This document shows positions 1-64,000 of a DNA stretch of 64,000 nucleotides, piece after piece. How positions within the stretch are numbered: position 1 is the stretch's first letter; each line of letters begins with the position of its first letter. The position numbers were made by a program, and so were the translations under genes. The DNA is from Zobellia barbeyronii. Its GTDB lineage: Bacteria; Bacteroidota; Bacteroidia; Flavobacteriales; Flavobacteriaceae. Location of the stretch: the NCBI RefSeq assembly GCF_018603515.1, contig NZ_JACATN010000004.1, forward strand, positions 620,001-684,000, read 5' to 3'. The notes under the pieces are model-generated. The model made no database searches. It was given only the letters and a program-made list of their open reading frames with translations, and was not told where the DNA came from.

Positions 1-324
1 TGGAGCTGGGCCAATGAATTTTTTATCCACTCTGTGGCAAGCCATACACATTTGGCTGTATACCTCTTCACCTTTTTTTGCCAAAGCTTGATCAATGTCT
101 GGGGACAAAGTCACCGATTTTATTGGGCCTACTCCTTTATTTTCTAGGTCCACACGTTCAGATGGTGAAACTGTACTAGTAGCTGCAACTGCTTCTACTG
201 GTTTCTCAGTTTTAGTTTTTTCACGATCTACGCTAAATCCTTCTTTCTTTTTTTCTTCTTTACCCCCACAGGCCATAAGTAAGAGTGAAAAAAATATCAC
301 GGTACTTCTTATTACAATCTTCAT
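1..324 (-). CDS. Partial c-type cytochrome lipoprotein (C-terminus beyond the left edge)
   Basis: Read on the minus strand from an ATG at 324, the frame is open to the window edge and gives 108 residues. It starts with a lipoprotein signal (SLLLMAC, lipid-modified Cys19), followed by a charged, low-complexity linker. From about residue 75 it looks like a class I cytochrome c: CMACH places the heme-binding Cys93, Cys96 and His97, followed by FIGP, usual shortly after the heme motif. The axial Met would lie outside the window. It is probably membrane-anchored and periplasmic, passing electrons from a dehydrogenase. It is divergent from the Tat-exported oxidoreductase at 512. The partner enzyme is not known. 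Confidence 0.8.
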   Translation of the reverse strand, partial: MKIVIRSTVIFFSLLLMACGGKEEKKKEGFSVDREKTKTEKPVEAVAATSTVSPSERVDLENKGVGPIKSVTLSPDIDQALAKKGEEVYSQMCMACHRVDKKFIGPAP

Positions 325-511
325 TTTAAGTAGTTTATAGATTAATTTATTGAGCAAATGTATGGGGAATGAATAATCAAAAACATGATATATATCAGTA
401 AATGACATAAAAAGGATAAAAATGTCCTTTATTTTTATTTTTTAACTGAAACAGGGTTTACCAGAAAATTGTAAATTCATGAGTTGACCGAACAAAACCC
501 TAATTTATTAC

Positions 512-1903
512 ATGAAACAAGACAACTCACGAAGGTATTTTCTTAAAAAAGCTGCTCTAGGTTCCGCGGCAGTAACTTCCGCCCCCTTTATTTTATCCGC
601 ATCAAAAAATGAAAGCATTCTTATGCAACGGGAATACGAAACCAACGTATTCTCTTCTAATGACCATATAAATCTGGCGCTTATTGGAACAGGTATTCAA
701 GGTATTTTTGACACCCAAGCCGCACTAACCGTTTCAGGCATACAATTAGTTGCCGCCTGTGATCTTTATACAGGTAGATTGGAAAGGGCAAAAGAACTAT
801 GGGGCGATGCTATTTTCACTACTCGTGATTATAGAGAAATTCTAAATAGAAAAGATATTGATGCCGTTATCATTGCTACTCCCGATCATTGGCACAAGAA
901 AATAGTTATAGATGCCCTTAAGGCCTGCAAGCATGTATATTGTGAAAAACCTATGGTACAACAATGGGAAGATGGCCAAGCCATTATTTCTGCGCAAAAA
1001 GCTTCCGGGAAAATATGCCAAGTAGGTAGCCAGGGCATGTCGTCATTAGGAAACGAAAAAGCCAAACAATTATATTTAGATGGTGCCATTGGAGATATTG
1101 TAATGCTAGATTTCTATAACGATCGTTACTCCGCAGAAGGTGCTTGGCAGTATCCCATTCCACCCGACGCAAGTAACGAAACGGTTGATTTTGATACTTT
1201 TTTAGGCAAAGCTCCTAAGGTTCCTTTTGAGTCCGAACGATTTTTTAGATGGAGAAATTATAGAGATTATGGTACCGGTGTTGCCGGAGACCTTTTTGTT
1301 CATGCCTTTTCTACGCTAAACCATGTGATTGATTCCCATGGACCAAACAGAGCTATGGCTACCGGTGGACTACGCTATTGGAAAGATGGCAGAGATGTCC
1401 CCGATGTTAGCATTACTCTTTACGACTATCCTAAAACAGAAACCCACGCAGCATTTAACGCTGCTTTTCGTATAAATTTCATTGCCGGAAGTGGCGGTGG
1501 TAGTGGCTTTAAATTAGTGGGTACCGAAGGTGAAATGGAAATTGGACAAAATTCTGTTTCCCTTACACGTTCAAAACTTAGCTTGGTGCCCAGTGGTTAT
1601 TCTATGATTTCCTTTCCTGAAGCCATGCAAGAAAAGATAAAAGAAGGGTATGTCCAGCAAAATCTGGAAACCCGGGCATCTGCTTTAAAAACAGGAACTA
1701 GTAAATGGGAAGCACCAAAAGATTATAAAGGCGGGCATCATGACCATTTTTACAATTTCTTTACGGCCATACGCGAGAACGGAAAAGTAATTCAGGACCC
1801 AACATTTGGACTTAGAGCAGCAGGAGCGGCCCTATTGGCCAATGAAAGCTACTATAAAAAAGAGCCTGTAAATTGGAATCCTACAGAAATGAAAATGATT
1901 TAA
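512..1903 (+). CDS. Tat-exported Gfo/Idh/MocA family oxidoreductase
   Basis: 463 residues. The N-terminus carries a twin-arginine signal (SRRYFLKK, then a hydrophobic Ala-rich stretch). A Rossmann NAD(P)-binding fold follows, with GTGIQG at residues 59-64 and the family's EKP motif at 145-147 within HVYCEKPM. The C-terminal half is the alpha/beta dimerisation and substrate domain. Exported Bacteroidota members of this family act on sugars or glycosides, some by transient oxidation at C3. The substrate cannot be read from the sequence. It stands alone, divergent from the cytochrome gene and convergent with the stress-protein gene, sharing a hairpin terminator with the latter. Confidence 0.85.
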   Translation: MKQDNSRRYFLKKAALGSAAVTSAPFILSASKNESILMQREYETNVFSSNDHINLALIGTGIQGIFDTQAALTVSGIQLVAACDLYTGRLERAKELWGDAIFTTRDYREILNRKDIDAVIIATPDHWHKKIVIDALKACKHVYCEKPMVQQWEDGQAIISAQKASGKICQVGSQGMSSLGNEKAKQLYLDGAIGDIVMLDFYNDRYSAEGAWQYPIPPDASNETVDFDTFLGKAPKVPFESERFFRWRNYRDYGTGVAGDLFVHAFSTLNHVIDSHGPNRAMATGGLRYWKDGRDVPDVSITLYDYPKTETHAAFNAAFRINFIAGSGGGSGFKLVGTEGEMEIGQNSVSLTRSKLSLVPSGYSMISFPEAMQEKIKEGYVQQNLETRASALKTGTSKWEAPKDYKGGHHDHFYNFFTAIRENGKVIQDPTFGLRAAGAALLANESYYKKEPVNWNPTEMKMI

Positions 1904-1906
1904 CAA

Positions 1907-1942
1907 AAAAGGGCGGCCCGTGTAAAACGTTCCGCCCTTATA
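1907..1942 (-). terminator. Intrinsic terminator between convergent genes
   Basis: AAGGGCGG (1909-1916) pairs with CCGCCCTT (1932-1939) in an 8-bp GC-rich stem. On the minus strand the stem is followed by TTTTTTGTTA, a good U-tract, so it suits the universal stress protein gene best. It also sits directly after the stop of the plus-strand oxidoreductase and may act in both directions. Confidence 0.75.
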
Positions 1943-1962
1943 GTTGCGTAGTTTAAGTGCAT

Positions 1963-2784
1963 CTATATTTTAAAGGTCACCACCGGTATTTTAGAGTGAT
2001 TAACCACATCTTCGCCAATACTTCCCATAAAAAAATGAGATAAGCCTTTACGACCATGGGTAGAGATACCAATGGCATCGGCACTGTTATTTTCACTATA
2101 GTTTAGAACACCTCGTTCTACGCTATAATCATTATATATTTCAACTTGCAAAGCTTCATTTACTTTACCAATAAAATTATTTATACGTGTATATATATCA
2201 CCTGAACTTAAGAAATCATCACCTGGTGTGTTGATGTAAACCAAATCCAAATTAGCCTTTAACATCTCTGCAAATGCTTTTGCTTTTTGAAAGGCAGCAG
2301 TACTTTCTTCCCTAAAATCGGATGCAAATACAAAACGGTCAATTTTAAAATCAGGTATTTCATTTTTGATGACCAATACAGGAATCTCTGCATTACGTAC
2401 TACTTTCTCGGCATTAGAACCAATAAAGATTTCCTCAAGACCATCAGACCCATGAGAACCCATTACTATTAGCTCCGCATTATGCTCGGCAGCAATTTCA
2501 TTCACCTCGCTAAACACCTTGTAATGCTTAATAATAGGTGTAACCTTAATCCCTTTTAAGTAAGGTTTTTGCAAAAATTCATTAAATCTCTTCTCTGCTA
2601 GCTTAATTAAAAAAACAGTTTGTTCAGGATGAAAACCTTCTGAAGAAGTTATCATAGCTTGATTAAGTTCTAACATATGCAATGCCAGTATTTCCGAACC
2701 ATGCTTTTCAGCTAAGGATACAGCAACTTTAAGGGCATTTTCAGATTGTTCAGAGAAATCTAGAGGTACTATAATTTTTTTCAT
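1963..2784 (-). CDS. Universal stress protein, two tandem UspA domains
   Basis: 273 residues, matching the double-domain form common in Bacteroidota. Domain 1 (about 1-140) starts MKKIIVPLDFSEQS and ends with the ATP-binding pattern G-x2-G-x9-G-S in GSHGSDGLEEIFIGS. Domain 2 (about 148-273) is less conserved at its start but ends with STHGRKGLSHFFMGS and IPVVTF. The family are cytoplasmic nucleotide-binding proteins induced by starvation or respiratory stress. It begins 32 bases after the hemN stop on the same strand, so the two are probably co-transcribed, which suggests a link to low-oxygen growth. Confidence 0.92.
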   Translation of the reverse strand: MKKIIVPLDFSEQSENALKVAVSLAEKHGSEILALHMLELNQAMITSSEGFHPEQTVFLIKLAEKRFNEFLQKPYLKGIKVTPIIKHYKVFSEVNEIAAEHNAELIVMGSHGSDGLEEIFIGSNAEKVVRNAEIPVLVIKNEIPDFKIDRFVFASDFREESTAAFQKAKAFAEMLKANLDLVYINTPGDDFLSSGDIYTRINNFIGKVNEALQVEIYNDYSVERGVLNYSENNSADAIGISTHGRKGLSHFFMGSIGEDVVNHSKIPVVTFKI

Positions 2785-2816
2785 AATATTTCTATTTTAT
2801 AAGATTAGGGGATATA

Positions 2817-4178
2817 TTAAACTGTCATTGAAAATAGTCTTTTTTCTGGTTCTTTCTTGTGTAAAAGCACATCAAATGCCATACAAATATTCCGAATGAA
2901 CGGACGGCCTTTTTCGGTCACCTCTACGCCATCATCTGTCATAACAAGCAAACTATCTTGTTCCATTTCCCGTAACCTATCTTTTACATCTTCGGTGCTT
3001 TCAAAACGAAGATTTTCAGTGGCCCAAGAAGTTTTAAAACCGCACATTAAATTTAAGATGTGCTTTCTTATTGCTCGGTCTTCATTGGTTAAGATATGAC
3101 CTCTATAAACAGGAATAACGTTGTTTTCTACCAAATGTTGGTATTCCTCAATACCTTTTACATTTTGGGCAAAACCATACCAGCTATCGCTTATACTAGA
3201 TGCACCCAAACCAATCATAGCTTGCGTTTTTGATGCGGTATACCCCATAAAGTTACGGTGCAAACTACCTGTCTCCATAGATTCGTAAAGCGAATCTGTT
3301 GAAAGGGCAAAATGGTCCATACCAATTTCATGATAGCCTACTTCTGCCAATAATGCCTTACCGGTTTCGTATTGTTGTCTTTTTTCATCTGCAGTAGGTA
3401 AATCTGCATCCTTATAACCTCTTTGACCATTTCCTTTTAACCATGGCACATGGGCATAACTGTAAAACGCCAATCTATCTGGTCGCAACTCTTTAGTTCG
3501 CAAAATAGTTTCGCGAACATGCTCTTCTTTTTGAAAAGGAAGACCAAAAATAATATCGTGACCTATTGATGTGTAGCCAATTTCCCTTGCCCATTCCGTT
3601 ACGTTTTTGACGTTCGCAAAAGGTTGTATACGGTGTATGGCCTGCTGTACTTTTACATTATAATCTTGCACACCAAAACTAACGCGTCTAAAACCTACAT
3701 CGTATAAAGCTTGCAAATGTTCTTTAGTAGTATTATTGGGGTGACCTTCAAAGCTAAATTCATAATCTTCCGCTCTTTTTGCCATGCTAAAAATACCTTT
3801 AATCAGGTTTTCTAGATTTTGAGGCGTAAAAAAAGTTGGCGTACCACCACCTAGATGTAGCTCTTTTATAATTGGACGTTCAGAGAATAAATCGCAATAC
3901 AGTTTCCATTCTTTTAATACAGATCGTATGTACGGTTCTTCTACTTCGTGCCTTTGAGTAATACGTTTATGACAACCACAAAACGTACACATACTCTCGC
4001 AGAAAGGTAGATGTATATAGAGGCTTATGCCTTCTGTTGCATTGCTCTCATCAAAACTTTGAACTAAGCTAGATTGCCATTTTTTACTAGAAAAAGTGTC
4101 CATATTCCAATAAGGAACAGTAGGGTAACTAGTATACCTTGGGCCTGCAACATTATATTTCTGAATTAAACTGCACAT
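2817..4178 (-). CDS. hemN: Oxygen-independent coproporphyrinogen III oxidase (radical SAM)
   Basis: 453 residues from the ATG at 4178. It converts coproporphyrinogen III to protoporphyrinogen IX without oxygen in heme synthesis. The N-terminus has the HemN signature GPRYTSYPT, then the radical-SAM cluster motif CxxxCxxCxC at Cys60, Cys64, Cys67 and Cys69, and a GGGTP SAM-binding motif shortly after. The C-terminal HemN domain is present. A longer frame begins with TTG at 4202, but that codon lies inside the likely -7 promoter box, so the ATG is preferred. It precedes the universal stress protein gene, probably as one transcript. Confidence 0.95.
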   Translation of the reverse strand: MCSLIQKYNVAGPRYTSYPTVPYWNMDTFSSKKWQSSLVQSFDESNATEGISLYIHLPFCESMCTFCGCHKRITQRHEVEEPYIRSVLKEWKLYCDLFSERPIIKELHLGGGTPTFFTPQNLENLIKGIFSMAKRAEDYEFSFEGHPNNTTKEHLQALYDVGFRRVSFGVQDYNVKVQQAIHRIQPFANVKNVTEWAREIGYTSIGHDIIFGLPFQKEEHVRETILRTKELRPDRLAFYSYAHVPWLKGNGQRGYKDADLPTADEKRQQYETGKALLAEVGYHEIGMDHFALSTDSLYESMETGSLHRNFMGYTASKTQAMIGLGASSISDSWYGFAQNVKGIEEYQHLVENNVIPVYRGHILTNEDRAIRKHILNLMCGFKTSWATENLRFESTEDVKDRLREMEQDSLLVMTDDGVEVTEKGRPFIRNICMAFDVLLHKKEPEKRLFSMTV

Positions 4179-4199
4179 AGATCGTATCTTGATTTGATA

Positions 4200-4207
4200 C
4201 AAATCTA
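4200..4207 (-). promoter_or_regulatory. Candidate -7 box of the hemN promoter
   Basis: TAGATTTG on the minus strand fits the Bacteroidota TAnnTTTG -7 consensus. Transcription would start near 4193, about 15 bases before the hemN ATG at 4178. The match decides against the upstream TTG start. Confidence 0.45.
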
Positions 4208-4274
4208 GCCTTGTTCAGCTTTTTAAAACATGATAATTGTCAGGTATGGATAATTAACGTATTCATTCAACAGC

Positions 4275-4484
4275 TTAAAGCTCTTCGCAGACGAAGCCTT
4301 GTTTTTCCAAAAGTGAAGTTACAATAGAAGAACATTTACGGGTTTCAACCCGGAGGATTTTATCGCAATCCTCCAAGTCAAAATTCCATTTTCCTTCTGG
4401 CTCTACTACCCCGTTCAATAGCGGTTTCAATCTTTTTATATGTTTACTTTTTAAGACCGATGTTTTAAAAACCAATACTACCAT
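4275..4484 (-). CDS. Small conserved-type hypothetical protein
   Basis: 69 residues from the ATG at 4484, ten bases after the DinB-like gene stop, so very likely in its operon. It has no signal peptide or membrane segment. It begins MVVLVFKTSVL, has a central NFDLEDCDKILRVE stretch and ends FVCEEL. The size and a beta-alpha-beta-beta-alpha-like rhythm resemble small ferredoxin-fold proteins of Bacteroidota (HMA-like, but without a CxxC). No function can be assigned. A longer frame upstream overlaps dinB and is not needed. Confidence 0.6.
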   Translation of the reverse strand: MVVLVFKTSVLKSKHIKRLKPLLNGVVEPEGKWNFDLEDCDKILRVETRKCSSIVTSLLEKQGFVCEEL

Positions 4485-4494
4485 CTTCTGTAGA

Positions 4495-5001
4495 TTAAAG
4501 TTCGTTCCTTTCCCAAAACATAGGCGGCTCAATGCCTAACGAACGTAAATACACGTATCCTTGGCCTCTATGATGTATTTCATTATCAATAAAATAAAGA
4601 ATAGCAGATTGAACCGTGCCTTCATATTGGCCAAAAAGCTTGATGATTTCATGGAATTTATCAACCCCTATTTTAGTCCAATTGGCATAGATTTTTTCAG
4701 TGGTTTCGTCCCAAAGCTCCAATACTTTGCTTTTACTGTTTCCATGATAAACCTCTTCCGTAAAGGCAGCCTGCTGACCTGTAACTATTTCTTGAATCCC
4801 AGGCCCAGCTATACTCAATAGTTCATCTACCATTTTTGAAAAGGGCCGCATACCACCAATGGAATATTCAAAGAAATCTTTCTCCGGAAATGCTTCAATT
4901 ACCTTTCTGGTTAAAGTTCTATGCCCTTGCCAATGGGCCAATAGTTCGGCAGGAAGAATTACTTGGGCTACTTGTTCGTTAGGAGAAATTGCTGTGCTCA
5001 T
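4495..5001 (-). CDS. DinB-like four-helix-bundle protein
   Basis: 168 residues, the usual size of the DinB/YfiT metal-dependent superfamily. It is predicted helical, with widely spaced histidines that could form the metal site: HWQGHR near the N-terminus and EIHHRGQGYVYLR near the C-terminus, the latter the typical final-helix signature. Members include thiol transferases and many proteins of unknown role. It leads a two-gene unit with the small protein at 4275-4484. Its promoter region carries a TGACA-N6-TGTCA palindrome also found before the WYL regulator at 13,579, so it is a candidate target of that regulator. Confidence 0.85.
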   Translation of the reverse strand: MSTAISPNEQVAQVILPAELLAHWQGHRTLTRKVIEAFPEKDFFEYSIGGMRPFSKMVDELLSIAGPGIQEIVTGQQAAFTEEVYHGNSKSKVLELWDETTEKIYANWTKIGVDKFHEIIKLFGQYEGTVQSAILYFIDNEIHHRGQGYVYLRSLGIEPPMFWERNEL

Positions 5002-5037
5002 AATTTACATTTTTTAGGTTCGTACTATTTATAGGAA

Positions 5038-5045
5038 CAAATGTA
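5038..5045 (-). promoter_or_regulatory. Candidate -7 box of the dinB promoter
   Basis: TACATTTG on the minus strand is an exact TAnnTTTG match, 37 bases upstream of the dinB start. The palindrome at 5057-5072 lies just upstream, over the expected -33 region. Confidence 0.5.
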
Positions 5046-5056
5046 AAAGTGACTAG

Positions 5057-5072
5057 TGACAGCAGTTTGTCA
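5057..5072. promoter_or_regulatory. Palindromic operator TGACA-N6-TGTCA upstream of dinB
   Basis: TGACAGCAGTTTGTCA has perfect 5-bp inverted arms around a 6-bp centre. The same architecture occurs once more, at 13513-13528 before the WYL regulator gene. Its position next to the -7 box suggests repressor binding or activation close to the polymerase. Confidence 0.55.
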
Positions 5073-5160
5073 GTAGTGAAATTATAAAGTGATATTTTTT
5101 TATTCGACTAACTAAAAATCCTTATTACAAGTTGATTTTAAGACGATTATAATAAAGCTA

Positions 5161-6282
5161 TTATATCAACTTGGCAAAATTATAACTGGCATTTACCAAA
5201 TTGGTATAGCTAGAAGCCATAGCTTCTGGCAGAGTAGAGATTCCCTTTACGATTGAATTCACATAATCCAAACCAAAATTTTCTTGCTGTTCAATGGATA
5301 TAGAAACCGAACCACATAAGGCTGCTACAGGTATTTTATGCTTCTGAGCAGAAGTAACTACCCCATTTATAGTTTTCCCAGAAAGTGTTTGTTCATCTAA
5401 CTGACCTTCGCCAGTAATAATCCAATCGGCATCTGCAATTGCCTCATCAAAATGAGCCAGTTCTTTTACCAAATCTATACCGGAAGTCAGCTCTCCCCTT
5501 AAAAATATGATGGCTCCACCACCTATTCCACCAGCGGCACCAGCACCTTTTATTTTCTGAAGATTTATATCATAGGTATCCAAAGCTACTTTAGCAAAAT
5601 TCTTCAGCCCTTTATCCAAAATTTCAATCTCCTCTGTGGAGGCTCCTTTTTGCGCACCATATATCTTGGCAGCACCATTTTCGCCATAGAACGGATTGGA
5701 AACATCACAAGCTATTTTAAACTTTGCATTGGCCAACAACGGATGAACTTCTGAAGCATCTATACTTTTAACTTTATCTAAGCTGCTTCCTATTGGCTCC
5801 AAATCTTTACTGAAATCACCTTTAAATCGGTATCCCAAGGCATTGGCCATACCCATACCACCATCATTCGTTGCGCTTCCTCCTATGCCCAGAATAATCT
5901 CTTGAGCACCTCTTTCAAGAGCATCAGCAATAAGTTCACCTGTGCCAAAGGTGGTGGTGTTCATGCAGTTCCTATCTGCATCATCTAATAATTTAAGTCC
6001 CGATGCCTCAGCCATTTCTATATAGGCAATATGAGTTTCAGTGGCATATAAGTATGAAGCGCTTATTGGCCTGAACAACGGATCGTTTACGGTAATGGTA
6101 ATTTTATCGCCATGTATGTAATGTTTGACCACATCTATAGTTCCGTCGCCGCCATCCGCTAAAGGCATCTTTACGATTTTGGCTTCGTTAAAAACATGCT
6201 TTAGGCCTTCCTCTACAGCATCGCAGAACTCAAATCCAGAGAGGGAACCTTTAAATTTATCTGGAGCGATTACAATTTTCAT
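5161..6282 (-). CDS. Glycerate kinase (GarK/GlxK family)
   Basis: 373 residues, full length for the glycerate kinase type 1 family. It begins MKIVIAPDKFKGSLSG, the family N-terminus, followed by PLADGGDGT near residue 40, GIGGSATNDGG in the middle and GEGQLDEQT near the C-terminus. It phosphorylates D-glycerate, usually to 2-phosphoglycerate, feeding lower glycolysis. It starts 10 bases after the symporter stop and is the last gene of the unit. A glycerate kinase beside a GH63 hydrolase supports a glycerate-containing glycoside as the substrate of this locus. Confidence 0.93.
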   Translation of the reverse strand: MKIVIAPDKFKGSLSGFEFCDAVEEGLKHVFNEAKIVKMPLADGGDGTIDVVKHYIHGDKITITVNDPLFRPISASYLYATETHIAYIEMAEASGLKLLDDADRNCMNTTTFGTGELIADALERGAQEIILGIGGSATNDGGMGMANALGYRFKGDFSKDLEPIGSSLDKVKSIDASEVHPLLANAKFKIACDVSNPFYGENGAAKIYGAQKGASTEEIEILDKGLKNFAKVALDTYDINLQKIKGAGAAGGIGGGAIIFLRGELTSGIDLVKELAHFDEAIADADWIITGEGQLDEQTLSGKTINGVVTSAQKHKIPVAALCGSVSISIEQQENFGLDYVNSIVKGISTLPEAMASSYTNLVNASYNFAKLI

Positions 6283-6292
6283 AGCGCTTATT

Positions 6293-7897
6293 TTAGTTCA
6301 AAATATTAGGCAAAGAAATACTAAATAATACTATAGCAACAAAATAGGCCAGTAAGATAGCAACCTCTTTTTTACCTGAATAATATACAACCTCTAGACC
6401 CTCATTAACTTCTCTTTTTACAGTATAACTAACCGCAAGAGCTACCACAATAGTAACTACACAACCCAACGCGTTCCACCAGAACCAAAAGATTTGCGGT
6501 ACATATAACCAAAGGTAAATATTAAACAATACCCCAACTACGATTCCAATATTGGCACCAAGCGCATGTGTTCTCTTAGTAAGAATTGCCAGAATAAAGG
6601 CAGCCAAAATTGGGCCGTAGAAAACAGAGCTTATTTTATTGATAACCTCTATAACCGTACCTTCTATATTTCCAGCAAAAAAAGCAAAGAATAAACATAC
6701 AAGACCCCAAAAGATAGATAACAGTTTTGAGTACGTCATGTACTTTTTATCCGGCATATTAGGATGAAACCGCTTTACAAAGTCCTCCATAGTAACTGCT
6801 GAAAGTGAATTAACCGTAGAACTTAATGTGGACATAGCTGCAGACATAATTGCAACAATCAATATACCAATAACGCCATTTGGCAAGTATTTGATAATGA
6901 AGACAGGCACCATTAAATCAGCCTTTTTTCCCTCTAAAGAAGAAATATTGGCTTGATAAACTAAGTCCATCTGCTCTTGAAAACTAGCATCTTGAACTAG
7001 AAGCGTACCCAAAACAAGTCCCATAATACAATAGGTTAAGGTAAAGGGGAACCTAAGTAGGCCGTTGGCCATCATTAATTTTTTAAGATTGGGCATGCTA
7101 CTAGAAGATAGCAACCGTTGTGACTGCGTCTGGTCTGTTCCGTAGTAAGAAGCATATAGAAAAAAGCCCCCTATAACCATTGGCCAAAAACCAAATTCAT
7201 CATTACCATCTGCATTATTAAAACCCCATTTACTGAAATCTACAGCGGTAATCCTGTCTCTGTCTACATGAGTAAGAAAATTGTCTATACCGCCTAATTC
7301 ACTAAAACCGTAAAAAAGACAAATGATAATACCGATAAAGAGAATACTCATCTGAATTACATCGCCCCAAATAACGGCTTTCATTCCTCCTTGGTAGGAA
7401 TAAACCATGGTTATAAGGCCGATAATCAAAATGGATATCCAAAAATCCATCTGAATAGTAGCTTGAAGAATCAATGCCATGGTATACACCATTACACCGG
7501 TAGCTACCGATCTACTTATCTGAAAAACGAAGCTGATCAGTAATCTAGATGAAGCATCAAAACGTGTTTCTAGATATTCATAAACACTAACAATTCCGGA
7601 TTTATATAGAGTAGGTAGTACAGCAATTAATAAAAAAGCCATTGCCAAAGGCACACCTAATTCATAGGTAAGCCATTGCATACCTCCACCGGCTTTGAGG
7701 CCTACAAAGGCTGGTGCCGAAATAAAACTGATAGCAGAAAGTTGTGTTGCCATTGCCGAAAGGCTCAAAGGCAACCATGACGTTTTTCTGCCTCCCAGAA
7801 AATAATCTCCTCCGGTATTGTTGTCTTTGAACAAAAAACCCAATCCCAAGAAACCGACTAGGTAAACGACGATTATGATATAATCTATATAATTCAT
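6293..7897 (-). CDS. Sodium:solute symporter (SSS family)
   Basis: 534 residues, strongly hydrophobic along its length, consistent with about 13 membrane helices. The N-terminus (YIIIVVYLVGFLGLG, then FLGGRKTSWLPLSLSAMATQLSAISFISAPA) is the family's first two helices with the sodium-site region. It would carry the substrate, or its products, across the inner membrane with sodium, sensible for a marine cell. It lies between the GH63 gene and glycerate kinase. Because the GH63 enzyme has no visible signal peptide, the intact glycoside is probably what is imported. Sugar specificity is inferred only from neighbours. Confidence 0.9.
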   Translation of the reverse strand: MNYIDYIIIVVYLVGFLGLGFLFKDNNTGGDYFLGGRKTSWLPLSLSAMATQLSAISFISAPAFVGLKAGGGMQWLTYELGVPLAMAFLLIAVLPTLYKSGIVSVYEYLETRFDASSRLLISFVFQISRSVATGVMVYTMALILQATIQMDFWISILIIGLITMVYSYQGGMKAVIWGDVIQMSILFIGIIICLFYGFSELGGIDNFLTHVDRDRITAVDFSKWGFNNADGNDEFGFWPMVIGGFFLYASYYGTDQTQSQRLLSSSSMPNLKKLMMANGLLRFPFTLTYCIMGLVLGTLLVQDASFQEQMDLVYQANISSLEGKKADLMVPVFIIKYLPNGVIGILIVAIMSAAMSTLSSTVNSLSAVTMEDFVKRFHPNMPDKKYMTYSKLLSIFWGLVCLFFAFFAGNIEGTVIEVINKISSVFYGPILAAFILAILTKRTHALGANIGIVVGVLFNIYLWLYVPQIFWFWWNALGCVVTIVVALAVSYTVKREVNEGLEVVYYSGKKEVAILLAYFVAIVLFSISLPNILN

Positions 7898-8038
7898 GAG
7901 TAATTTTTCTTTTGGTTTGGTCTCCTATTTTATTCCTTGTTCTATGAACAGAATATGGTATATACCTGCTATGTAATTACCTTAAAAATTAAAATATAGC
8001 AGAAATATCTTACACTTCATTAAAGATAGACTCTCCAC

Positions 8039-8073
8039 GGCGGAAATTGAACAACACATTACAATTTACCGCC
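8039..8073. repeat. Inverted repeat between GH63 and symporter genes
   Basis: GGCGGAAATTG (8039-8049) and CAATTTACCGCC (8062-8073) are complementary except for one bulged base, around a 12-base loop. There is no T-run on the minus strand, so it is not a standard terminator. It lies in the 293-base gap between two genes of the same unit and could be an mRNA-stabilising or processing hairpin, or an operator. Confidence 0.4.
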
Positions 8074-8190
8074 ATTTTGAGTCAAATGAGAACAGAATAG
8101 CTCAACAACTAGCAACTAATTAACGTGAACCAAACAAGTTGGCTGCACGAACACTTAGACTTTCTTGTTCTCAAAAAAATTCTTAATACC

Positions 8191-9501
8191 TTAACTTTTA
8201 AGAAGGTCTATTACCAGCGCGGCAGTCCAAGAGAAATTATCGCCACCGTAACCTTTTCTAGCCTCTTCGCCAGTATCTTTTCTACAGTCAAAATATTCAA
8301 AAAAGCCATCGCGCTCAACAAGTTCAATTGAATCGTTTTTAACCCGCGCGGCAATTTCCCTATACCCGTACTCTTTCAATCCACGGTATAGCATCCAATT
8401 CATATTAATCCAAACGGGACCTCTCCAATATTTTCTAGGATTGAAACGATCATCTGTAGGATCAAACGATGCACATAAATACTTATCATCACCTCCAAAG
8501 CGGTCCATCATAGTATTTACTAGTACCTCAGCTCTTTCTTTATTTGGAATACCGGCAAATAAAGGGGAAAATGAAGAAGAAGAAACATGGCGGATAGGCT
8601 TATCATTTCGCATATCATAATGAACATACGCACCCAATTCCTTATCCCATAGTTTCTGGTTGAAAGCAGCAATACTTCTTTCTTGATTCTTTCTCAGATA
8701 TGCTATTTTATCTTCATTGCCACCAAACAATTCGTAAAGCTCCATCAAAGCTTTATTAGATTTAATGAGCATGGCATTAAATAAAGGATCTTGCACTAAG
8801 AATGGGGACAACTCCGCTATTTTAGCATCATCGTAGTTATTTTGTTTTGCAATATCTATAATGTATAGATAGTGGTCATACTCTCTTTTTGATGGGCGTT
8901 GAGAAGCATCTACATGGGTTGTATCTTTTCGCTCAAAAGTATATTCTGGTGGATTCATTGTATCCCAAATATCATCCCATACAGGAGAATTATCGGTACC
9001 TGATTCCCAGTTGTGATAGATGTATACTAAACCTTCATTTTGTGGATCACGGTTTTCGTAAAAATATACATGGTTATCATACACCTTATCTATCTGCCCT
9101 TTTATAAAATTGAGCATATCTTCTTTATCATCTACAATGCGTAGCATATCTTGGAGAACAAACCCAGTAACAGGGGGCTGGGTCATTCCTGTAGACTTAT
9201 ATTTTTTTGACGAAAGCGGATGCAAGTCTGACCTGTGAAAATCATGACCTGGAAAATAAGAATCATCATCTGTATGAAAAACAATGTGTGGTATAAAACC
9301 ATTATCCCATTGCGCATTCAACAAAGTCTCTATTTCTTTTTTTGCGTGATCTATATTGTAATGGGCTAGGCCTACTGCAATAAAACCGCTATCCCATTTC
9401 CATTGAAACGGATAAAGTCCTTTACTAGGGATAGTAAAACCGCCTTTTTGAAAATTGGCGTCTAAAACGTTAATTGCCCTATTTATTATATTTTCTTTCA
9501 T
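8191..9501 (-). CDS. GH63 hydrolase, mannosylglycerate hydrolase type
   Basis: 436 residues from the ATG at 9501; upstream ATGs at 9510 and 9525 would only add a few residues. No signal peptide is visible, so it is probably cytoplasmic. It is a short (alpha/alpha)6 GH63 enzyme: WKWDSGF near residue 35, WESGTDNSPVWD with probable general acid Asp170, RGPVWINMNW, FFEYF with probable base Glu402, and a C-terminal GGDNFSWTA. Length and motifs resemble the characterised bacterial mannosylglycerate hydrolases of Thermus and Rubrobacter, which release mannose and glycerate (and accept glucosylglycerate). The adjacent glycerate kinase fits this reaction. Other short GH63 alpha-glucosidases are the main alternative. 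Confidence 0.8.
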   Translation of the reverse strand: MKENIINRAINVLDANFQKGGFTIPSKGLYPFQWKWDSGFIAVGLAHYNIDHAKKEIETLLNAQWDNGFIPHIVFHTDDDSYFPGHDFHRSDLHPLSSKKYKSTGMTQPPVTGFVLQDMLRIVDDKEDMLNFIKGQIDKVYDNHVYFYENRDPQNEGLVYIYHNWESGTDNSPVWDDIWDTMNPPEYTFERKDTTHVDASQRPSKREYDHYLYIIDIAKQNNYDDAKIAELSPFLVQDPLFNAMLIKSNKALMELYELFGGNEDKIAYLRKNQERSIAAFNQKLWDKELGAYVHYDMRNDKPIRHVSSSSFSPLFAGIPNKERAEVLVNTMMDRFGGDDKYLCASFDPTDDRFNPRKYWRGPVWINMNWMLYRGLKEYGYREIAARVKNDSIELVERDGFFEYFDCRKDTGEEARKGYGGDNFSWTAALVIDLLKS

Positions 9502-9513
9502 AACGTACATAAG

Positions 9514-9550
9514 GATAAAACACATTGGCGGTAAGCCACCACCAATGTGT
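9514..9550 (-). terminator. Hairpin terminator/attenuator after the TonB-dependent receptor
   Basis: ACACATTGG (9520-9528) and CCAATGTGT (9542-9550) form a perfect 9-bp stem that can extend by a few pairs. On the minus strand it is followed by TTTTATCCTTAT. It sits 46 bases after the receptor stop and about 12 bases before the GH63 ATG, so downstream genes are probably expressed by partial read-through. Confidence 0.6.
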
Positions 9551-9595
9551 CTTTGATTTAAAAACTAACTAAACTCGCACTAACTCAAACCGTTT

Positions 9596-12274
9596 TTAGA
9601 AATTGAAAGTCGCTGTCAAGAAGAATCTTCTTGGAAGAATAGGACGACCAACAAAGAAGTCAGTTTCGCTTTGTCCGGCAGCACCCGCTCTTGGGTTACC
9701 TTCTGTAATACCATCACTATCAAAAAGGTTGAAGATGGAGAAACCTAAACGAACTGTTTGGTTTTCTTCTGGCTTACCAAAAGTATAACCTGCACCCAAT
9801 CTACCGATTGGAATAGCGTCTAATTCTATATCATTAACATCAGAAGCATATTTCTTACCCGTATAGTTTACACCAAAGTTGGCATCAAACTTACTGTTGT
9901 CATAATAAGCTCCAAGAGAACCTAATAAGTTAGGCTGTCTTGCTAATTTATTACCCACATTTGCTTCTGTAGACGTACCATTAACTAAGTCAAAATCTGT
10001 GTTTTTAGTAATTTCGTGACCTTGGTATGTTAGGTTTCCACGAAGGTTAAAATTGCTAGCAATTTCATAATCTGCAGTAGCTTCTACACCAATTGTTCTA
10101 GTATCTTGCTCAGAACGTGTCTCATCAATTAACTGCCCTCCAACAATAGCTTGTTGTATTTTTATTCTGTCTTTTAAAGCTACATAGTAAGCAGCAACAG
10201 AACCAGAGAATTTAGAAGTACCAAATTTAGCACCTGCTTCAAACTGAATGATATTTTCTGGATCGTAAGCGTTTTCAGAAATACCAGCTACCGGAGCAAA
10301 ACCTCTTATTTGCGGAAAGAAATATCCTTTAGAAAAGTTAGCATACAAGTTTGTTGCATCGGTCAATTCATAAAGACCGGCAAAAGATACTGCCCAACCT
10401 GAAGCTTCTATAGAAGATCTGATAAAGCTTCCATCAGCTGTTTGCACATCGCTTAATGCTGTAGTCAACTCAGGATTATCATAAACTGTTGCACTTGTTA
10501 TTCCACCTTTGGCATTTTCACCATCTGTATGCTCATATCTAAAACCAACATCAAAACGCCATCTGTCAAAAATCATCTCATCCGTTAGGTAAAATGCCAA
10601 TCTGTTTTGAGATAAAAAGTTATTTGCCGTCTGACCGATACGGTTATACAAACCACCTTCTGAATAAACTACATTACCACCAACTGCATCAGCATAGTTT
10701 AAGTTTACCAATCTAGGAGCGTTATTGAATTCCGATAAAACACGGTACTGGTAGTTTACATCTTCTGCTTCTGTACGAGCTATAAATGTACCTAAGGTTA
10801 CGTTATGACTTCCTCCATTTGAGGCTTCAATTGTTTTAGTCAAAGAGGCTTCCCCAGAATAATCTGTCATTGGTCTCAAACGGTCTACATGAAGGTTATC
10901 AATAACCAAATCCGAACCATTTATTTGTGAATTAGGATTACCACTTTGGTAACGTGCCGTGTATCCTTGATTATCAGGAGCAATACTAGCTACGTAGTTA
11001 TCTAAAGTAATTGGGTTTCCATTGTCTCCATTTCCACCAACGTACAAGGCAAAATTATGCTTATAATTTGCATATTTTACTTTTGATTTGAATCTTAAAT
11101 CATCTTGAAATCTGTAATCAAAATCAGCTAAAAGATATCCACCAGTTGTAGAAACACCATCAGCAATTGGACTATTATATGTTCCTCCTGGCGTAATGAA
11201 AGAAGTGTTAGCCAATTCCCCTGTTAATAATTGCTCTACAGCTTCTCCGTCATTTCCTGCCAAACGCTCTCTACTTCCACCTGATAAAGGTAATGGAAGG
11301 TAGAACTGTGCTTTATCATTTATGAATTGACCATGTACCGTAAACGAACCTTTGTCAAATTTCTTTTTAATGTTAGCTCTAAACTGAACCCCTTTTGTTG
11401 GCAAACCTGTATCTATAGGCCCACGATCGTGTCTTACAAATCCAGTAAAAGCATAGTAGGTATTAGAATCTTCACCACCCAATTGGCCACCGCTGTAAAA
11501 GTCGGTTTTTAACCGTCCCATATTGGCAACTTCCAGGTTTACAATGTTACCAGGATTGGTATCACCCGTTTTACTTGTATAGTTAATGATACCGGCCACA
11601 GAACCCGCACCATATAAGATAGCAGAACCACCACGTACAAATTCAACACCTTTAAAACCAATATCTGGTCTGGCATAAACATCATGCGCAGAAGAGTTTA
11701 AACCAAATGTGCTCATTAGTGGCATACCATCATACTGTAATGGATTAAACACATACTGACCTCCAGATGGTAAACCTCTAACGAACACGTTAGTTGCGGT
11801 TTCACCACCACCACCTTCAGCGGTGATACCAGGTACACTTCTCAAAATATCTGCCTGACTATTGGCCGATAGTTTGGTGATCTCTGCCATTTTTACAGAA
11901 CTAATAGACAACGGCGCCTGCTTCTGAGACCTGAACGTACTAGAAGCGGTTAAAACCACCTCGTCCAATTGTTGACCACCTTCTTGTAACACAAAATTTA
12001 CCGTTACATCTGCTCCAGTTAATTCTACTGGCTTATCTAGGGTAGTAAATCCTAAATATGAAGTTCTTAATACTTGACTGCCTTCTAGGTCTGTTGAGAA
12101 TGTATAGTTACCATCAAAATCTGATGTTGTCCCAGAAGTACTACCTGCTATTATAATATTCGCTCCTGGGATAGGTTCCCCTGCACTGTCCGTAATAGTA
12201 CCGGAAATTCCAGTCTGGGCAAATGCTCCAGTACCTAGAAGAAGACCGACTACCGCAAAAATTACTTTTTTCAT
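9596..12274 (-). CDS. TonB-dependent outer-membrane receptor with carboxypeptidase-regulatory N-domain
   Basis: 892 residues. A signal peptide (MKKVIFAVVGLLLGTGAFAQ) precedes a CarboxypepD_reg-like domain (about 22-105: GISGTITDSAGEPIPGANI, FDGNYTF). The TonB-box region follows (LDEVVLTAS), then a plug domain (about 120-230: LRSVPGI, FVRGGSAILYGAGSVAGIINY) and a 22-strand-type barrel ending in FTATFNF-like aromatic residues (FFLTATFNF). It is a classical siderophore-type receptor, not SusC, and has no SusD partner, which suits a small solute. It is the first gene after the LacI-type operator, so regulation by the divergent repressor is likely. Confidence 0.9.
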   Translation of the reverse strand: MKKVIFAVVGLLLGTGAFAQTGISGTITDSAGEPIPGANIIIAGSTSGTTSDFDGNYTFSTDLEGSQVLRTSYLGFTTLDKPVELTGADVTVNFVLQEGGQQLDEVVLTASSTFRSQKQAPLSISSVKMAEITKLSANSQADILRSVPGITAEGGGGETATNVFVRGLPSGGQYVFNPLQYDGMPLMSTFGLNSSAHDVYARPDIGFKGVEFVRGGSAILYGAGSVAGIINYTSKTGDTNPGNIVNLEVANMGRLKTDFYSGGQLGGEDSNTYYAFTGFVRHDRGPIDTGLPTKGVQFRANIKKKFDKGSFTVHGQFINDKAQFYLPLPLSGGSRERLAGNDGEAVEQLLTGELANTSFITPGGTYNSPIADGVSTTGGYLLADFDYRFQDDLRFKSKVKYANYKHNFALYVGGNGDNGNPITLDNYVASIAPDNQGYTARYQSGNPNSQINGSDLVIDNLHVDRLRPMTDYSGEASLTKTIEASNGGSHNVTLGTFIARTEAEDVNYQYRVLSEFNNAPRLVNLNYADAVGGNVVYSEGGLYNRIGQTANNFLSQNRLAFYLTDEMIFDRWRFDVGFRYEHTDGENAKGGITSATVYDNPELTTALSDVQTADGSFIRSSIEASGWAVSFAGLYELTDATNLYANFSKGYFFPQIRGFAPVAGISENAYDPENIIQFEAGAKFGTSKFSGSVAAYYVALKDRIKIQQAIVGGQLIDETRSEQDTRTIGVEATADYEIASNFNLRGNLTYQGHEITKNTDFDLVNGTSTEANVGNKLARQPNLLGSLGAYYDNSKFDANFGVNYTGKKYASDVNDIELDAIPIGRLGAGYTFGKPEENQTVRLGFSIFNLFDSDGITEGNPRAGAAGQSETDFFVGRPILPRRFFLTATFNF

Positions 12275-12384
12275 AATTGTAGTTTTTTAAATTGAGTGAA
12301 CTTGAGTTGTTATTAATTTGTTAATACAGGACCAAAACTATCGGAATATCATATTATTTCGACAAAAAAATTGCAAATTTGTTA

Positions 12385-12409
12385 TGCAAACGTTACCGCA
12401 AACGTTTGC
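12385..12409. promoter_or_regulatory. Tandem LacI-type operators in the divergent promoter region
   Basis: GCAAACGTTTGC (12398-12409) is a perfect 12-bp palindrome with the central CG typical of LacI/GalR operators. Directly beside it, TGCAAACGTTACC (12385-12397) is a second, imperfect copy. They lie between the receptor start (12274) and the LacI-type gene start (12471), so the regulator probably controls both the catabolic unit and itself. Confidence 0.8.
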
Positions 12410-12470
12410 AATTCATAATTTTATCCTAAAAAAATTCGCATATCGCTGAAAATCAATACCCTTTTAAATT

Positions 12471-13496
12471 ATGAGCAAGAGACATAACACTACTTTAAAG
12501 GAATTGGCCAAAGAACTAAACCTATCAATATCAACAGTTTCTAGAGCGCTTAACGATCATCCAGATATTAATGCAACAACAAAGCAAAATGTTAAGGACT
12601 TGGCCCGTAGAATGAATTATTCACCCAATCTGTTTGCCAGAAGCTTCCGGTCTCAGAAAACAAATATTATTGGAGTAGTGGTCCCTAATATTTCTCATTA
12701 CTTCACTTCCACTATTCTAAAGGGCATTTTAGAAGAAGCCGAAATACAAGGATATCGTATTATTATTTCAGAATCCAACAATAATGAGGCAAAACAAACA
12801 GAGATGCTAAACACCATGACACAATTTGGTGTTGATGGTATTCTAATGTCTCTTTCTAGAAGAACAACTAAGGTAGATGATGTTCTCCAAACTTTAAATA
12901 GAGTGCCTATAGTACTGTTTGACAAAGTATCCCAAAAAATACCATGTACCCAGATAGTTATTGATGAAGAACAGGCTGCTTTTAACGCCGTGGAGCATCT
13001 TATAGAATTAGGCAAAGAGCGTATAGCTATTATTAAAGAAACGGAGAATTCATACAATTCCGAAAAGCGTTATGCGGGCTATCTTCGTGCTTTGGAACAC
13101 CACGGAATTAAAATTAGGCAAAAGATAATCTTAAGTACAGAAGACATATCGCTTATACACGGTAGGCGCTTGACCAATATTCTTTTGAGTATGAAAAAAC
13201 GGCCAGATGCCATTTTTGCAATTACAGATAACGCTGCTATTGGTGCCATAAAAGCGCTCAACAAGTTCAAAGTTAAAATACCTGAAGAGATAGCTGTAGT
13301 AGGGTTCAGTAATTCGGCAAACTCAAAAATTATTCAACCTGAACTAACTACCGTAGACCAGCCTGGCGACAAAATTGGTCGTACCTCCGTAAAATATCTC
13401 ATAGAGGAAATTGAAAATCCTTCAAACGATGTCATCACTAAAACGGTTGAAATTAAAACCACGTTAGTGGTCAGAGATTCATCTTTAAGAGCTTAA
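12471..13496 (+). CDS. LacI-family transcriptional regulator
   Basis: 341 residues. An N-terminal LacI helix-turn-helix (TTLKELAKELNLSISTVSRALND, residues about 6-28) is followed by a hinge (NYSPNLFARSFRS) and a periplasmic-binding-protein-like effector domain from about residue 60 (NIIGVVVPNISHYF), with the late signature GFSNSA. It is divergent from the receptor of the glycerate-glycoside unit with palindromic operators between. The usual mode would be repression relieved by a sugar or glycoside ligand, here perhaps the hexosyl-glycerate or a product. The effector is inferred. Confidence 0.93.
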   Translation: MSKRHNTTLKELAKELNLSISTVSRALNDHPDINATTKQNVKDLARRMNYSPNLFARSFRSQKTNIIGVVVPNISHYFTSTILKGILEEAEIQGYRIIISESNNNEAKQTEMLNTMTQFGVDGILMSLSRRTTKVDDVLQTLNRVPIVLFDKVSQKIPCTQIVIDEEQAAFNAVEHLIELGKERIAIIKETENSYNSEKRYAGYLRALEHHGIKIRQKIILSTEDISLIHGRRLTNILLSMKKRPDAIFAITDNAAIGAIKALNKFKVKIPEEIAVVGFSNSANSKIIQPELTTVDQPGDKIGRTSVKYLIEEIENPSNDVITKTVEIKTTLVVRDSSLRA

Positions 13497-13512
13497 TATT
13501 AGAAATATCTAT

Positions 13513-13528
13513 TGACAGGCTGTTGTCA
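13513..13528. promoter_or_regulatory. Palindromic operator TGACA-N6-TGTCA upstream of the WYL regulator
   Basis: TGACAGGCTGTTGTCA has the same arms and centre length as the site at 5057-5072 before dinB. A -7-like TGTATTTG (one mismatch to TAnnTTTG) follows at 13546-13553. The position suggests autoregulation. Confidence 0.55.
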
Positions 13529-13578
13529 CCACTTGCTCTTTTCTTTGTATTTGAAAAAGATACATTAACAGCTAAAAA

Positions 13579-14607
13579 ATGAAATTCCGATATTATTCAG
13601 GTCAATCTCTGAAGTTTTATCTTTGGAATATATACCGCACTCTTATGGGCTTGGACACCATTAATAGATTTGACCGCATAGTAGCTATATTAATTCAACT
13701 GCAATCAAAACGTATAGTAAAAGCGCAAGAATTGGCTGATCGTTTTAATGTAAGCTTACGCACCATCTATAGAGATATCCGCTCATTGGAAGCATCGGGC
13801 GTACCTATTTCCAGCGAAGCCGGCGTTGGGTATTCTATTATGGAAGGATATCGTTTACCCCCCGTAATGTTTACCCGTGAAGAGGCTGGGAGTTTTGTGG
13901 CGGCTGAAAAATTGATGGAAAAATTCACCGACACTTCTTTAGGTTCTCATCATAAATCCGCCATGTACAAGGTAAAGTCGGTTTTAAGAGGAAAGGAAAA
14001 AGATTGGATTTCAACTCTAGAAGCACAAGTACTGATTGATCCGTCTCAAACACCTTTTGATGAAAACATACCCAATGCCCTAGAAATTCTATTTGAAAGT
14101 ATTGCAGATAAAACGCAGGTCTTCTTAAAGTATCAATCCCTTAATTCAGAAAAACCATCCGACCGCTTTATTGAACCTGTAGGACTTTTTCATGAGAATA
14201 ACTTTTGGTATGTACTTGGCTATTGTCACTTCAGACAAGATTATAGACAGTTTAGAACGGATAGAATGTTACGAATTTCTAGAACAGAGAAAATCTTCAC
14301 ACTAGAACACGGAATGTTAGATGACCACTTGAACAAACAGCCGGAAAGAGAAAAAACCAAGATTACAATTTCTGTTGACAAAAGTATTGCCCGTTACATT
14401 TCCGCAGGAAGAAAACAATATGGGTTCGTTTCCGAAGAAATCAAAAAAGACAAGGTTCTCATGAACTTTATGACTTCAGATTTGGTTCATGGCTTTCCTA
14501 GATGGTATTTAATGTTTGGGGATTATGCTGAAATTATTGAGCCTCAAAGTCTAAAACAAAGGGTAATTGAAATTCTCAAAGAAACTCAAAACCGACTTAT
14601 AAATTAA
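13579..14607 (+). CDS. YafY-type HTH/WYL-domain transcriptional regulator
   Basis: 342 residues from the ATG at 13579. Homologous proteins usually begin close to the internal Met23 (13645, MGLDTINRFDRIV), so the start is uncertain; both fit the predicted promoter. An N-terminal winged helix (RIVAILIQLQSKRIVKAQELADRFNVSLRTIYRDI) is followed by the linker GYRLPPVMFT and a WYL domain in the second half (FWYVLGYCH and RQFRTDRMLRI are the ligand-binding strands). WYL regulators sense small ligands or nucleic-acid signals. Its promoter has a palindrome shared with dinB, suggesting it controls itself and the dinB unit. Confidence 0.88.
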   Translation: MKFRYYSGQSLKFYLWNIYRTLMGLDTINRFDRIVAILIQLQSKRIVKAQELADRFNVSLRTIYRDIRSLEASGVPISSEAGVGYSIMEGYRLPPVMFTREEAGSFVAAEKLMEKFTDTSLGSHHKSAMYKVKSVLRGKEKDWISTLEAQVLIDPSQTPFDENIPNALEILFESIADKTQVFLKYQSLNSEKPSDRFIEPVGLFHENNFWYVLGYCHFRQDYRQFRTDRMLRISRTEKIFTLEHGMLDDHLNKQPEREKTKITISVDKSIARYISAGRKQYGFVSEEIKKDKVLMNFMTSDLVHGFPRWYLMFGDYAEIIEPQSLKQRVIEILKETQNRLIN

Positions 14608-14860
14608 TTCCAACACAGCCGAAAATTACTTTCTTAGTCAATGTTATTTTAGATTCACACTCCATTACTTTTAATAGTATTTAAACTTTCCATACCCTCT
14701 CTAATCCCAATTTTAGCACAAAAACCACCATTTCTTATCTCAAGACGTACGTTTACCTTGCAATCAACAAGATGTCAATAAATTGTTATGTAAATAGAAA
14801 TGACCTACAAGTTTTCATGTTAAAACCTTATTTTAGCGCCACTCTTAAAAACTTAAAGAC

Positions 14861-15745
14861 ATGACCTTATTATTAATGGCCGCTGGTAGCGGTAGCCGAT
14901 ACGGAAAATTGAAACAATTTGACGATTTAGGCCCTAAAGGCGAATTCTTAATGGAGTTCGGTATTTACGATGCCCTGAAAAATGGTTTTGACCATATTGT
15001 TCTTATTACTAAAAAGGAAAATGTTTCTTTGGCAGAAGACCATTTGAGACCAAGAATACCTGCGAACATCAAGTTAGATGTTTTGGCACAAGAAATTACA
15101 GATTTACCAGAAGGATGTTCTTTTTCAGGCGAACGTAAAAAACCTTGGGGTACAGCACATGCAGTTTGGACAGCTAGAAACGTAATTAATGGTCCTTTTG
15201 CAGTATTGAATGCTGATGATTTCTACGGACAATCTGCTTATGCAAATGCTGCTGATTTTGCACGTGAGCATAATAACGATGATACTTTTGCCCTTGTTGG
15301 GTATACTTTAAAAAACACCTTGTCAGAACATGGTTCTGTGTCAAGAGGGGTTTGCCAGGTAGACGGAGATGATTTAGTTTCTGTTGATGAGCGTCTAAAA
15401 CTTGAACCAAAAGACGGTAAAGTATTAGACCTTGATTCTGGTAACGAATATACAGGTGAAGAGCAGGTAAGCATGAACTTCTGGGTATGCCAACCTTCTA
15501 TTTTTGATAAAATTGAAAGTGAGTTTAGAAAATTTCTAGCTGACGATAACTTAGCCGTAACAAGTGAACTTTACATTCCAAAAATGGTTCAAGAAATGTT
15601 ACAGGCCAAAGAAATAAAAGTAAAAGTTGTACCATCAGGTGGCGATTGGTTTGGAGTAACTTACGCCAGCGATAGAGAAAAAGCCGTAGCTGACTTGCAA
15701 GGAAAAACCGATGCAGGTAAATACCCTTCTCCTCTTTGGCCATAA
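14861..15745 (+). CDS. Sugar-1-phosphate nucleotidyltransferase-like protein
   Basis: 294 residues, cytoplasmic. It starts MTLLLMAAGSGSRYGKLKQ, the nucleotide-binding G-x-G-x-R-x-G loop of NTP transferases with a lysine nearby. FAVLNADDFYG (about residue 113) supplies the metal-binding Asp of the active site. The C-terminal half lacks a left-handed beta-helix. It probably joins a sugar-1-phosphate to UTP or another NTP. The stop is 4 bases before the kinase ATG, so the two work together as a salvage pair. The substrate sugar is unknown. Confidence 0.8.
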   Translation: MTLLLMAAGSGSRYGKLKQFDDLGPKGEFLMEFGIYDALKNGFDHIVLITKKENVSLAEDHLRPRIPANIKLDVLAQEITDLPEGCSFSGERKKPWGTAHAVWTARNVINGPFAVLNADDFYGQSAYANAADFAREHNNDDTFALVGYTLKNTLSEHGSVSRGVCQVDGDDLVSVDERLKLEPKDGKVLDLDSGNEYTGEEQVSMNFWVCQPSIFDKIESEFRKFLADDNLAVTSELYIPKMVQEMLQAKEIKVKVVPSGGDWFGVTYASDREKAVADLQGKTDAGKYPSPLWP

Positions 15746-15749
15746 AATA

Positions 15750-16814
15750 ATGAGTAGTTATTCAAACGAACAACTTAATCAACTATTAGGGCATTTTTCT
15801 GTGCCCCAAATAAAGTACTTGATCAAACCGTTAACAGACGGTTTGATCAATGATACTTTTTTGATATACGATGGTTCTACTCCACTATATATATTGCAGC
15901 GTGTAAATCACCTTGTTTTTACAGATGTAAAAGGGTTGATGAACAACATACAACAAGCTTTTAAATATTTAGAGGACACCGATTATAGTAAAATAACTCT
16001 AGTATCTCCTAAAAGCGGAGACAGCCATTACATTTCCCCTACCGGAAACCATTGGCGTCTTATGACTTTTATTGATGGGAGCACGGCATACAATACCACT
16101 GAGGACACCAGTATTGCTTTTGAAGCAGGTAGAATCATTGCCAAATTCAATTCTCTTTTACAACAAGCTGACCTAGATGATTACGTGGATACTATTCCTC
16201 GTTTTCATGATATAACGCTACGCCAAGACCAATTTAAATCTGCCCTTAAAACTGCGCCTCCGGAGAAATTAGAAATTGCAGAGAAAGCGATTGTTTTTAC
16301 CAATGAGGTTTTAGAAAAGCTTACTGCTCTAAATTTCAAAGAATTACCTGTTAGAGTTTGTCATAACGACACCAAATTGAATAACATTCTCTTCTCAAAA
16401 GAGACCAATAAGGCACTTTGCTTAATTGATTTGGACACGCTTATGAAAGGCTATTTTCTTTATGATTTTGGTGATGCCGTACGCACTATAGCCAACACCG
16501 CTGCCGAAGATGAACAGGACCACAGTAAAATTATTTTTGATAAAGATTTGTTTGAAGGTTTTATAGATGGTTTGGCAATTAACAGTTCTTTCTTGACCAA
16601 GGCTGAAATTGAAACCTTGCCATGGGGTGCCGTTCTTATGCCTTTTCTACATGGCATACGTGCTTTAACGGATTACCTAAACAACAATGTCTATTATAAA
16701 GTTGCCTACGAAAACCAAAATTTAGATCGTAGCCTCAGTCTTTATAATTTTACTCAAAAAGCATTAAACCATATGGATTATATGGAAAATGTGCTAAAAG
16801 AAAAGTTATCCTAA
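15750..16814 (+). CDS. APH-fold sugar kinase, N-acetylhexosamine 1-kinase-like
   Basis: 354 residues from the ATG at 15750 (a longer frame would overlap the upstream gene). An aminoglycoside-phosphotransferase-type fold is shown by an N-lobe start (DGLINDTFLI), the catalytic loop VCHNDTKLNNILF with the expected Asp/Asn, and LCLIDLDTLM as the magnesium-binding Asp motif. The sequence style matches the NahK/'mucin desulfatase' group, which phosphorylates sugars at the anomeric carbon. With the adjacent nucleotidyltransferase it would turn a free sugar into a nucleotide sugar. AmgK-like cell-wall recycling is an alternative. Confidence 0.82.
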   Translation: MSSYSNEQLNQLLGHFSVPQIKYLIKPLTDGLINDTFLIYDGSTPLYILQRVNHLVFTDVKGLMNNIQQAFKYLEDTDYSKITLVSPKSGDSHYISPTGNHWRLMTFIDGSTAYNTTEDTSIAFEAGRIIAKFNSLLQQADLDDYVDTIPRFHDITLRQDQFKSALKTAPPEKLEIAEKAIVFTNEVLEKLTALNFKELPVRVCHNDTKLNNILFSKETNKALCLIDLDTLMKGYFLYDFGDAVRTIANTAAEDEQDHSKIIFDKDLFEGFIDGLAINSSFLTKAEIETLPWGAVLMPFLHGIRALTDYLNNNVYYKVAYENQNLDRSLSLYNFTQKALNHMDYMENVLKEKLS

Positions 16815-17015
16815 ATTACTTACTTTAATCAACTTAACACCATGGAAATCAAACATAAAGCTGATTTTCAATAAAACAAAAACACAGCAATACTTCTAAT
16901 TTTAGCTAAAACTAACCTAGAATAAAGAGCGGGTCAAACATCAACTATAGTTTTTTTACTACCTTGAAAATCTATTTCAAATATACCCATAGGTACTAAA
17001 TCCGTTTCTGATTTC

Positions 17016-20000
17016 ATGTCCAAAAAAGTTTACATAACAATTTCATGTATCTTCTTCTTTCTCTGCACTTTTGCTCAAGAAAGCGACCTTGAGTTTTCTC
17101 AAAACTATACGATTTCTAATGGTTTGGCACACAATGGGGTCACCGCCATTCTTGAAGATTCAAGAGGCTACATTTGGGTAGGTACTTTTGAAGGTCTGAA
17201 CCGTTACGATGGATATGAATTTAAAACCATCAAAAACACCCTGAGCGATGCTGTTTTTGTAAGTAACCGTATTAGATCGCTCAAAGAAGATTCCAAAGGA
17301 AACATTTGGATCGGTACCGATGAGGGGATATCCTTGTACAACTACAACTTGGAGAAATTTATTAACATTTACTCTAATCAACTTGCCAAAAAAGGAGTTA
17401 AAGGACCTGTGGTTAGAGATATTATCATCAATGAAAAAGAAGGAATAATTCTCTGCGCTACAGAAAAGTATGGGATTTTAGTTTTTAACGATGACTATAC
17501 TTTGCAGGGAGAATATTCACCCACTGCCTTTTATAGTAACGGTGCCGTTGAATTTTATAAATCAATGATTATAGACAACAGCACTTATCTTTATGCTACG
17601 TCCGTAGGTCTGCTTTCTTTCAATCTAAAAAACCACCAATTCACTAAAATAGTTTCTAATGACATAAGCAACTGCCAGTCTATTATGCGTATTGATGAAA
17701 CTACGTTTCTGGTTACATTAAAAAAAGGGGCTGCCATTCTATCTTACTCTAAATTGGGTGACGGCTACGATTACCAAATAGTAAAAACCGATCTTCTACC
17801 CTCACAAAATTTCAATAGCTCAGGTTTTGACCACCATAATAATCTTTGGCTGGGAACATTGAATAAGGGTGCAATTCGCATTAATGATATTAAAAGCCTT
17901 ACTGAAGGTTCAGACATAGATTATTCAATATTTAAATTTCAAAATAAACAACTGCGCATTAGCTGTTTTCAAAGAACATCCAATAATAGATTTTGGGTTG
18001 GTTCGTATGATAAAGGTCTATTTAGATTTGACCTCAAAAAAAATCCATTTAAAGAATTTAAAGGTGAAAGTCCATTTGAATTTGGCGTAAGCGATAGGCA
18101 TTTAATTCAAATTTCGCCTTTAGATGACCAGAACGTATACCTGACAAAAAATCAAGGAGGGCTTGCACTTTTTAATACAAACGAAGGTAGATTTGAACCT
18201 CTACCTTTTACATTTGATGAAAACTATAAGGCTAGAATTTCTTCAGTTTATGTAGACTCTCATAAGAGAACATGGATGAAAGTGGCCAAAGTGGGTTACT
18301 TTAGGTTAAATCCTAATGAAGATAAACCCCAACTAATTGATACAAGTTCCTTACCCGAATTTTCGCAAGTAGAATCTTATAAGATTACAGAAGACAAAAA
18401 GGGCAACATTTGGCTAGGCACAAGAGTGGGTGTTTACAAATTATCTGTAGATGGGCAAGGCGATGTCACTAAAATAGAGGCACTAAACGATAATCCGTAT
18501 TTTGAAAATTTCAAAATGACCCTCGCTCGTTTTGTATATGTAGACCCGGAGCAAGATTTTATATGGGTGGGCACAGCAGAAGATGGTCTTTTTAGGATAT
18601 CAATTAAAGATGACCCTTTATTAAAAAATGCAAAAATCAAGCATCTTAGGAGAGATAAGAAAGAAGGTGGTTTACCCAATAACTTCGTTTCGGCCATAAC
18701 AAGAACACCAAACGGCAATCTATGGATAGGTACAGAAGGTGCCGGAATCTGTAAGGTAGAAAATAGCGAAAAAGAACCCGTATTCATTCCATTTACCGAA
18801 AAAGACGGTTTATCCAATAACGTAGTAAAAAGTATAAATGTAGACAACGCCGGCAACCTATGGATTGCTACCAATGTTGATTTAAACAAATTCTATCCTA
18901 AAGAAAAAAAGTTTCGGAAGTTCGGAAAAGAAGACGGTCTGCCATTTGAAGATTTCTGGTATGCATCAGCCTATTTAAACAATGGCACTTTAGTATTGGC
19001 AGGGCTTGAAGGCTTCTCCTATTTTATGCCCCACATCATTAAGGATACGGAAACCTTACCTCGCTTACATTTTGGTGACTTTAAGGTTTTCAATAAAACC
19101 GTACTCCCACAAGACACTTTAAACAAAAGAGTTTTACTTTCTGAACGGCTTCATAGTGGTCAGACCTTAAATCTAAAATACAACGAGAATGTTTTTACGG
19201 TTGAGGCTACTTCGCTACACTTTGCATCACCTGAAAATCATTTTTTAAAATACAGGTTGTTACCTATAGACCTGGATTGGCTGCAGACTACGTCTGACCA
19301 ACGAATGATAAACTATAATGGGCTGCAATCAGGAAAATATTCGCTTGAAGTGGCCGCATCAAATTCCATTGGTGAGTGGACTACAACCAAAACCCTAGAT
19401 ATTATTATTTCACCTCCATTTTGGAAAACCCCTTTGGCATATGTTATCTATGCCCTACTTACTATTTTGGTACTAGGTACTGTTCTATTCTATATCATAA
19501 AGAACCAGTCTTTGCGCTACAATATTCAATTAGAGCAAATAGAAAAAGATAAAGTAAAGGAAGTGAATGCAGCTAAACTTCGCTTTTTCGCTAATATATC
19601 TCATGAACTAAAAACACCGCTCAACCTGATATCTAGTCCGGTAAAGCTCTTATCTGAACGCTATAAGGATAATATTGATTCTCAAGAAAAACTGAATATT
19701 GTTGCTAGACAGTCTAAAAAAATAGGCCGCCTTATAGACCAGATTCATGATTTTGAGCGTGTGGATGCCAATTTAATGGAAATGGATTATTCCAGATTCT
19801 ATTTTAATGAATTTATAGAAACTATTGTACCTGATTTTCATTACTTGGCCTATAATAGTCATAAGAGATTACAAGTTATTTCTGACGACACCAACATTGT
19901 TGTATCTGCAGATCGCGATAAGCTGGAAAAAATATTCAACAACTTATTAAGTAATGCGTTTAAATATACGGGCGCCAATGATGTTATTACTATAAAGTTT

Positions 20001-21149
20001 ATTAGTGAAGATAAAGACCTTCTTGTATCCGTTACCGATACCGGAAGAGGAATTGATGATGATGACCTACCGCATATTTTTGAAAGGTTCTACCAGTCCC
20101 GAAAAAGGGAAAGTGTACATTCTACGGGCTCGGGTATAGGTCTTGCTTTTTCTAAAAAACTGGTAGAAATGCATTACGGTTATTTAGAAGCCTTTAGCGA
20201 AATAGGCGTGGGCACCACTATTAGTGTTCGTCTTCCTGTAGTTAAAAAGGAATCTATAGATGACCAAGCAACAAAGGAAAAAACACTAATAACTGCGGAA
20301 AATGAGGTTTCTGATGCTGAAACGACAATAGCAAAAACCGAAGTCTCTAAAATAAAGACAAGCGGAGACTACTCCGATAAGTTGATTTTTTATGTAGAAG
20401 ATGTACTAGATATGCGTCTTTATGTATCAAAAGTATTATCTAAATTTTTTAAAGTAAAAACTTTTACGAATGGTAGGGAATGCTTGGATGCTATGGAAGA
20501 CCAATGGCCAGATTTGGTTATAAGTGATATTCAAATGCCAATCATGAACGGTCTTGAACTTTGCAAACGTATTAAGGCTGATATAAAAACGAGTCATATT
20601 CCAGTAATTCTACTTACTGCGTTGGACGATATAGAAAATCAGATTCAAGGGATTAAAGACGGAGCTGATGCATACATCAAAAAACCATTTGACGCACGCC
20701 AATTGGTTGCACGTACCGAAGCTTTGTTGGAGAACAAAAAGCGACTGCGGGAGCGTTTCAAGATTGGTATTCCGCTTACGAAGGATAACAACCTTAATAT
20801 TAGAAATGATAATGCATTTCTTGAAAAGCTTTATCACCTTATGGCTCAAAATTTAGATAATCAAAATCTAGATATGGACCAATTTGCACGTCAACTTTAT
20901 CTTAATCGCACTCATTTCTACCAAAAAGTAAAGGCACTAACGGATAAAACTCCGTTTGAGATGCTAAAAATGTACCGTTTAAAAAAGGCGGCAGAACTGC
21001 TGGTAGAACAACCGGAATTATCCGTCAATGAAGTGTATACGATGACCGGTTTTAAAAGCCGAACGCATTTTAGCAAACTCTTTAAAGAAATGTATCATAC
21101 CACACCTGGTAAATACTCGGCTAAAAGTAAGGACAGTAATATTTCATAG
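17016..21149 (+). CDS. Hybrid two-component system regulator (HTCS)
   Basis: 1377 residues. A signal peptide (to about residue 20) is followed by a periplasmic sensor of Reg_prop beta-propeller repeats (recurrent GNIWIGT-like strands, about 25-690) and a Y_Y_Y domain (about 710-795), then one membrane helix near 808-828. Cytoplasmic parts are a HisKA domain (FFANISHELKTP, phospho-acceptor His863), a HATPase domain (NNLLSNAFKYT, DTGRGI, GSGIGLAFSKK), a receiver domain (phospho-acceptor Asp1171 in VISDIQMP, Lys in IKKPFD) and a C-terminal AraC-type HTH (about 1275-1370). HTCS proteins bind an oligosaccharide in the periplasm and switch on the adjacent PUL, here the genes from 21,353. Confidence 0.96.
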   Translation: MSKKVYITISCIFFFLCTFAQESDLEFSQNYTISNGLAHNGVTAILEDSRGYIWVGTFEGLNRYDGYEFKTIKNTLSDAVFVSNRIRSLKEDSKGNIWIGTDEGISLYNYNLEKFINIYSNQLAKKGVKGPVVRDIIINEKEGIILCATEKYGILVFNDDYTLQGEYSPTAFYSNGAVEFYKSMIIDNSTYLYATSVGLLSFNLKNHQFTKIVSNDISNCQSIMRIDETTFLVTLKKGAAILSYSKLGDGYDYQIVKTDLLPSQNFNSSGFDHHNNLWLGTLNKGAIRINDIKSLTEGSDIDYSIFKFQNKQLRISCFQRTSNNRFWVGSYDKGLFRFDLKKNPFKEFKGESPFEFGVSDRHLIQISPLDDQNVYLTKNQGGLALFNTNEGRFEPLPFTFDENYKARISSVYVDSHKRTWMKVAKVGYFRLNPNEDKPQLIDTSSLPEFSQVESYKITEDKKGNIWLGTRVGVYKLSVDGQGDVTKIEALNDNPYFENFKMTLARFVYVDPEQDFIWVGTAEDGLFRISIKDDPLLKNAKIKHLRRDKKEGGLPNNFVSAITRTPNGNLWIGTEGAGICKVENSEKEPVFIPFTEKDGLSNNVVKSINVDNAGNLWIATNVDLNKFYPKEKKFRKFGKEDGLPFEDFWYASAYLNNGTLVLAGLEGFSYFMPHIIKDTETLPRLHFGDFKVFNKTVLPQDTLNKRVLLSERLHSGQTLNLKYNENVFTVEATSLHFASPENHFLKYRLLPIDLDWLQTTSDQRMINYNGLQSGKYSLEVAASNSIGEWTTTKTLDIIISPPFWKTPLAYVIYALLTILVLGTVLFYIIKNQSLRYNIQLEQIEKDKVKEVNAAKLRFFANISHELKTPLNLISSPVKLLSERYKDNIDSQEKLNIVARQSKKIGRLIDQIHDFERVDANLMEMDYSRFYFNEFIETIVPDFHYLAYNSHKRLQVISDDTNIVVSADRDKLEKIFNNLLSNAFKYTGANDVITIKFISEDKDLLVSVTDTGRGIDDDDLPHIFERFYQSRKRESVHSTGSGIGLAFSKKLVEMHYGYLEAFSEIGVGTTISVRLPVVKKESIDDQATKEKTLITAENEVSDAETTIAKTEVSKIKTSGDYSDKLIFYVEDVLDMRLYVSKVLSKFFKVKTFTNGRECLDAMEDQWPDLVISDIQMPIMNGLELCKRIKADIKTSHIPVILLTALDDIENQIQGIKDGADAYIKKPFDARQLVARTEALLENKKRLRERFKIGIPLTKDNNLNIRNDNAFLEKLYHLMAQNLDNQNLDMDQFARQLYLNRTHFYQKVKALTDKTPFEMLKMYRLKKAAELLVEQPELSVNEVYTMTGFKSRTHFSKLFKEMYHTTPGKYSAKSKDSNIS

Positions 21150-21278
21150 GGAACTTCTTACTAGCTCTTACCATATTCGGTAATATGCATTTGTGCTCAC
21201 TTGCGAATTGAAGAATACATATTTTGTACGCATAGATACATCATTCTCATCCTGAAAAATACCTTTGAACTTAGTGAC

Positions 21279-21315
21279 AAAAGGCATAACTTAATTTTCA
21301 CCAAAAGTTATAACT
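21279..21315. promoter_or_regulatory. Direct repeats upstream of the first PUL gene, candidate HTCS site
   Basis: Two copies of AAAAGnnATAACT lie at 21279-21291 and 21303-21315, 24 bp apart, about 40-75 bases before the first sulfatase start. AraC-type domains bind direct repeats about two helical turns apart, so this is a plausible HTCS target. No second copy was found before either susC gene. Confidence 0.35.
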
Positions 21316-21352
21316 AAAAAAATCAGGTCACTAGTATCAAAAAATCAGGATT

Positions 21353-22909
21353 ATGATAACATATACCATCCAAATGTTAGGCTTTATTCTCAAATTTAGT
21401 CTTGCCGGAGTACTTGCTCTAACAACAAACCCAGCGGACCAAAAGCCTATTGCAAAAGCAGAGCGTCCAAACATTCTTTTCTGTATTGCAGATGATGCCT
21501 CTATGAAAAGTTTTGGCGCCTATGGTGATACGTTTATCAACACACCGGCAATAGACAATTTGGCTAAAGAAGGCGTCGTGTTTCAAAATGCTTACAACGG
21601 GAACCCCAAATGCTCTCCAGCACGTGCCTGTATTTTAACGGGCAAGTATAGTTGGCAACTTAAGGAAGCGGCAGACCATAACGGTCGCTTTCCGCTAGAA
21701 TTCAAAACCTATCCGCAGTTATTGGCTAAAAAGGGCTATCGCGTAGGTTATACGGGTAAAGGATGGGGACCTGGAGTATATGACACCAAAGACAATCCTG
21801 CAGGCCCAGAGCACAATGCTATTAAGGTTAAACCACCATACAAAGGCATTTCCGATATTGATTATGCTGCAAATTTTGAGGTTTTCTTGAACGATAATCC
21901 TAAAGGCACTCCATTTTGTTTTTGGTTGGGAGCAAAAGAACCGCATCGATTTTATGAGTTAGATTCATGGAAAAAAGCAGGACGAAGGCTAGAAGAAGCT
22001 AATGTTCCTCCATTTTATCCAGATAATGAAGTTGTTCGTGGTGACTTATTGGACTATGCCAATGAAGTGGAATGGTTCGATACCCATGTGGGCAAAGCAA
22101 TTAAAGCTCTTGAGAAAAAAGGATTATTAAAAAACACCTTGGTAATTATAACTTCTGATCATGGTATGCCTTTCCCAAGGGTAAAAGGTCAGATTTATGA
22201 AGAAGGTTTTCATATACCCCTTATTGCGTATTGGAAAGGAAAGATTACTTCTGGGCGAACCGTGAGCGATTTCGTTAGCTTTTCTGATTTTGCCCCCACG
22301 TTTATGGAAGTAGCTGGAGAAATTCCTCATCAACAAATGACGGGAAGCAGTATCACAAAGCAACTTTTTACTGCAGAATCAGGTAGGATTGATGCGGCCC
22401 GAGACCATGTCCTTTTGGGTAAGGAACGTCACGATGTTGGCAGATCTAACGAAGATGGAATTGACCTTGCTTATCCCGTTAGGGCCATTAGAAATGATTC
22501 CCTCCTATATGTCCATAATATACAACCTGAAAGATGGCCTGTTGGCAATCCGGAATATGGCTTTATGAATACGGATGGTTCTCCTACAAAAAGTTACATC
22601 ACCTCCATAAATCCAGATGATGAAGAATACCATTTCTTTGAGATGAATTTTGATAAGAAACCGGAAAACGAACTTTACAACATTCAAAAGGACCCCCACT
22701 GCATCTATAATTTAGCTACTAAACCTGAATACAGTAGTAGCATTGCAAAGCTTCGTACCCAAATGGAAACGGAACTCATTGCGCAGGGCGATCCTAGAAC
22801 ATTAGGCAAAGGAGAGGTTTTTGATAACTATATCTATTATGGAAAGCGATTAGATTACAAAACGGGTAAACGTATAACACCTATTAAGTACACTAAAAAA
22901 ACGGAATAA
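21353..22909 (+). CDS. Exported S1 sulfatase, N-sulfoglucosamine-sulfohydrolase-like group
   Basis: 518 residues. The N-terminal hydrophobic segment is probably a signal or anchor. S1-family landmarks are the metal-binding DD (47-48), the formylglycine site CSPAR (Cys87), TGKGWG in place of the usual GKWH, and SDHGMPFPR followed by the EEGFHIP substrate-side motif. The family hydrolyses sulfate esters (or sulfamates) with Ca and needs post-translational Cys-to-formylglycine conversion. SDHGMPF and the compact C-terminus place it nearer heparan-N-sulfatase-type sequences than arylsulfatase A. It is first in the PUL run; its stop abuts the next ATG with no gap. Confidence 0.93.
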   Translation: MITYTIQMLGFILKFSLAGVLALTTNPADQKPIAKAERPNILFCIADDASMKSFGAYGDTFINTPAIDNLAKEGVVFQNAYNGNPKCSPARACILTGKYSWQLKEAADHNGRFPLEFKTYPQLLAKKGYRVGYTGKGWGPGVYDTKDNPAGPEHNAIKVKPPYKGISDIDYAANFEVFLNDNPKGTPFCFWLGAKEPHRFYELDSWKKAGRRLEEANVPPFYPDNEVVRGDLLDYANEVEWFDTHVGKAIKALEKKGLLKNTLVIITSDHGMPFPRVKGQIYEEGFHIPLIAYWKGKITSGRTVSDFVSFSDFAPTFMEVAGEIPHQQMTGSSITKQLFTAESGRIDAARDHVLLGKERHDVGRSNEDGIDLAYPVRAIRNDSLLYVHNIQPERWPVGNPEYGFMNTDGSPTKSYITSINPDDEEYHFFEMNFDKKPENELYNIQKDPHCIYNLATKPEYSSSIAKLRTQMETELIAQGDPRTLGKGEVFDNYIYYGKRLDYKTGKRITPIKYTKKTE

Positions 22910-24427
22910 ATGCTAGGTTCAAAATTTCCAAAAAAATGTTCTGTATACTTTCTTACTTTTTTGATGAGTCCCTTATTCCACTGGGCACAAGAAAAGCAGC
23001 CCAATATCATTTTTGTTCTTGTGGACGACCTCGGCTATGCCGATGTTGGTTTTAACGGTTCAACATATTTTGAGACACCGGCATTAGATGCTTTGGCCAA
23101 AGAGAGCTTGGTATTTAACAATGCCTACATGTATCCCACATGCTCACCTTCCAGAGCTGCTCTTTTTACTGGAAAACAATCTTTCCGAACTGGTGTTTAC
23201 ACTGTTCCCGTACTAGAGAGAGGTGATGATCAAGAGAACATATTCTCTAGGTGGACGGTTGGTAAAGAACATCCTATTTATGCCGAACCTCTGGCAACTG
23301 CTGGTTATAAATCCATTCACTTAGGCAAATGGCATATTGTGGGACCATATCCAGAAAAAGAACTGGCAATGGACTGGCCCATCCAACAAAAATTGAATCA
23401 ACCTCAACCCGGAGATTTCACTTGGGTAGAAAACCATAAGACGCCAGCCGTAAAACAGTATTACCCGGAAGGGAGGGGCTTTATTAAAAATGTTGGCGGC
23501 ACGTTTCGCGGAGACCCAGCTTTAGAAGAAGGTGGTTACAAAAGCGAACGTGGAGGATATCGCGCACCGTTTAGCAATCCATTCATTTCACCTAAACCTG
23601 ATGACGAATGGCTTACGGACCGACTTGCCAGCGACGCTATTGAGTTTATGGATGACCATAAAAATGCCCCGTTCTTGGTCAACCTTCATTTCTATGAGGT
23701 ACATCGTCCTATAAAAAATAGAAACGACGAGCTCTTTGATAAATACATGGAAAAACCAGGTGACCCCATAACAGGACAAGGCATAGGTGAAAACAAAGAA
23801 CGCATGGCCAGTTACGCTACCATGGTACAGTCTATGGACGAGAATATTGGTAGAATCATGACATACCTCAAAAAGAATAATTTAGAAGAAAATACATTGA
23901 TTATCATTACTTCTGATAATGGCTATCATGGTATTGCTTCTGAGAATTTAAACTTAAGAGGCTCCAAGGGCGAAATTTATGAAGGCGGAATAAAAGTTCC
24001 TGCTTTAATCCATTGGTCCGGCAAGGTAAAAGCCCGAAGAACGAAGATTCCAATTTCCGTTACCGATTATTTTCCAACATTAATGGATGCAGCCAACATT
24101 GATTACAAAGGGCAGCTTGATGGAAAATCGCTTATTCCCCTATTTCAAAAAGACAAAAACAGTTTTAAAGAACGTCCCTTATTCTGGCATTTGGCCAGCC
24201 AATACAAAAACGGCACCTGTTCCGTAATCCGAAAAGGAGATTATAAACTAATCCAATTTTTAGCTGATGGAAAACTGGAACTTTACAACTTAAAGAGCGA
24301 CCCAAAGGAGACTAAGAACTTGGCCCAAGAGGATTCAAAAACAGCTCAAAACCTACTTGACGAACTAGTAACTTGGCGAACAATGAATGAAGTACCTCTG
24401 CCTCCAAATTCCATGCTCTCAAAATAG
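22910..24427 (+). CDS. Exported S1 sulfatase, arylsulfatase A-like
   Basis: 505 residues. Signal-like N-terminus (SVYFLTFLMSPLFHWAQ), DD at 39-40, CSPSR with Cys78, GKWHIVGP, HFYEVHRP, SDNGYHG, and KGEIYEGGIKVP near the sugar-side loop. All catalytic landmarks of a formylglycine sulfatase are present. The start codon directly follows the upstream stop, so translation is coupled. Which sulfate on the galactan is removed cannot be told from sequence. Confidence 0.94.
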   Translation: MLGSKFPKKCSVYFLTFLMSPLFHWAQEKQPNIIFVLVDDLGYADVGFNGSTYFETPALDALAKESLVFNNAYMYPTCSPSRAALFTGKQSFRTGVYTVPVLERGDDQENIFSRWTVGKEHPIYAEPLATAGYKSIHLGKWHIVGPYPEKELAMDWPIQQKLNQPQPGDFTWVENHKTPAVKQYYPEGRGFIKNVGGTFRGDPALEEGGYKSERGGYRAPFSNPFISPKPDDEWLTDRLASDAIEFMDDHKNAPFLVNLHFYEVHRPIKNRNDELFDKYMEKPGDPITGQGIGENKERMASYATMVQSMDENIGRIMTYLKKNNLEENTLIIITSDNGYHGIASENLNLRGSKGEIYEGGIKVPALIHWSGKVKARRTKIPISVTDYFPTLMDAANIDYKGQLDGKSLIPLFQKDKNSFKERPLFWHLASQYKNGTCSVIRKGDYKLIQFLADGKLELYNLKSDPKETKNLAQEDSKTAQNLLDELVTWRTMNEVPLPPNSMLSK

Positions 24428-24455
24428 TCTAAAACCAATAAATCAGCAATATTCA

Positions 24456-26024
24456 ATGTGCTACTCAAAAAAATTTCTGGTTAATATCATTCTAATTCTT
24501 TTAAGCCTACCTAATTCTTGGGCCCAGAAAAAAGAGGTTCAAAAACCAAATATTATTCTTATTTATGCGGATGACATGGGGCGCGGCATGCTCGGCACTT
24601 ACGGACAAAACATGCTAACTACTCCTAATATTGACAAGCTGGCTTCAGAAGGCTTGCAGTTTGAAAGAGCTTATGGCGCTATGTATTGTGCTCCGGCAAG
24701 GGCCAGCCTATTAACCGGAATGCACGACTGCCACGGAGGTGATGCCATGACCATTGTAAAAGCTGGTATTTATAAGGAATTGGATAACGGACTTACCCTA
24801 GACGAAATCAAGGCTAAAATACACGAGGTGGCACTTCCTGCCGAAAAGGACGAAGTATTCTTGGGTGAAATTGCCCAAAAAGCAGGATATACCACAGGAC
24901 AGTTTGGAAAATTAGAATGGGGGTTCGCTACTACTCCTGAACGTATGGAACGCCATGGTTGGGACCATCATTTTGGGTATTATGACCATCTCCGCTGTCA
25001 TGGATTTTATCCTCCGTTTCTTTTTGAAGATGGTAAAAAAGTAGACATCCCAGGGAATACACATGTAGATTGTGCCAAAACCACGGAATACGACTCTCCC
25101 GAAAACTTTAAGAATCGGTGGAATATGGAAGGAAAAGCCGTCTATTCCGAGCATATTATCATGAACAAAATGTTGGGTTTTATGGATGCCAATCATCCTA
25201 AAAAAACAGACAAACCTTTCTTTCTCTATTTTCCCACTCAGTTGCCGCACGGTCCTACTATGGTTCCTGAGGTACATCCTGAATTACAGAACAACCCAAA
25301 CTTAACGCAATGGGAAAAAGAATATGCTTCTATGGTAAAAATGTTGGATGACGATGTGGGTAGAATTTATGCCAAACTAGAAGAAATGGGAATCTTGGAT
25401 AATACTATCATCGTTTTTACTTCGGATAATGGACATGAAATCTATTATCCGGAAAAAGGGCGTACCTCAAAAAACAACGTCAATGTAAAAGGAGAAGAAT
25501 TTGATAATATCACTACTCGCTTTAACAGTAGGGTTGCAGGAGATATTTTTGATGGAAACGACGGTATGTCCGGAAAAAAGCGTGATAATTGGGAAGGTGG
25601 TGTACGTGTTCCCCTTTTCTGGTATTGGAAAAACAAAATAAAGGCTGGCACGGTAAGCGAACAAATGGTCAGTAATTATGATTTCCTAAATACCCTTGCC
25701 GAGATTGTAGGAACTCCACAGAGAAAGGAAAAAGATGGCATTTCTTATGCAAAAACTCTTTTTGGAGGCAAGCCCAAATTGCGCAACTATACTGTTTATT
25801 CTTCAAAAATGGGTCCCGCTTTGGTCACCCAAGAAGGTTGGAAGCTCAGATACTATCTTAAGGAAGATATTTTTCAACTCTATTATTTACCTGATGATTA
25901 TGGAGAGGTAAATGATTTAGCCAAAGGGCATCCTGAAAAAACCGAAAAACTGAAAGCGATACTTTTTAAGGAATGCAGTGAAAACTGGGAAAATGGTATT
26001 GGCCCGATTCAAAAGAAAGTCTAA
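24456..26024 (+). CDS. Exported S1 sulfatase, CAPAR type
   Basis: 522 residues from the ATG at 24456; a longer frame from 24387 would overlap the previous gene and place the signal peptide inside the protein. Signal peptide MCYSKKFLVNIILILLSLPNSWAQ-type, DD at 39-40, CAPAR with Cys78, GKLEWGF instead of GKWH, and TSDNGHE with a long inserted loop before NWEGGVRVP. A 47-base stretch (25119-25165, coding WNMEGKAVYSEHIIMN) recurs with two silent differences in the pseudogene at 26,980, so a relative of this gene was once nearby. Confidence 0.93.
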   Translation: MCYSKKFLVNIILILLSLPNSWAQKKEVQKPNIILIYADDMGRGMLGTYGQNMLTTPNIDKLASEGLQFERAYGAMYCAPARASLLTGMHDCHGGDAMTIVKAGIYKELDNGLTLDEIKAKIHEVALPAEKDEVFLGEIAQKAGYTTGQFGKLEWGFATTPERMERHGWDHHFGYYDHLRCHGFYPPFLFEDGKKVDIPGNTHVDCAKTTEYDSPENFKNRWNMEGKAVYSEHIIMNKMLGFMDANHPKKTDKPFFLYFPTQLPHGPTMVPEVHPELQNNPNLTQWEKEYASMVKMLDDDVGRIYAKLEEMGILDNTIIVFTSDNGHEIYYPEKGRTSKNNVNVKGEEFDNITTRFNSRVAGDIFDGNDGMSGKKRDNWEGGVRVPLFWYWKNKIKAGTVSEQMVSNYDFLNTLAEIVGTPQRKEKDGISYAKTLFGGKPKLRNYTVYSSKMGPALVTQEGWKLRYYLKEDIFQLYYLPDDYGEVNDLAKGHPEKTEKLKAILFKECSENWENGIGPIQKKV

Positions 26025-26040
26025 ACCAAGTTGAACTATC

Positions 26041-26793
26041 ATGGTTAAAAAAATTAAATTAAGTCACGCCCTACTCCTTTTATCTACATGTATACTTATA
26101 TCATGCGCTAGCGCCAAACTTAGCTCACCAAAGGAAAACCCTGCAGCGCAATCCGTTCAACTAGAAGGTGAATGGTGGAACCAACGACATGAGACTATTA
26201 AAAGTCGACTTAAATCTGACCCTGAACTGATTTTAGTGGGTAACTCTATTTTTCACACTTTGGAAGAAGAGGACCGAAAAGAGGTTTGGACCAAGTACCT
26301 AGACCAGTACCGCACCGTAGATATGGGCATTAGTGGTGATCGCACCGAGAATGTTATATGGCGTATTGAAAATGGAACCTTAGAAGGTATAAATCCCAAA
26401 GTTGCAGTTATACTCATAGGTACAAATAACACGGACGGCAACCATTATTTAAACATAAGCACCCCAGAAGAACTGGCCGATGGTATTTACAAAATATGCA
26501 GCCTGTTAAATCAAAAACTACCGAATACCGAAATTCTCCTCATGGGTATTCTTCCTTATGGTTATAAACCCAATCACAGAGATAATATCAACAAGGCAAC
26601 GAACAAATTGCTTTCTTCCTTCCCAAAAAAGAATTCAAAAATCCATTATATAGACATCAGCTCAGAATATGTTGATGAAAATGGAAAGGTTAACAAAGAA
26701 CTTATGCCCGATTACCTGCACCCCAATGCAGAAGGCCATTTGCTAATGTTCAAAGCATTTGATGCCGATATCCAAAAATTGATTACAGAATAG
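26041..26793 (+). CDS. SGNH/GDSL-type esterase lipoprotein
   Basis: 250 residues. Lipoprotein signal with lipobox LISC (Cys22). SGNH blocks: LVGNSIF (nucleophile Ser69, GNS instead of GDS), VDMGISGDRTENV (block II Gly), ILIGTNN (block III Asn) and DYLHP with Asp224 and His227. The layout matches the PAF-acetylhydrolase-like SGNH branch that includes carbohydrate acetyl-esterases. It starts 16 bases after the preceding sulfatase. A role in removing O-acetyl or similar esters from the algal glycan is likely but inferred. Confidence 0.87.
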   Translation: MVKKIKLSHALLLLSTCILISCASAKLSSPKENPAAQSVQLEGEWWNQRHETIKSRLKSDPELILVGNSIFHTLEEEDRKEVWTKYLDQYRTVDMGISGDRTENVIWRIENGTLEGINPKVAVILIGTNNTDGNHYLNISTPEELADGIYKICSLLNQKLPNTEILLMGILPYGYKPNHRDNINKATNKLLSSFPKKNSKIHYIDISSEYVDENGKVNKELMPDYLHPNAEGHLLMFKAFDADIQKLITE

Positions 26794-26806
26794 AACCACT
26801 TTTAAA

Positions 26807-27208
26807 ATGAAACTGAACTACCTTTTTCTTGTCCTAGCCTTTCTCAATCTCTCATCAATTCAATCTCAGCAAAAAACTGAATCGGAGAAGCAAAAAAAGA
26901 AAGCCAGTGAAATGGTGGTAGAAAGAGAACGACCCAAAGAATGGAACAACCTTGTTCTGGTGGTCGTTTCATGGACCATTGGAATATGGAAGGTAAAGCT
27001 GTCTATTCCGAGCATATTATCATGAAAAGATATCACAGAAGAAAAATACCTACAGCATTTAGAAATGTTCAAATCGAAAATAGGATACTCTCTAGTTTCC
27101 GTGCTTCCGGATCATATTAGTCAAAAATGTGTTGACGTAACCGGTGATTATCTATGGGATTATCAAAAAGGGGCTAGAAATATTATTTCAGACTTTTATA
27201 ATGAGTAA
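26807..27208 (+). pseudogene. Mosaic gene remnant containing a sulfatase fragment
   Basis: A frame from 26807 encodes a good signal peptide (MKLNYLFLVLAFLNLSSIQS) and about 50 more residues, then meets TGA at 27023. In a second frame, 26980-27026 encodes WNMEGKAVYSEHIIM, matching the sulfatase at 24456 over 47 bases with two silent changes. Back in the first frame, 27029-27208 gives 59 uninterrupted residues and a stop (DITEEKYLQHLEMF to DFYNE), looking like the C-terminus of an unrelated, unrecognised protein. No single intact product is possible. It lies between the esterase and the next sulfatase and looks like debris from recombination within the cluster. Confidence 0.7.
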
Positions 27209-27317
27209 TTCTAAAGCAGGTTCCCAATTTACAGAGAGAGACAACACATAAACAGACACATACACAGCTTTACTGCATTTAGGTTTTATTTGATATCAGA
27301 TATAATTCACAACCTTT

Positions 27318-28904
27318 ATGATTCTGTCGGTTAAAAATTTTGGTCTCCCGTTATTATGTATTTGCTCTCTTATATTCTCCTCCTGTGGAGATAGCTCTAA
27401 AAAAGCGAAAACAGAAACAGTTGACAGCCGCCCAAATATCCTATGGATTACCATCGAAGACTGGAGTCCAGATTTATCCTGCTACGGCACAAAAGGTATC
27501 TCCACCCCACATGTAGACCAATTGGCTTCAGAGGGTATTCGTTATAACAAAGCTTTTACAACTTCACCCGTTTGTTCAACCTCTCGTTCTGCAATGATGA
27601 CAGGTTTCCATCAAAACTACATTGGAGCAAACCAGCATCGTGAGCACAACAAACAGGCATTACCCTATGGCATAAAACCCATTCCAAAATTATTTGAAGA
27701 AGCTGGGTATTTTACCACTTTGATGAGCTGGAAGACCGATATGAATTTTTTTCCCGACACCAAAGAAGAACTTTTTATGAACACCAATGACTGGGCAGAC
27801 CGCGAACCCGGCCAACCTTTCTTTGCCAGGATTACTTTTGGAGGTACCCACCGGTCTTGGAACCGTGACCCAGAAAGGCCTATTGATATAAAAGATGTTG
27901 AACTTCCACCCTACTATGCCGACACTCCTTTTATTCGCCGTGATTGGGCCAACGGCCTTGAACAAATGCAATTGGTGGACCGAGAAGTAGGTGCTTTGTT
28001 AAAACGACTTAAAGATGAAGGTCTTGCCGATAATACTATTGTCTTTTTTATTGGCGACCATGGCCGTTGCCATATTAGAGGTAAACAATTCTTATATGAC
28101 GGTGGCACCAGAATACCCATGATTTTGCGGTGGCCTGAAAAAGTGAAACCCGGTCAAGTAAATGAAGATTTAGTTATGTCTTTGGATATTGATGCCACTA
28201 TACTTTCCGCAGCCAACATCATCCCTCCAGTACCTTTACATGGAAAAAATCTTTTAGGTGATGAGATAAAAAATAGGAAATACACTTTTGCAGCTCGTGA
28301 TAAGATGGACGAAACCCATGATGCCATGCGTTCCATACGTTCAAAAGATTACAAACTCATTCTAAACTTAATGCCCGAAAGGCCGTATTTACAATACAAC
28401 CAATACAAGGAAAACGCCTATCCCGTACTAACCGAAATGAGTATCATGTACCTCAAAGGAGAACTTACTGCCGAGCAAGCTGCCTTCTTTGCCCCAATAA
28501 AACCCAAAATTGAGCTATATGACCTACAAAAAGACACATTTGAGGTAGACAATGTAGCCGATAACCCCGAATATAGCTCTGTGAAAAAAGAGCTGCTGGC
28601 CGAACTTCAAAACTGGCGCACCAATGTCATCAAAGACCAAGGTGTAAGTGAAGAGTTTAGAGCAATTGGCGTTTTTCCAGATAAAAACCCTTTTTCAACG
28701 GTCGATGAATGGGTAGCCAAAAATCAAAAAAATTACGATTTTAACCGTACAGGCTGGCCTTCATGGTATCCTACAAAAACACTTCAAGAATGGCAAAAGG
28801 CCCAAAAAAAATGGGAACCTTACGTTATGAGAGGAGCTTCAGAAGATATACCTCGTCCTGAAATTGGCATTATCAAAAAGAAGAAAAAAGCAAAGAAGAA
28901 TTAA
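27318..28904 (+). CDS. S1 sulfatase-like lipoprotein with atypical CSTSR active site
   Basis: 528 residues. Lipobox FSSC (Cys23). The family fold is clear (RPNILWITIEDWSPD, TPHVDQLASEG, GDHGRCHIRGK, DGGTRIP), close to N-sulfoglucosamine-sulfohydrolase-like sequences and to the enzyme at 56,471. Several key positions differ from the norm. The formylglycine motif reads Cys86-S-T-S-R, with Thr where Pro or Ala is expected. The first metal pair is ED (47-48), and the GKWH lysine region reads SWKTDM. The C-terminus ends in a Lys-rich tail (KKKKKAKKN). It may be a divergent active sulfatase or one with poor maturation. Confidence 0.88.
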   Translation: MILSVKNFGLPLLCICSLIFSSCGDSSKKAKTETVDSRPNILWITIEDWSPDLSCYGTKGISTPHVDQLASEGIRYNKAFTTSPVCSTSRSAMMTGFHQNYIGANQHREHNKQALPYGIKPIPKLFEEAGYFTTLMSWKTDMNFFPDTKEELFMNTNDWADREPGQPFFARITFGGTHRSWNRDPERPIDIKDVELPPYYADTPFIRRDWANGLEQMQLVDREVGALLKRLKDEGLADNTIVFFIGDHGRCHIRGKQFLYDGGTRIPMILRWPEKVKPGQVNEDLVMSLDIDATILSAANIIPPVPLHGKNLLGDEIKNRKYTFAARDKMDETHDAMRSIRSKDYKLILNLMPERPYLQYNQYKENAYPVLTEMSIMYLKGELTAEQAAFFAPIKPKIELYDLQKDTFEVDNVADNPEYSSVKKELLAELQNWRTNVIKDQGVSEEFRAIGVFPDKNPFSTVDEWVAKNQKNYDFNRTGWPSWYPTKTLQEWQKAQKKWEPYVMRGASEDIPRPEIGIIKKKKKAKKN

Positions 28905-28950
28905 ATTCAAATAAGGAAAACAATCCAAACCTATTTTCAAAATATAAAAA

Positions 28951-30663
28951 ATGAGCAAATTTTATTTTAACGAAGAGCAAAGTTCCTATGATGCCATTGT
29001 CGTAGGTACTGGTGTCAGCGGAGGCTGGGCTGCCAAAGAACTGTGCGAAAATGGATTAAAAACCTTGATGCTAGAACGTGGCAGAATGGTGGAGCACATT
29101 AAAGACTATACTACAGCCCATATGGACGATTGGGACTTTGAACACGGCCTTGAACTGTCTATTGAAGAGAAAGCAAAAAGACCCAAACAAAGTAGAACAA
29201 ACAAAGGAAAAAGTGCGGATTCTTATAAGTGGTTCGTGAATGACCTAGAACACCCGTATAATGAGACCAAGCCCTTTAACTGGATGCGAGGTTACCATGT
29301 TGGCGGGCGTTCCATAACTTGGGGCCGTCATAGTTACCGTTGGAGTGAAATTGACTTTGAAGCCAATAAAAATGATGGTCACGGTGTTGATTGGCCCGTT
29401 CGCTACAAGGACATTGCTCCTTGGTATGATAAGGTAGAAAGTTATATTGGAGTTTCCGGTGAAAAAATGGGACTGAGCCAATTACCAGATGGACAGTTTT
29501 TACCCATGATGGATTTGAACTGTGTAGAACAACATTTTAGAGATCAGGTTTACGAAAATTTAGATGGCAGAGTAGTTACTTCAGGCCGAATTGCTCACAT
29601 AACGGGTGACAAAGAGTTTGAAGGACGTACCAAATGTCAGTTTAGGAATAGGTGTTCCAGAGGATGTCCTTTTGGTGGTTACTTCAGTAGTAATTCATCT
29701 ACACTTCCTGCCGCAGAACGCACAGGTAATCTTACCCTAAGACCAGATTCTATTGTAACCGAGGTCATTTATGACCCTGATACCAAAAAAGCAACTGGTG
29801 TTAAGGTTATTGACCATTTAACAAAAGAAGAGTTTGTATTTAAGGCGAAGGTCATTTTCTTATGTGCATCCGCAATTGCATCGGCTTCTATTCTTATGCA
29901 ATCCAAATCTGAACGTTTTCCGAACGGAATGGGTAATGATTCTGACCAACTGGGGAGAAACATTATGGACCATCATTTAGGCGCAGGAGCCAACGGAAAA
30001 TTTGATGGTTTTGATGATAAATATTATAAAGGTAGAAGACCAGGTGGCGTGTATATTCCACGTTTTAAGAATATCGACATCAAATCAAAAAGTAAAGACT
30101 ATTTACGAGGATTTGGATACCAAGGAGGCGCAAGTCGAAAAAATTGGAAAGATTCTGTTGCAGAACTTGCCATGGGAGCCGAGCTTAAAGAGGCTATTCT
30201 AAAACCTGGTGGCTGGACGATGGGCGTAGGTGGTTTTGGAGAAATCCTACCGTACCAAGACAATCGTATGACGCTAGACTATGATAATTTAGATGGCTGG
30301 GGATTACCCACCGTAACTTTTGATGCCGAAATACGTGACAACGAGTTTAAAATGCGTGAAGACATTGTAGTTCAAGCAGCAGAAATGTTGAAAAAAGCAG
30401 GAGCAAGAGATATCAAAACCAACAACAGCTCTTACAACATTGGTCATGGTATTCACGAAATGGGAACTGCTCGTATGGGTAGAGACCCAAAAACTTCGGT
30501 CTTGAACGGTCATAATCAAGTACATGAAGTACCTAATGTTTATGTTACCGATGGTGCCTTTATGGCTTCATCAAGTTGTGTAAATCCATCATTGACTTAC
30601 ATGGCATTTTCGGCAAGAGCCGCCAATCACGCAGTAGAAGAACTTAAAAAAGGAAATATATAA
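28951..30663 (+). CDS. GMC-family oxidoreductase, sugar/glycoside dehydrogenase large subunit
   Basis: 570 residues. FAD-binding GTGVSG at 19-24 within AIVVGTGVSGGWAAKEL and the GMC motif GGRSITWGRHSYRW. A Cys cluster Cys229-x5-Cys235-x3-Cys239 resembles the Fe-S ligands of FAD-dependent glucose or glycoside dehydrogenases. The C-terminal catalytic pair is His502 (GHGIHEMGTARMG) and Asn545 (VNPSLTYMA). It has no signal peptide. Two bases separate it from the small-subunit gene, which has a Tat-like signal, so export as a complex is likely. Related enzymes oxidise C3 of glycosides or C2 of gluconate. Confidence 0.9.
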   Translation: MSKFYFNEEQSSYDAIVVGTGVSGGWAAKELCENGLKTLMLERGRMVEHIKDYTTAHMDDWDFEHGLELSIEEKAKRPKQSRTNKGKSADSYKWFVNDLEHPYNETKPFNWMRGYHVGGRSITWGRHSYRWSEIDFEANKNDGHGVDWPVRYKDIAPWYDKVESYIGVSGEKMGLSQLPDGQFLPMMDLNCVEQHFRDQVYENLDGRVVTSGRIAHITGDKEFEGRTKCQFRNRCSRGCPFGGYFSSNSSTLPAAERTGNLTLRPDSIVTEVIYDPDTKKATGVKVIDHLTKEEFVFKAKVIFLCASAIASASILMQSKSERFPNGMGNDSDQLGRNIMDHHLGAGANGKFDGFDDKYYKGRRPGGVYIPRFKNIDIKSKSKDYLRGFGYQGGASRKNWKDSVAELAMGAELKEAILKPGGWTMGVGGFGEILPYQDNRMTLDYDNLDGWGLPTVTFDAEIRDNEFKMREDIVVQAAEMLKKAGARDIKTNNSSYNIGHGIHEMGTARMGRDPKTSVLNGHNQVHEVPNVYVTDGAFMASSSCVNPSLTYMAFSARAANHAVEELKKGNI

Positions 30664-30665
30664 TC

Positions 30666-31229
30666 ATGGATAGAAGAAAAGCATTGATGCAAATAGGAAT
30701 GTCAATGGGTTACGTAGTAGCCGCACCGACATTCATGAGCGTTTTACAAAGTTGTAATGACACCAAAGCTGCAGCGTGGACACCACAGTTTCTTGACAAA
30801 AACCAAGGTACGGTTCTCATAGGCGTAATAGACAGCCTACTCCCTAAAACTGATACGTTATCAGCATCGGAAGTTAATGTTCACGTTTTTCTGGACAGTT
30901 TTGCGAACGAGGTGATGCCTCCCAATCAGCAAGATCAGTTCAAAGCTACGCTTGACCAGTTGGCCGTAAACGCACTAGAAAGTTCAAAAAAAGAAAACAT
31001 AAGTGACCTGACCGCAAAAGACATTGCTCCTGAAATGCTGAAGGCCTTAACCGATAAAAAGGCAAAAGGAGTTCCTTTTGCTAAAAAAATTCGCGACCTG
31101 ACCATTTGGGGCTATAAATGCACAGAATATGTTGGCGAAAAAGTGCTTGCTTATGATTCTATTCCTGGACAATGGATTGCCTGTGGTGATTTAGATGAAT
31201 TAACAGGAGGAAAAGCTTGGTCCATCTAA
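30666..31229 (+). CDS. Gluconate 2-dehydrogenase subunit 3 family protein
   Basis: 187 residues. A short twin-arginine-type signal (MDRRKALMQIGMSMG) ends at a possible lipobox (VLQSC, Cys30). The rest matches the small subunit that accompanies GMC dehydrogenases (SLLPKTDTLSASEV, IRDLTIWGYKCTEYVG near the end). In known complexes this subunit brings the FAD subunit through the Tat system and holds it at the membrane, with a cytochrome c as acceptor. No cytochrome gene is adjacent here. Confidence 0.85.
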   Translation: MDRRKALMQIGMSMGYVVAAPTFMSVLQSCNDTKAAAWTPQFLDKNQGTVLIGVIDSLLPKTDTLSASEVNVHVFLDSFANEVMPPNQQDQFKATLDQLAVNALESSKKENISDLTAKDIAPEMLKALTDKKAKGVPFAKKIRDLTIWGYKCTEYVGEKVLAYDSIPGQWIACGDLDELTGGKAWSI

Positions 31230-31278
31230 ATAGGAATCCAACCAACAAAACCATTTTACCTAACACAAAGTACGTGCA

Positions 31279-32199
31279 ATGAAGAGACGCAATTTTATAC
31301 AAAAAACAGCTTTATCTACAGGAGCAATTTCAATGGGTTCGGGGCTATCGTATGCCTCGCCCTTCGCCTCACCAAAAGAGCCTTATAAATTCAACTTAAA
31401 ATATGCTCCACATTTGGGCATGTTCGAAAGCCATGCGGGCAAAGACCCTATTGACCAACTCAATTTTATGGCAGACCAAGGTTTCACTGCTTTTGAGGAT
31501 AATAAAATGCGCACCCGGGATGTAGCCGTACAGGAAAAAATGGCTCAAACCATGGAAAAAAGGGGCATTGAAATGGGTGTGTTCGTTGCCGTATTCTTAA
31601 AAGAAGGTCATGTAGCTTCAGGAGATTCAGAAAACAGAAAAGCCTTTCTAGCGCATTGCAAAGAATCGGTTGAAGTAGCAAAACGGGTAAACGCAAAATG
31701 GATGACCGTTGTACCAGGTAATGTAGCCCCGAAAATAAAAGAAGGCTACCAACGAGCGAATGTTATTGAAACGCTTAAACAGGCTTCGGCTGTTTTTGAA
31801 CCTCACAACCTAACAATGGTGCTTGAGCCCTTAAACTTTTTCAATCATCCAGGAGCTTTCTTAACAGACTCACCACAAGCCTATGAAATCTGTAAAGCGG
31901 TAAATTCTCCTTCTTGTAAAATTCTTTTCGACATATATCATCAACAAATCCAAGAAGGTAATCTCATACCGAACATGGAAGCTTGTTGGGATGAAATCGC
32001 TTATATACAAATTGGTGATAATCCTGGCAGAAATGAACCTACTACAGGAGAAATTAACTTTTGGAATGTACTAAAATTCATTAAAGAAAAAGGCTACAAT
32101 GGTGTTTTAGGTATGGAACACGGCAACTCAAGACCTGACAAAGAAGGGGAGCAAGCAGTCATACAAGCTTATAAAAATATAGATAGTTTTTCTCACTAA
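31279..32199 (+). CDS. Tat-exported sugar phosphate isomerase/epimerase-like TIM barrel protein
   Basis: 306 residues. Tat-type signal (MKRRNFIQKTALSTGAISMGSG) followed by an AP-endonuclease-2/hydroxypyruvate-isomerase-like barrel. Metal-site residues can be placed at the Glu of LEPLN, the Asp and His of FDIYHQQ, a His or Asp around IQIGDNPGR, and the Glu of GMEHG. Export excludes a role on phosphorylated sugars in the cytoplasm. Exported relatives beside GMC or Gfo/Idh enzymes act on 3-keto-glycosides as lyases or isomerases. It follows the GMC pair by 49 bases, so the three are read here as one periplasmic module (inference). Confidence 0.85.
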   Translation: MKRRNFIQKTALSTGAISMGSGLSYASPFASPKEPYKFNLKYAPHLGMFESHAGKDPIDQLNFMADQGFTAFEDNKMRTRDVAVQEKMAQTMEKRGIEMGVFVAVFLKEGHVASGDSENRKAFLAHCKESVEVAKRVNAKWMTVVPGNVAPKIKEGYQRANVIETLKQASAVFEPHNLTMVLEPLNFFNHPGAFLTDSPQAYEICKAVNSPSCKILFDIYHQQIQEGNLIPNMEACWDEIAYIQIGDNPGRNEPTTGEINFWNVLKFIKEKGYNGVLGMEHGNSRPDKEGEQAVIQAYKNIDSFSH

Positions 32200-32505
32200 A
32201 CTTCACCCTATCTAACAATAACAGAACTAGACTAAATTTTATATCTAGAACACTCTTAATTGTGCTACTGGACGGAGAAATACACCCTATTTACTGAGGG
32301 AGACATCATAGCTAAAACCATAGCTCAGTTTTGAAAAACCTAGTCATTTAAATAGACAGATAAATGGATAACACCTAACAAAAGGCAGACCTAACATCTA
32401 TTTTTATTTGATCATTTGTTTCCTTATTGAAACCATTTGTTATACTTTAACCCTAACTCTAAAGCTACATTAGCTTTTCTTAACTTAAAACTCTCAAATG
32501 ACCTT
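32200..32505. other. Intergenic region before the first susC
   Basis: 306 bases with no supported gene. It is AT-rich and should contain the susC promoter. A 7-bp direct repeat CATAGCT occurs at 32307-32313 and 32319-32325 (12-bp period); its meaning is unclear. No convincing terminator follows the isomerase-like gene. Confidence 0.4.
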
Positions 32506-35500
32506 ATGAAACACAAAAAACAATCCACCAAAAAACCTTTTTTGCTGCGGCTGGGACTCTCCTTTTTAGGGCTTCTACTAGCTACAGTTCAATTACACGC
32601 TCAAGATGGTACAATTAACGGTACCGTTTCAGATGACGCAGGAATGCCCTTACCAGGTGCGAACGTTCTAGTTAAAGGAACAACCACTGGTACACAAACA
32701 GATTTTGATGGGAATTATTCTATTTCCGCTACTAGCGATGCCACTTTGGTTTTCAGCTATATTGGTTTTTCTACTCAAGAAGTTCCTGTAAACGGACAAT
32801 CTACAATTACAGTTTCCCTTGCCGAAGACGCAAGTAAACTGGAAGAAGTGGTTGTAGTAGGTTACGGCCAACAAAAAAGAGTGAACTTAACCGGCTCAGT
32901 AACCGCCGTAGATGAAGAGGCTCTGGAAGACAGAAACGTTCAAAATGCGTTCCAAGCATTACAAGGACAGGCTGCCGGTCTACAAATTTCACAGAACAGT
33001 GGTGCTCCAGGTAATGAAGGCTTGAACATTAAGATTCGTGGTCTTAACTCTTTTGGAAGTAACAACTCTCCTTTAGTATTAATTGATGGTGTAGAAGGTA
33101 ACCTACAGGATTTAGATCCTTCGGTAATTGGTTCCATTTCTGTATTAAAAGATGCTTCTTCTGCAGCCATTTATGGTTCTAGAGCAGCAAATGGTGTAAT
33201 ATTAGTTACTACCAAAACTGGTGGCAATAACAGTTTTAAAATTGAATATAACGGTAGTGTATCAACAGAAACCTTTACTAAGGTTCCTCAAATGATATCA
33301 AATTCTGCAGATTATATGACGCTGATGAATCAAGCGTTGATAAATACACCTGGTGCTTCTGCAAATCCATATCCGCAAAATTTGATAGATGCTTATAGAA
33401 ACAATCAAGGCAATCCTGCATTTCCTAATACCAATTGGTTTGACGAAGCTTCTAGAACACCAATTGTACAACGCCATGTTGTAACGGCTAGTGGGGCTAT
33501 TGATGGTACCAGCTATAACATTTCTGTGGGTAACTGGGATCAGCCTGGAATCATTCGTTCTTCCGGATTTAAGAAGAATAACTTCTTTATGAGTGTAAAA
33601 TCAGATATAGGCGAGAAACTTACCGTAGGTGGTACCGTATCTGGTGTTGCCTCTAAAACTAGTGGCCCTCAACAAGCTGGTACAGAATCTGGTTTATTCA
33701 ATTTATTTAGAGTTAGGCCAACTTGGGGTGTATATACCTTAGATGGCACAGGACATTATTCCGGCAAAGCTTTCTCTGGTACGGACACAGAGTTCCCAGG
33801 TTTTGATGAAGGTTTTACCAGAAACAACCCTATTGCAGAACTGGAGGTTCAGGACGGTGAAGTTTTAAACCAATATAACTTTAACGGGAACCTATTTTTT
33901 GACGTTAAGCTTTCAGATGATTTAGTTTGGAGTACAAAGGGTGCTTATAAGTTTGACTATGACTACTACAAAAACCAACGTATTCAATATGATGAGTACA
34001 ACTATAGAACAGGCGAATACCTTAGAACTACTCGTGACCAATCTCAATTAACCGTTGATAATACTTGGAGCAAGCAAACTACGTTGTTCTCCACACTTAC
34101 GTATTCAAAATTGATTGGCGACCATGACTTTAAAGTTTTAGGTGGGTATAGTCAAGAAGGTTTTGACCGTAATTTCACAAGGTCACAGAGAACAGGTATT
34201 CCAAACAGACAAATCACGGATTTAGAAGGTGTAAATTCTGAAAACCAGTTTACTACAGGCTTTTCTGAAAGCTGGGCTATTCAGAGTTTCTTTGGTAGAG
34301 CCAATTATAACTATAAAGAGAAATACCTTATTGAAGCTAACGTAAGGGGCGATATTAGCTCTCGTTTTGCCAAAGGCAACAGACTGGGTGTTTTCCCATC
34401 AGTATCTGCTGGTTGGAGATTGGACAAAGAAGACCTATTTCAAGATATTGACGCTGTAAGCGAACTAAAACTTAGAGGTTCTTGGGGTCAATTAGGTAAC
34501 CAAAACATTGGTATAGATGTACAGGATGATGAATTAAACTCAGGTATATACCCTTACCAATCTACTTTATCTTTCGATCAATTCGGATATCCTTTTGGAA
34601 GCAGCGTTCTTGCCGGAGTTGGTCTAAGAAGTTTGGTTGATTCAGATATTACTTGGGAAACTACGACAGTAACTGACTTTGGAGTAGATTTCAGCCTATT
34701 CAACAGAAAACTATATGGTTCTGCTGATTACTACGTAAAAGAAACTGTAGATATTTTAAGACAATTACAAGTTGATGAAAGTAGTGGCCTAGATGCTCCT
34801 GTAGTCAACCAAGGTGCCATGACCAACAAAGGTTGGGATATTGTACTAGGCCATGACAATAGTATAAATGATGACTTACGTTACAGTGTAAACGGAAACG
34901 TATCTTGGTTTAAAAACAGCTTAAAAACTTTTGGGGACCAGGAGATACAAGACAGAAACATTAATCAAGAAGGTTATGCCTTTGAAGATTGGTACATGTG
35001 GGAGTCTGATGGGTATTTCCAAGATGAGGCCGAAATAGCAAGTTCAGCTGTGCAGCCTCAACCAGGTAAGGTAGGTTTCATTAAATTGAAAGATCAAAAC
35101 GATGATGGTGTTATTGATGGTGATGATCGTATTCATATAGATGGTAGATACCCTGCTTTTGTATACGGACTTAATCTTTCTGTAAATTACAAAAATCTAG
35201 ACTTTAGAATGTTTTGGGAAGGCGTAGAAGGAACTAAAAACTATATTGCCCGTGACCCGTTTAGACAAGATGGTGGTACAGACAAAGCATGGTTAACCGA
35301 AGCATGGACACCTGAAAACAGAAATTCTAGATTACCAGCCGTTTATTACGAAACTGCTGAAACACGTAGATCTACCGTATACAACAATTCTTTCTGGTTA
35401 TGGGACACGTCATACCTTAGATTAAGAAACGTTACTTTGGGGTATTCACTACCTACAGATGTATTGGACAAAACACCGTTCAACAAGTTAAGGTTCTATT

Positions 35501-35625
35501 TTGCAGCTGAAAATTACCTTACTTTCCAAAAAGACTTCCCTATTGATGTAGATCCAGAGGCTAATGGTGTAGATGCCTACCCATTTAGAAAAACATTAAC
35601 CCTAGGTGTAAACATGACATTTTAG
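32506..35625 (+). CDS. SusC-like TonB-dependent oligosaccharide transporter 1
   Basis: 1039 residues from the ATG at 32506; a longer frame from 32437 would add 23 residues ahead of a normal signal peptide. Signal peptide to about residue 32 (LLLATVQLHAQ), CarboxypepD_reg-like domain (INGTVSDDAGMPLPGANVLVKG), TonB-box region LEEVVVVGYG, plug domain with the SusC signature (IRGLNSFGSNNSPLVLIDGVEG, VLKDASSAAIYGSRAANGVI), then a large barrel ending in GVNMTF. It forms the outer-membrane channel of a SusCD pair; the lid protein gene follows after 21 bases. Confidence 0.96.
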   Translation: MKHKKQSTKKPFLLRLGLSFLGLLLATVQLHAQDGTINGTVSDDAGMPLPGANVLVKGTTTGTQTDFDGNYSISATSDATLVFSYIGFSTQEVPVNGQSTITVSLAEDASKLEEVVVVGYGQQKRVNLTGSVTAVDEEALEDRNVQNAFQALQGQAAGLQISQNSGAPGNEGLNIKIRGLNSFGSNNSPLVLIDGVEGNLQDLDPSVIGSISVLKDASSAAIYGSRAANGVILVTTKTGGNNSFKIEYNGSVSTETFTKVPQMISNSADYMTLMNQALINTPGASANPYPQNLIDAYRNNQGNPAFPNTNWFDEASRTPIVQRHVVTASGAIDGTSYNISVGNWDQPGIIRSSGFKKNNFFMSVKSDIGEKLTVGGTVSGVASKTSGPQQAGTESGLFNLFRVRPTWGVYTLDGTGHYSGKAFSGTDTEFPGFDEGFTRNNPIAELEVQDGEVLNQYNFNGNLFFDVKLSDDLVWSTKGAYKFDYDYYKNQRIQYDEYNYRTGEYLRTTRDQSQLTVDNTWSKQTTLFSTLTYSKLIGDHDFKVLGGYSQEGFDRNFTRSQRTGIPNRQITDLEGVNSENQFTTGFSESWAIQSFFGRANYNYKEKYLIEANVRGDISSRFAKGNRLGVFPSVSAGWRLDKEDLFQDIDAVSELKLRGSWGQLGNQNIGIDVQDDELNSGIYPYQSTLSFDQFGYPFGSSVLAGVGLRSLVDSDITWETTTVTDFGVDFSLFNRKLYGSADYYVKETVDILRQLQVDESSGLDAPVVNQGAMTNKGWDIVLGHDNSINDDLRYSVNGNVSWFKNSLKTFGDQEIQDRNINQEGYAFEDWYMWESDGYFQDEAEIASSAVQPQPGKVGFIKLKDQNDDGVIDGDDRIHIDGRYPAFVYGLNLSVNYKNLDFRMFWEGVEGTKNYIARDPFRQDGGTDKAWLTEAWTPENRNSRLPAVYYETAETRRSTVYNNSFWLWDTSYLRLRNVTLGYSLPTDVLDKTPFNKLRFYFAAENYLTFQKDFPIDVDPEANGVDAYPFRKTLTLGVNMTF

Positions 35626-35646
35626 TCAATCAAAAAATAATATATA

Positions 35647-37185
35647 ATGAAAAAGACAATCATATTACTCGCACTATCCTTTCTGGGGATTACGATAAGT
35701 TCGTGCGAAGACGACTTTTTAGACAAGCAGCCTTCTTCTCAATTACCTTCCGACACTTTTTGGAAGACTGAGCAGGATGCACAACTGGCATTGACCGGTG
35801 TATACAGTAATTTACAACAAAACATGCTGGCTATTCGTGCCGATGGCGGATGGCCTCCAACCATTAAACCAAACTGGGATGCTCTTACAGATGATTGTTA
35901 CCAAACATTCAACTATGGCTTTAGAGAGCTTATTGATGGTACAGCTTCAGCTACCTCTGGTGGAAATAATGGTGCAATTGCTCAACTTTACACCGTATGT
36001 TATAAAGGAATTCAAACTTGTAATTTCTTTTTAGCCAACATAGACCAAGTTGAGAATATCGAAGCAGATAAACTAAATGACTGGAAAGCTCAGGCAAGTA
36101 CTTTACGTGCTTTTTTCTACTACAATCTGGTTACTACTTATGGTGAAGTGCCTCTTAGAATAGAACCAACTACTTTAGAGAATCAGGATTTACCTAAAAA
36201 CCCTGAATCAGAAATTTTTGCTCAAATTGAAAAAGACCTTGTATTTGCAGCTGCAAATTTATCAGAAGCTCCATATAATGATGGTTATGTTGTTAAAGGT
36301 TCCGCAAATGCTTTATTGGCGAGAACGTACTTGTACCAAGGTAAATTTGCCGAAGCAGCAGTAGCGGCAAAAGCCGTAATGGACGGTGGTAGTTTTTCCC
36401 TTTCCACTAATTACGAAGACCTTTTTATTGACGCTGGACAGGCTGATAATCCAGAAATTATATTCTCTACCAAATACTCAAGTGCTCCTGGAGAATTCCA
36501 AGACAGAGGTAGTGAAATCATGATTGGCTTTTGGGGAACTTTAAAACCAACGAAAGATTTTGTAGATTCTTTTGAAGCTACTGATGGTTTACCTATAGAT
36601 GAATCTCCGCTATATGACGCAACCACCCCATTAGAAAATCGTGATCCTAGACTAAGTAAAATAGTACTAGAAGGCGAGTGGAATCCAGAAGTTGAGCAAA
36701 AAACATTGTCTGGTTTTGGGTTGTTAAAATGGATTTCTCCTCAAACTAGAGCTTCATTCGTACAGAACTTTACAGAAGGTACAGATTACATTCATATCCG
36801 TTACGCAGACGTACTTTTAATGTATGCTGAAGGTAAAATAGAATCCGGTAGTATTGACACTTCCGTATTGGATGCCATTAACCAAGTAAGAGCAAGAGCA
36901 TATGGCGTAGCATTAGGCGATACAGGCTCCTATCCTGCAATTACTACTACAGACCCAGGCGAACTTCGCGAAGTTGTTCGTAATGAGCGTAGATATGAAC
37001 TAGGATTTGAAGGTTTACGTTACTTTGACCTTAAACGTTGGGGTATAGCAGAAGAAGTACTTAATGGTTTTTACGATTCTCACGTAGATGCTAACAGGAT
37101 ATTCCTACCTAAGCATTATAAATGGCCATTGCCACAAAGTGCAATAGACAAGAATGAAGCACTAGAGCAAAATCCGGATTATTAA
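35647..37185 (+). CDS. SusD/RagB-like surface glycan-binding lipoprotein 1
   Basis: 512 residues. Lipobox ISSC (Cys20), then EDDFLDKQPSSQLPSDTFWKTEQDA, the standard SusD start. TPR-type helices run through the middle (ANALLARTYLYQGKFAEAA), and the C-terminal signature RNERRYELGFEGLRYFDLKRWG is present. It acts as the lid and binding protein of the SusC upstream. A strong intrinsic terminator follows. Confidence 0.96.
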   Translation: MKKTIILLALSFLGITISSCEDDFLDKQPSSQLPSDTFWKTEQDAQLALTGVYSNLQQNMLAIRADGGWPPTIKPNWDALTDDCYQTFNYGFRELIDGTASATSGGNNGAIAQLYTVCYKGIQTCNFFLANIDQVENIEADKLNDWKAQASTLRAFFYYNLVTTYGEVPLRIEPTTLENQDLPKNPESEIFAQIEKDLVFAAANLSEAPYNDGYVVKGSANALLARTYLYQGKFAEAAVAAKAVMDGGSFSLSTNYEDLFIDAGQADNPEIIFSTKYSSAPGEFQDRGSEIMIGFWGTLKPTKDFVDSFEATDGLPIDESPLYDATTPLENRDPRLSKIVLEGEWNPEVEQKTLSGFGLLKWISPQTRASFVQNFTEGTDYIHIRYADVLLMYAEGKIESGSIDTSVLDAINQVRARAYGVALGDTGSYPAITTTDPGELREVVRNERRYELGFEGLRYFDLKRWGIAEEVLNGFYDSHVDANRIFLPKHYKWPLPQSAIDKNEALEQNPDY

Positions 37186-37249
37186 TCCGCATTAAAAACA
37201 TGAGAACAGTAACATATCTGTTTTTGTTAAAATGTTGAGTTAGTTTTTC

Positions 37250-37290
37250 TTAAAAGCCAGTTGACCTTGTTGTCTGCTGGCTTTTTTCTT
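37250..37290 (+). terminator. Intrinsic terminator after susCD pair 1
   Basis: AAAAGCCAG (37252-37260) pairs with CTGGCTTTT (37277-37285), followed by further Ts (TTCTT). It closes the first SusCD unit. Confidence 0.85.
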
Positions 37291-37344
37291 AAGTCTTTAC
37301 CATAAATTAATAGTATTTTCAACCTCCATTTTTAAAGTCAGCAT

Positions 37345-38871
37345 ATGAGAATTTTAAAGAGAAGATTAATTTTGCTCACCACACTCTATACTTTGGTGGC
37401 CATTACCCAGACCTATTCTCAACAACCCAATATTGTTATAATCTATGCAGATGATATGGGTTATGGAGATCTACAGTGCCAAAACAAAGACTCTAAAATA
37501 CCCACTCCTTACCTTAACAAATTAGCATCAGAGGGTATGCGCTTTACAGACGCCCATAGTTCTTCGGGTATTTGCTCGCCAAGTAGATATGCATTGCTTA
37601 CCGGCACATATCACTGGAGAAGACAACACGATATTGTAAATTCTTTTGGACCTCCGTTCTTTAATGAATCGGATGTTACGCTTCCGGAAATACTGAAAAA
37701 TAACGGCTACAAAACTGCAGCTATCGGAAAATGGCATTTAGGTTGGAACTGGAAATTCAAGAATGAACCTTCTGGCGAGGTTTTTCAGTGGAACAAAAAA
37801 CGTAAGTTCTACAAGCCAGAAGATATTGATTGGAGCGGTCCCCTTACGGGCGGACCATTAGATCAAGGTTTTGACTATTATTTTGGTGATGGAACCATTA
37901 ACTTTCCTCCATACGCATGGATTGAAAACGACCAATTTATTGAACTTCCAAAAGCAGTTATGGACGTTCATAATGTAGGTTTTAATGTTAATGAAGGGGA
38001 ATGGGAGTTTAGGCCCGGCCCAAAAGTTGAGGGTTGGAACCCGTATGAGGTACTTCCTGCCCTTACCAAAAAAACAGTAGCCTACATCAACCAACAAGAA
38101 GCAGATAAACCGTTCTTCCTTTATATGGCTCTACCCTCCCCCCATGCACCAATAATTCCTAACAAAGAATTTGTTGGCAAATCTGAAGCAGGCCCATATG
38201 GCGATTATATGTTCCAAACAGATTGGGTTGCGGGTCAAGTTATGAAAGCTTTAAAAGAAAAAGGGCTAGACAAAAACACTATCGTAATTTTCACAGCGGA
38301 TAACGGCCCGGAAAAATATGCTTTTGAACGTGCGGAAAAATACGAACATTTTAGTATGGGAGATTTTAGAGGTCTAAAACGTGATGTTTGGGAAGGTGGC
38401 CATCATGTACCTTTTATAATCAAATGGCCTGACCACATAAAGGCTGGGACTATTTCCGAAGAAGTTATTTCCCAAGTAGACATTATGGCTACTTTAGCTG
38501 AAATCACAAAGACATCAATTCCAGCAAATGCAGCACCAGACAGCTATAACCTGTTACCCCTCATAAACGGAAAAAAATATAAGAACCCTCTCCGCGAAGC
38601 TACAGTCCATAATACTTACGATGGTATTTGGGGTCTACGAAAAGGAAAGTGGCTATATATTAACAAGCCTTCTGGCGAACACTCAAAAATGCCAGATTCT
38701 TTTAAAAAGCTAAAAGGGTACGAAGATTTCAATACACCTGCTCTACTTTTTGATATGAACAAGGATGCTGAGCAAAGAAATAATATTTTTGAGGCACATC
38801 CTGATGTAATACAAGAAATGAGTACTATTTTAGAGGCTTATCGCGAACAAGGGTATTCTGTAAAACGATAA
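37345..38871 (+). CDS. Exported S1 sulfatase, arylsulfatase A-like
   Basis: 508 residues. Signal peptide to about residue 25 ([10 protein letters not shown]), DD at 36-37, CSPSR with Cys77, [23 protein letters not shown] and VWEGGHHVP. The [16 protein letters not shown] block and the long insertion after GKWHLGWNW are like arylsulfatase A/GalNAc-sulfatase-type members. It lies 59 bases after the terminator of susCD pair 1 and 25 bases before the VCBS lipoprotein gene, so it probably has its own promoter. Confidence 0.94.
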
Positions 38872-38896
38872 AAAAGTACTCTTATAAATCAAACAC

Positions 38897-41800
38897 ATGC
38901 CCCTACTTTTTTTTGGACGTCGTTTTTCTTTTTTACCAATTAGGGCAAAGGTATTTGCTTTGATCATGGTGTTATTGGCTTCTTGTCAAGTGAATAAGGA
39001 GCCAGAAGCTCCAATTGTTGAAAGCACTCTTTTTCAAGAAGTTCCCAGTGCAACCACAGGCATAGATTTCAGCAATTCTGTAGAAGCTTCCAAAAAGCTG
39101 AACCTATTCTCCTACATGTATTTCTACAATGGAGCGGGGGTTGCCGCAGGTGATTTGAACGGCGATGGTCTTGACGATATTTATTTTACAGGTAATCAGG
39201 TCGAAAACAAACTATACCTCAACAAAGGAAATTTTGAGTTTAATGACATTACTGAAAATAGCGGTACCAGTGGTGATGCAAACGCCTGGTATACGGGAGC
39301 AAGTATTGCCGACGTCAACGGAGACGGCAAATTGGATATCTATGTAAGTCAGATTGGAGAGATTTTAGGGAACAACGGACACAACCTTCTTTTTATCAAC
39401 CTAGGAAATGATAAGAACGGCTCCCCTATCTTTAAGGAAAGCGCTAACGAATTAGGCCTAACCGTAAAAGGTGCCACTACGCAAACTGCATTTTTTGATT
39501 ATGATTTAGATGGCGACCTTGATGCGTACATTATGACGCATTCCAATTTTAACGACGGTGTTCTTCCTCGTGCTGAAAAGCGTTTGATTTCTAGCCCCTA
39601 TGGAGATAAGTTATTTAGAAATGACGGCGATAAATTTACTGACGTCACCAAAGAATCCGGCATTTACAGTAGTCCTTTAGGGTTTGGATTAGGTATTAGC
39701 ACGGCCGATATCAACAAAGATGGTTATCCTGATATTTATATTGGCAATGATTTCTATGAAGACGATTATCTCTATATCAATAATGGAGATGGTACGTTTA
39801 CAGAAGATTTAGAGTCCCACATAAAACATACCAGTCGGTTTTCTATGGGTAATGATATTGCCGATTTAAACAACGATGCCCTACCGGATATTTTGTCTTT
39901 GGACATGCAGGCTTATGAGCCCGAAATCCTAAAAGCATCTCATGGCGAAGACTCGTATGCTATTTTTAATTATAAACTATCTTTTGGTTACCAACATCAA
40001 TATGCTCACAACACTTTTCAACTGAATAGAGATGGAACACACTTTAGTGAAATCGCAAGACTATCAGGTATTGAAGCTACAGATTGGAGCTGGTCTGTCC
40101 TAGCTAATGACTTTGATCTGGATGGTCAAAAAGATTTGTTCATTACCAACGGTATTTTCCGAAGAAGTAATGATATGGACTATATGCAGTTCCTTTCCGG
40201 CGAAGAGGTTCAGAACCAATTACGCTCTGGAAATTACGATTATAGCGAAGCCTTGACAGATAAAATGCCCAGCTATCCTTTGCAGAATTTTTTCTTCAAA
40301 AACAATAATGACCTCACCTTTTCAAATACATCTACCGAATGGGGCGGTAGCAAAAAAGGTTTTTCAAACGGTGCTACATATACCGACTTAGATAATGATG
40401 GCGACCTAGATTTGGTTATCAGTAACCTGAATGCAAAAGCATCCATTTTAAAAAACACAACTATAGAGAACGATAGTACAGATAAAGGTTACCTAAGAAT
40501 AAAGCTAAAGGGCCAATCTGCAAACACTTTTGGTATTGGCACTAAAATCACCTTAATAAATAAGGGTCAACAACAGTATCAAGAATTATTAAACGTAAGG
40601 GGATACCTATCTTCTCCCCCGCCGTACCTGAATTTTGCAGTAATTAAAAACACTACTATTGATACCGTTTTGGTAGAATGGCCAAACAAAGAACAAACTC
40701 TTCTAACCAAGGTTGCATCAGGGCAAGAATTGACCATTGCCCAAGAAAGTTCATCAGCTGTTGAACCGGAAACCCAAAACACACCAAAGACCTTATTTTC
40801 ATTATTAAAAAGTAGCGCCTTAGGCGTTAACTACAAACACGATGAAAATCAGTTTTATGAATTCAATAGAGAACATTTAATTCCTCATATGAACTCAACT
40901 TGGGGTCCACCTATTGCTATTGCCGATTTGAACAATGATGGCTTGGATGACTTTTTTGTTGGTGGAGCGCTAAATCAATCTTCTGAAATCTATTTGCAAC
41001 GATCCAATGGCAAATTTGTTCACTCAAACTCAAAAACACTAAGAACAGATTCCGCTTCTGAAGATACCGCTGCAGAATTTGTAGATGTTAATGGAGATGG
41101 TTATTTGGATTTAATAGTTGGTAGCGGCAGTAACCAAGAAATAAAACCCGATCCTAAAAGTCTCACTCGGCTTTATTTAAACGACGGAAAAGGCAACTTT
41201 ACAAAGCAAGGTAGTTTTCCTGAAATATATACGACTGTTTCGGACTTGGCAATAGCCGACTTTGATAAAGATGAAGATAGTGATGTTTTCATATCCTCAC
41301 GCTCCGTTCCCGGAAAATACGGTTCTTCACCAGATTCATATCTACTCAAAAATGATGGAAAAGGTAATTTTACGATAGATGCTCCATCCCAAAAACTTTT
41401 TGATAAATGCGGAATGGTTACTTCTGCACAATGGGTTGATTTAAATGGAGACGATTGGCAGGACCTTGTTTTAGTGGGTGAATGGATGCCTGTGAAGATA
41501 TATTATAACTCAAACGGAAGTCTCAGCCAAGCTGACCCAGAGGCGAATTCCTTACAGCTTTCAAATGGTTGGTGGAATACCGTCGAGTACGGAGATTTTG
41601 ATAATGATGGTGACATTGATTTAGTAGCCGGAAATCTTGGACTGAATTCAAAATTGAGGGCAACTGAAAAAGAACCTGTACAGATGTATTATGCCGATTT
41701 TGACAAAAATGGTTGGCCAGAAGGAGTTACTACGCATTTTATCGAAGAAAAAGAACATGTTTTTTCTTCAAAAAGTCTCCTGGAGAAACAAATGGTATAT

Positions 41801-42277
41801 CTCCGCAAAAAATTCTCTACATATAGCGCTTTTGCCCAAGCCGACTTCAAAGAAATATTTACACCTGAAGAGCTGAACAATGCCCAAACCTTAAAAGTCT
41901 ACGAATTCCAGAGTTGTTTCATTGAAAATCTTGGAAACAAGAAATTCAAGCTTACTCCTCTACCTACTGTTGCGCAATTCTCTACGGTAAATGCCATTCA
42001 TAAATTAGATTTTGATCAAGACGGGAAGTTAGACTTACTACTTGGAGAAAATTTCTATGACACCAATACCGAACTAGGACGTTACGACGCTGGTTATGGA
42101 ACGCTTCTAAGAAATATGGGAGGTGGTAATTTTAAAGAAACACCTATTACCCAATCAGGATTGATGCTAGATAAGCAGACCAGGCATATTAAGACTTTGA
42201 CCAGCAAAAAGTACGGGAAGTTATTGGTCATAAGTAACAACAATGACAGTCTGCAGTTTTACAAAACTAAGTTTTAG
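38897..42277 (+). CDS. Large VCBS/FG-GAP repeat lipoprotein with ASPIC/UnbV domain
   Basis: 1126 residues. N-terminal lipobox LLASC (in ALIMVLLASCQ). Many FG-GAP/VCBS beta-propeller blades carry calcium-binding Dx(D/N)xDG loops: DLNGDGLDD, DVNGDGKLD, DLDGDLD, DINKDGYPD, DLDNDGDLD. Between the two propeller sets (about 530-610) is an ASPIC/UnbV domain (GIGTKITLINKG, VLVEWPNKEQ). It is probably on the cell surface. Such proteins recur in Bacteroidota PULs, with a proposed role in glycan binding or scaffolding that is not established. It sits between the two SusCD pairs. Confidence 0.9.
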   Translation: MPLLFFGRRFSFLPIRAKVFALIMVLLASCQVNKEPEAPIVESTLFQEVPSATTGIDFSNSVEASKKLNLFSYMYFYNGAGVAAGDLNGDGLDDIYFTGNQVENKLYLNKGNFEFNDITENSGTSGDANAWYTGASIADVNGDGKLDIYVSQIGEILGNNGHNLLFINLGNDKNGSPIFKESANELGLTVKGATTQTAFFDYDLDGDLDAYIMTHSNFNDGVLPRAEKRLISSPYGDKLFRNDGDKFTDVTKESGIYSSPLGFGLGISTADINKDGYPDIYIGNDFYEDDYLYINNGDGTFTEDLESHIKHTSRFSMGNDIADLNNDALPDILSLDMQAYEPEILKASHGEDSYAIFNYKLSFGYQHQYAHNTFQLNRDGTHFSEIARLSGIEATDWSWSVLANDFDLDGQKDLFITNGIFRRSNDMDYMQFLSGEEVQNQLRSGNYDYSEALTDKMPSYPLQNFFFKNNNDLTFSNTSTEWGGSKKGFSNGATYTDLDNDGDLDLVISNLNAKASILKNTTIENDSTDKGYLRIKLKGQSANTFGIGTKITLINKGQQQYQELLNVRGYLSSPPPYLNFAVIKNTTIDTVLVEWPNKEQTLLTKVASGQELTIAQESSSAVEPETQNTPKTLFSLLKSSALGVNYKHDENQFYEFNREHLIPHMNSTWGPPIAIADLNNDGLDDFFVGGALNQSSEIYLQRSNGKFVHSNSKTLRTDSASEDTAAEFVDVNGDGYLDLIVGSGSNQEIKPDPKSLTRLYLNDGKGNFTKQGSFPEIYTTVSDLAIADFDKDEDSDVFISSRSVPGKYGSSPDSYLLKNDGKGNFTIDAPSQKLFDKCGMVTSAQWVDLNGDDWQDLVLVGEWMPVKIYYNSNGSLSQADPEANSLQLSNGWWNTVEYGDFDNDGDIDLVAGNLGLNSKLRATEKEPVQMYYADFDKNGWPEGVTTHFIEEKEHVFSSKSLLEKQMVYLRKKFSTYSAFAQADFKEIFTPEELNNAQTLKVYEFQSCFIENLGNKKFKLTPLPTVAQFSTVNAIHKLDFDQDGKLDLLLGENFYDTNTELGRYDAGYGTLLRNMGGGNFKETPITQSGLMLDKQTRHIKTLTSKKYGKLLVISNNNDSLQFYKTKF

Positions 42278-42695
42278 TAAAAACATTCCCTTTCCTACTC
42301 TATAAGCGACCAAAACCACAGTTTTCTTTTCACTACGGCTTAAATAAGGCGGTAATATATTATGCTTATTATGAATACATTACAAATAAACTTAGTCTTC
42401 CAAAGTTCAATTTACCCCCTCAAAAAAACCTTAAATTCTCCTTTAATATTTCGGTAACTAAGTAGATTTACTGAGAGATACAAAAAATAAACTCAGAAAT
42501 ACAACAGCCATTCCTCTTAAGAATATATTTATTTTTTCACATATATTTAACTTTTAATTATATAATAATTAACAAATAGCTTCGAAATTAATTTATTTCG
42601 CAAAAACTTAACAAGGCTATATCGCTTACACCAAAACCAAACCAATCACTCACTTTAATTATCAACGCTCAAAAATCAAACTAAAAAGTTCACTT
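42278..42695. other. Intergenic region before the second susC
   Basis: 418 bases, very AT-rich, with no supported gene and no clear terminator after the VCBS gene. It should hold the promoter of susCD pair 2. No copy of the AAAAGnnATAACT repeat was seen here, and no other strong inverted repeat. Confidence 0.4.
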
Positions 42696-45600
42696 ATGAA
42701 GAAAGATCAACTATTTATTAACTGGAAAAATACGTTTAGAATAGGCGTACTATTCTTGATGTTGCTTCTTGCAACATCTACTATTTACGCGCAAGGAACA
42801 ACTATAGCCGGATCTATTGTTGACGAATCTGGTGTACCCTTGCCTGGAGCCAACATTTTAGAAAAAGGAACATCAAATGGTGTAACAGCAGATTTTGATG
42901 GTAATTTCTCTATAAACGTGCAAAACACGAATACTACATTATCAGTGTCTTATATCGGCTTTTCATCGCAACAAGTTACAACCAAGGGAAAAAGCAATCT
43001 TAAAATAGTCATGCAAGAAAACGCTGCAGGCTTAGATGAAGTTGTGGTAGTAGGTTACGGAACACAAAAGAAAAGTGACCTGACTGGGTCCGTCGCTTCT
43101 ATTTCTGCTAAAGATTTACTGAAAGCTCCTATCACTAAAATTGGAGCTGGATTACAAGGTAAAATTAGTGGGGTAAATATTCAACAAACTACTGGGGCTC
43201 CTGGTCAAAAAATGAAAATACGTATTAGAGGTGGTAGTTCTATAAACTATGGGAACGAACCTTTATATGTAATAGATGGTTTTATTGGAGCAGATATTTC
43301 AACTATTAACCCAAATGACATAGCCACGATAAACTTTTTAAAAGATGCATCTGCAACCGCCGTATATGGGTCAAGAGGTGCAAATGGAGTTGTTTTAATT
43401 TCTACCGTTGCTCCAAAAGAAGGAGCCTTGAAAGTTACTTTTGACACCAATATAGGAATGAGTAACATGGTCAACCAATATGATATTCTATCTACCGATG
43501 AAATGGCCATCCTAATGAACGAGCAGCAAGCATCTTTAAACAAAGACCCTTACTTCTCACCGACTGACATTGCCGGTTTTAAGTCAAAAGGCGGAACGGA
43601 TTGGGTAGATCTAATTACCAGACAAGGTTATAGACAAAACTATTCTTTGAATCTAACAGGTGGGTCAGAAAATTTAAAATACTTCTTCTCTGCCAATCAT
43701 CTAAACGATGAAGGGGTAATAAAGAATTCATTTTACAGAAGAACATCTATTCGTTCTAATATATCAGGAAATATAGGCGAACGCATCAAATTTAAATTCA
43801 ACACTTATGGGACCCATATAGAATCACAAGCCAACGGCCGCGGTTCGGGAGGTACTGGAAACCCTATTGGTAACGCAGTTATTTTTCCACAAATGTGGGA
43901 TTCTCGTGATGCGAATGGTGAATTCATAGATGGGACTACCTACAACGGGTACAACGGTGCTTTTCTTGTAGGAAGACTTGTAAACCCAGAAATGCAGATT
44001 AGACAAAATCAGGAGAATCTTAATGATAAAATCACTTCCAATATTGATTTAAACATTGATTTAGCAGACCACCTAACCCTATCTTTAAGTGCTGCCGGAA
44101 GTCTCTCTATGAACTATAGAGGCCAGCGTACGTTACCTGACTTTATTAATATAAGTAGAGAAAATGTTACTGCTCAGCAAGCATACAACAGAGGTAATAG
44201 TTGGTTAGCAAATAGTATTCTTACTTATGAAAATGATTTTGGAGAACACAATCTAAAAATATCAGGGGTATACGAATTTTCAAAATCGGTTAGTCGAAAC
44301 AATTCTGCAACTGTAGGAGAGCTTTCAACTTTAGCTAACGAATGGAACCTATTGGCCAATGGGGTAGCATCATCCGTTAATTCAGGTTATGGAACGGGCA
44401 AACTGCGTTCTTACATGGGACGTTTAAATTATAGCTTTAAAGACAGATATTTACTAACAGCATCCATGCGTTCAGATGGTTCGTCAAGATTTAACTCAGA
44501 CAATAGGTGGGGTTATTTCCCTTCCGCTGCCTTTGCTTGGAGAGCTTCTGAAGAAAATTTTATTCAAAATTCCAGTTGGTTAAGCAATTTAAAGTTAAGA
44601 GTAGGTTTTGGTTCTGTGGGTAATCAAGCTGTGGGTTATGGAACTATTCAACAAACCTTTGCTGCATCAGATAGTGGAGACGGTCGTAATTATGGATATT
44701 ATCAGTTAGATAATGGAGTAACTGTTCAAGGAGTTGTACCAGGTTCTATCACCAATAACGATTTAAAATGGGAGACAACAACTTCCTATAATGCAGGTAT
44801 CGATTTCGGTATTTTAGATAATAAGCTTTCCGGGACAATAGATGTTTACTCTAAACAAGCAACCGATGTCATTATCGCAAAATCTATTCCTAGGTATACA
44901 GGACAGTCTGCAATTACCAACAACTTTGCAGATATAGACAATAATGGTGTAGAAGTAGGCATAAACTGGAACATCATGAACAAAGAAGATTTTACATGGA
45001 GTGCTTATGCTAATTTTTCAAAAAATAAAAATATTATTCAAGATTTAGGCGAATCTGGAGGCGAACCTGTTGAAGAAATTTTTATTGCTAACGAAGAACC
45101 TATTGGAATTTGGAGCCTTGTTGGCGGCAACAATAAATTTATTGTTAGAAAAGGTGAATCTATGGGTTCCCTTTACGGTTTAAAAGCAATTGGCATCTGG
45201 CAAGAAAATGAAGCTGTAGAAGCTGATTCTTATAGCTCAAGACCTGGTGAGGTAAAGTATGAAGATGCAGACGGAGATGGAGTTATTTCAGCAGAAGATC
45301 GCCAAATTGTGGGTAACGCCGCTCCAGATTTCACTTACGGACTTGGCACAAGCATGGCCTACAAAGGATTTGATCTTTCTATACAATGTATTGGTACGGT
45401 TGGTAATGACATTTATAACTGGACAGATAATAGGTTAAACTATGGTATTCTTTCTACCGACTATAGAGATAGATGGTCACCAACAAACACTACATCTACA
45501 CAACAGGTAATGCCTTATGGAACTGATTACTCCCTAACCTACGTAGTAAGTCAATATATAGAGAAAGGCTCTTTCTTTAAAATCAGCAATATGACTCTTG

Positions 45601-45815
45601 GATATAATATTCCTGATAACACAACAGATGCTCTAGGGTTAAGTAGTATGAGATTATATGCAAGTGCAGATAACGTCCTAACAATAACCGACTATTCGGG
45701 ACTAGACCCAGAAGGTTCAAGTACGGCATTAACAAGTGACTCTCAATCAGGTATCGATGCTTTTTCGTATCCGCTAACAAGAACAATTTCTCTTGGACTT
45801 AAAGTAAGCTTTTAA
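42696..45815 (+). CDS. SusC-like TonB-dependent oligosaccharide transporter 2
   Basis: 1039 residues. Signal segment around LFLMLLLATSTIYAQ, CarboxypepD_reg-like domain (IAGSIVDESGVPLPGANILEKG), LDEVVVVGYGTQKKSDLTGSV, plug with IRGGSSINYGNEPLYVIDGF and FLKDASATAVYGSRGANGVV, and a barrel ending LGLKVSF. It is clearly diverged from the SusC at 32,506, so the two pairs probably take different oligosaccharides. The partner SusD follows after 16 bases. Confidence 0.96.
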   Translation: MKKDQLFINWKNTFRIGVLFLMLLLATSTIYAQGTTIAGSIVDESGVPLPGANILEKGTSNGVTADFDGNFSINVQNTNTTLSVSYIGFSSQQVTTKGKSNLKIVMQENAAGLDEVVVVGYGTQKKSDLTGSVASISAKDLLKAPITKIGAGLQGKISGVNIQQTTGAPGQKMKIRIRGGSSINYGNEPLYVIDGFIGADISTINPNDIATINFLKDASATAVYGSRGANGVVLISTVAPKEGALKVTFDTNIGMSNMVNQYDILSTDEMAILMNEQQASLNKDPYFSPTDIAGFKSKGGTDWVDLITRQGYRQNYSLNLTGGSENLKYFFSANHLNDEGVIKNSFYRRTSIRSNISGNIGERIKFKFNTYGTHIESQANGRGSGGTGNPIGNAVIFPQMWDSRDANGEFIDGTTYNGYNGAFLVGRLVNPEMQIRQNQENLNDKITSNIDLNIDLADHLTLSLSAAGSLSMNYRGQRTLPDFINISRENVTAQQAYNRGNSWLANSILTYENDFGEHNLKISGVYEFSKSVSRNNSATVGELSTLANEWNLLANGVASSVNSGYGTGKLRSYMGRLNYSFKDRYLLTASMRSDGSSRFNSDNRWGYFPSAAFAWRASEENFIQNSSWLSNLKLRVGFGSVGNQAVGYGTIQQTFAASDSGDGRNYGYYQLDNGVTVQGVVPGSITNNDLKWETTTSYNAGIDFGILDNKLSGTIDVYSKQATDVIIAKSIPRYTGQSAITNNFADIDNNGVEVGINWNIMNKEDFTWSAYANFSKNKNIIQDLGESGGEPVEEIFIANEEPIGIWSLVGGNNKFIVRKGESMGSLYGLKAIGIWQENEAVEADSYSSRPGEVKYEDADGDGVISAEDRQIVGNAAPDFTYGLGTSMAYKGFDLSIQCIGTVGNDIYNWTDNRLNYGILSTDYRDRWSPTNTTSTQQVMPYGTDYSLTYVVSQYIEKGSFFKISNMTLGYNIPDNTTDALGLSSMRLYASADNVLTITDYSGLDPEGSSTALTSDSQSGIDAFSYPLTRTISLGLKVSF

Positions 45816-45831
45816 TCAAAAAAGAAAGAAA

Positions 45832-47370
45832 ATGAAACGAATCTATAAAATATATAAAACACTTTTTGCCGCAGCCATTCTTCTAGGAATAGGAAGTTGT
45901 GAAAAGTTAGACGAAGGATCAGATGGAGTTGTTGCTTCCGCTACCTTTTATTCAGACGAAAACACATTAGATGCTGGCATAATAGGTATCTATGGAACTT
46001 TACGTAGAAATACATGGGGATTAGACAATTATTCACATTTTACAGGAGCAGATGATTTAACGTCAAGATTGGGTAGTAACAAATGGGTTGTACTAGAATC
46101 TGACCAATTTGCAAGAACTGCCGGTAACTCATGGGCCACCAATGATTACAATGGCAATTACCAAACCATTCTTGCCTGCAATAGTTACATTGCAGATGCT
46201 CATCCAGAAGGTGTAGAAGAATCGGTAATAAACGCAGCACACGCAAATGCATATTTTGTACGCGGGCTATGCTATTTTAGGCTTGCTACCAGCTTTGGAG
46301 ATGTACCTATGCCTTTGGATCCAATTCCAGATTTAGAACTTCCCTTAACACCCAAAAGGGACGTTATGGCTCAAGCCATCAAAGATTTTGAATTTGCTAT
46401 TGAATGGGCCGTTAATGACAGAGACAATAATCCAACCGTTTCTAATGGAAGAGTTTCAAAAACAGCTGCAAAAGCCTTTTTAGCAAAAACGTATATGCAG
46501 TTGACTGGTTACCCGTATAATGAAGCAGATAAATGGGCTCAAGTTGAAAAATTGACAGGTGAAATTATCGCAGATGGAATATACTCTTTAACCGATGATT
46601 TTGCCCATAACTTCCAAGACCCACATCAAATTAATAAGGAAGTTATTTATGCGCATATAATGTCTAGAGAATCTTGGCCAATAATTACTCAAAACCGAGT
46701 TTATGGTTTCAGATGGGCCAACTGGATGGATTTATATATGGAATGGACCTATTTCAACAATTTTCCAGAAGGTTACAGAAAAGAATTTTCTACTGCTACA
46801 GAAGGAAATCAATTCTTTGAGGAATTCAAAAACCCTATAGTTACCAAATATACCTGGGGCACAAAAGCACCTAATTCAACTGACCCTATAGATCATGTTT
46901 TTGAACACACATGGCAAACATCTAATGACCGTATTGCAATGCGATATGCAGAAGTTTTACTAATGCATGCCGAAGCCTCCGCAAATACAGGAGATTTAGC
47001 TACGGCCTTAGAAGAATTGAACATGGTTAAAAGGAGAGCATATGCCATGGGTGCAACTAAGCAAGCAGACGTTGCTGTTTTGGACCCAGGCTTTTGGATG
47101 ATTCCAGACCCAGAAGTTGATTACACTCTTGCCGAAACCTCAACACCGGATTTGATGATTGATGCGATTGTTAACGAACGGGCATATGAATTCTTAGGAG
47201 AAATTAGTGGTAATCGTTGGTTAGACCTAGTTCGGTTGGACAAGGTAGCCGAAGTCAATGCTAATCGTGATAATAAAGAAGCACCACTAATTGGTGACCC
47301 AGCTGACAAAAATCTATGGTTTACGCCTATACCAGCTACTGAAACTACTCTGAATCCTAATTTGAATTAG
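45832..47370 (+). CDS. SusD/RagB-like surface glycan-binding lipoprotein 2
   Basis: 512 residues. Lipobox GIGSC (Cys23), then EKLDEGSDGVVASATFYSDENTLDAGI. It has mid-protein TPR helices (KAFLAKTYMQLTGYPY) and the C-terminal NERAYEFLGEISGNRWLDLVRL. It differs strongly from SusD 1, including a longer aromatic-rich middle (WANWMDLYMEWTYF), consistent with a different ligand. A terminator follows. Confidence 0.95.
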   Translation: MKRIYKIYKTLFAAAILLGIGSCEKLDEGSDGVVASATFYSDENTLDAGIIGIYGTLRRNTWGLDNYSHFTGADDLTSRLGSNKWVVLESDQFARTAGNSWATNDYNGNYQTILACNSYIADAHPEGVEESVINAAHANAYFVRGLCYFRLATSFGDVPMPLDPIPDLELPLTPKRDVMAQAIKDFEFAIEWAVNDRDNNPTVSNGRVSKTAAKAFLAKTYMQLTGYPYNEADKWAQVEKLTGEIIADGIYSLTDDFAHNFQDPHQINKEVIYAHIMSRESWPIITQNRVYGFRWANWMDLYMEWTYFNNFPEGYRKEFSTATEGNQFFEEFKNPIVTKYTWGTKAPNSTDPIDHVFEHTWQTSNDRIAMRYAEVLLMHAEASANTGDLATALEELNMVKRRAYAMGATKQADVAVLDPGFWMIPDPEVDYTLAETSTPDLMIDAIVNERAYEFLGEISGNRWLDLVRLDKVAEVNANRDNKEAPLIGDPADKNLWFTPIPATETTLNPNLN

Positions 47371-47404
47371 TAGTGATAAAAAATTAAATTTATTGAGTTA
47401 GTTT

Positions 47405-47441
47405 GTTGGGCTGTTCTTTAACCGGAGCAGCCTTTTTTTTT
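47405..47441 (+). terminator. Intrinsic terminator after susCD pair 2
   Basis: GGCTGTTC (47409-47416) pairs with GAGCAGCC (47425-47432) with one wobble pair, followed by eight or more Ts. It is a strong terminator for the second SusCD unit. Confidence 0.88.
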
Positions 47442-47558
47442 GTCATAAAATTACATTTTGTACTAGCACATACATTTCATAAACCCTAGGGCACATCAGT
47501 AAGTCTAATAAATCACTACTTTGTATTCCATATTTCTACAAATAGAAAAGTAAGCCGC

Positions 47559-49040
47559 ATGAAAACAATTTTAAAGTATAATTTTTCCTTTTTGTTATTA
47601 CTAATTACACTTGTAAGCTGCTCTACTGAGGAAAAAAAATCCCAAACAAAAGCAGACACAAGGGTAAATAATGCCCCAAACATCATTCTATTTGTTTCCG
47701 ATGACCACGGTACAGATGCTATTGGCGCCTATGGGAATAAAGTCATAAAAACACCAAATCTAGATCAACTTGCTGCGGAAGGTGTCCGTTTTGAAAATGC
47801 CTATTGTACCAGTGCCAGTTGTGCTGCAAGTAGGTCCGTTATACTTACAGGTCTTTATGGTCACGCTACCGGTTCTTATGGTCACGTTCATGACTACCAT
47901 CACTTTAGCAGTTACGACAACATAAAATCCTTACCCGTTCTTCTTGAAAATTCAGGTTACGAAACGGCTAGGATAGGTAAATATCACGTTGCGCCAGAAT
48001 CAGTTTATCATTTTCAAAAAGTTCTAGAAGCGGACCCTAGAAATACGGTAGAAATGGCGGAGCAGTGTAAAGATGTCCTTAATTCTGACAAACCTTTCTT
48101 TCTCTATTTCTGCACGGATGACCCACACCGTGGCGCTCCATTTGAGTCAGACCCATGGAACCTACCAAATAGCTTTGGCAATAAAAAAGAAGGTTACAAC
48201 GGCGTTGAAACGGTTACGTACGACCCAAAAGATGTTGTGGTCCCAAGTTTTCTACCGGATAGCCAAGAAAGTCGTGAAGAAATTGCACAATACTACCAGA
48301 GTATTTCAAGAATAGACCAAGGTTTTGGTAAGCTCATGAAAATGCTGAAAGATACGGGCAAAGACAAAAACACCATCGTCATTTATATTTCGGATAACGG
48401 AATGGCTTTTCCGGGTGCAAAGACCACAGTTTACGAGCCAGGTATTAAATTACCTTGTATCATTAAAGATCCGTTGGCTAACATAAAAGGAGGTTCTGTT
48501 AACAATGCTCTAATATCATGGACAGACCTTACCCCTACTATTTTGGACATGGCGGACATCTCCTATGATTCCAATGATTTTCATGGCAAATCTTTCAAAA
48601 AAATAATGGGAGAGGAAAATCCTAAAGGATGGGATGAAGTATATGCTTCTCATACCTTTCATGAGATTACCATGTATTACCCTATGCGGGTAGTGAGGGA
48701 TAAAAATTACAAGCTTATCCGCAATATTGCTTGGCGGCAAGAATATCCATTTGCCTCAGACCTTTGGGCTGCATCTACTTGGCAAGAGGTATACCGAAGC
48801 GAAAAAGAATACTTTGGAAAACGCAAAGTTAAAGATTACCTCTTCAGGCCTGAATTTGAACTATTCGATCTATCTAAAGACCCAGATGAAAGTAACAACT
48901 TGGCCAATGATGCAAATTATACAGACGTTCTAGAGGCTTTAAAAACAAAAATGAAAGCCTTTCAAAAAGAAACCAAAGACCCATGGCTCATTACATGGGA
49001 CCATGATAATTCCTTACAAGGTACTGGTGTTAATCTTTAA
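47559..49040 (+). CDS. S1 sulfatase lipoprotein, CAASR type
   Basis: 493 residues. Lipobox TLVSC (Cys21), DD at 48-49, CAASR with Cys88 (fits C-x-[PA]-x-R with Ala), GKYHVAP in place of GKWH, TDDPHRG, SDNGMAFPGAK and EPGIKLP. It belongs to the N-sulfoglucosamine-sulfohydrolase-like group with the enzyme at 21,353. Nine bases separate its stop from the GH110 ATG, so sulfate removal and alpha-galactose removal are probably co-expressed on one transcript. Confidence 0.93.
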   Translation: MKTILKYNFSFLLLLITLVSCSTEEKKSQTKADTRVNNAPNIILFVSDDHGTDAIGAYGNKVIKTPNLDQLAAEGVRFENAYCTSASCAASRSVILTGLYGHATGSYGHVHDYHHFSSYDNIKSLPVLLENSGYETARIGKYHVAPESVYHFQKVLEADPRNTVEMAEQCKDVLNSDKPFFLYFCTDDPHRGAPFESDPWNLPNSFGNKKEGYNGVETVTYDPKDVVVPSFLPDSQESREEIAQYYQSISRIDQGFGKLMKMLKDTGKDKNTIVIYISDNGMAFPGAKTTVYEPGIKLPCIIKDPLANIKGGSVNNALISWTDLTPTILDMADISYDSNDFHGKSFKKIMGEENPKGWDEVYASHTFHEITMYYPMRVVRDKNYKLIRNIAWRQEYPFASDLWAASTWQEVYRSEKEYFGKRKVKDYLFRPEFELFDLSKDPDESNNLANDANYTDVLEALKTKMKAFQKETKDPWLITWDHDNSLQGTGVNL

Positions 49041-49049
49041 ATATTGAAA

Positions 49050-50876
49050 ATGAAGAATTTCAACTCTATAAAAACATTTTACTTGTTTGCTATCTTGGCT
49101 TTCGGGGCATTTACTCTTACGGCACAGCAAACAATTCATATAAAACCTGAAGCAGAGGACATGACTCCTTTGGTTCGTAAGGCTATTGAGAATGCCACTG
49201 ATAAAAATCTGAAATTGGTTTTTGAGAAAGGTATTTATAAATTTTTACCTGATTATGCCACTCAGCGCTACTCCTACATTACCAATCATGGCAACGGACT
49301 CAAGAACATCATTTTTCTGTTAGAAGATTTTGATTCTGTAACGATAGAGGGTAATGGCGCCGAATTTCTTTTTCATGGTCAGGTTGCCCCTTTCCAAATT
49401 AGAAATTGCAAAAAACTTACCGTCAAGAATTTAAAAATGGACTGGGATATTCCCTTTTTATTCCAGGGCAAAGTGCTTGCTGTAGATGAAACCGAAGGTT
49501 GGCGAGACATCGAGCCTTTTACTGAAGGGTTTTCTTGGGAGCTGAAGAACGAACGTATACTCTTTCCAAATATAGATGGTTTTGTATTTCCTGAATTAGG
49601 GAGTACGTTAGCCTTTAATGCAGAACACAAACGGGTTTCCCATGGCGCATGGGACATGAGCAGTAGACCACGCTGGGTAGAAAAACGCCCCAATGGTGTG
49701 CTTCGTTTTCATGAACATTTAAAGCAATACCCAACGGTAGGTTCAATTTTAAACTCAAAAGGAGACCATGACCACAATCGCTATGCTCCCGCATTTCAAA
49801 TTACTTCTTCAAAAGATATTTACTTAGAGGATATAACTATTCATCACGCCTTGGGAATGGGTTTTCTATTCGAACGAACGGAAAATATTACCATCAATAG
49901 TTGCGGTATTTATGTTCATGAAGATTCAAATCGGGTGGTTTCGACCATTGCTGACGCCACTCATTTTGCCAATTGCAAAGGTGACATCCTTATAGAGGAT
50001 TCCACTTTTAAAAATATGTTAGATGATGGCACCAATGTACATGGCACCTATGTTGTTATAGATAAAATTTTGGATAACCGTACGGTACGGGTATCCCTTC
50101 AGCATTTTGAACAAATGGGGTTTAAATTTGCCGCTTCAGGCGATGAGATATGGTTCATTCAAAATCCTAGTCCCAAAAGAGCTTCGGAAAATGTGGTTGC
50201 TAGTGTTTCTGTTGTTAACGACAAATACTCGGATATCACTTTCAAAAATGAACTTCCTGCTGATTTAGCCAAGGGAGATATTCTGGAAAACAAAACATGG
50301 AACCCCACTTTTACTATGCGAGGGTGTACAATAAAAGACCATAGAGCAAGGAATATTGTTCTAAAAACACCTTTAAAAACTGTCATAGAGAACAATAATT
50401 TTTCCTCTATGATGTCCTCTATATTCTTTAGGGGCGAAACCTATTTTTGGTATGAATCCGGCGCGGTAGAAGATGTCCTGATTCAGAATAATAATTTTGA
50501 ATATTGCGCTTACAGCGGAATGGAGCATGCTATTTTAAATATCACACCACGCCTAGGAAAGACTTTTAACCAGACCGAAATATACGACCGCAACATAAGG
50601 TTCATCAATAATAACATTAAAACTTTTGACAACCGGATTGTTTGGGCGGACCGCGTAGACGGACTCACCATTTCTGGAAATACAATTCAGCAGACGAATA
50701 CTGCTCCTTCACTTCATCCCAACGGGCACCAATTCGATTTTAAGAATTGTGACCATGTAGAGATTTACAACAATACCTACACAGGAGATACGGAGAAGGT
50801 TCTTTTATCAGATGAGACATCCGCTAAAAACTTGAAGTTCAAGCGAAATAAAGGATTTGCAAAACTTAAGAAATAA
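49050..50876 (+). CDS. GH110 exo-alpha-1,3-galactosidase 1
   Basis: 608 residues from the ATG at 49050 (an in-frame TTG at 49044 is less likely). Signal peptide to about residue 26 (FGAFTLTAQ). The protein is a right-handed beta-helix with the GH110 pattern: IEGNGAEFLFHG, IADATHF with Asp302, DDGTNVHGTY with Asp325 and Asp326, and the C-terminal beta-helix turns. The Asp spacing of 23 matches the second GH110 here. The family removes terminal alpha-1,3-linked D-galactose (blood-group B antigen; lambda-carrageenan oligosaccharides in a marine member). It is likely periplasmic. Confidence 0.9.
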   Translation: MKNFNSIKTFYLFAILAFGAFTLTAQQTIHIKPEAEDMTPLVRKAIENATDKNLKLVFEKGIYKFLPDYATQRYSYITNHGNGLKNIIFLLEDFDSVTIEGNGAEFLFHGQVAPFQIRNCKKLTVKNLKMDWDIPFLFQGKVLAVDETEGWRDIEPFTEGFSWELKNERILFPNIDGFVFPELGSTLAFNAEHKRVSHGAWDMSSRPRWVEKRPNGVLRFHEHLKQYPTVGSILNSKGDHDHNRYAPAFQITSSKDIYLEDITIHHALGMGFLFERTENITINSCGIYVHEDSNRVVSTIADATHFANCKGDILIEDSTFKNMLDDGTNVHGTYVVIDKILDNRTVRVSLQHFEQMGFKFAASGDEIWFIQNPSPKRASENVVASVSVVNDKYSDITFKNELPADLAKGDILENKTWNPTFTMRGCTIKDHRARNIVLKTPLKTVIENNNFSSMMSSIFFRGETYFWYESGAVEDVLIQNNNFEYCAYSGMEHAILNITPRLGKTFNQTEIYDRNIRFINNNIKTFDNRIVWADRVDGLTISGNTIQQTNTAPSLHPNGHQFDFKNCDHVEIYNNTYTGDTEKVLLSDETSAKNLKFKRNKGFAKLKK

Positions 50877-51037
50877 CAGCCTGTCTTCAATTCAATTGTT
50901 AGTTTTTGGTTCATTTAGACTGATAAACCGGAGTTTGAATGAGCGCAGACATAATATTTACCCTTAACGACAAATAAAATCTAATGAACCCATAATTTGG
51001 CTTGTATTAAACGACCTCGTTAAACTTTAGACACCTT

Positions 51038-52921
51038 ATGCAGAAAATTATAGCCTGTTGGTCCATTCTTATATTAGTCATTATTTCAACAAATGTTATC
51101 GCTCAAAACAAAGATGGTGAGAGCGTACTTTTCACTACTTCTATTTCTGAGGATGCAACGCCAGCAGTTTTAGCACGAATAATGAATGCCGATAAAGAAC
51201 CTATTTCAGTAATAAAATTTGAGAAAGGCACTTATCATTTTTATCCAGATAAGGCATACGAACGCTTCACCCGTATTTCTAATCACGATGATGTTATGGC
51301 TAAAACAGCCTTGCCTCTTCTAGGTTTTAAAAACCTGACTATTGACGGCCAAGGTTCCACCTTTATCTACCATGGTAGAATGATTCCTTTTCTCATTGAA
51401 GGCTCAGAGAATATTACCGTACAGAATGTAACCATAGACTGGGCAATGCCCTTTCATAGCGAAGGAACCATTGTGAGCAACGATGAAAAAAATAACACGT
51501 TTGACATTCACTTCTCTGATGAGTATCCCTACGAAATCAGGAATGAACAGTTAATTTTTATAAAAGAGTATTACGAGCACGATTTAGGACAGTCAATCCT
51601 CTTTGACCCAGCTCGAGAAGCAATTGCTTTTAATACGGAAGCTTATACATCCATTGCCACCGTTCGCAACTTAAAAGTGCAGCATAACGTAAACAAAATA
51701 AAGTACAAGTATAAAATTGACCCACGTTCTAAGGTGGAAAAAATTAGGGGCAAAGAAGATAATTTAAGGGTTGAAGAAATAGAGCCTGGAACGGTTCGTA
51801 TTTATAACCATAAGAAAAAACTACCCCCAGTAGGCATGATTTTGGTGTGCAAAGGAGACCAAAGTCTAAACCGATTGGCCCCAGCATTTCGTATCACTGG
51901 CACAGATGGTTTCAATGCAAATAATGTAACCGTGCACCACGCTGGCGGTATGGGTTTGATTGCTGAAAATTCTGCTGACCTTATTTTAGATGGTTTTCAT
52001 GTAAAACCTTCTCATGGCAGAATGGTGTCAACTTCTGCTGATGCCACTCATTTTGTAGGATGCAGGGGTAAAGTTGTTCTTAAAAATTGCACATTTAACA
52101 ATCAGTTGGACGATGCCACTAACGTTCACGGCACATACCAAGAGGTAATTGATATTTTAGGTGATAACAGCATTGGGGTACGTATGGGGCATGCCCAACA
52201 ACAAGGTTTTGCCATAGGAAAGACAAACGACACTATTGGGTTGGTAGATCTTGAGAAATCTTTTTTTGGCTACGACCATCTTACTTTAAAGAACATTACC
52301 CCTATAAATGGCAGGTATCAGATTATTACGTTCAATGAAAACCTACCTTCAACTTTAAAAGTTGGAGACCTTGTTGAAAATTTGGAAGGTTATCCTGATC
52401 TACTGGTTCAAAACTGTAATATAAGTCGGAATAGGGCTCGTGGCTTATTGATATCCAATCCTAAAAAAACCTTGATTGAAAATAATTTCTTCAGTACAGA
52501 AATGGAAGCTATCTTAGTACCTGTAGAGAGTAGCCATTGGTTTGAGTCAGGTAATGCAGCCAATCTTATTATTAGAAATAACACGTTTCAAGACAGTCAA
52601 CATAGCGGATTTAATAGAGGGGTAATTCGTTTTATTACCGATGATGATAACAACAACATCGCCTTTAAAAATATTCAGATAATTGATAACGAATTCAATC
52701 AGTTTGACAATATGATATTGGAAATCTCAAATGTTGATGGGTTGTTGTTTGAAGGGAATAAAATTACCAATTCAGGAACTTTTCCAATGCTATATCCTGA
52801 TAACCCAGCTATTAGGGTAAAGGCCTCAAAAAACATAGTTTTCAAGAAAAATGAATACAAGGGAAAGGCAAAAAACATTCTAGAGACCGATGATTCCATG
52901 CCTAAACTAAAATTCCGATAA
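51038..52921 (+). CDS. GH110 exo-alpha-1,3-galactosidase 2
   Basis: 627 residues. Signal peptide to about residue 22 (LVIISTNVIAQ). GH110 motifs are IDGQGSTFIYHG, SADATHFVGCRGK with Asp335, and DDATNVHGTY with Asp358 and Asp359. It keeps the same putative catalytic Asp triad as the upstream copy but is clearly diverged elsewhere, with an extra basic segment near residues 215-250 (KIKYKYKIDPRSKVEK). Two different GH110 enzymes in tandem suggest substrates that differ in sulfation around the alpha-1,3-galactose. It is followed after 32 bases by a sulfatase. Confidence 0.9.
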   Translation: MQKIIACWSILILVIISTNVIAQNKDGESVLFTTSISEDATPAVLARIMNADKEPISVIKFEKGTYHFYPDKAYERFTRISNHDDVMAKTALPLLGFKNLTIDGQGSTFIYHGRMIPFLIEGSENITVQNVTIDWAMPFHSEGTIVSNDEKNNTFDIHFSDEYPYEIRNEQLIFIKEYYEHDLGQSILFDPAREAIAFNTEAYTSIATVRNLKVQHNVNKIKYKYKIDPRSKVEKIRGKEDNLRVEEIEPGTVRIYNHKKKLPPVGMILVCKGDQSLNRLAPAFRITGTDGFNANNVTVHHAGGMGLIAENSADLILDGFHVKPSHGRMVSTSADATHFVGCRGKVVLKNCTFNNQLDDATNVHGTYQEVIDILGDNSIGVRMGHAQQQGFAIGKTNDTIGLVDLEKSFFGYDHLTLKNITPINGRYQIITFNENLPSTLKVGDLVENLEGYPDLLVQNCNISRNRARGLLISNPKKTLIENNFFSTEMEAILVPVESSHWFESGNAANLIIRNNTFQDSQHSGFNRGVIRFITDDDNNNIAFKNIQIIDNEFNQFDNMILEISNVDGLLFEGNKITNSGTFPMLYPDNPAIRVKASKNIVFKKNEYKGKAKNILETDDSMPKLKFR

Positions 52922-52953
52922 CACCAACGTTCCAGTAAACAGAAATAAATACC

Positions 52954-55071
52954 ATGTCGCATTTAAAAACTTCATTACATTTTTTAACCATCATTTTATT
53001 TAGTACCGTCTTTTGTTCCTTCGCTCAACAAGAACCAAAACCAACTAAAACTGATGAGGCAACAAAGAAACCTAACATCATTTATATTCTTACGGATGAT
53101 TTAGGCTATGGAGACATTGGCGCTTTTTTTCAAAACCAAAGAAAAGAAACAGATGACCGTAGTGAGCCTTATGCATTAACTCCACAGTTAGACAAAATGG
53201 CTTCGGAAGGTGCTATGCTTACCAATCATTACACGGCGGCACCGGTTTGCGCGCCATCACGCTCATCTGTCCTATTAGGAGTTAGCCAGGGGCACGCTAA
53301 TGTTCGCGATGGCCAGTTTGATAAAGCTTTGGCAGACAACAACACACTTGGTAACGTAATGCAACGCGCAGGTTACAAAACGGCCGCAATTGGTAAATGG
53401 GGTTTACAAGGCGCTAGTAAATGGTCAGAAAATGGTGATTCATGGCCGGCACACCCAAACAATAGAGGCTTTGAATATTACTATGGCTATATGCGCCACA
53501 GTGATGGTCATGAACATTATCCTGTTGAAGGTGTATATCGCGGAAAAAAAGAAGTTTACGAAAACAAAAATGAGGTAAGTAAAGGGCTGGACAAGTGTTA
53601 TACAGGGGATTTATGGACAGCCGTTGCTAAAAAATGGATTGTAGAACAGGTAAAAGATAAAAAAGAAAGCGAACCTTTCTTTATGTACTTGGCCTTTGAT
53701 ACGCCCCATGCTGTTTTAGAACTCGCAACACAAGCCTACCCCGAAGGTGGAGGTTTGAATGGCGGATTGCAATGGGTTGGAAAACCAGGAAATATGATTA
53801 ACACAGCCTCTGGCGAAGTTGATTCGTTCATTCACCCAGATTACGCCAATGTTACTTACGACCATGATAAAGACCCAAGTACTCCAGAGGTTGCTTGGCC
53901 TGATGTTTACAAACGTTACGCGAGTAGTACAAGACGAATTGACAATGAAGTGGGCGATTTACTTCAGTTGTTGAAAGACCTTAATATAGACGAAAATACA
54001 TTGGTTATTTTCAATTCTGATAACGGTCCTTCTATGGAGTCCTATTTAGAGGAAAAATACGCCGCTGATTTCTTTAATAGTTTCGGACCTTTTGACGGTA
54101 TCAAAAGAGATGTGCTCGAAGGTGGTGAACGTACACCATTAATTGCGCGCTGGCCTAACAAGATCCCAGCTAACCTAGTTATAGAATCACCAAGTATTTC
54201 TTATGACTGGCTTCCGACTTTTACCGAAGCTGCAGGGTACACAGCTCCAGCAAATAGCGATGGAGTTTCTCTTCTACCAAGTTTAACAGGCAAGGGCAAG
54301 CAACAGGAAAGCCTTATTTATGTAGAGTACAATCAAGGAGGAAAGACTCCTGAATACGAAGAGTTTTCACCAAACAACCGCGGTAGACTTCGAAAGCAGA
54401 TGCAAATGATGCGCGAAGGTGATATTGTTGGGTTACGTTACAATATACAAGGCGCAGATGACGATTTTGAATTCTACAATGTTGTGGAAGACAATCATCA
54501 AACTTTAAACTTGGCAACTTTACCAAATATGGAGGCACTTCAAGTACAAATGAAAGAACGTGTACTTCAGGTACGTATGCCAGACAAAAATGCTGCAAGG
54601 CCTTATGACAATGCCTCTGTTTCTGCAGTTTCCCCACATAATCTATCTAGTGGCTTAAAATGGACCGCTTTTGAAAATAGCGCTCCATGGTTACCAAAAG
54701 TCGATAACTTGACTCCTATAGCTAACGGAAAATTGAAAACACCAACATTGAAAGAAATTGAAACAAAAGGTGATGTTTTTCTTTTTGAAGGTTTTATTAA
54801 AGTTCCTACGGAGGGTAGTTATACCTTTTCCTTAAGCTCTTCTAGCAATGCCTTTGTTCGTATTCACGAAGCAAGTGTTATTGATGCTGATTATGGTTAC
54901 GAAGCTGGCTCTGTAAAAGAAGGCACCATGAAGCTAAAAGCAGGTTATCACCCTATTCGGATTTATTCTAAAAAGAAAACAGGAGTACAAAACACTCTAG
55001 ACTTACAGTGGAGTGGCCCATCCATTGAGAAAGGTAACATTCCTGAATCTGCATTTTACTCTAAAAATTAA
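52954..55071 (+). CDS. Exported S1 sulfatase with C-terminal PA14-like domain
   Basis: 705 residues, about 200 longer than its neighbours. Signal peptide to about residue 24, DD at 48-49, CAPSR with Cys99, GKWGLQG, FDTPHAV, NSDNGPS and LEGGERTP. From about residue 590 a beta-rich module follows (DVFLFEGFIKVPTEGSYTFSLSS, VRIHEA, LKAGYHPIRIYSKK, LDLQWSGPS), which resembles a PA14 domain, a fold often used for carbohydrate binding. It lies between GH110 copy 2 and two further sulfatases with short gaps, consistent with one operon from 47,559 to 57,943. Confidence 0.93.
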   Translation: MSHLKTSLHFLTIILFSTVFCSFAQQEPKPTKTDEATKKPNIIYILTDDLGYGDIGAFFQNQRKETDDRSEPYALTPQLDKMASEGAMLTNHYTAAPVCAPSRSSVLLGVSQGHANVRDGQFDKALADNNTLGNVMQRAGYKTAAIGKWGLQGASKWSENGDSWPAHPNNRGFEYYYGYMRHSDGHEHYPVEGVYRGKKEVYENKNEVSKGLDKCYTGDLWTAVAKKWIVEQVKDKKESEPFFMYLAFDTPHAVLELATQAYPEGGGLNGGLQWVGKPGNMINTASGEVDSFIHPDYANVTYDHDKDPSTPEVAWPDVYKRYASSTRRIDNEVGDLLQLLKDLNIDENTLVIFNSDNGPSMESYLEEKYAADFFNSFGPFDGIKRDVLEGGERTPLIARWPNKIPANLVIESPSISYDWLPTFTEAAGYTAPANSDGVSLLPSLTGKGKQQESLIYVEYNQGGKTPEYEEFSPNNRGRLRKQMQMMREGDIVGLRYNIQGADDDFEFYNVVEDNHQTLNLATLPNMEALQVQMKERVLQVRMPDKNAARPYDNASVSAVSPHNLSSGLKWTAFENSAPWLPKVDNLTPIANGKLKTPTLKEIETKGDVFLFEGFIKVPTEGSYTFSLSSSSNAFVRIHEASVIDADYGYEAGSVKEGTMKLKAGYHPIRIYSKKKTGVQNTLDLQWSGPSIEKGNIPESAFYSKN

Positions 55072-55086
55072 AAGGACCGTAGCAAC

Positions 55087-56427
55087 ATGAAAAACACCTT
55101 TCTTTTAGCAGCCCTATTTATCGGCATATTTAAAGGCATAGCTCAAGAACAACCCAACATTGTATTACTTTTTGTTGATGATTACGGTTGGGCAGATGTA
55201 GGTTTCAGAAATTCTAAATTCCACACACCCAATATTGACCAACTTAAAAAAGACGGCTTCAATTTTAACCGTGCCTATATTGCTACACCTACCTGTAGTC
55301 CAAGTAGAGCATCGCTTTTAACAGGTAAAGAACCGGTGCGTTTTCAAATGCCCCGTCATATTATCGACAGCAAGGAAAAAGCAGCAAAAAATAACGTAGC
55401 CGGAGGTGAGTTTAATTTATGGCCCACGGATCCGGTACAAATGCCCTCCAGAAACTGGTTGCCATTAGAGGAAGTTACCTATGCTGAGCGACTCAAAGAA
55501 TTTGGCTATTACAATATGTTCATTGGTAAATGGCACTTAGGCAGCGAAAAATACCATCCGGTACATCAAGGTTTTGATGCCCAATATGGTACCGGAGACC
55601 ACGGTCATCCTGGAAATTACTATGCGCCGTTCTTTAAAACAGGTAATCCGTTACCGGATTCACCAGAAGGAACTTACTTAACTGATGTTCTAACCGATGG
55701 AGCTGAGAAGTTCATTGGGGATTATGACAAAGAACAGCCCTTTATGTTATCGCTTTGGTATTACAATGTACATGGTCCACACATTGGCCGTACTGATTGG
55801 GTTGAGCGCTATAAAAAGGAAGGTTTAACAGGCAAAGACGCAGAATATGCAGCCATGGTCAGCGCTATGGATGAATCCGTAGGAAAGGTTAGAAAGGCAC
55901 TAGATAAAAAAGGCATAGCGGAGAACACGGTAGTTATTCTTCTATCCGACCAAGGAGGCTATTTCAGCAACGCTCCCCTATCCGGAGGAAAAACAGGCGG
56001 TAACACCTTAGGTGAAGGTGGCGCAAGAGTTCCGTTTATCATTAGTTATCCTGGGGTTACTATGCCTGGGATTTCATGTGATATTCCTGTACAATCTATA
56101 GATCTTTTTCCAACTTTAGTAGAGATTGCTTCTGGTAAAAAACCAAAAACAAAAGACATTCAAGGCAAGAGCTTAATGCCTTTGCTTCATGGAAAGAAAT
56201 TCAAGGAACGTAACCTATTTTTCTTCCGAAGCTATGAAGACCAATATACTGCCATTATGAACGGTGATTGGAAGATGGTTAAATACCACAGCGGCAGACA
56301 TGACCTATTTAATATAAAAAACGATAAGAGCGAATCTAAAAACCTCATCGACATAGAAGTTGACCAAGCAAAGAAAATGAAGAAACAGCTTGCGAAATGG
56401 GAAAAAGAAGCTGTTCCAGAGTTTTAG
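55087..56427 (+). CDS. Exported S1 sulfatase, short arylsulfatase A-like
   Basis: 446 residues, the shortest complete sulfatase in the cluster. Signal peptide to about residue 20 (IGIFKGIAQ), DD at 31-32, CSPSR with Cys70, GKWHLGSEKYHP, YNVHGPH, LSDQGGYFSN (Gln where Asn/His is usual) and GEGGARVP. It follows the PA14-fused sulfatase by 15 bases. Confidence 0.94.
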   Translation: MKNTFLLAALFIGIFKGIAQEQPNIVLLFVDDYGWADVGFRNSKFHTPNIDQLKKDGFNFNRAYIATPTCSPSRASLLTGKEPVRFQMPRHIIDSKEKAAKNNVAGGEFNLWPTDPVQMPSRNWLPLEEVTYAERLKEFGYYNMFIGKWHLGSEKYHPVHQGFDAQYGTGDHGHPGNYYAPFFKTGNPLPDSPEGTYLTDVLTDGAEKFIGDYDKEQPFMLSLWYYNVHGPHIGRTDWVERYKKEGLTGKDAEYAAMVSAMDESVGKVRKALDKKGIAENTVVILLSDQGGYFSNAPLSGGKTGGNTLGEGGARVPFIISYPGVTMPGISCDIPVQSIDLFPTLVEIASGKKPKTKDIQGKSLMPLLHGKKFKERNLFFFRSYEDQYTAIMNGDWKMVKYHSGRHDLFNIKNDKSESKNLIDIEVDQAKKMKKQLAKWEKEAVPEF

Positions 56428-56470
56428 ACTAGATATACAACGAGACACATAGAAAATCAAAAACAAACGA

Positions 56471-57943
56471 ATGAAACAAATAATAACGACTGGTATTTAT
56501 TTATTATTTACCTGTTTGACTTTTGCCCAAGAACAACCAAATATTATCTGGCTCATGGCCGAAGATATGAGTATTGACCTTGAGTGCTACGGCATGAAAG
56601 GTGTCAAAACTCCCAATTTGAACAAGATGGCAAAGGAAGGCGTTAAATTTGAAAACTGCTTTGTAACCAACCCTATTTGCTCGCCTAGTCGTTCTGCTAT
56701 GCTAACGGGAACACATCAAGTTAAAATAAATGCGCATCACCACCGTAGCAATAGAGATGTGCCGTTGGATGAACAGTTTAAACCTTTTACTTATTGGTTA
56801 AGAGAAGCCGGTTATACTACTATTTTAGGACATCACGGTGTAATGGGGCAAGGTCGTAAAATAGATGCTAATTTTAAACATGAACCTATAGGTCCTTGGG
56901 ATGGAAAGACCCAATTTGGGATTTTTGATAAGTACGATACATTTGAGAAAGAAGACCAACCATTTTTTGCGCAAATTCAATTAGTTGCTAGTCACAGAGG
57001 TGATTGGTGGGACGAGGTTCGCGAAAACTCAAAACACCCTGTAGACCCTGCAGATGTGGAATTGCCTGAATTTATGGCTGATGACCCAGTAATTCGTTTG
57101 GATTGGGCTAAATATCTTGACCAGATAGAGTTTTTAGACAATGAAGTAGGAATGATTTTTCAAGAATTGGAAGATAAAGGAATGGCCGATAATACCGTTG
57201 TTATTTTTATTGGCGATAATGGCCGGTGCAACATACGTGGCAAAGGATATCTTCAAGACCCAGGATTACATATTCCTTTTATTGTTTACTATCCTAAGGG
57301 TTTAAAAGCAGGACAGATTAGAAAAGATGTGGTTTCCGCTACTGATATTACCGCAACGGTATTGGACTTCGCCAATGTAGAAGTTCCTGAATACATGACC
57401 GGAAAACCTGTATTCGAAAAGGGTTTTAAACGTGAGTTTGTCTACGGAGCACGTGACCTTTGGGACGAGATAGAAGAAAAATCCCGCGCCATTACTTCGG
57501 GAGAGTGGAAATACATTCGCAATGACAAGCCCGAGGTTCCTTTTGATGCAGAACAAGCTTATTTAGAGTTTTATCGCCCTGCGGTGCACCGAATGCGTGC
57601 CTTAAAGGCCGAAGGCAAACTTAATGAAAGTCAGAAACTGTTCTTCGCACCCAATAAAGACAAAGAAGAATTATATGATCTTAAAAACGATCCACAAGAA
57701 CTGCACAATTTAGCAGAGAATCCAAAGTACCTAGATGTACTTCAGAAAATGCGAGCCAAGACCTTGGCCTATGATAAAGAAATGAAACCAGTAAATACCA
57801 TATACCATCCTGAGCATGCTATTTCTGTAGATGCCCTAAAATGGGTAAAAGAAGAAAGACCAGAAGAATACCAGAGGATGGTAGACGGTGAAGAAATAGG
57901 CTTCAAAAAGGCCGTTCAAGGGTATAAGGAAAGTCTTAAATAA
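56471..57943 (+). CDS. Exported S1 sulfatase, N-sulfoglucosamine-sulfohydrolase-like
   Basis: 490 residues. Signal peptide to about residue 20 (LLFTCLTFAQ), CSPSR with Cys70, GDNGRCNIRGKGY and DPGLHIP. The metal pair is ED (31-32). The usual GKWH position reads GHHGVMG, so the lysine that normally contacts sulfate is absent there. It is a paralogue of the CSTSR enzyme at 27,318: VELPxxxADxPxIRxDW and the GxCxIRGK block are shared. It is the last gene before a terminator. Confidence 0.92.
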   Translation: MKQIITTGIYLLFTCLTFAQEQPNIIWLMAEDMSIDLECYGMKGVKTPNLNKMAKEGVKFENCFVTNPICSPSRSAMLTGTHQVKINAHHHRSNRDVPLDEQFKPFTYWLREAGYTTILGHHGVMGQGRKIDANFKHEPIGPWDGKTQFGIFDKYDTFEKEDQPFFAQIQLVASHRGDWWDEVRENSKHPVDPADVELPEFMADDPVIRLDWAKYLDQIEFLDNEVGMIFQELEDKGMADNTVVIFIGDNGRCNIRGKGYLQDPGLHIPFIVYYPKGLKAGQIRKDVVSATDITATVLDFANVEVPEYMTGKPVFEKGFKREFVYGARDLWDEIEEKSRAITSGEWKYIRNDKPEVPFDAEQAYLEFYRPAVHRMRALKAEGKLNESQKLFFAPNKDKEELYDLKNDPQELHNLAENPKYLDVLQKMRAKTLAYDKEMKPVNTIYHPEHAISVDALKWVKEERPEEYQRMVDGEEIGFKKAVQGYKESLK

Positions 57944-57977
57944 GGATTTAAACGTTGTTTGTTAGTTAGTGTAGTAA

Positions 57978-58012
57978 AAGTCCCCATTGCATATGCTTTT
58001 GGGGATTTTTTT
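57978..58012 (+). terminator. Intrinsic terminator after the sulfatase/GH110 operon
   Basis: TCCCCA (57981-57986) pairs with TGGGGA (58000-58005), followed by seven Ts. It ends the plus-strand unit before the minus-strand barrel gene. Confidence 0.8.
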
Positions 58013-58023
58013 ATTTATTACGC

Positions 58024-60756
58024 CTACCCTTTTCTTGGTCTGCTATTAAGCTTATGCATATAACTAACTATAAAATAACGCCCCAAACTCTCAGACGTAG
58101 TTTCTTCAAAATAGTTGGTAGTACTACGCCTATAAATGTCTATGTTCTTATCAAGCAAATCAATAAACAATAACTTTACAACATGGCTATTCTGTTTTGA
58201 GAAGGCATACGATACTGTAGCATTCCATAAGGGGATGTTTTCACTTGAAGCAAAAGCATTATCGGTATAAATAAAATAGTCAAACTGGGTATTGAAATTC
58301 ACTTTCTTAGATAAATCACAATCCAACATTGAAAAATACTGCTGTTTGGTATACTTCCGGTCCAAATCTCGCTCTATTGAAAAAGAGGTGTTATTTACGC
58401 TATAAGTTGCCCCTGCTTTTAAATCTATGACGCTTTTATTATTGTTCTCTAGCGTTGCGCTGATTAGAAAATCTTTTGAAGTAACTTCATTAAGCTGAAA
58501 ATTGATAATCGCATTATTTGTATTGAAGAAATTTCGGTTTCGAACAGAGTAGCGTAGCCCCAAACTTTTTATTTTCTGACTAAAACCTATTGTAGTATTC
58601 AGTCTACGTTTGATTCCGTTATTCTGATAGCTCAAGGTTCTAACATAATCCTCATCCACATCAACACTTTTGATGATGGCGTCTTTTGTATATTGAAATT
58701 GTACTCGTGTATTAAAACTAAAAGACGATTTAAAATCGTGAACAACGGCAGATAAAGTCAACGCATCTATCTTTTCCGAAACCAAATTTGGATTCCCCTT
58801 TCGGATGGAAAACGGATTTAAATCATTAACCACCGTAGAACTCTCATTTGGTCGTGGCGTACGAATGTTCTTTTTATAACTTAATCTATACTTACGCCCT
58901 CTTTTAGGAATGTATTGTACCGTAGCCATAGGATTAACGAATAACCTATCCGTTACCGTAACTGCTTCATCTACAACACCAAAAGAACGTACAATATCTT
59001 GCAGTTCCATTGCTGCATACGTATTAATTTTCCCTGCGGTATAACTATGGGCCAATCTGGTTTGATAATTATTTTCGTTGTGGTCGTAATCGTACTTTAA
59101 AATCTCTTCTTTATTCTTTGCGGCTACAGTTATCTTATTCTGATAGACATTTTCCTTATCAATTTTATTTCCCATGTATGACTCCAACTTCACATAATGG
59201 TTGCCTCCTAAGGGTTCAGTATATTTGAAATTAAAATTGACTGCCGCAGTATTCAGTTTTTGATCACGGATGGTATTCAGCTCTTTCACAGATTCTTTTG
59301 GAGTATTTATCCGCCTAGTGATTAAAGTATTTTGATCGTTCTTCATAGTAGACCGATTAAAATTAGTTTTCAGTCCAGTAGCTAGACTTCTACCCTTTTT
59401 TCTCAACTTTTGATAAAAGTTAATACCCAAATTGGCTCTTTTTCTATCTCTATCTACAGTAGATAGGTTGTCATTCTTAGTACTTAGTTCTACCTCTTTA
59501 AAATAGCGCCCCATGCGATTAGAGTAGCTATTAATAGCATCAGACATTAATTGTCCTTTAATAATTAAACTATTGTTAGGGTTGGACTTGTTCTTGTAAT
59601 CTAAATTAAGATTGTGATCATTCTTAGTGTTCACATATTCATTTTCGGCTACATAATCAAAGTTATTGGCATTGGAAAAAGTGATGCGTTTTGACACAGA
59701 AGAACCATCGTTCTTAGAATAGTTATAGAAATAATCTCCGTTTAAAGATTCCTTTTCTTTAAACTCGTGCCCCACATTTACCCCTGCCACACCTGTATTT
59801 AAATACCCACTTAGGCTTTTCGTTTTTTGTGCGGAGTTCTGCTCTTCTTCCTCATCGTCTCCATCACCATCAACACCATCTGCATTCTTTAAAAAATCTT
59901 GAATGTTTGAACCCGTTATATTGATGTTATTAATTTTACCAATGACAGAAAACTGAGTCTTAGAAGAGAATTTATTATAATTAAGATTACCAAAATACCG
60001 GTTATCCAATCCGCCTCCTGCAGAAACCTTTCCAAAACCATTGTTCTTTCGGGATTTCTTCAACGTAAAATTAATGACCACTTCCTTGTTTCCGTCCGCC
60101 ACACCGGTAAGCTCAGACTCATCACTCTTTTTATCTATAATCTCTACATTGGCAATGGCATCTGCAGATAAGTTTTTTAGTACTATGGATGGATCGCCTC
60201 CAAAAAACTCTTTTCCATCGATCATAATTTTGGTTACCTCGTTACCTTGAGCATTCACCTTCCCATCAGAATCTATTTCCAACCCTGGAATTTTATTTAA
60301 CAATACCTCTAAATTATCATCTGGATCCACTTTAAAAGAATTGGTATTAAAAGCTATAGTATCCTGTTTGATTTGTACAGGCACCACTGCTGTTAATGTA
60401 ACCCCTTCCAATTCATAGGTATCCTCCACTAGTGTAAGGTTTCCAAACGTAAGAGCTTCACCCGTGCAGGTAATGTTCTTGTACAAGGAGATATATCCTA
60501 AGGAAGAAATATTCAAAATATAATCTCCTTTCTGAGCTTCAGATATTTTAAACTCACCATTTACATCAGTAATCGTATAATCTACATACGTAGAATCCTT
60601 AACACTTAGTAAAACCACGGCAACTGCTTCCAGAGGCTCCTGGCCCTCAGAGAGTACTTTCCCAGAAATAGTTTCCGAAGATTGTGCCTGTGTAGATGTA
60701 AAAAATATAAAGAAGAGGAAAAGCAGAAAACCATTTCCTTTTTGAAAATTCATCAT
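58024..60756 (-). CDS. Outer-membrane beta-barrel protein (TonB-receptor-like, OMP_b-brl family)
   Basis: 910 residues. Signal peptide to about residue 24 (FLLFLFFIFFTSTQAQ), CarboxypepD_reg-like domain (ISGKVLSEGQEPLEAVAVVLL, DVNGEFKIS), and a degenerate plug (LLNKIPGLEIDSDGKVNAQG, VTKIMIDGKEFFGGDP). A long barrel follows, with an acidic Asp/Glu insertion (GDGDDEEEEQ). It lacks a SusD partner. Family members are common in Bacteroidota with mostly unknown ligands. It is the only minus-strand gene right of 12,274, so it is a separate unit inserted between sulfatases and may not be part of the PUL. Confidence 0.88.
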   Translation of the reverse strand: MMNFQKGNGFLLFLFFIFFTSTQAQSSETISGKVLSEGQEPLEAVAVVLLSVKDSTYVDYTITDVNGEFKISEAQKGDYILNISSLGYISLYKNITCTGEALTFGNLTLVEDTYELEGVTLTAVVPVQIKQDTIAFNTNSFKVDPDDNLEVLLNKIPGLEIDSDGKVNAQGNEVTKIMIDGKEFFGGDPSIVLKNLSADAIANVEIIDKKSDESELTGVADGNKEVVINFTLKKSRKNNGFGKVSAGGGLDNRYFGNLNYNKFSSKTQFSVIGKINNINITGSNIQDFLKNADGVDGDGDDEEEEQNSAQKTKSLSGYLNTGVAGVNVGHEFKEKESLNGDYFYNYSKNDGSSVSKRITFSNANNFDYVAENEYVNTKNDHNLNLDYKNKSNPNNSLIIKGQLMSDAINSYSNRMGRYFKEVELSTKNDNLSTVDRDRKRANLGINFYQKLRKKGRSLATGLKTNFNRSTMKNDQNTLITRRINTPKESVKELNTIRDQKLNTAAVNFNFKYTEPLGGNHYVKLESYMGNKIDKENVYQNKITVAAKNKEEILKYDYDHNENNYQTRLAHSYTAGKINTYAAMELQDIVRSFGVVDEAVTVTDRLFVNPMATVQYIPKRGRKYRLSYKKNIRTPRPNESSTVVNDLNPFSIRKGNPNLVSEKIDALTLSAVVHDFKSSFSFNTRVQFQYTKDAIIKSVDVDEDYVRTLSYQNNGIKRRLNTTIGFSQKIKSLGLRYSVRNRNFFNTNNAIINFQLNEVTSKDFLISATLENNNKSVIDLKAGATYSVNNTSFSIERDLDRKYTKQQYFSMLDCDLSKKVNFNTQFDYFIYTDNAFASSENIPLWNATVSYAFSKQNSHVVKLLFIDLLDKNIDIYRRSTTNYFEETTSESLGRYFIVSYMHKLNSRPRKG

Positions 60757-60824
60757 TAAATTTTTATTGAATTAGAACTCATAAGGAGCAATCCTTAAAG
60801 GTAAAATGATGCAAAAGAACAGAT

Positions 60825-60860
60825 GTACATAAGAGTACACGAAATGTATTGTGGAGTACA
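60825..60860. promoter_or_regulatory. Helically phased GTACA repeats upstream of the barrel-protein gene
   Basis: GTACA occurs at 60825-60829, 60835-60839 and 60856-60860, so at spacings of 10 and 21 bp; the last two lie inside GAGTACA. Spacing by one and two helical turns, about 70-105 bases before the gene start, suggests a regulator site. The 298-base region holds no gene otherwise. Confidence 0.4.
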
Positions 60861-61054
60861 TAATCTACAAATGATATGATCAATTTGCTTTAAGTATGCA
60901 ACAGATGATCAAAGGCATAAACTATAAGATGTAAAATAAGTACATTGCTCAGTGCTTTATCTTAAAGGCTATTAACCAAATAGTGCAGTCATTTTAAATA
61001 GCTGTCAAGCCCAAAAATTGATTCTGTCAATTTTAACAATTAAGCCATATTACT

Positions 61055-62533
61055 ATGAGATTACGTTTTCACCCTTACTTAACATTCTTTTTTACCGCTT
61101 CTATGCTTTTAAGCTTGGGGTCCTGCAAAGAAGAAGCGAAAATTGTAAACGAAACAGCTTTACCAGAAAAAGAAAAGCAACCCAATATCATTTATATTTT
61201 AGCCGATGATCTTGGTTATGGCGACTTAAGTTCATACGGACAAGAAAAATTTGAAACTCCCCGTATTGATAAACTTGCTTCTAGAGGTATAAAATTCACA
61301 CAACATTACAGTGGGGCTCCAGTTTGTGCCCCAGCACGTTCATCTTTAATGACAGGACAACATACAGGCCACACACCTATTAGGGGAAACAAAGAGCTTG
61401 AAGGAGAAGGGCAAACACCATTACCCGCAAATTCCGTAACCATTGCCGAGCTAATGAAAAAAGCGGGCTATATCACAGGAGCTTTTGGAAAATGGGGATT
61501 AGGTTTTATTGGAACTGAGGGCGACCCCGTTGCTCAAGGTTTTGATGAGTTTTATGGGTACAATTGCCAGCGTATGGCTCACAGGTACTATCCTTCTCAC
61601 TTATGGCACAATGAAGAAAAGGTTTTACTTGATGGTAACGACTGGACAAAGACCGAAACTTACGCTCCAGATAAAATTCAGGAAGCAACTTTGGCTTTTA
61701 TCGAAGCTAATAAAGAAAAGCCATTTTTTGCTTATGTTCCTTTTGTTCTACCTCATGCAGAACTGATTTCACCCAAGGACTCCATATTTGACAAGTTTAA
61801 GGACCAATTTCAAGAAACACCTTATACGACAGAGAATGACTTTACATCGGACTACGGCCCTGATATTGTTCAAATGGAATATGCTTCACAGCTAAAGCCA
61901 CATGCCGCCTTTGCCTCTATGGTGTACCGTATGGATGTTTATGTTGGACAGATTTTAGATAAACTAGATGAACTGGGCATTACGGACAACACCATTGTCA
62001 TGTTTGCAAGTGATAACGGCCCTCATGCCGAAGGCGGTGCTGACCCTGAATTCTTTAATAGCGCAGGAGGCTTAAGAGGAATTAAAAGAGACCTGTATGA
62101 AGGTGGTGTCCGTTCACCTTTCCTGGTAGTCTGGCCCGATAAAATTAAAGCTAGATCAACTTCTGACCATGTTTCTGCATTTTGGGATGTTATGCCAACA
62201 TTAGGTGAAATTACCAATATAGATGTTCCGGCAACTAGCGATGGTATTTCTTTTCTACCAACACTCTTAGGCAAAGAAGGTCAAAAACAACATGAATATC
62301 TGTACTGGGAATTTCCTATTCAAAAAGGACGTAAAGCAATTAGAAAAGGGGATTGGAAAGGTGTCATTTACAATTTCAACAAAAACCCACAAGGCCAATT
62401 TGAACTTTATAATTTGGCTAATGACCCGTCTGAAACCAACAATGTTGCCAATGAACATCCAGAAATAGAAAAAGAAATAAGGCAAATCATGGAAAGCGCA
62501 AGTGAAAAATCTGAACTTTTCCCTTTCGAGTAG
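61055..62533 (+). CDS. S1 sulfatase lipoprotein, CAPAR type
   Basis: 492 residues. Lipobox LGSC (Cys24), DD at 51-52, CAPAR with Cys91, GKWGLGFIG, LPHAEL, SDNGPHAEGG and YEGGVRSP. HYSGAPVCAPARSSLMTGQHTGH is the style of arylsulfatases common in marine Bacteroidota, related to the N-domain of the PA14-fused enzyme at 52,954. It starts a new plus-strand run after the inverted barrel gene, followed 45 bases later by another sulfatase. Confidence 0.94.
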   Translation: MRLRFHPYLTFFFTASMLLSLGSCKEEAKIVNETALPEKEKQPNIIYILADDLGYGDLSSYGQEKFETPRIDKLASRGIKFTQHYSGAPVCAPARSSLMTGQHTGHTPIRGNKELEGEGQTPLPANSVTIAELMKKAGYITGAFGKWGLGFIGTEGDPVAQGFDEFYGYNCQRMAHRYYPSHLWHNEEKVLLDGNDWTKTETYAPDKIQEATLAFIEANKEKPFFAYVPFVLPHAELISPKDSIFDKFKDQFQETPYTTENDFTSDYGPDIVQMEYASQLKPHAAFASMVYRMDVYVGQILDKLDELGITDNTIVMFASDNGPHAEGGADPEFFNSAGGLRGIKRDLYEGGVRSPFLVVWPDKIKARSTSDHVSAFWDVMPTLGEITNIDVPATSDGISFLPTLLGKEGQKQHEYLYWEFPIQKGRKAIRKGDWKGVIYNFNKNPQGQFELYNLANDPSETNNVANEHPEIEKEIRQIMESASEKSELFPFE

Positions 62534-62578
62534 CTATTAATTTTTAAACCAACCAATAATTAAACCATTGCATACCCT

Positions 62579-64000
62579 ATGAAAACCATTTATTTTCTTC
62601 TAAGCCTCTTCTTATCGGTTTCCTGTTACGCCCAAAAAGCGAACAAAAGCAACTCAGAAAAACGCCCGAACGTAATCCTGATCATGGTTGATGACTTAGG
62701 GTACGAAGGAATTGGCAGTTATGGAGGCACATCTTATGACACTCCAAATATTGACAAGCTTGCCGCAACTGGCATGCAGTTCAATCAGGCCTATGCACAG
62801 CCGTTATGTACTCCCACTCGCGTAAAACTTATGACTGGGCAGTACAATTTTAGGAATTGGGAAGCTTTTGGAGTTTTAAATCCAAAACAAAAAACGTTTG
62901 GCCATATCATGCAAGACGCTGGTTACGCTACCTGTATGGTGGGTAAATGGCAACTACAGAGTTATGACCCACCGGGATATCCTGGAGGCGAACATAGAAG
63001 AGGTATTGGTATGAAAGTAGAGGATGCTGGTTTTGATGAATACAGCATGTTTCACGCGTTTCATACAGAGGATAAAGGCTCCCGTTTTGCCAATCCAACT
63101 ATTTATCAAAATGGAGAGTTTCTAAAAAGAACTGATGGCAAATACGGTCCAGACATTTTCTCTCAATATTTAAACGATTTTGTTGACCGTCAAGCGGATA
63201 AACCGTTTTTCGTGTATTACCCTATGGCATTGACACATGGTCCGTTTAACCCAACACCGAACAGCGGCGATTGGAAACATGCCGAAAAAAGATTGAATGA
63301 CGAAACCATATACTTCAAGGATATGGTGGAATATTTAGATAAAATTATTGGAGATATTGTAGCTAATCTTGAAAAGAAAGGACTTCGTGAAGACACACTT
63401 TTGATGTTGTATTCCGATAATGGTACACACCAAACCATTTTCTCCAAGATGGGAGATCGGACGGTTCAAGGTGGTAAAGGCCTAACGACCGAAGCTGGTA
63501 TTAAAGTTCCTTTTATTGCCAACTGGCCTAGTCATATTAAAGAAGGTACTGCATCAAACGAGTTCATTGATGCTATAGATTTTATGCCCACTATTCTTGA
63601 AGCTACAAACACTCCAACTCCTTCCGGTTTTGAACCAGATGGGGAAAGTTTTCTGCCAGTTTTGAAAGGGAAGCCTGTAGAACGTAGAGACTGGGTATTT
63701 ATGAGTTACGACCCTAAACCGGGTTGGGACAAAAAACAATTCGCACCAGCAGAATTCGTACTAAATGAAAACTATAAACTTTACGGAGACGGTAGATTCT
63801 ATAACACCAAAAAAGATGTTCTGGAAAACGATTCGTTGCCATCTAACAAACTATCTTCTAAAGAAAAACAGCTCAAGAAAATATTTAAAACGGTTTTGGA
63901 TTCGTTGAGAAAATATCCAACGTATGGCTGGATTGAACGTTTGGCACCTGAGTTTGATTCGTTGGTATCAAAACATGCCCGTATAGAATTAGTTGCAGAA
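62579..64000 (+). CDS. S1 sulfatase, CTPTR type, cut by the right edge
   Basis: 474 codons are open from the ATG at 62579 to the last base, so the stop lies outside. Signal peptide to about residue 18 (LFLSVSCYAQ, also a possible lipobox), DD at 38-39, CTPTR with Cys77, GKWQLQS, ALTHGPF, SDNGTHQ and EAGIKVP. All landmarks of a formylglycine sulfatase are present. By length, most of the protein is included. Confidence 0.92.
   Translation, partial: MKTIYFLLSLFLSVSCYAQKANKSNSEKRPNVILIMVDDLGYEGIGSYGGTSYDTPNIDKLAATGMQFNQAYAQPLCTPTRVKLMTGQYNFRNWEAFGVLNPKQKTFGHIMQDAGYATCMVGKWQLQSYDPPGYPGGEHRRGIGMKVEDAGFDEYSMFHAFHTEDKGSRFANPTIYQNGEFLKRTDGKYGPDIFSQYLNDFVDRQADKPFFVYYPMALTHGPFNPTPNSGDWKHAEKRLNDETIYFKDMVEYLDKIIGDIVANLEKKGLREDTLLMLYSDNGTHQTIFSKMGDRTVQGGKGLTTEAGIKVPFIANWPSHIKEGTASNEFIDAIDFMPTILEATNTPTPSGFEPDGESFLPVLKGKPVERRDWVFMSYDPKPGWDKKQFAPAEFVLNENYKLYGDGRFYNTKKDVLENDSLPSNKLSSKEKQLKKIFKTVLDSLRKYPTYGWIERLAPEFDSLVSKHARIELVAE

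Follow-up and report, generated by a model that had tools for sequence, protein, structure and literature searches.

A sulfatase-rich GH110 locus of Zobellia with a probable exo-acting role in the use of lambda-type carrageenan

Which glycan is served by a PUL that is crowded with sulfatases, carries two GH110 enzymes and contains nothing to open a chain? The question is raised by positions 17016-64000 of a 64,000-nucleotide stretch of DNA, hereafter the window, from a Zobellia strain with a genome of 4.98 Mb. We find that the locus very probably supplies the exo-acting part of a system for using lambda-type carrageenan, the best-supported substrate, with the endo- and exo-acting halves unlinked. 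Gene content, orthology, retained active-site residues, the presence of GH150 elsewhere in the genome and conservation in nine Zobellia were obtained directly. The locus is composed as follows.

17016-21149, plus strand: HTCS hybrid two-component regulator (Reg_prop, Y_Y_Y, HisKA, HATPase, Response_reg, HTH_18)
21353-22909, plus: S1a sulfatase (PF00884; CSPAR; in 8/8 other Zobellia loci)
22910-24427, plus: S1b sulfatase (PF00884; CSPSR)
24387-26024, plus: S1c sulfatase (PF00884; CAPAR)
26041-26793, plus: GDSL-type esterase, predicted lipoprotein (PF13472; lipobox-like LISC)
26807-27199, plus: deletion scar (tblastn with intact G388 proteins; sequence inspection)
27318-28904, plus: S1d sulfatase, S1_8-like, predicted lipoprotein (CSTSR; P. 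carrageenovora BLAST)
28951-30663, plus: GMC oxidoreductase, putative LacA-like large subunit (PF00732/PF05199)
30666-31229, plus: Gluconate_2-dh3 small subunit, Tat-like N-terminus (PF13618; RR near the N-terminus)
31279-32199, plus: xylose-isomerase-like TIM barrel, Tat-like N-terminus (PF01261; RR; in 7/8 other Zobellia loci)
32437-35625, plus: SusC-like TonB-dependent transporter 1
35647-37185, plus: SusD-like lipoprotein 1 (lipobox)
37345-38871, plus: S1e sulfatase, distantly S1_15-like (PDB 6s20, 7oze, 9s7x and 9bas, the last S1_15A; 253-261 bits each)
38897-42277, plus: FG-GAP/ASPIC-UnbV repeat lipoprotein, possible surface protein (PF13517, PF07593; lipobox-like LASC)
42696-45815, plus: SusC-like transporter 2
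45832-47370, plus: SusD-like lipoprotein 2 (lipobox)
47559-49040, plus: S1f sulfatase, S1_8/SGSH type, predicted lipoprotein, directly upstream of GH110A
49044-50876, plus: GH110A, predicted exo-6-sulfo-alpha-1,3-galactosidase ortholog (best PDB 9beh GH110A, 805 bits)
51038-52921, plus: second GH110, separate clade (Pro at the 6-sulfate position)
52954-55071, plus: S1g sulfatase, 705 aa (PF00884; extra C-terminal part)
55087-56427, plus: S1h sulfatase, S1_16-like, galactose-4-sulfate type (best PDB 9fo1, kappa-carrageenan sulfatase S1_16, 266 bits)
56471-57943, plus: S1i sulfatase, S1_8-like, 2-O-sulfatase type (best PDB 9bb9 S1_8A, 296 bits)
58024-60756, minus: outer-membrane beta-barrel protein (PF14905; in 7/8 other Zobellia loci)
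61055-62533, plus: S1j sulfatase, S1_20-like, galactose-3-sulfate type, predicted lipoprotein (PDB)
62579-64000, plus: S1k sulfatase, N-terminal part of a sulfatase-SMP-30/gluconolactonase fusion (Pfam)

An earlier sequence-only reading had named most of this machinery, and its inventory holds: the HTCS carries the expected domains, the two SusC/SusD pairs are in place (32437/35647 and 42696/45832), 11 S1 sulfatases score above the Pfam cut-off in 17016-64000 (C32 641467 to 682666; the two matches in 27318-28904 are counted as one gene), and two GH110 enzymes each have both GLAA-B beta-barrel domains, with GH110 crystal structures as best matches. The trio of GMC, Gluconate_2-dh3 and TIM-barrel genes (28951-32199), the GDSL esterase, the FG-GAP/ASPIC lipoprotein and the scar at 26807-27199 were absent from that inventory. 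A Cys-type maturation motif is present in all 11 sulfatases and in a twelfth just outside the window, as CSTSR in 27318-28904 and as C-x-P/A-x-R in the remainder. The S1k fusion passes the window end and stops at window-equivalent 64852.

GH110A is the predicted ortholog of the solved lambda-carrageenan exo-6-sulfo-alpha-galactosidase. Its best structural match, 9beh, is among the entries of PMC12549532, where GH110A frees galactose-6-sulfate after S1_8B action. The window enzyme keeps the catalytic D327 and the 6-sulfate-pocket residues R463 and T501 (D324, R460 and T498 of the solved enzyme), and the pocket arginine is invariant in 87 of 87 GH110A-clade sequences in an alignment of the 110 of 124 distinct GH110 ORFs with 585-700 aa. 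The second GH110 appears not to be a clear GH110B ortholog, which we count against our preferred explanation. It is 34% identical to P. carrageenovora GH110B, has P495 and a gap where GH110B, the enzyme for desulfated galactose, has E480/D518, as do 16 of 16 clade members, and is sister to GH110B at 82 SH-aLRT in a tree of 40 of the 110 aligned ORFs, in which 17 of the 87 GH110A sequences were included, 14 of them drawn randomly.

Of the 14 sulfatases in the two loci, six (S1e, S1f, S1h, S1i, S1j and the S1_15 enzyme on C11) were placed in subfamilies by their nearest solved structures, and two (S1d and S1l) by P. carrageenovora BLAST. The S1_8 2-O-sulfatases that are a feature of the lambda-CarPUL are represented by S1f, S1i and S1d, as judged by nearest structures or BLAST. 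S1f is closest to 4mhx, SGSH (309 bits), and then to S1_8A (149 bits); it is 66% identical to the sulfatase adjoining the Flammeovirga GH110A, and in 42 of 79 named loci (from the best 80 of 94 relatives) a sulfatase of the S1f type stands no more than 10 kb from GH110A. S1i is 49% identical to Flammeovirga L005:28662, and S1d is 40% identical to P. carrageenovora L006:18412-19953, taken as the S1_8A counterpart from its length. The best matches of S1j, 7ana and 7an1 (422 and 390 bits), are BT1622 and BT1636 of S1_20. BLAST identified no S1_8C ortholog, a further point against our preferred explanation, and within the window S1_15 is represented by the distant relative S1e only.

The seeming lack of an endo-enzyme and of a beta-galactosidase are both effects of window limits. 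In 17016-64000, Pfam analysis of 13 non-sulfatase ORFs (100 aa or longer) bears out the earlier statement that no endo-carrageenase or agarase lies there. The accompanying idea of an unrecognised endo-enzyme outside the window was right about the place but not about the family, which is a recognised one. A GH150 lambda-carrageenase gene at C11:73949-76702 has CGLA middle, propeller and C-terminal domains above Pfam cut-offs, and C11:73949-76561 is 51% identical to P. carrageenovora GH150 (L004:23920-26616) over 13-899 of 899. GH150 is described as acting exclusively on lambda-carrageenan (PMC12549532). The gene adjoins SusCD genes and an S1_15 6-O-sulfatase (L009:17239-18774; best PDB 9bau S1_15B, 506 bits), and is not linked to the GH110 locus: the two are on C11 and C32, separated by at least ~227 kb even with the contigs placed end to end. 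The absence of a beta-galactosidase, likewise, stands for the same 13 ORFs and falls beyond the window, where there are GH2 candidates. Inspection of the rightward sequence for CAZymes revealed one at window-equivalent 67739-70576, 3.7 kb past the edge. This GH2 is not an ortholog of P. carrageenovora GH2 (22% over 418 aa) and was rejected as the cascade enzyme, with 22-28% identity over partial length and a closer relative on C31. The latter (C31:38465-40864) is 54% identical to the P. carrageenovora lambda-locus GH2 (L004) over 8-811 of 815; since all nine Zobellia have a cascade-type GH2, the beta-galactosidase step is not missing.

The GH110/S1 locus is present in all nine Zobellia genomes examined. 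In 397 Flavobacteriaceae genomes, sampled evenly from a larger group, GH110A (at least 57% identity) occurs in 21 and GH150 in 13, all within the 21 (hypergeometric 2.5e-19, with genomes counted as independent despite kinship); 8 of the 21, including 2 Zobellia, gave no match to GH150, which weighs against the preferred explanation. In 31 of 79 named loci (from the best 80 of 94 relatives), 10 kb or less separates a GH150 from GH110A. The two loci are further tied together by a TIMb-DUF1080-S1_15 cassette whose location switches between them: in G388 (Z. uliginosa C3R17) it is within the GH110 locus, and in the window strain a copy 75-76% identical is in the C11 GH150 cluster. The 6-sulfate pocket of GH110A, the S1_8-type sulfatases, the co-occurrence with GH150 and the strain's own GH150 thus support lambda-type carrageenan, already the best fit in the sequence-only reading.

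From these data we infer a substrate, an order of steps, their localisation and a means of sensing. GH150, encoded in its separate C11 PUL, would cut the chain, and SusCD would import sulfated neo-oligosaccharides, which the HTCS would sense. S1f, S1i and S1d, of S1_8 type, would desulfate the terminal alpha-galactose at position 2; GH110A would then take off the exposed galactose-6-sulfate, and the second GH110 may act on a terminal alpha-galactose with other decoration. After another 2-O-desulfation a beta-galactosidase would release the beta-galactose so that the cycle restarts, and S1_15 and S1_8 enzymes would finish the monosaccharide sulfates. The 4- and 3-sulfate groups of natural mixed galactans are probably the task of the S1_16- and S1_20-like sulfatases.

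As 4- and 3-sulfated galactose is outside the standard lambda repeat, these last enzymes mean that the real substrate may be broader, and their proximity to galactose-4- and 3-sulfatases suggests a mixed natural galactan. It is quite possible, if short of probable, that the target is a galactan of more mixed structure, containing Gal-alpha-1,3-linked galactose-6-sulfate (mu/nu-carrageenan precursors, lambda/kappa hybrids or DL-hybrid galactans), with lambda-carrageenan only one accepted polymer, a proposal that overlaps with our preferred one. It would fit the presence of S1_16-like S1h in 9/9 and S1_20-like S1j in 8/9 Zobellia loci, of GH29, not accounted for by lambda-carrageenan, in 7/9, and a GH110A pocket for galactose-6-sulfate, a residue shared by mu/nu units. 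Against it, the window genome has no match at 1e-20 to P. carrageenovora GH16 (L007:46646-47836), which we take to be a kappa-carrageenase and which matches G398 and G001 at 45%; kappa-carrageenan itself is disfavoured as the target for the same reason. The 12 sulfatases here, where the lambda locus of U2A has 5 (PMC12549532), favour the broader substrate, whereas the confinement of the lambda-exclusive GH150 (PMC12549532) to GH110A genomes in the 397-genome sample opposes it.

Another possibility concerns how the chain is dismantled. A GMC large subunit with a Gluconate_2-dh3 small subunit (Pfam) is a LacABC-type feature, and the two presumably correspond to LacA and LacC. The pair, new here and found in 9/9 Zobellia loci, hints at an oxidative side route; GMC is in 8/8 other loci at a median identity of 96.7%, above that of every other gene common to the eight. 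It might oxidise the 3-OH freed on the terminal beta-galactose by GH110A, with DUF1080 or the TIM barrel cleaving, beside or instead of beta-galactosidase, which we regard as doubtful. Among the matches listed from the 397 genomes, the 7 closest GMC relatives (at least 83%) all lie within 21 kb of GH110A, and a DUF1080 fusion occurs both in the GH150 cluster of C11 and in the GH110 loci of G388 and G184. In PMC9007349, fitness data support LacABC and a DUF1080 protein as a lactose 3-dehydrogenase/proposed 3-ketolactose hydrolase route, with relatives in Bacteroidetes. The cascade-type GH2 of all nine Zobellia speaks against such a route, as do the DUF1080 fusion in just 1/8 other Zobellia loci, GMC within 10 kb of GH110A in only 3/79 named loci (best 80 of 94 relatives) and the commonness of distant GMC homologs (220/397 genomes). 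The GMC module was rejected as a general GH150 replacement, with both present in G334 (on one contig) and in G388. Our literature searches returned nothing joining GMC oxidoreductase, polysaccharide utilization and sulfatase, or carrageenan and gluconate 2-dehydrogenase.

More doubtful still is the joint proposal that Zobellia and near relatives feed on lambda-type carrageenan by a partly oxidative exo-cascade, in which GH110A would expose the 3-OH, the dehydrogenase oxidise it, DUF1080 or the TIM barrel break the activated bond, and SMP-30 and esterase domains handle the oxidised products. If true, this chemistry would explain lambda-carrageenan use by Zobellia without GH150; so might one of the locus genes conserved in those Zobellia (the 570-aa protein, the 479-aa protein or the core set).

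The scar holds the ends of two lost genes, a new observation: 26807-26959 corresponds to residues 1-51 of the orphan 570-aa protein, 26965-27030 is a stray piece of S1c, and 27026-27199 corresponds to residues 422-479 of the alpha-galactosidase-like 479-aa protein, with a net loss of 2764 bp (~2.8 kb) relative to G388. The 479-aa protein has weak matches to alpha-galactosidases, and the 570-aa protein has no Pfam, NCBIfam or PDB match. The candidacy of the latter as the missing lambda-carrageenase is weakened by this lack of matches and by its distribution: relatives (55-58%) occur in G006, G189, G162 and G380, none of which matches GH110 at the threshold applied, and the intact locus gene is absent from the GH150-less G399 and G401.

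It is very improbable that the strain is a scavenger that leaves the polymer to others and takes up what they release, as a PUL without an endo-enzyme and the lack of a GH150 match in 7/9 Zobellia (with GH110A in 9/9) might imply, because its full-length GH150, adjoining its own SusCD genes, removes the need for such a source, and use of lambda-carrageenan is reported for Z. galactanivorans, which is said to be without GH150.

Our preferred reading, an exo-acting lambda-carrageenan locus with its endo-enzyme elsewhere, places GH150 in Zobellia, against none in the five Zobellia genomes of an earlier comparison (PMC6950322). The 2 Zobellia with and 7 without a GH150 match, all with the GH110/S1 locus, form a natural comparison, and so the question that Gobet et al. 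2018 (PMC6262041) left open, how the GH150-less Z. galactanivorans opens lambda-carrageenan and with which enzyme, becomes directly testable with a short gene list. Judging a PUL by neighbouring absences is unsafe when a pathway spans several loci.

G398, which we take to be Z. galactanivorans Dsij, shares with the window strain the order HTCS, S1a-c, GDSL, S1d, GMC, Gluconate_2-dh3, TIM, S1e, SusC2/D2, S1f, both GH110, S1g-l, with matched genes 76-94% identical. Unlike G398, the window strain has neither the 570-aa, 479-aa and GH29 genes (the scar) nor an extra SusCD after the HTCS; it has SusC1/D1 and the FG-GAP gene, missing at that place in G398, and a GH150, absent from G398. By this likeness the window locus appears to correspond to Z. 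galactanivorans PUL 23, which Gobet et al. 2018 (PMC6262041) assigned to lambda-carrageenan and proposed as lambda-specific; the species is reported to use that polymer as sole carbon source. The lambda-CarPUL references were P. distincta U2A (PMC12549532) and P. carrageenovora PUL 8 (PMC6262041), with P. carrageenovora KCTC 22325 plasmid DNA compared as L004, L006 and L013. As in these Pseudoalteromonas loci, a sulfatase directly precedes GH110A (59.6% identical), and GH150, S1_15 and GH2 relatives are present, but the window genome spreads the system over C32, C11 and C31, has more than twice the sulfatases, a second GH110 of another clade and SusCD transport. The GH110/GH150 locus of Flammeovirga kamogawensis plasmid p1 (L005) resembles the window in S1f (66%), S1j (66%), S1i (49%), GH110A (60%), the second GH110 (56%) and the HTCS (40% over full length); it differs in that GH150 and S1_15 relatives lie ~8-10 kb from GH110A, and its 41.8 kb give no BLAST match to the GMC trio. 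With the LacABC/DUF1080 3-ketoglycoside route (PMC9007349), the strain shares a GMC and Gluconate_2-dh3 pair and a DUF1080 protein, but instead of a lactose context the window pair is set in a sulfated-galactan PUL.

The interval 17016-64000 of the window holds all the parts that the sequence-only reading had listed, namely eleven S1 sulfatases, two GH110 enzymes, two SusCD pairs and an HTCS, and Pfam searches of its 13 non-sulfatase ORFs (100 aa or longer, not counting overlapping antisense ORFs) recognise no known endo-carrageenase, agarase or beta-galactosidase. The eleventh sulfatase crosses the window end and continues into an SMP-30 domain. Inspection of the sequence to the right for further CAZymes, which that reading had proposed, adds two genes, numbered as if the window continued past 64000:

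Window-equivalent 64860-66365: twelfth S1 sulfatase (S1l)
Window-equivalent 67739-70576: GH2

Between them lies a 383-aa protein without a Pfam match (2481-3632 of L001, the DNA at the right edge; window-equivalent 66381-67532); at the coverage applied, 6 of the 8 other Zobellia loci have it too. The sulfatase–SMP-30/gluconolactonase fusion (window 62579-64000 plus L001 5-952) is found in all 8, and the S1_8-like sulfatase S1d (27318-28904) has the motif CSTSR, as against C-x-P/A-x-R in the other 11 sulfatases. The window corresponds to C32:620001-684000, and the 4.98-Mb genome has 65 sulfatase-domain matches, some of which are two pieces of one gene.

The locus is best read as an exo-locus of lambda-carrageenan type, one of a kind already known, whose endo-enzyme is encoded elsewhere. 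In a residue alignment, D327, R463 and T501 of GH110A (49044-50876; 90% identical to its counterpart in Zobellia amurskyensis KMM 3526 and 84% to that in Z. uliginosa C3R17) align with D324, R460 and T498 in the enzyme whose structure is solved. The R460 equivalent is arginine in all 87 sequences of the GH110A clade, and the third site, T498, is threonine in 53, serine in 33 and tryptophan in 1 of the 87. Across 397 Flavobacteriaceae genomes, GH110A (at least 57% identity) occurs in 21 and GH150 in 13, all 13 inside the 21. GH150 lies within 50 kb of GH110A on the same contig in 8 of these 13; the other 5, the present genome and G388 (Z. uliginosa C3R17), G051, G072 and G237, do not have it within that distance on the GH110A contig. 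Among 79 named loci drawn from the best 80 of 94 relatives, 31 have GH150 within 10 kb of GH110A. A pure lambda substrate is disfavoured by two sulfatases: S1h comes nearest to an S1_16 kappa-oligosaccharide 4-O-sulfatase that was inactive on lambda-carrageenan (PMC11760155), and S1j to the S1_20 galactose-3-sulfatases (PMC10154620).

The endo-enzyme is indeed outside the window, as had been suggested, but it is not an unrecognised one: it is a GH150 with lambda-carrageenase Pfam domains on contig C11. With the P. carrageenovora protein L004:23920-26616 as query, a GH150B counterpart by its position beside GH110B, as in the P. distincta U2A locus, we identified one GH150 match in the genome (C11:73949-76561; 51% identity over residues 13-899 of 899), whose propeller, middle and C-terminal domains each score over the cut-off. 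Its cluster has a SusCD pair on either side and also encodes a DUF1080-esterase fusion, a TIM-barrel protein, a Y_Y_Y regulator and two sulfatases, one of them of the S1_15 type. The reported lack of a beta-galactosidase likewise does not extend beyond the window, given the GH2 past its right edge and another on C31 (C31:38465-40864), 54% identical to the GH2 of the P. carrageenovora locus. With GH150 and S1_15 on C11 and GH2 on C31, this genome therefore has relatives of all the main enzyme types in the U2A cascade (PMC12549532), spread over three contigs; searches against the U2A-type cascade found neither an S1_8C ortholog nor a clear GH110B here. The TIM barrel–DUF1080-esterase–S1_15 cassette (L009:14208-18774 in the C11 region) sits in the GH150 cluster here and inside the GH110 locus in G388, at 75-76% identity, which suggests that it may have been transferred between the two kinds of locus.

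The second GH110 (51038-52921) falls in a 16-sequence group with a branch SH-aLRT of 100 (tree of 40 of 110 aligned sequences). It carries proline where GH110A has arginine and GH110B glutamate, and the T498/D518 position is missing from it. Its identity to P. carrageenovora GH110B is 34%, and the tree puts it beside that enzyme with a support of 82, under the 95 mark. Neither of the solved enzymes lets its −1 specificity be deduced.

The oxidative module, a GMC oxidoreductase (28951-30663) and Gluconate_2-dh3 pair likened to the LacABC sugar 3-dehydrogenase, hints at a possible oxidative side route. Of the genes shared by all 8 other Zobellia loci, GMC encodes the best-conserved protein (median identity 96.7%, versus 85.3% for GH110A). 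Its relatives of at least 83% identity, 7 among the matches listed from the 397 genomes, all come from GH110A genomes and lie no more than 21 kb from GH110A; more distant homologs occur in 220 of the 397 at 1e-180. Price et al. 2022 (PMC9007349) present fitness results on LacABC and a DUF1080 protein during growth with lactose, and suggest that the DUF1080 protein hydrolyses 3-ketolactose. In lambda-carrageenan, the alpha-1,3 linkage would occupy the 3-OH of the internal beta-galactose until GH110A frees it. Against the module being necessary, a cascade-like GH2 is present in 9 of 9 Zobellia genomes, and only 3 of the 79 named loci (best 80 of 94 relatives) have GMC no more than 10 kb from GH110A, a count that is low by design because the two are 18 kb apart in the window.

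The exo-locus is shared across the 9 Zobellia genomes compared, window strain included: GH110A is found in 9/9 and GH150 in 2/9, and every locus has HTCS, S1a, GMC, Gluconate_2-dh3, S1f, both GH110 genes, S1g, S1h, S1i, S1k–SMP-30 and S1l. An orphan 570-aa protein, a 479-aa alpha-galactosidase-like protein and a GH29 occur together in 6/9 loci; G401 keeps the 479-aa protein and GH29 but no more of the 570-aa protein than its last 22 residues, and none of the three was seen in the G399 locus. Of these three, the window strain retains just pieces of the 570-aa and 479-aa genes, in a scar (26807-27199) that joins residues 1-51 of the former, residues 422-479 of the latter and a 22-residue piece with a 73% match to the S1c gene; compared with G388, the net loss is 2764 bp. 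On this gene content, the window reads as a reduced version of the locus. In the stretches read, it alone among the 9 has SusC1/D1 together with SusC2/D2. The right-end GH2 is seen in 5/9 loci, truncated in two of them where the stretch ends, and the G400 stretch is too short to tell. A 1126-aa FG-GAP/ASPIC lipoprotein (window 38897-42277) accompanies SusC1/D1 and was not seen in the two loci with SusC2/D2 only, those of G001 and of G398, which we take to be Z. galactanivorans Dsij. A 44% paralog of the 570-aa protein (C31:59006-60307) lies in a second sulfatase-rich region, near a DUF1080 match (C31:61997-62686).

To the left of the HTCS, window 5161-13496 encodes a glycerate kinase, a sodium/solute symporter, an MGH1-like mannosyl/glucosylglycerate hydrolase (98% identical to a gene in the same place in G399), a TonB receptor and a LacI regulator, and looks like a mannosylglycerate utilisation cluster adjoining the galactan PUL; mannosylglycerate is the red-algal digeneaside. 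Directly upstream of the HTCS, a nucleotidyltransferase and an APH-family kinase (14861-16814) possibly salvage released galactose via the sugar-1-phosphate; several other Zobellia regions likewise have ORFs of about this size ahead of the HTCS.

The available portions of PMC6262041, PMC5698469 and PMC6950322 do not mention GH150 in two Zobellia, the lack of linkage between endo- and exo-locus, the scar or the oxidoreductase core, and neither do the titles and abstract openings listed for GH110-carrageenan, GH150-carrageenan and lambda-carrageenan-Zobellia literature. A five-genome Zobellia comparison (PMC6950322) found no GH150. According to Gobet et al. 2018 (PMC6262041), Z. galactanivorans lacks GH150 yet uses lambda-carrageenan, and these authors propose an unidentified lambda-carrageenase family; Ficko-Blean et al. 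2017 (PMC5698469) report lambda-carrageenan as a sole carbon source. The present comparison makes the question that this literature raises directly testable in a few steps. The window itself is an ortholog of a known locus, PUL 23 of Z. galactanivorans, in which Gobet et al. describe GH110 and S1_8 sulfatases resembling those of the lambda PUL.
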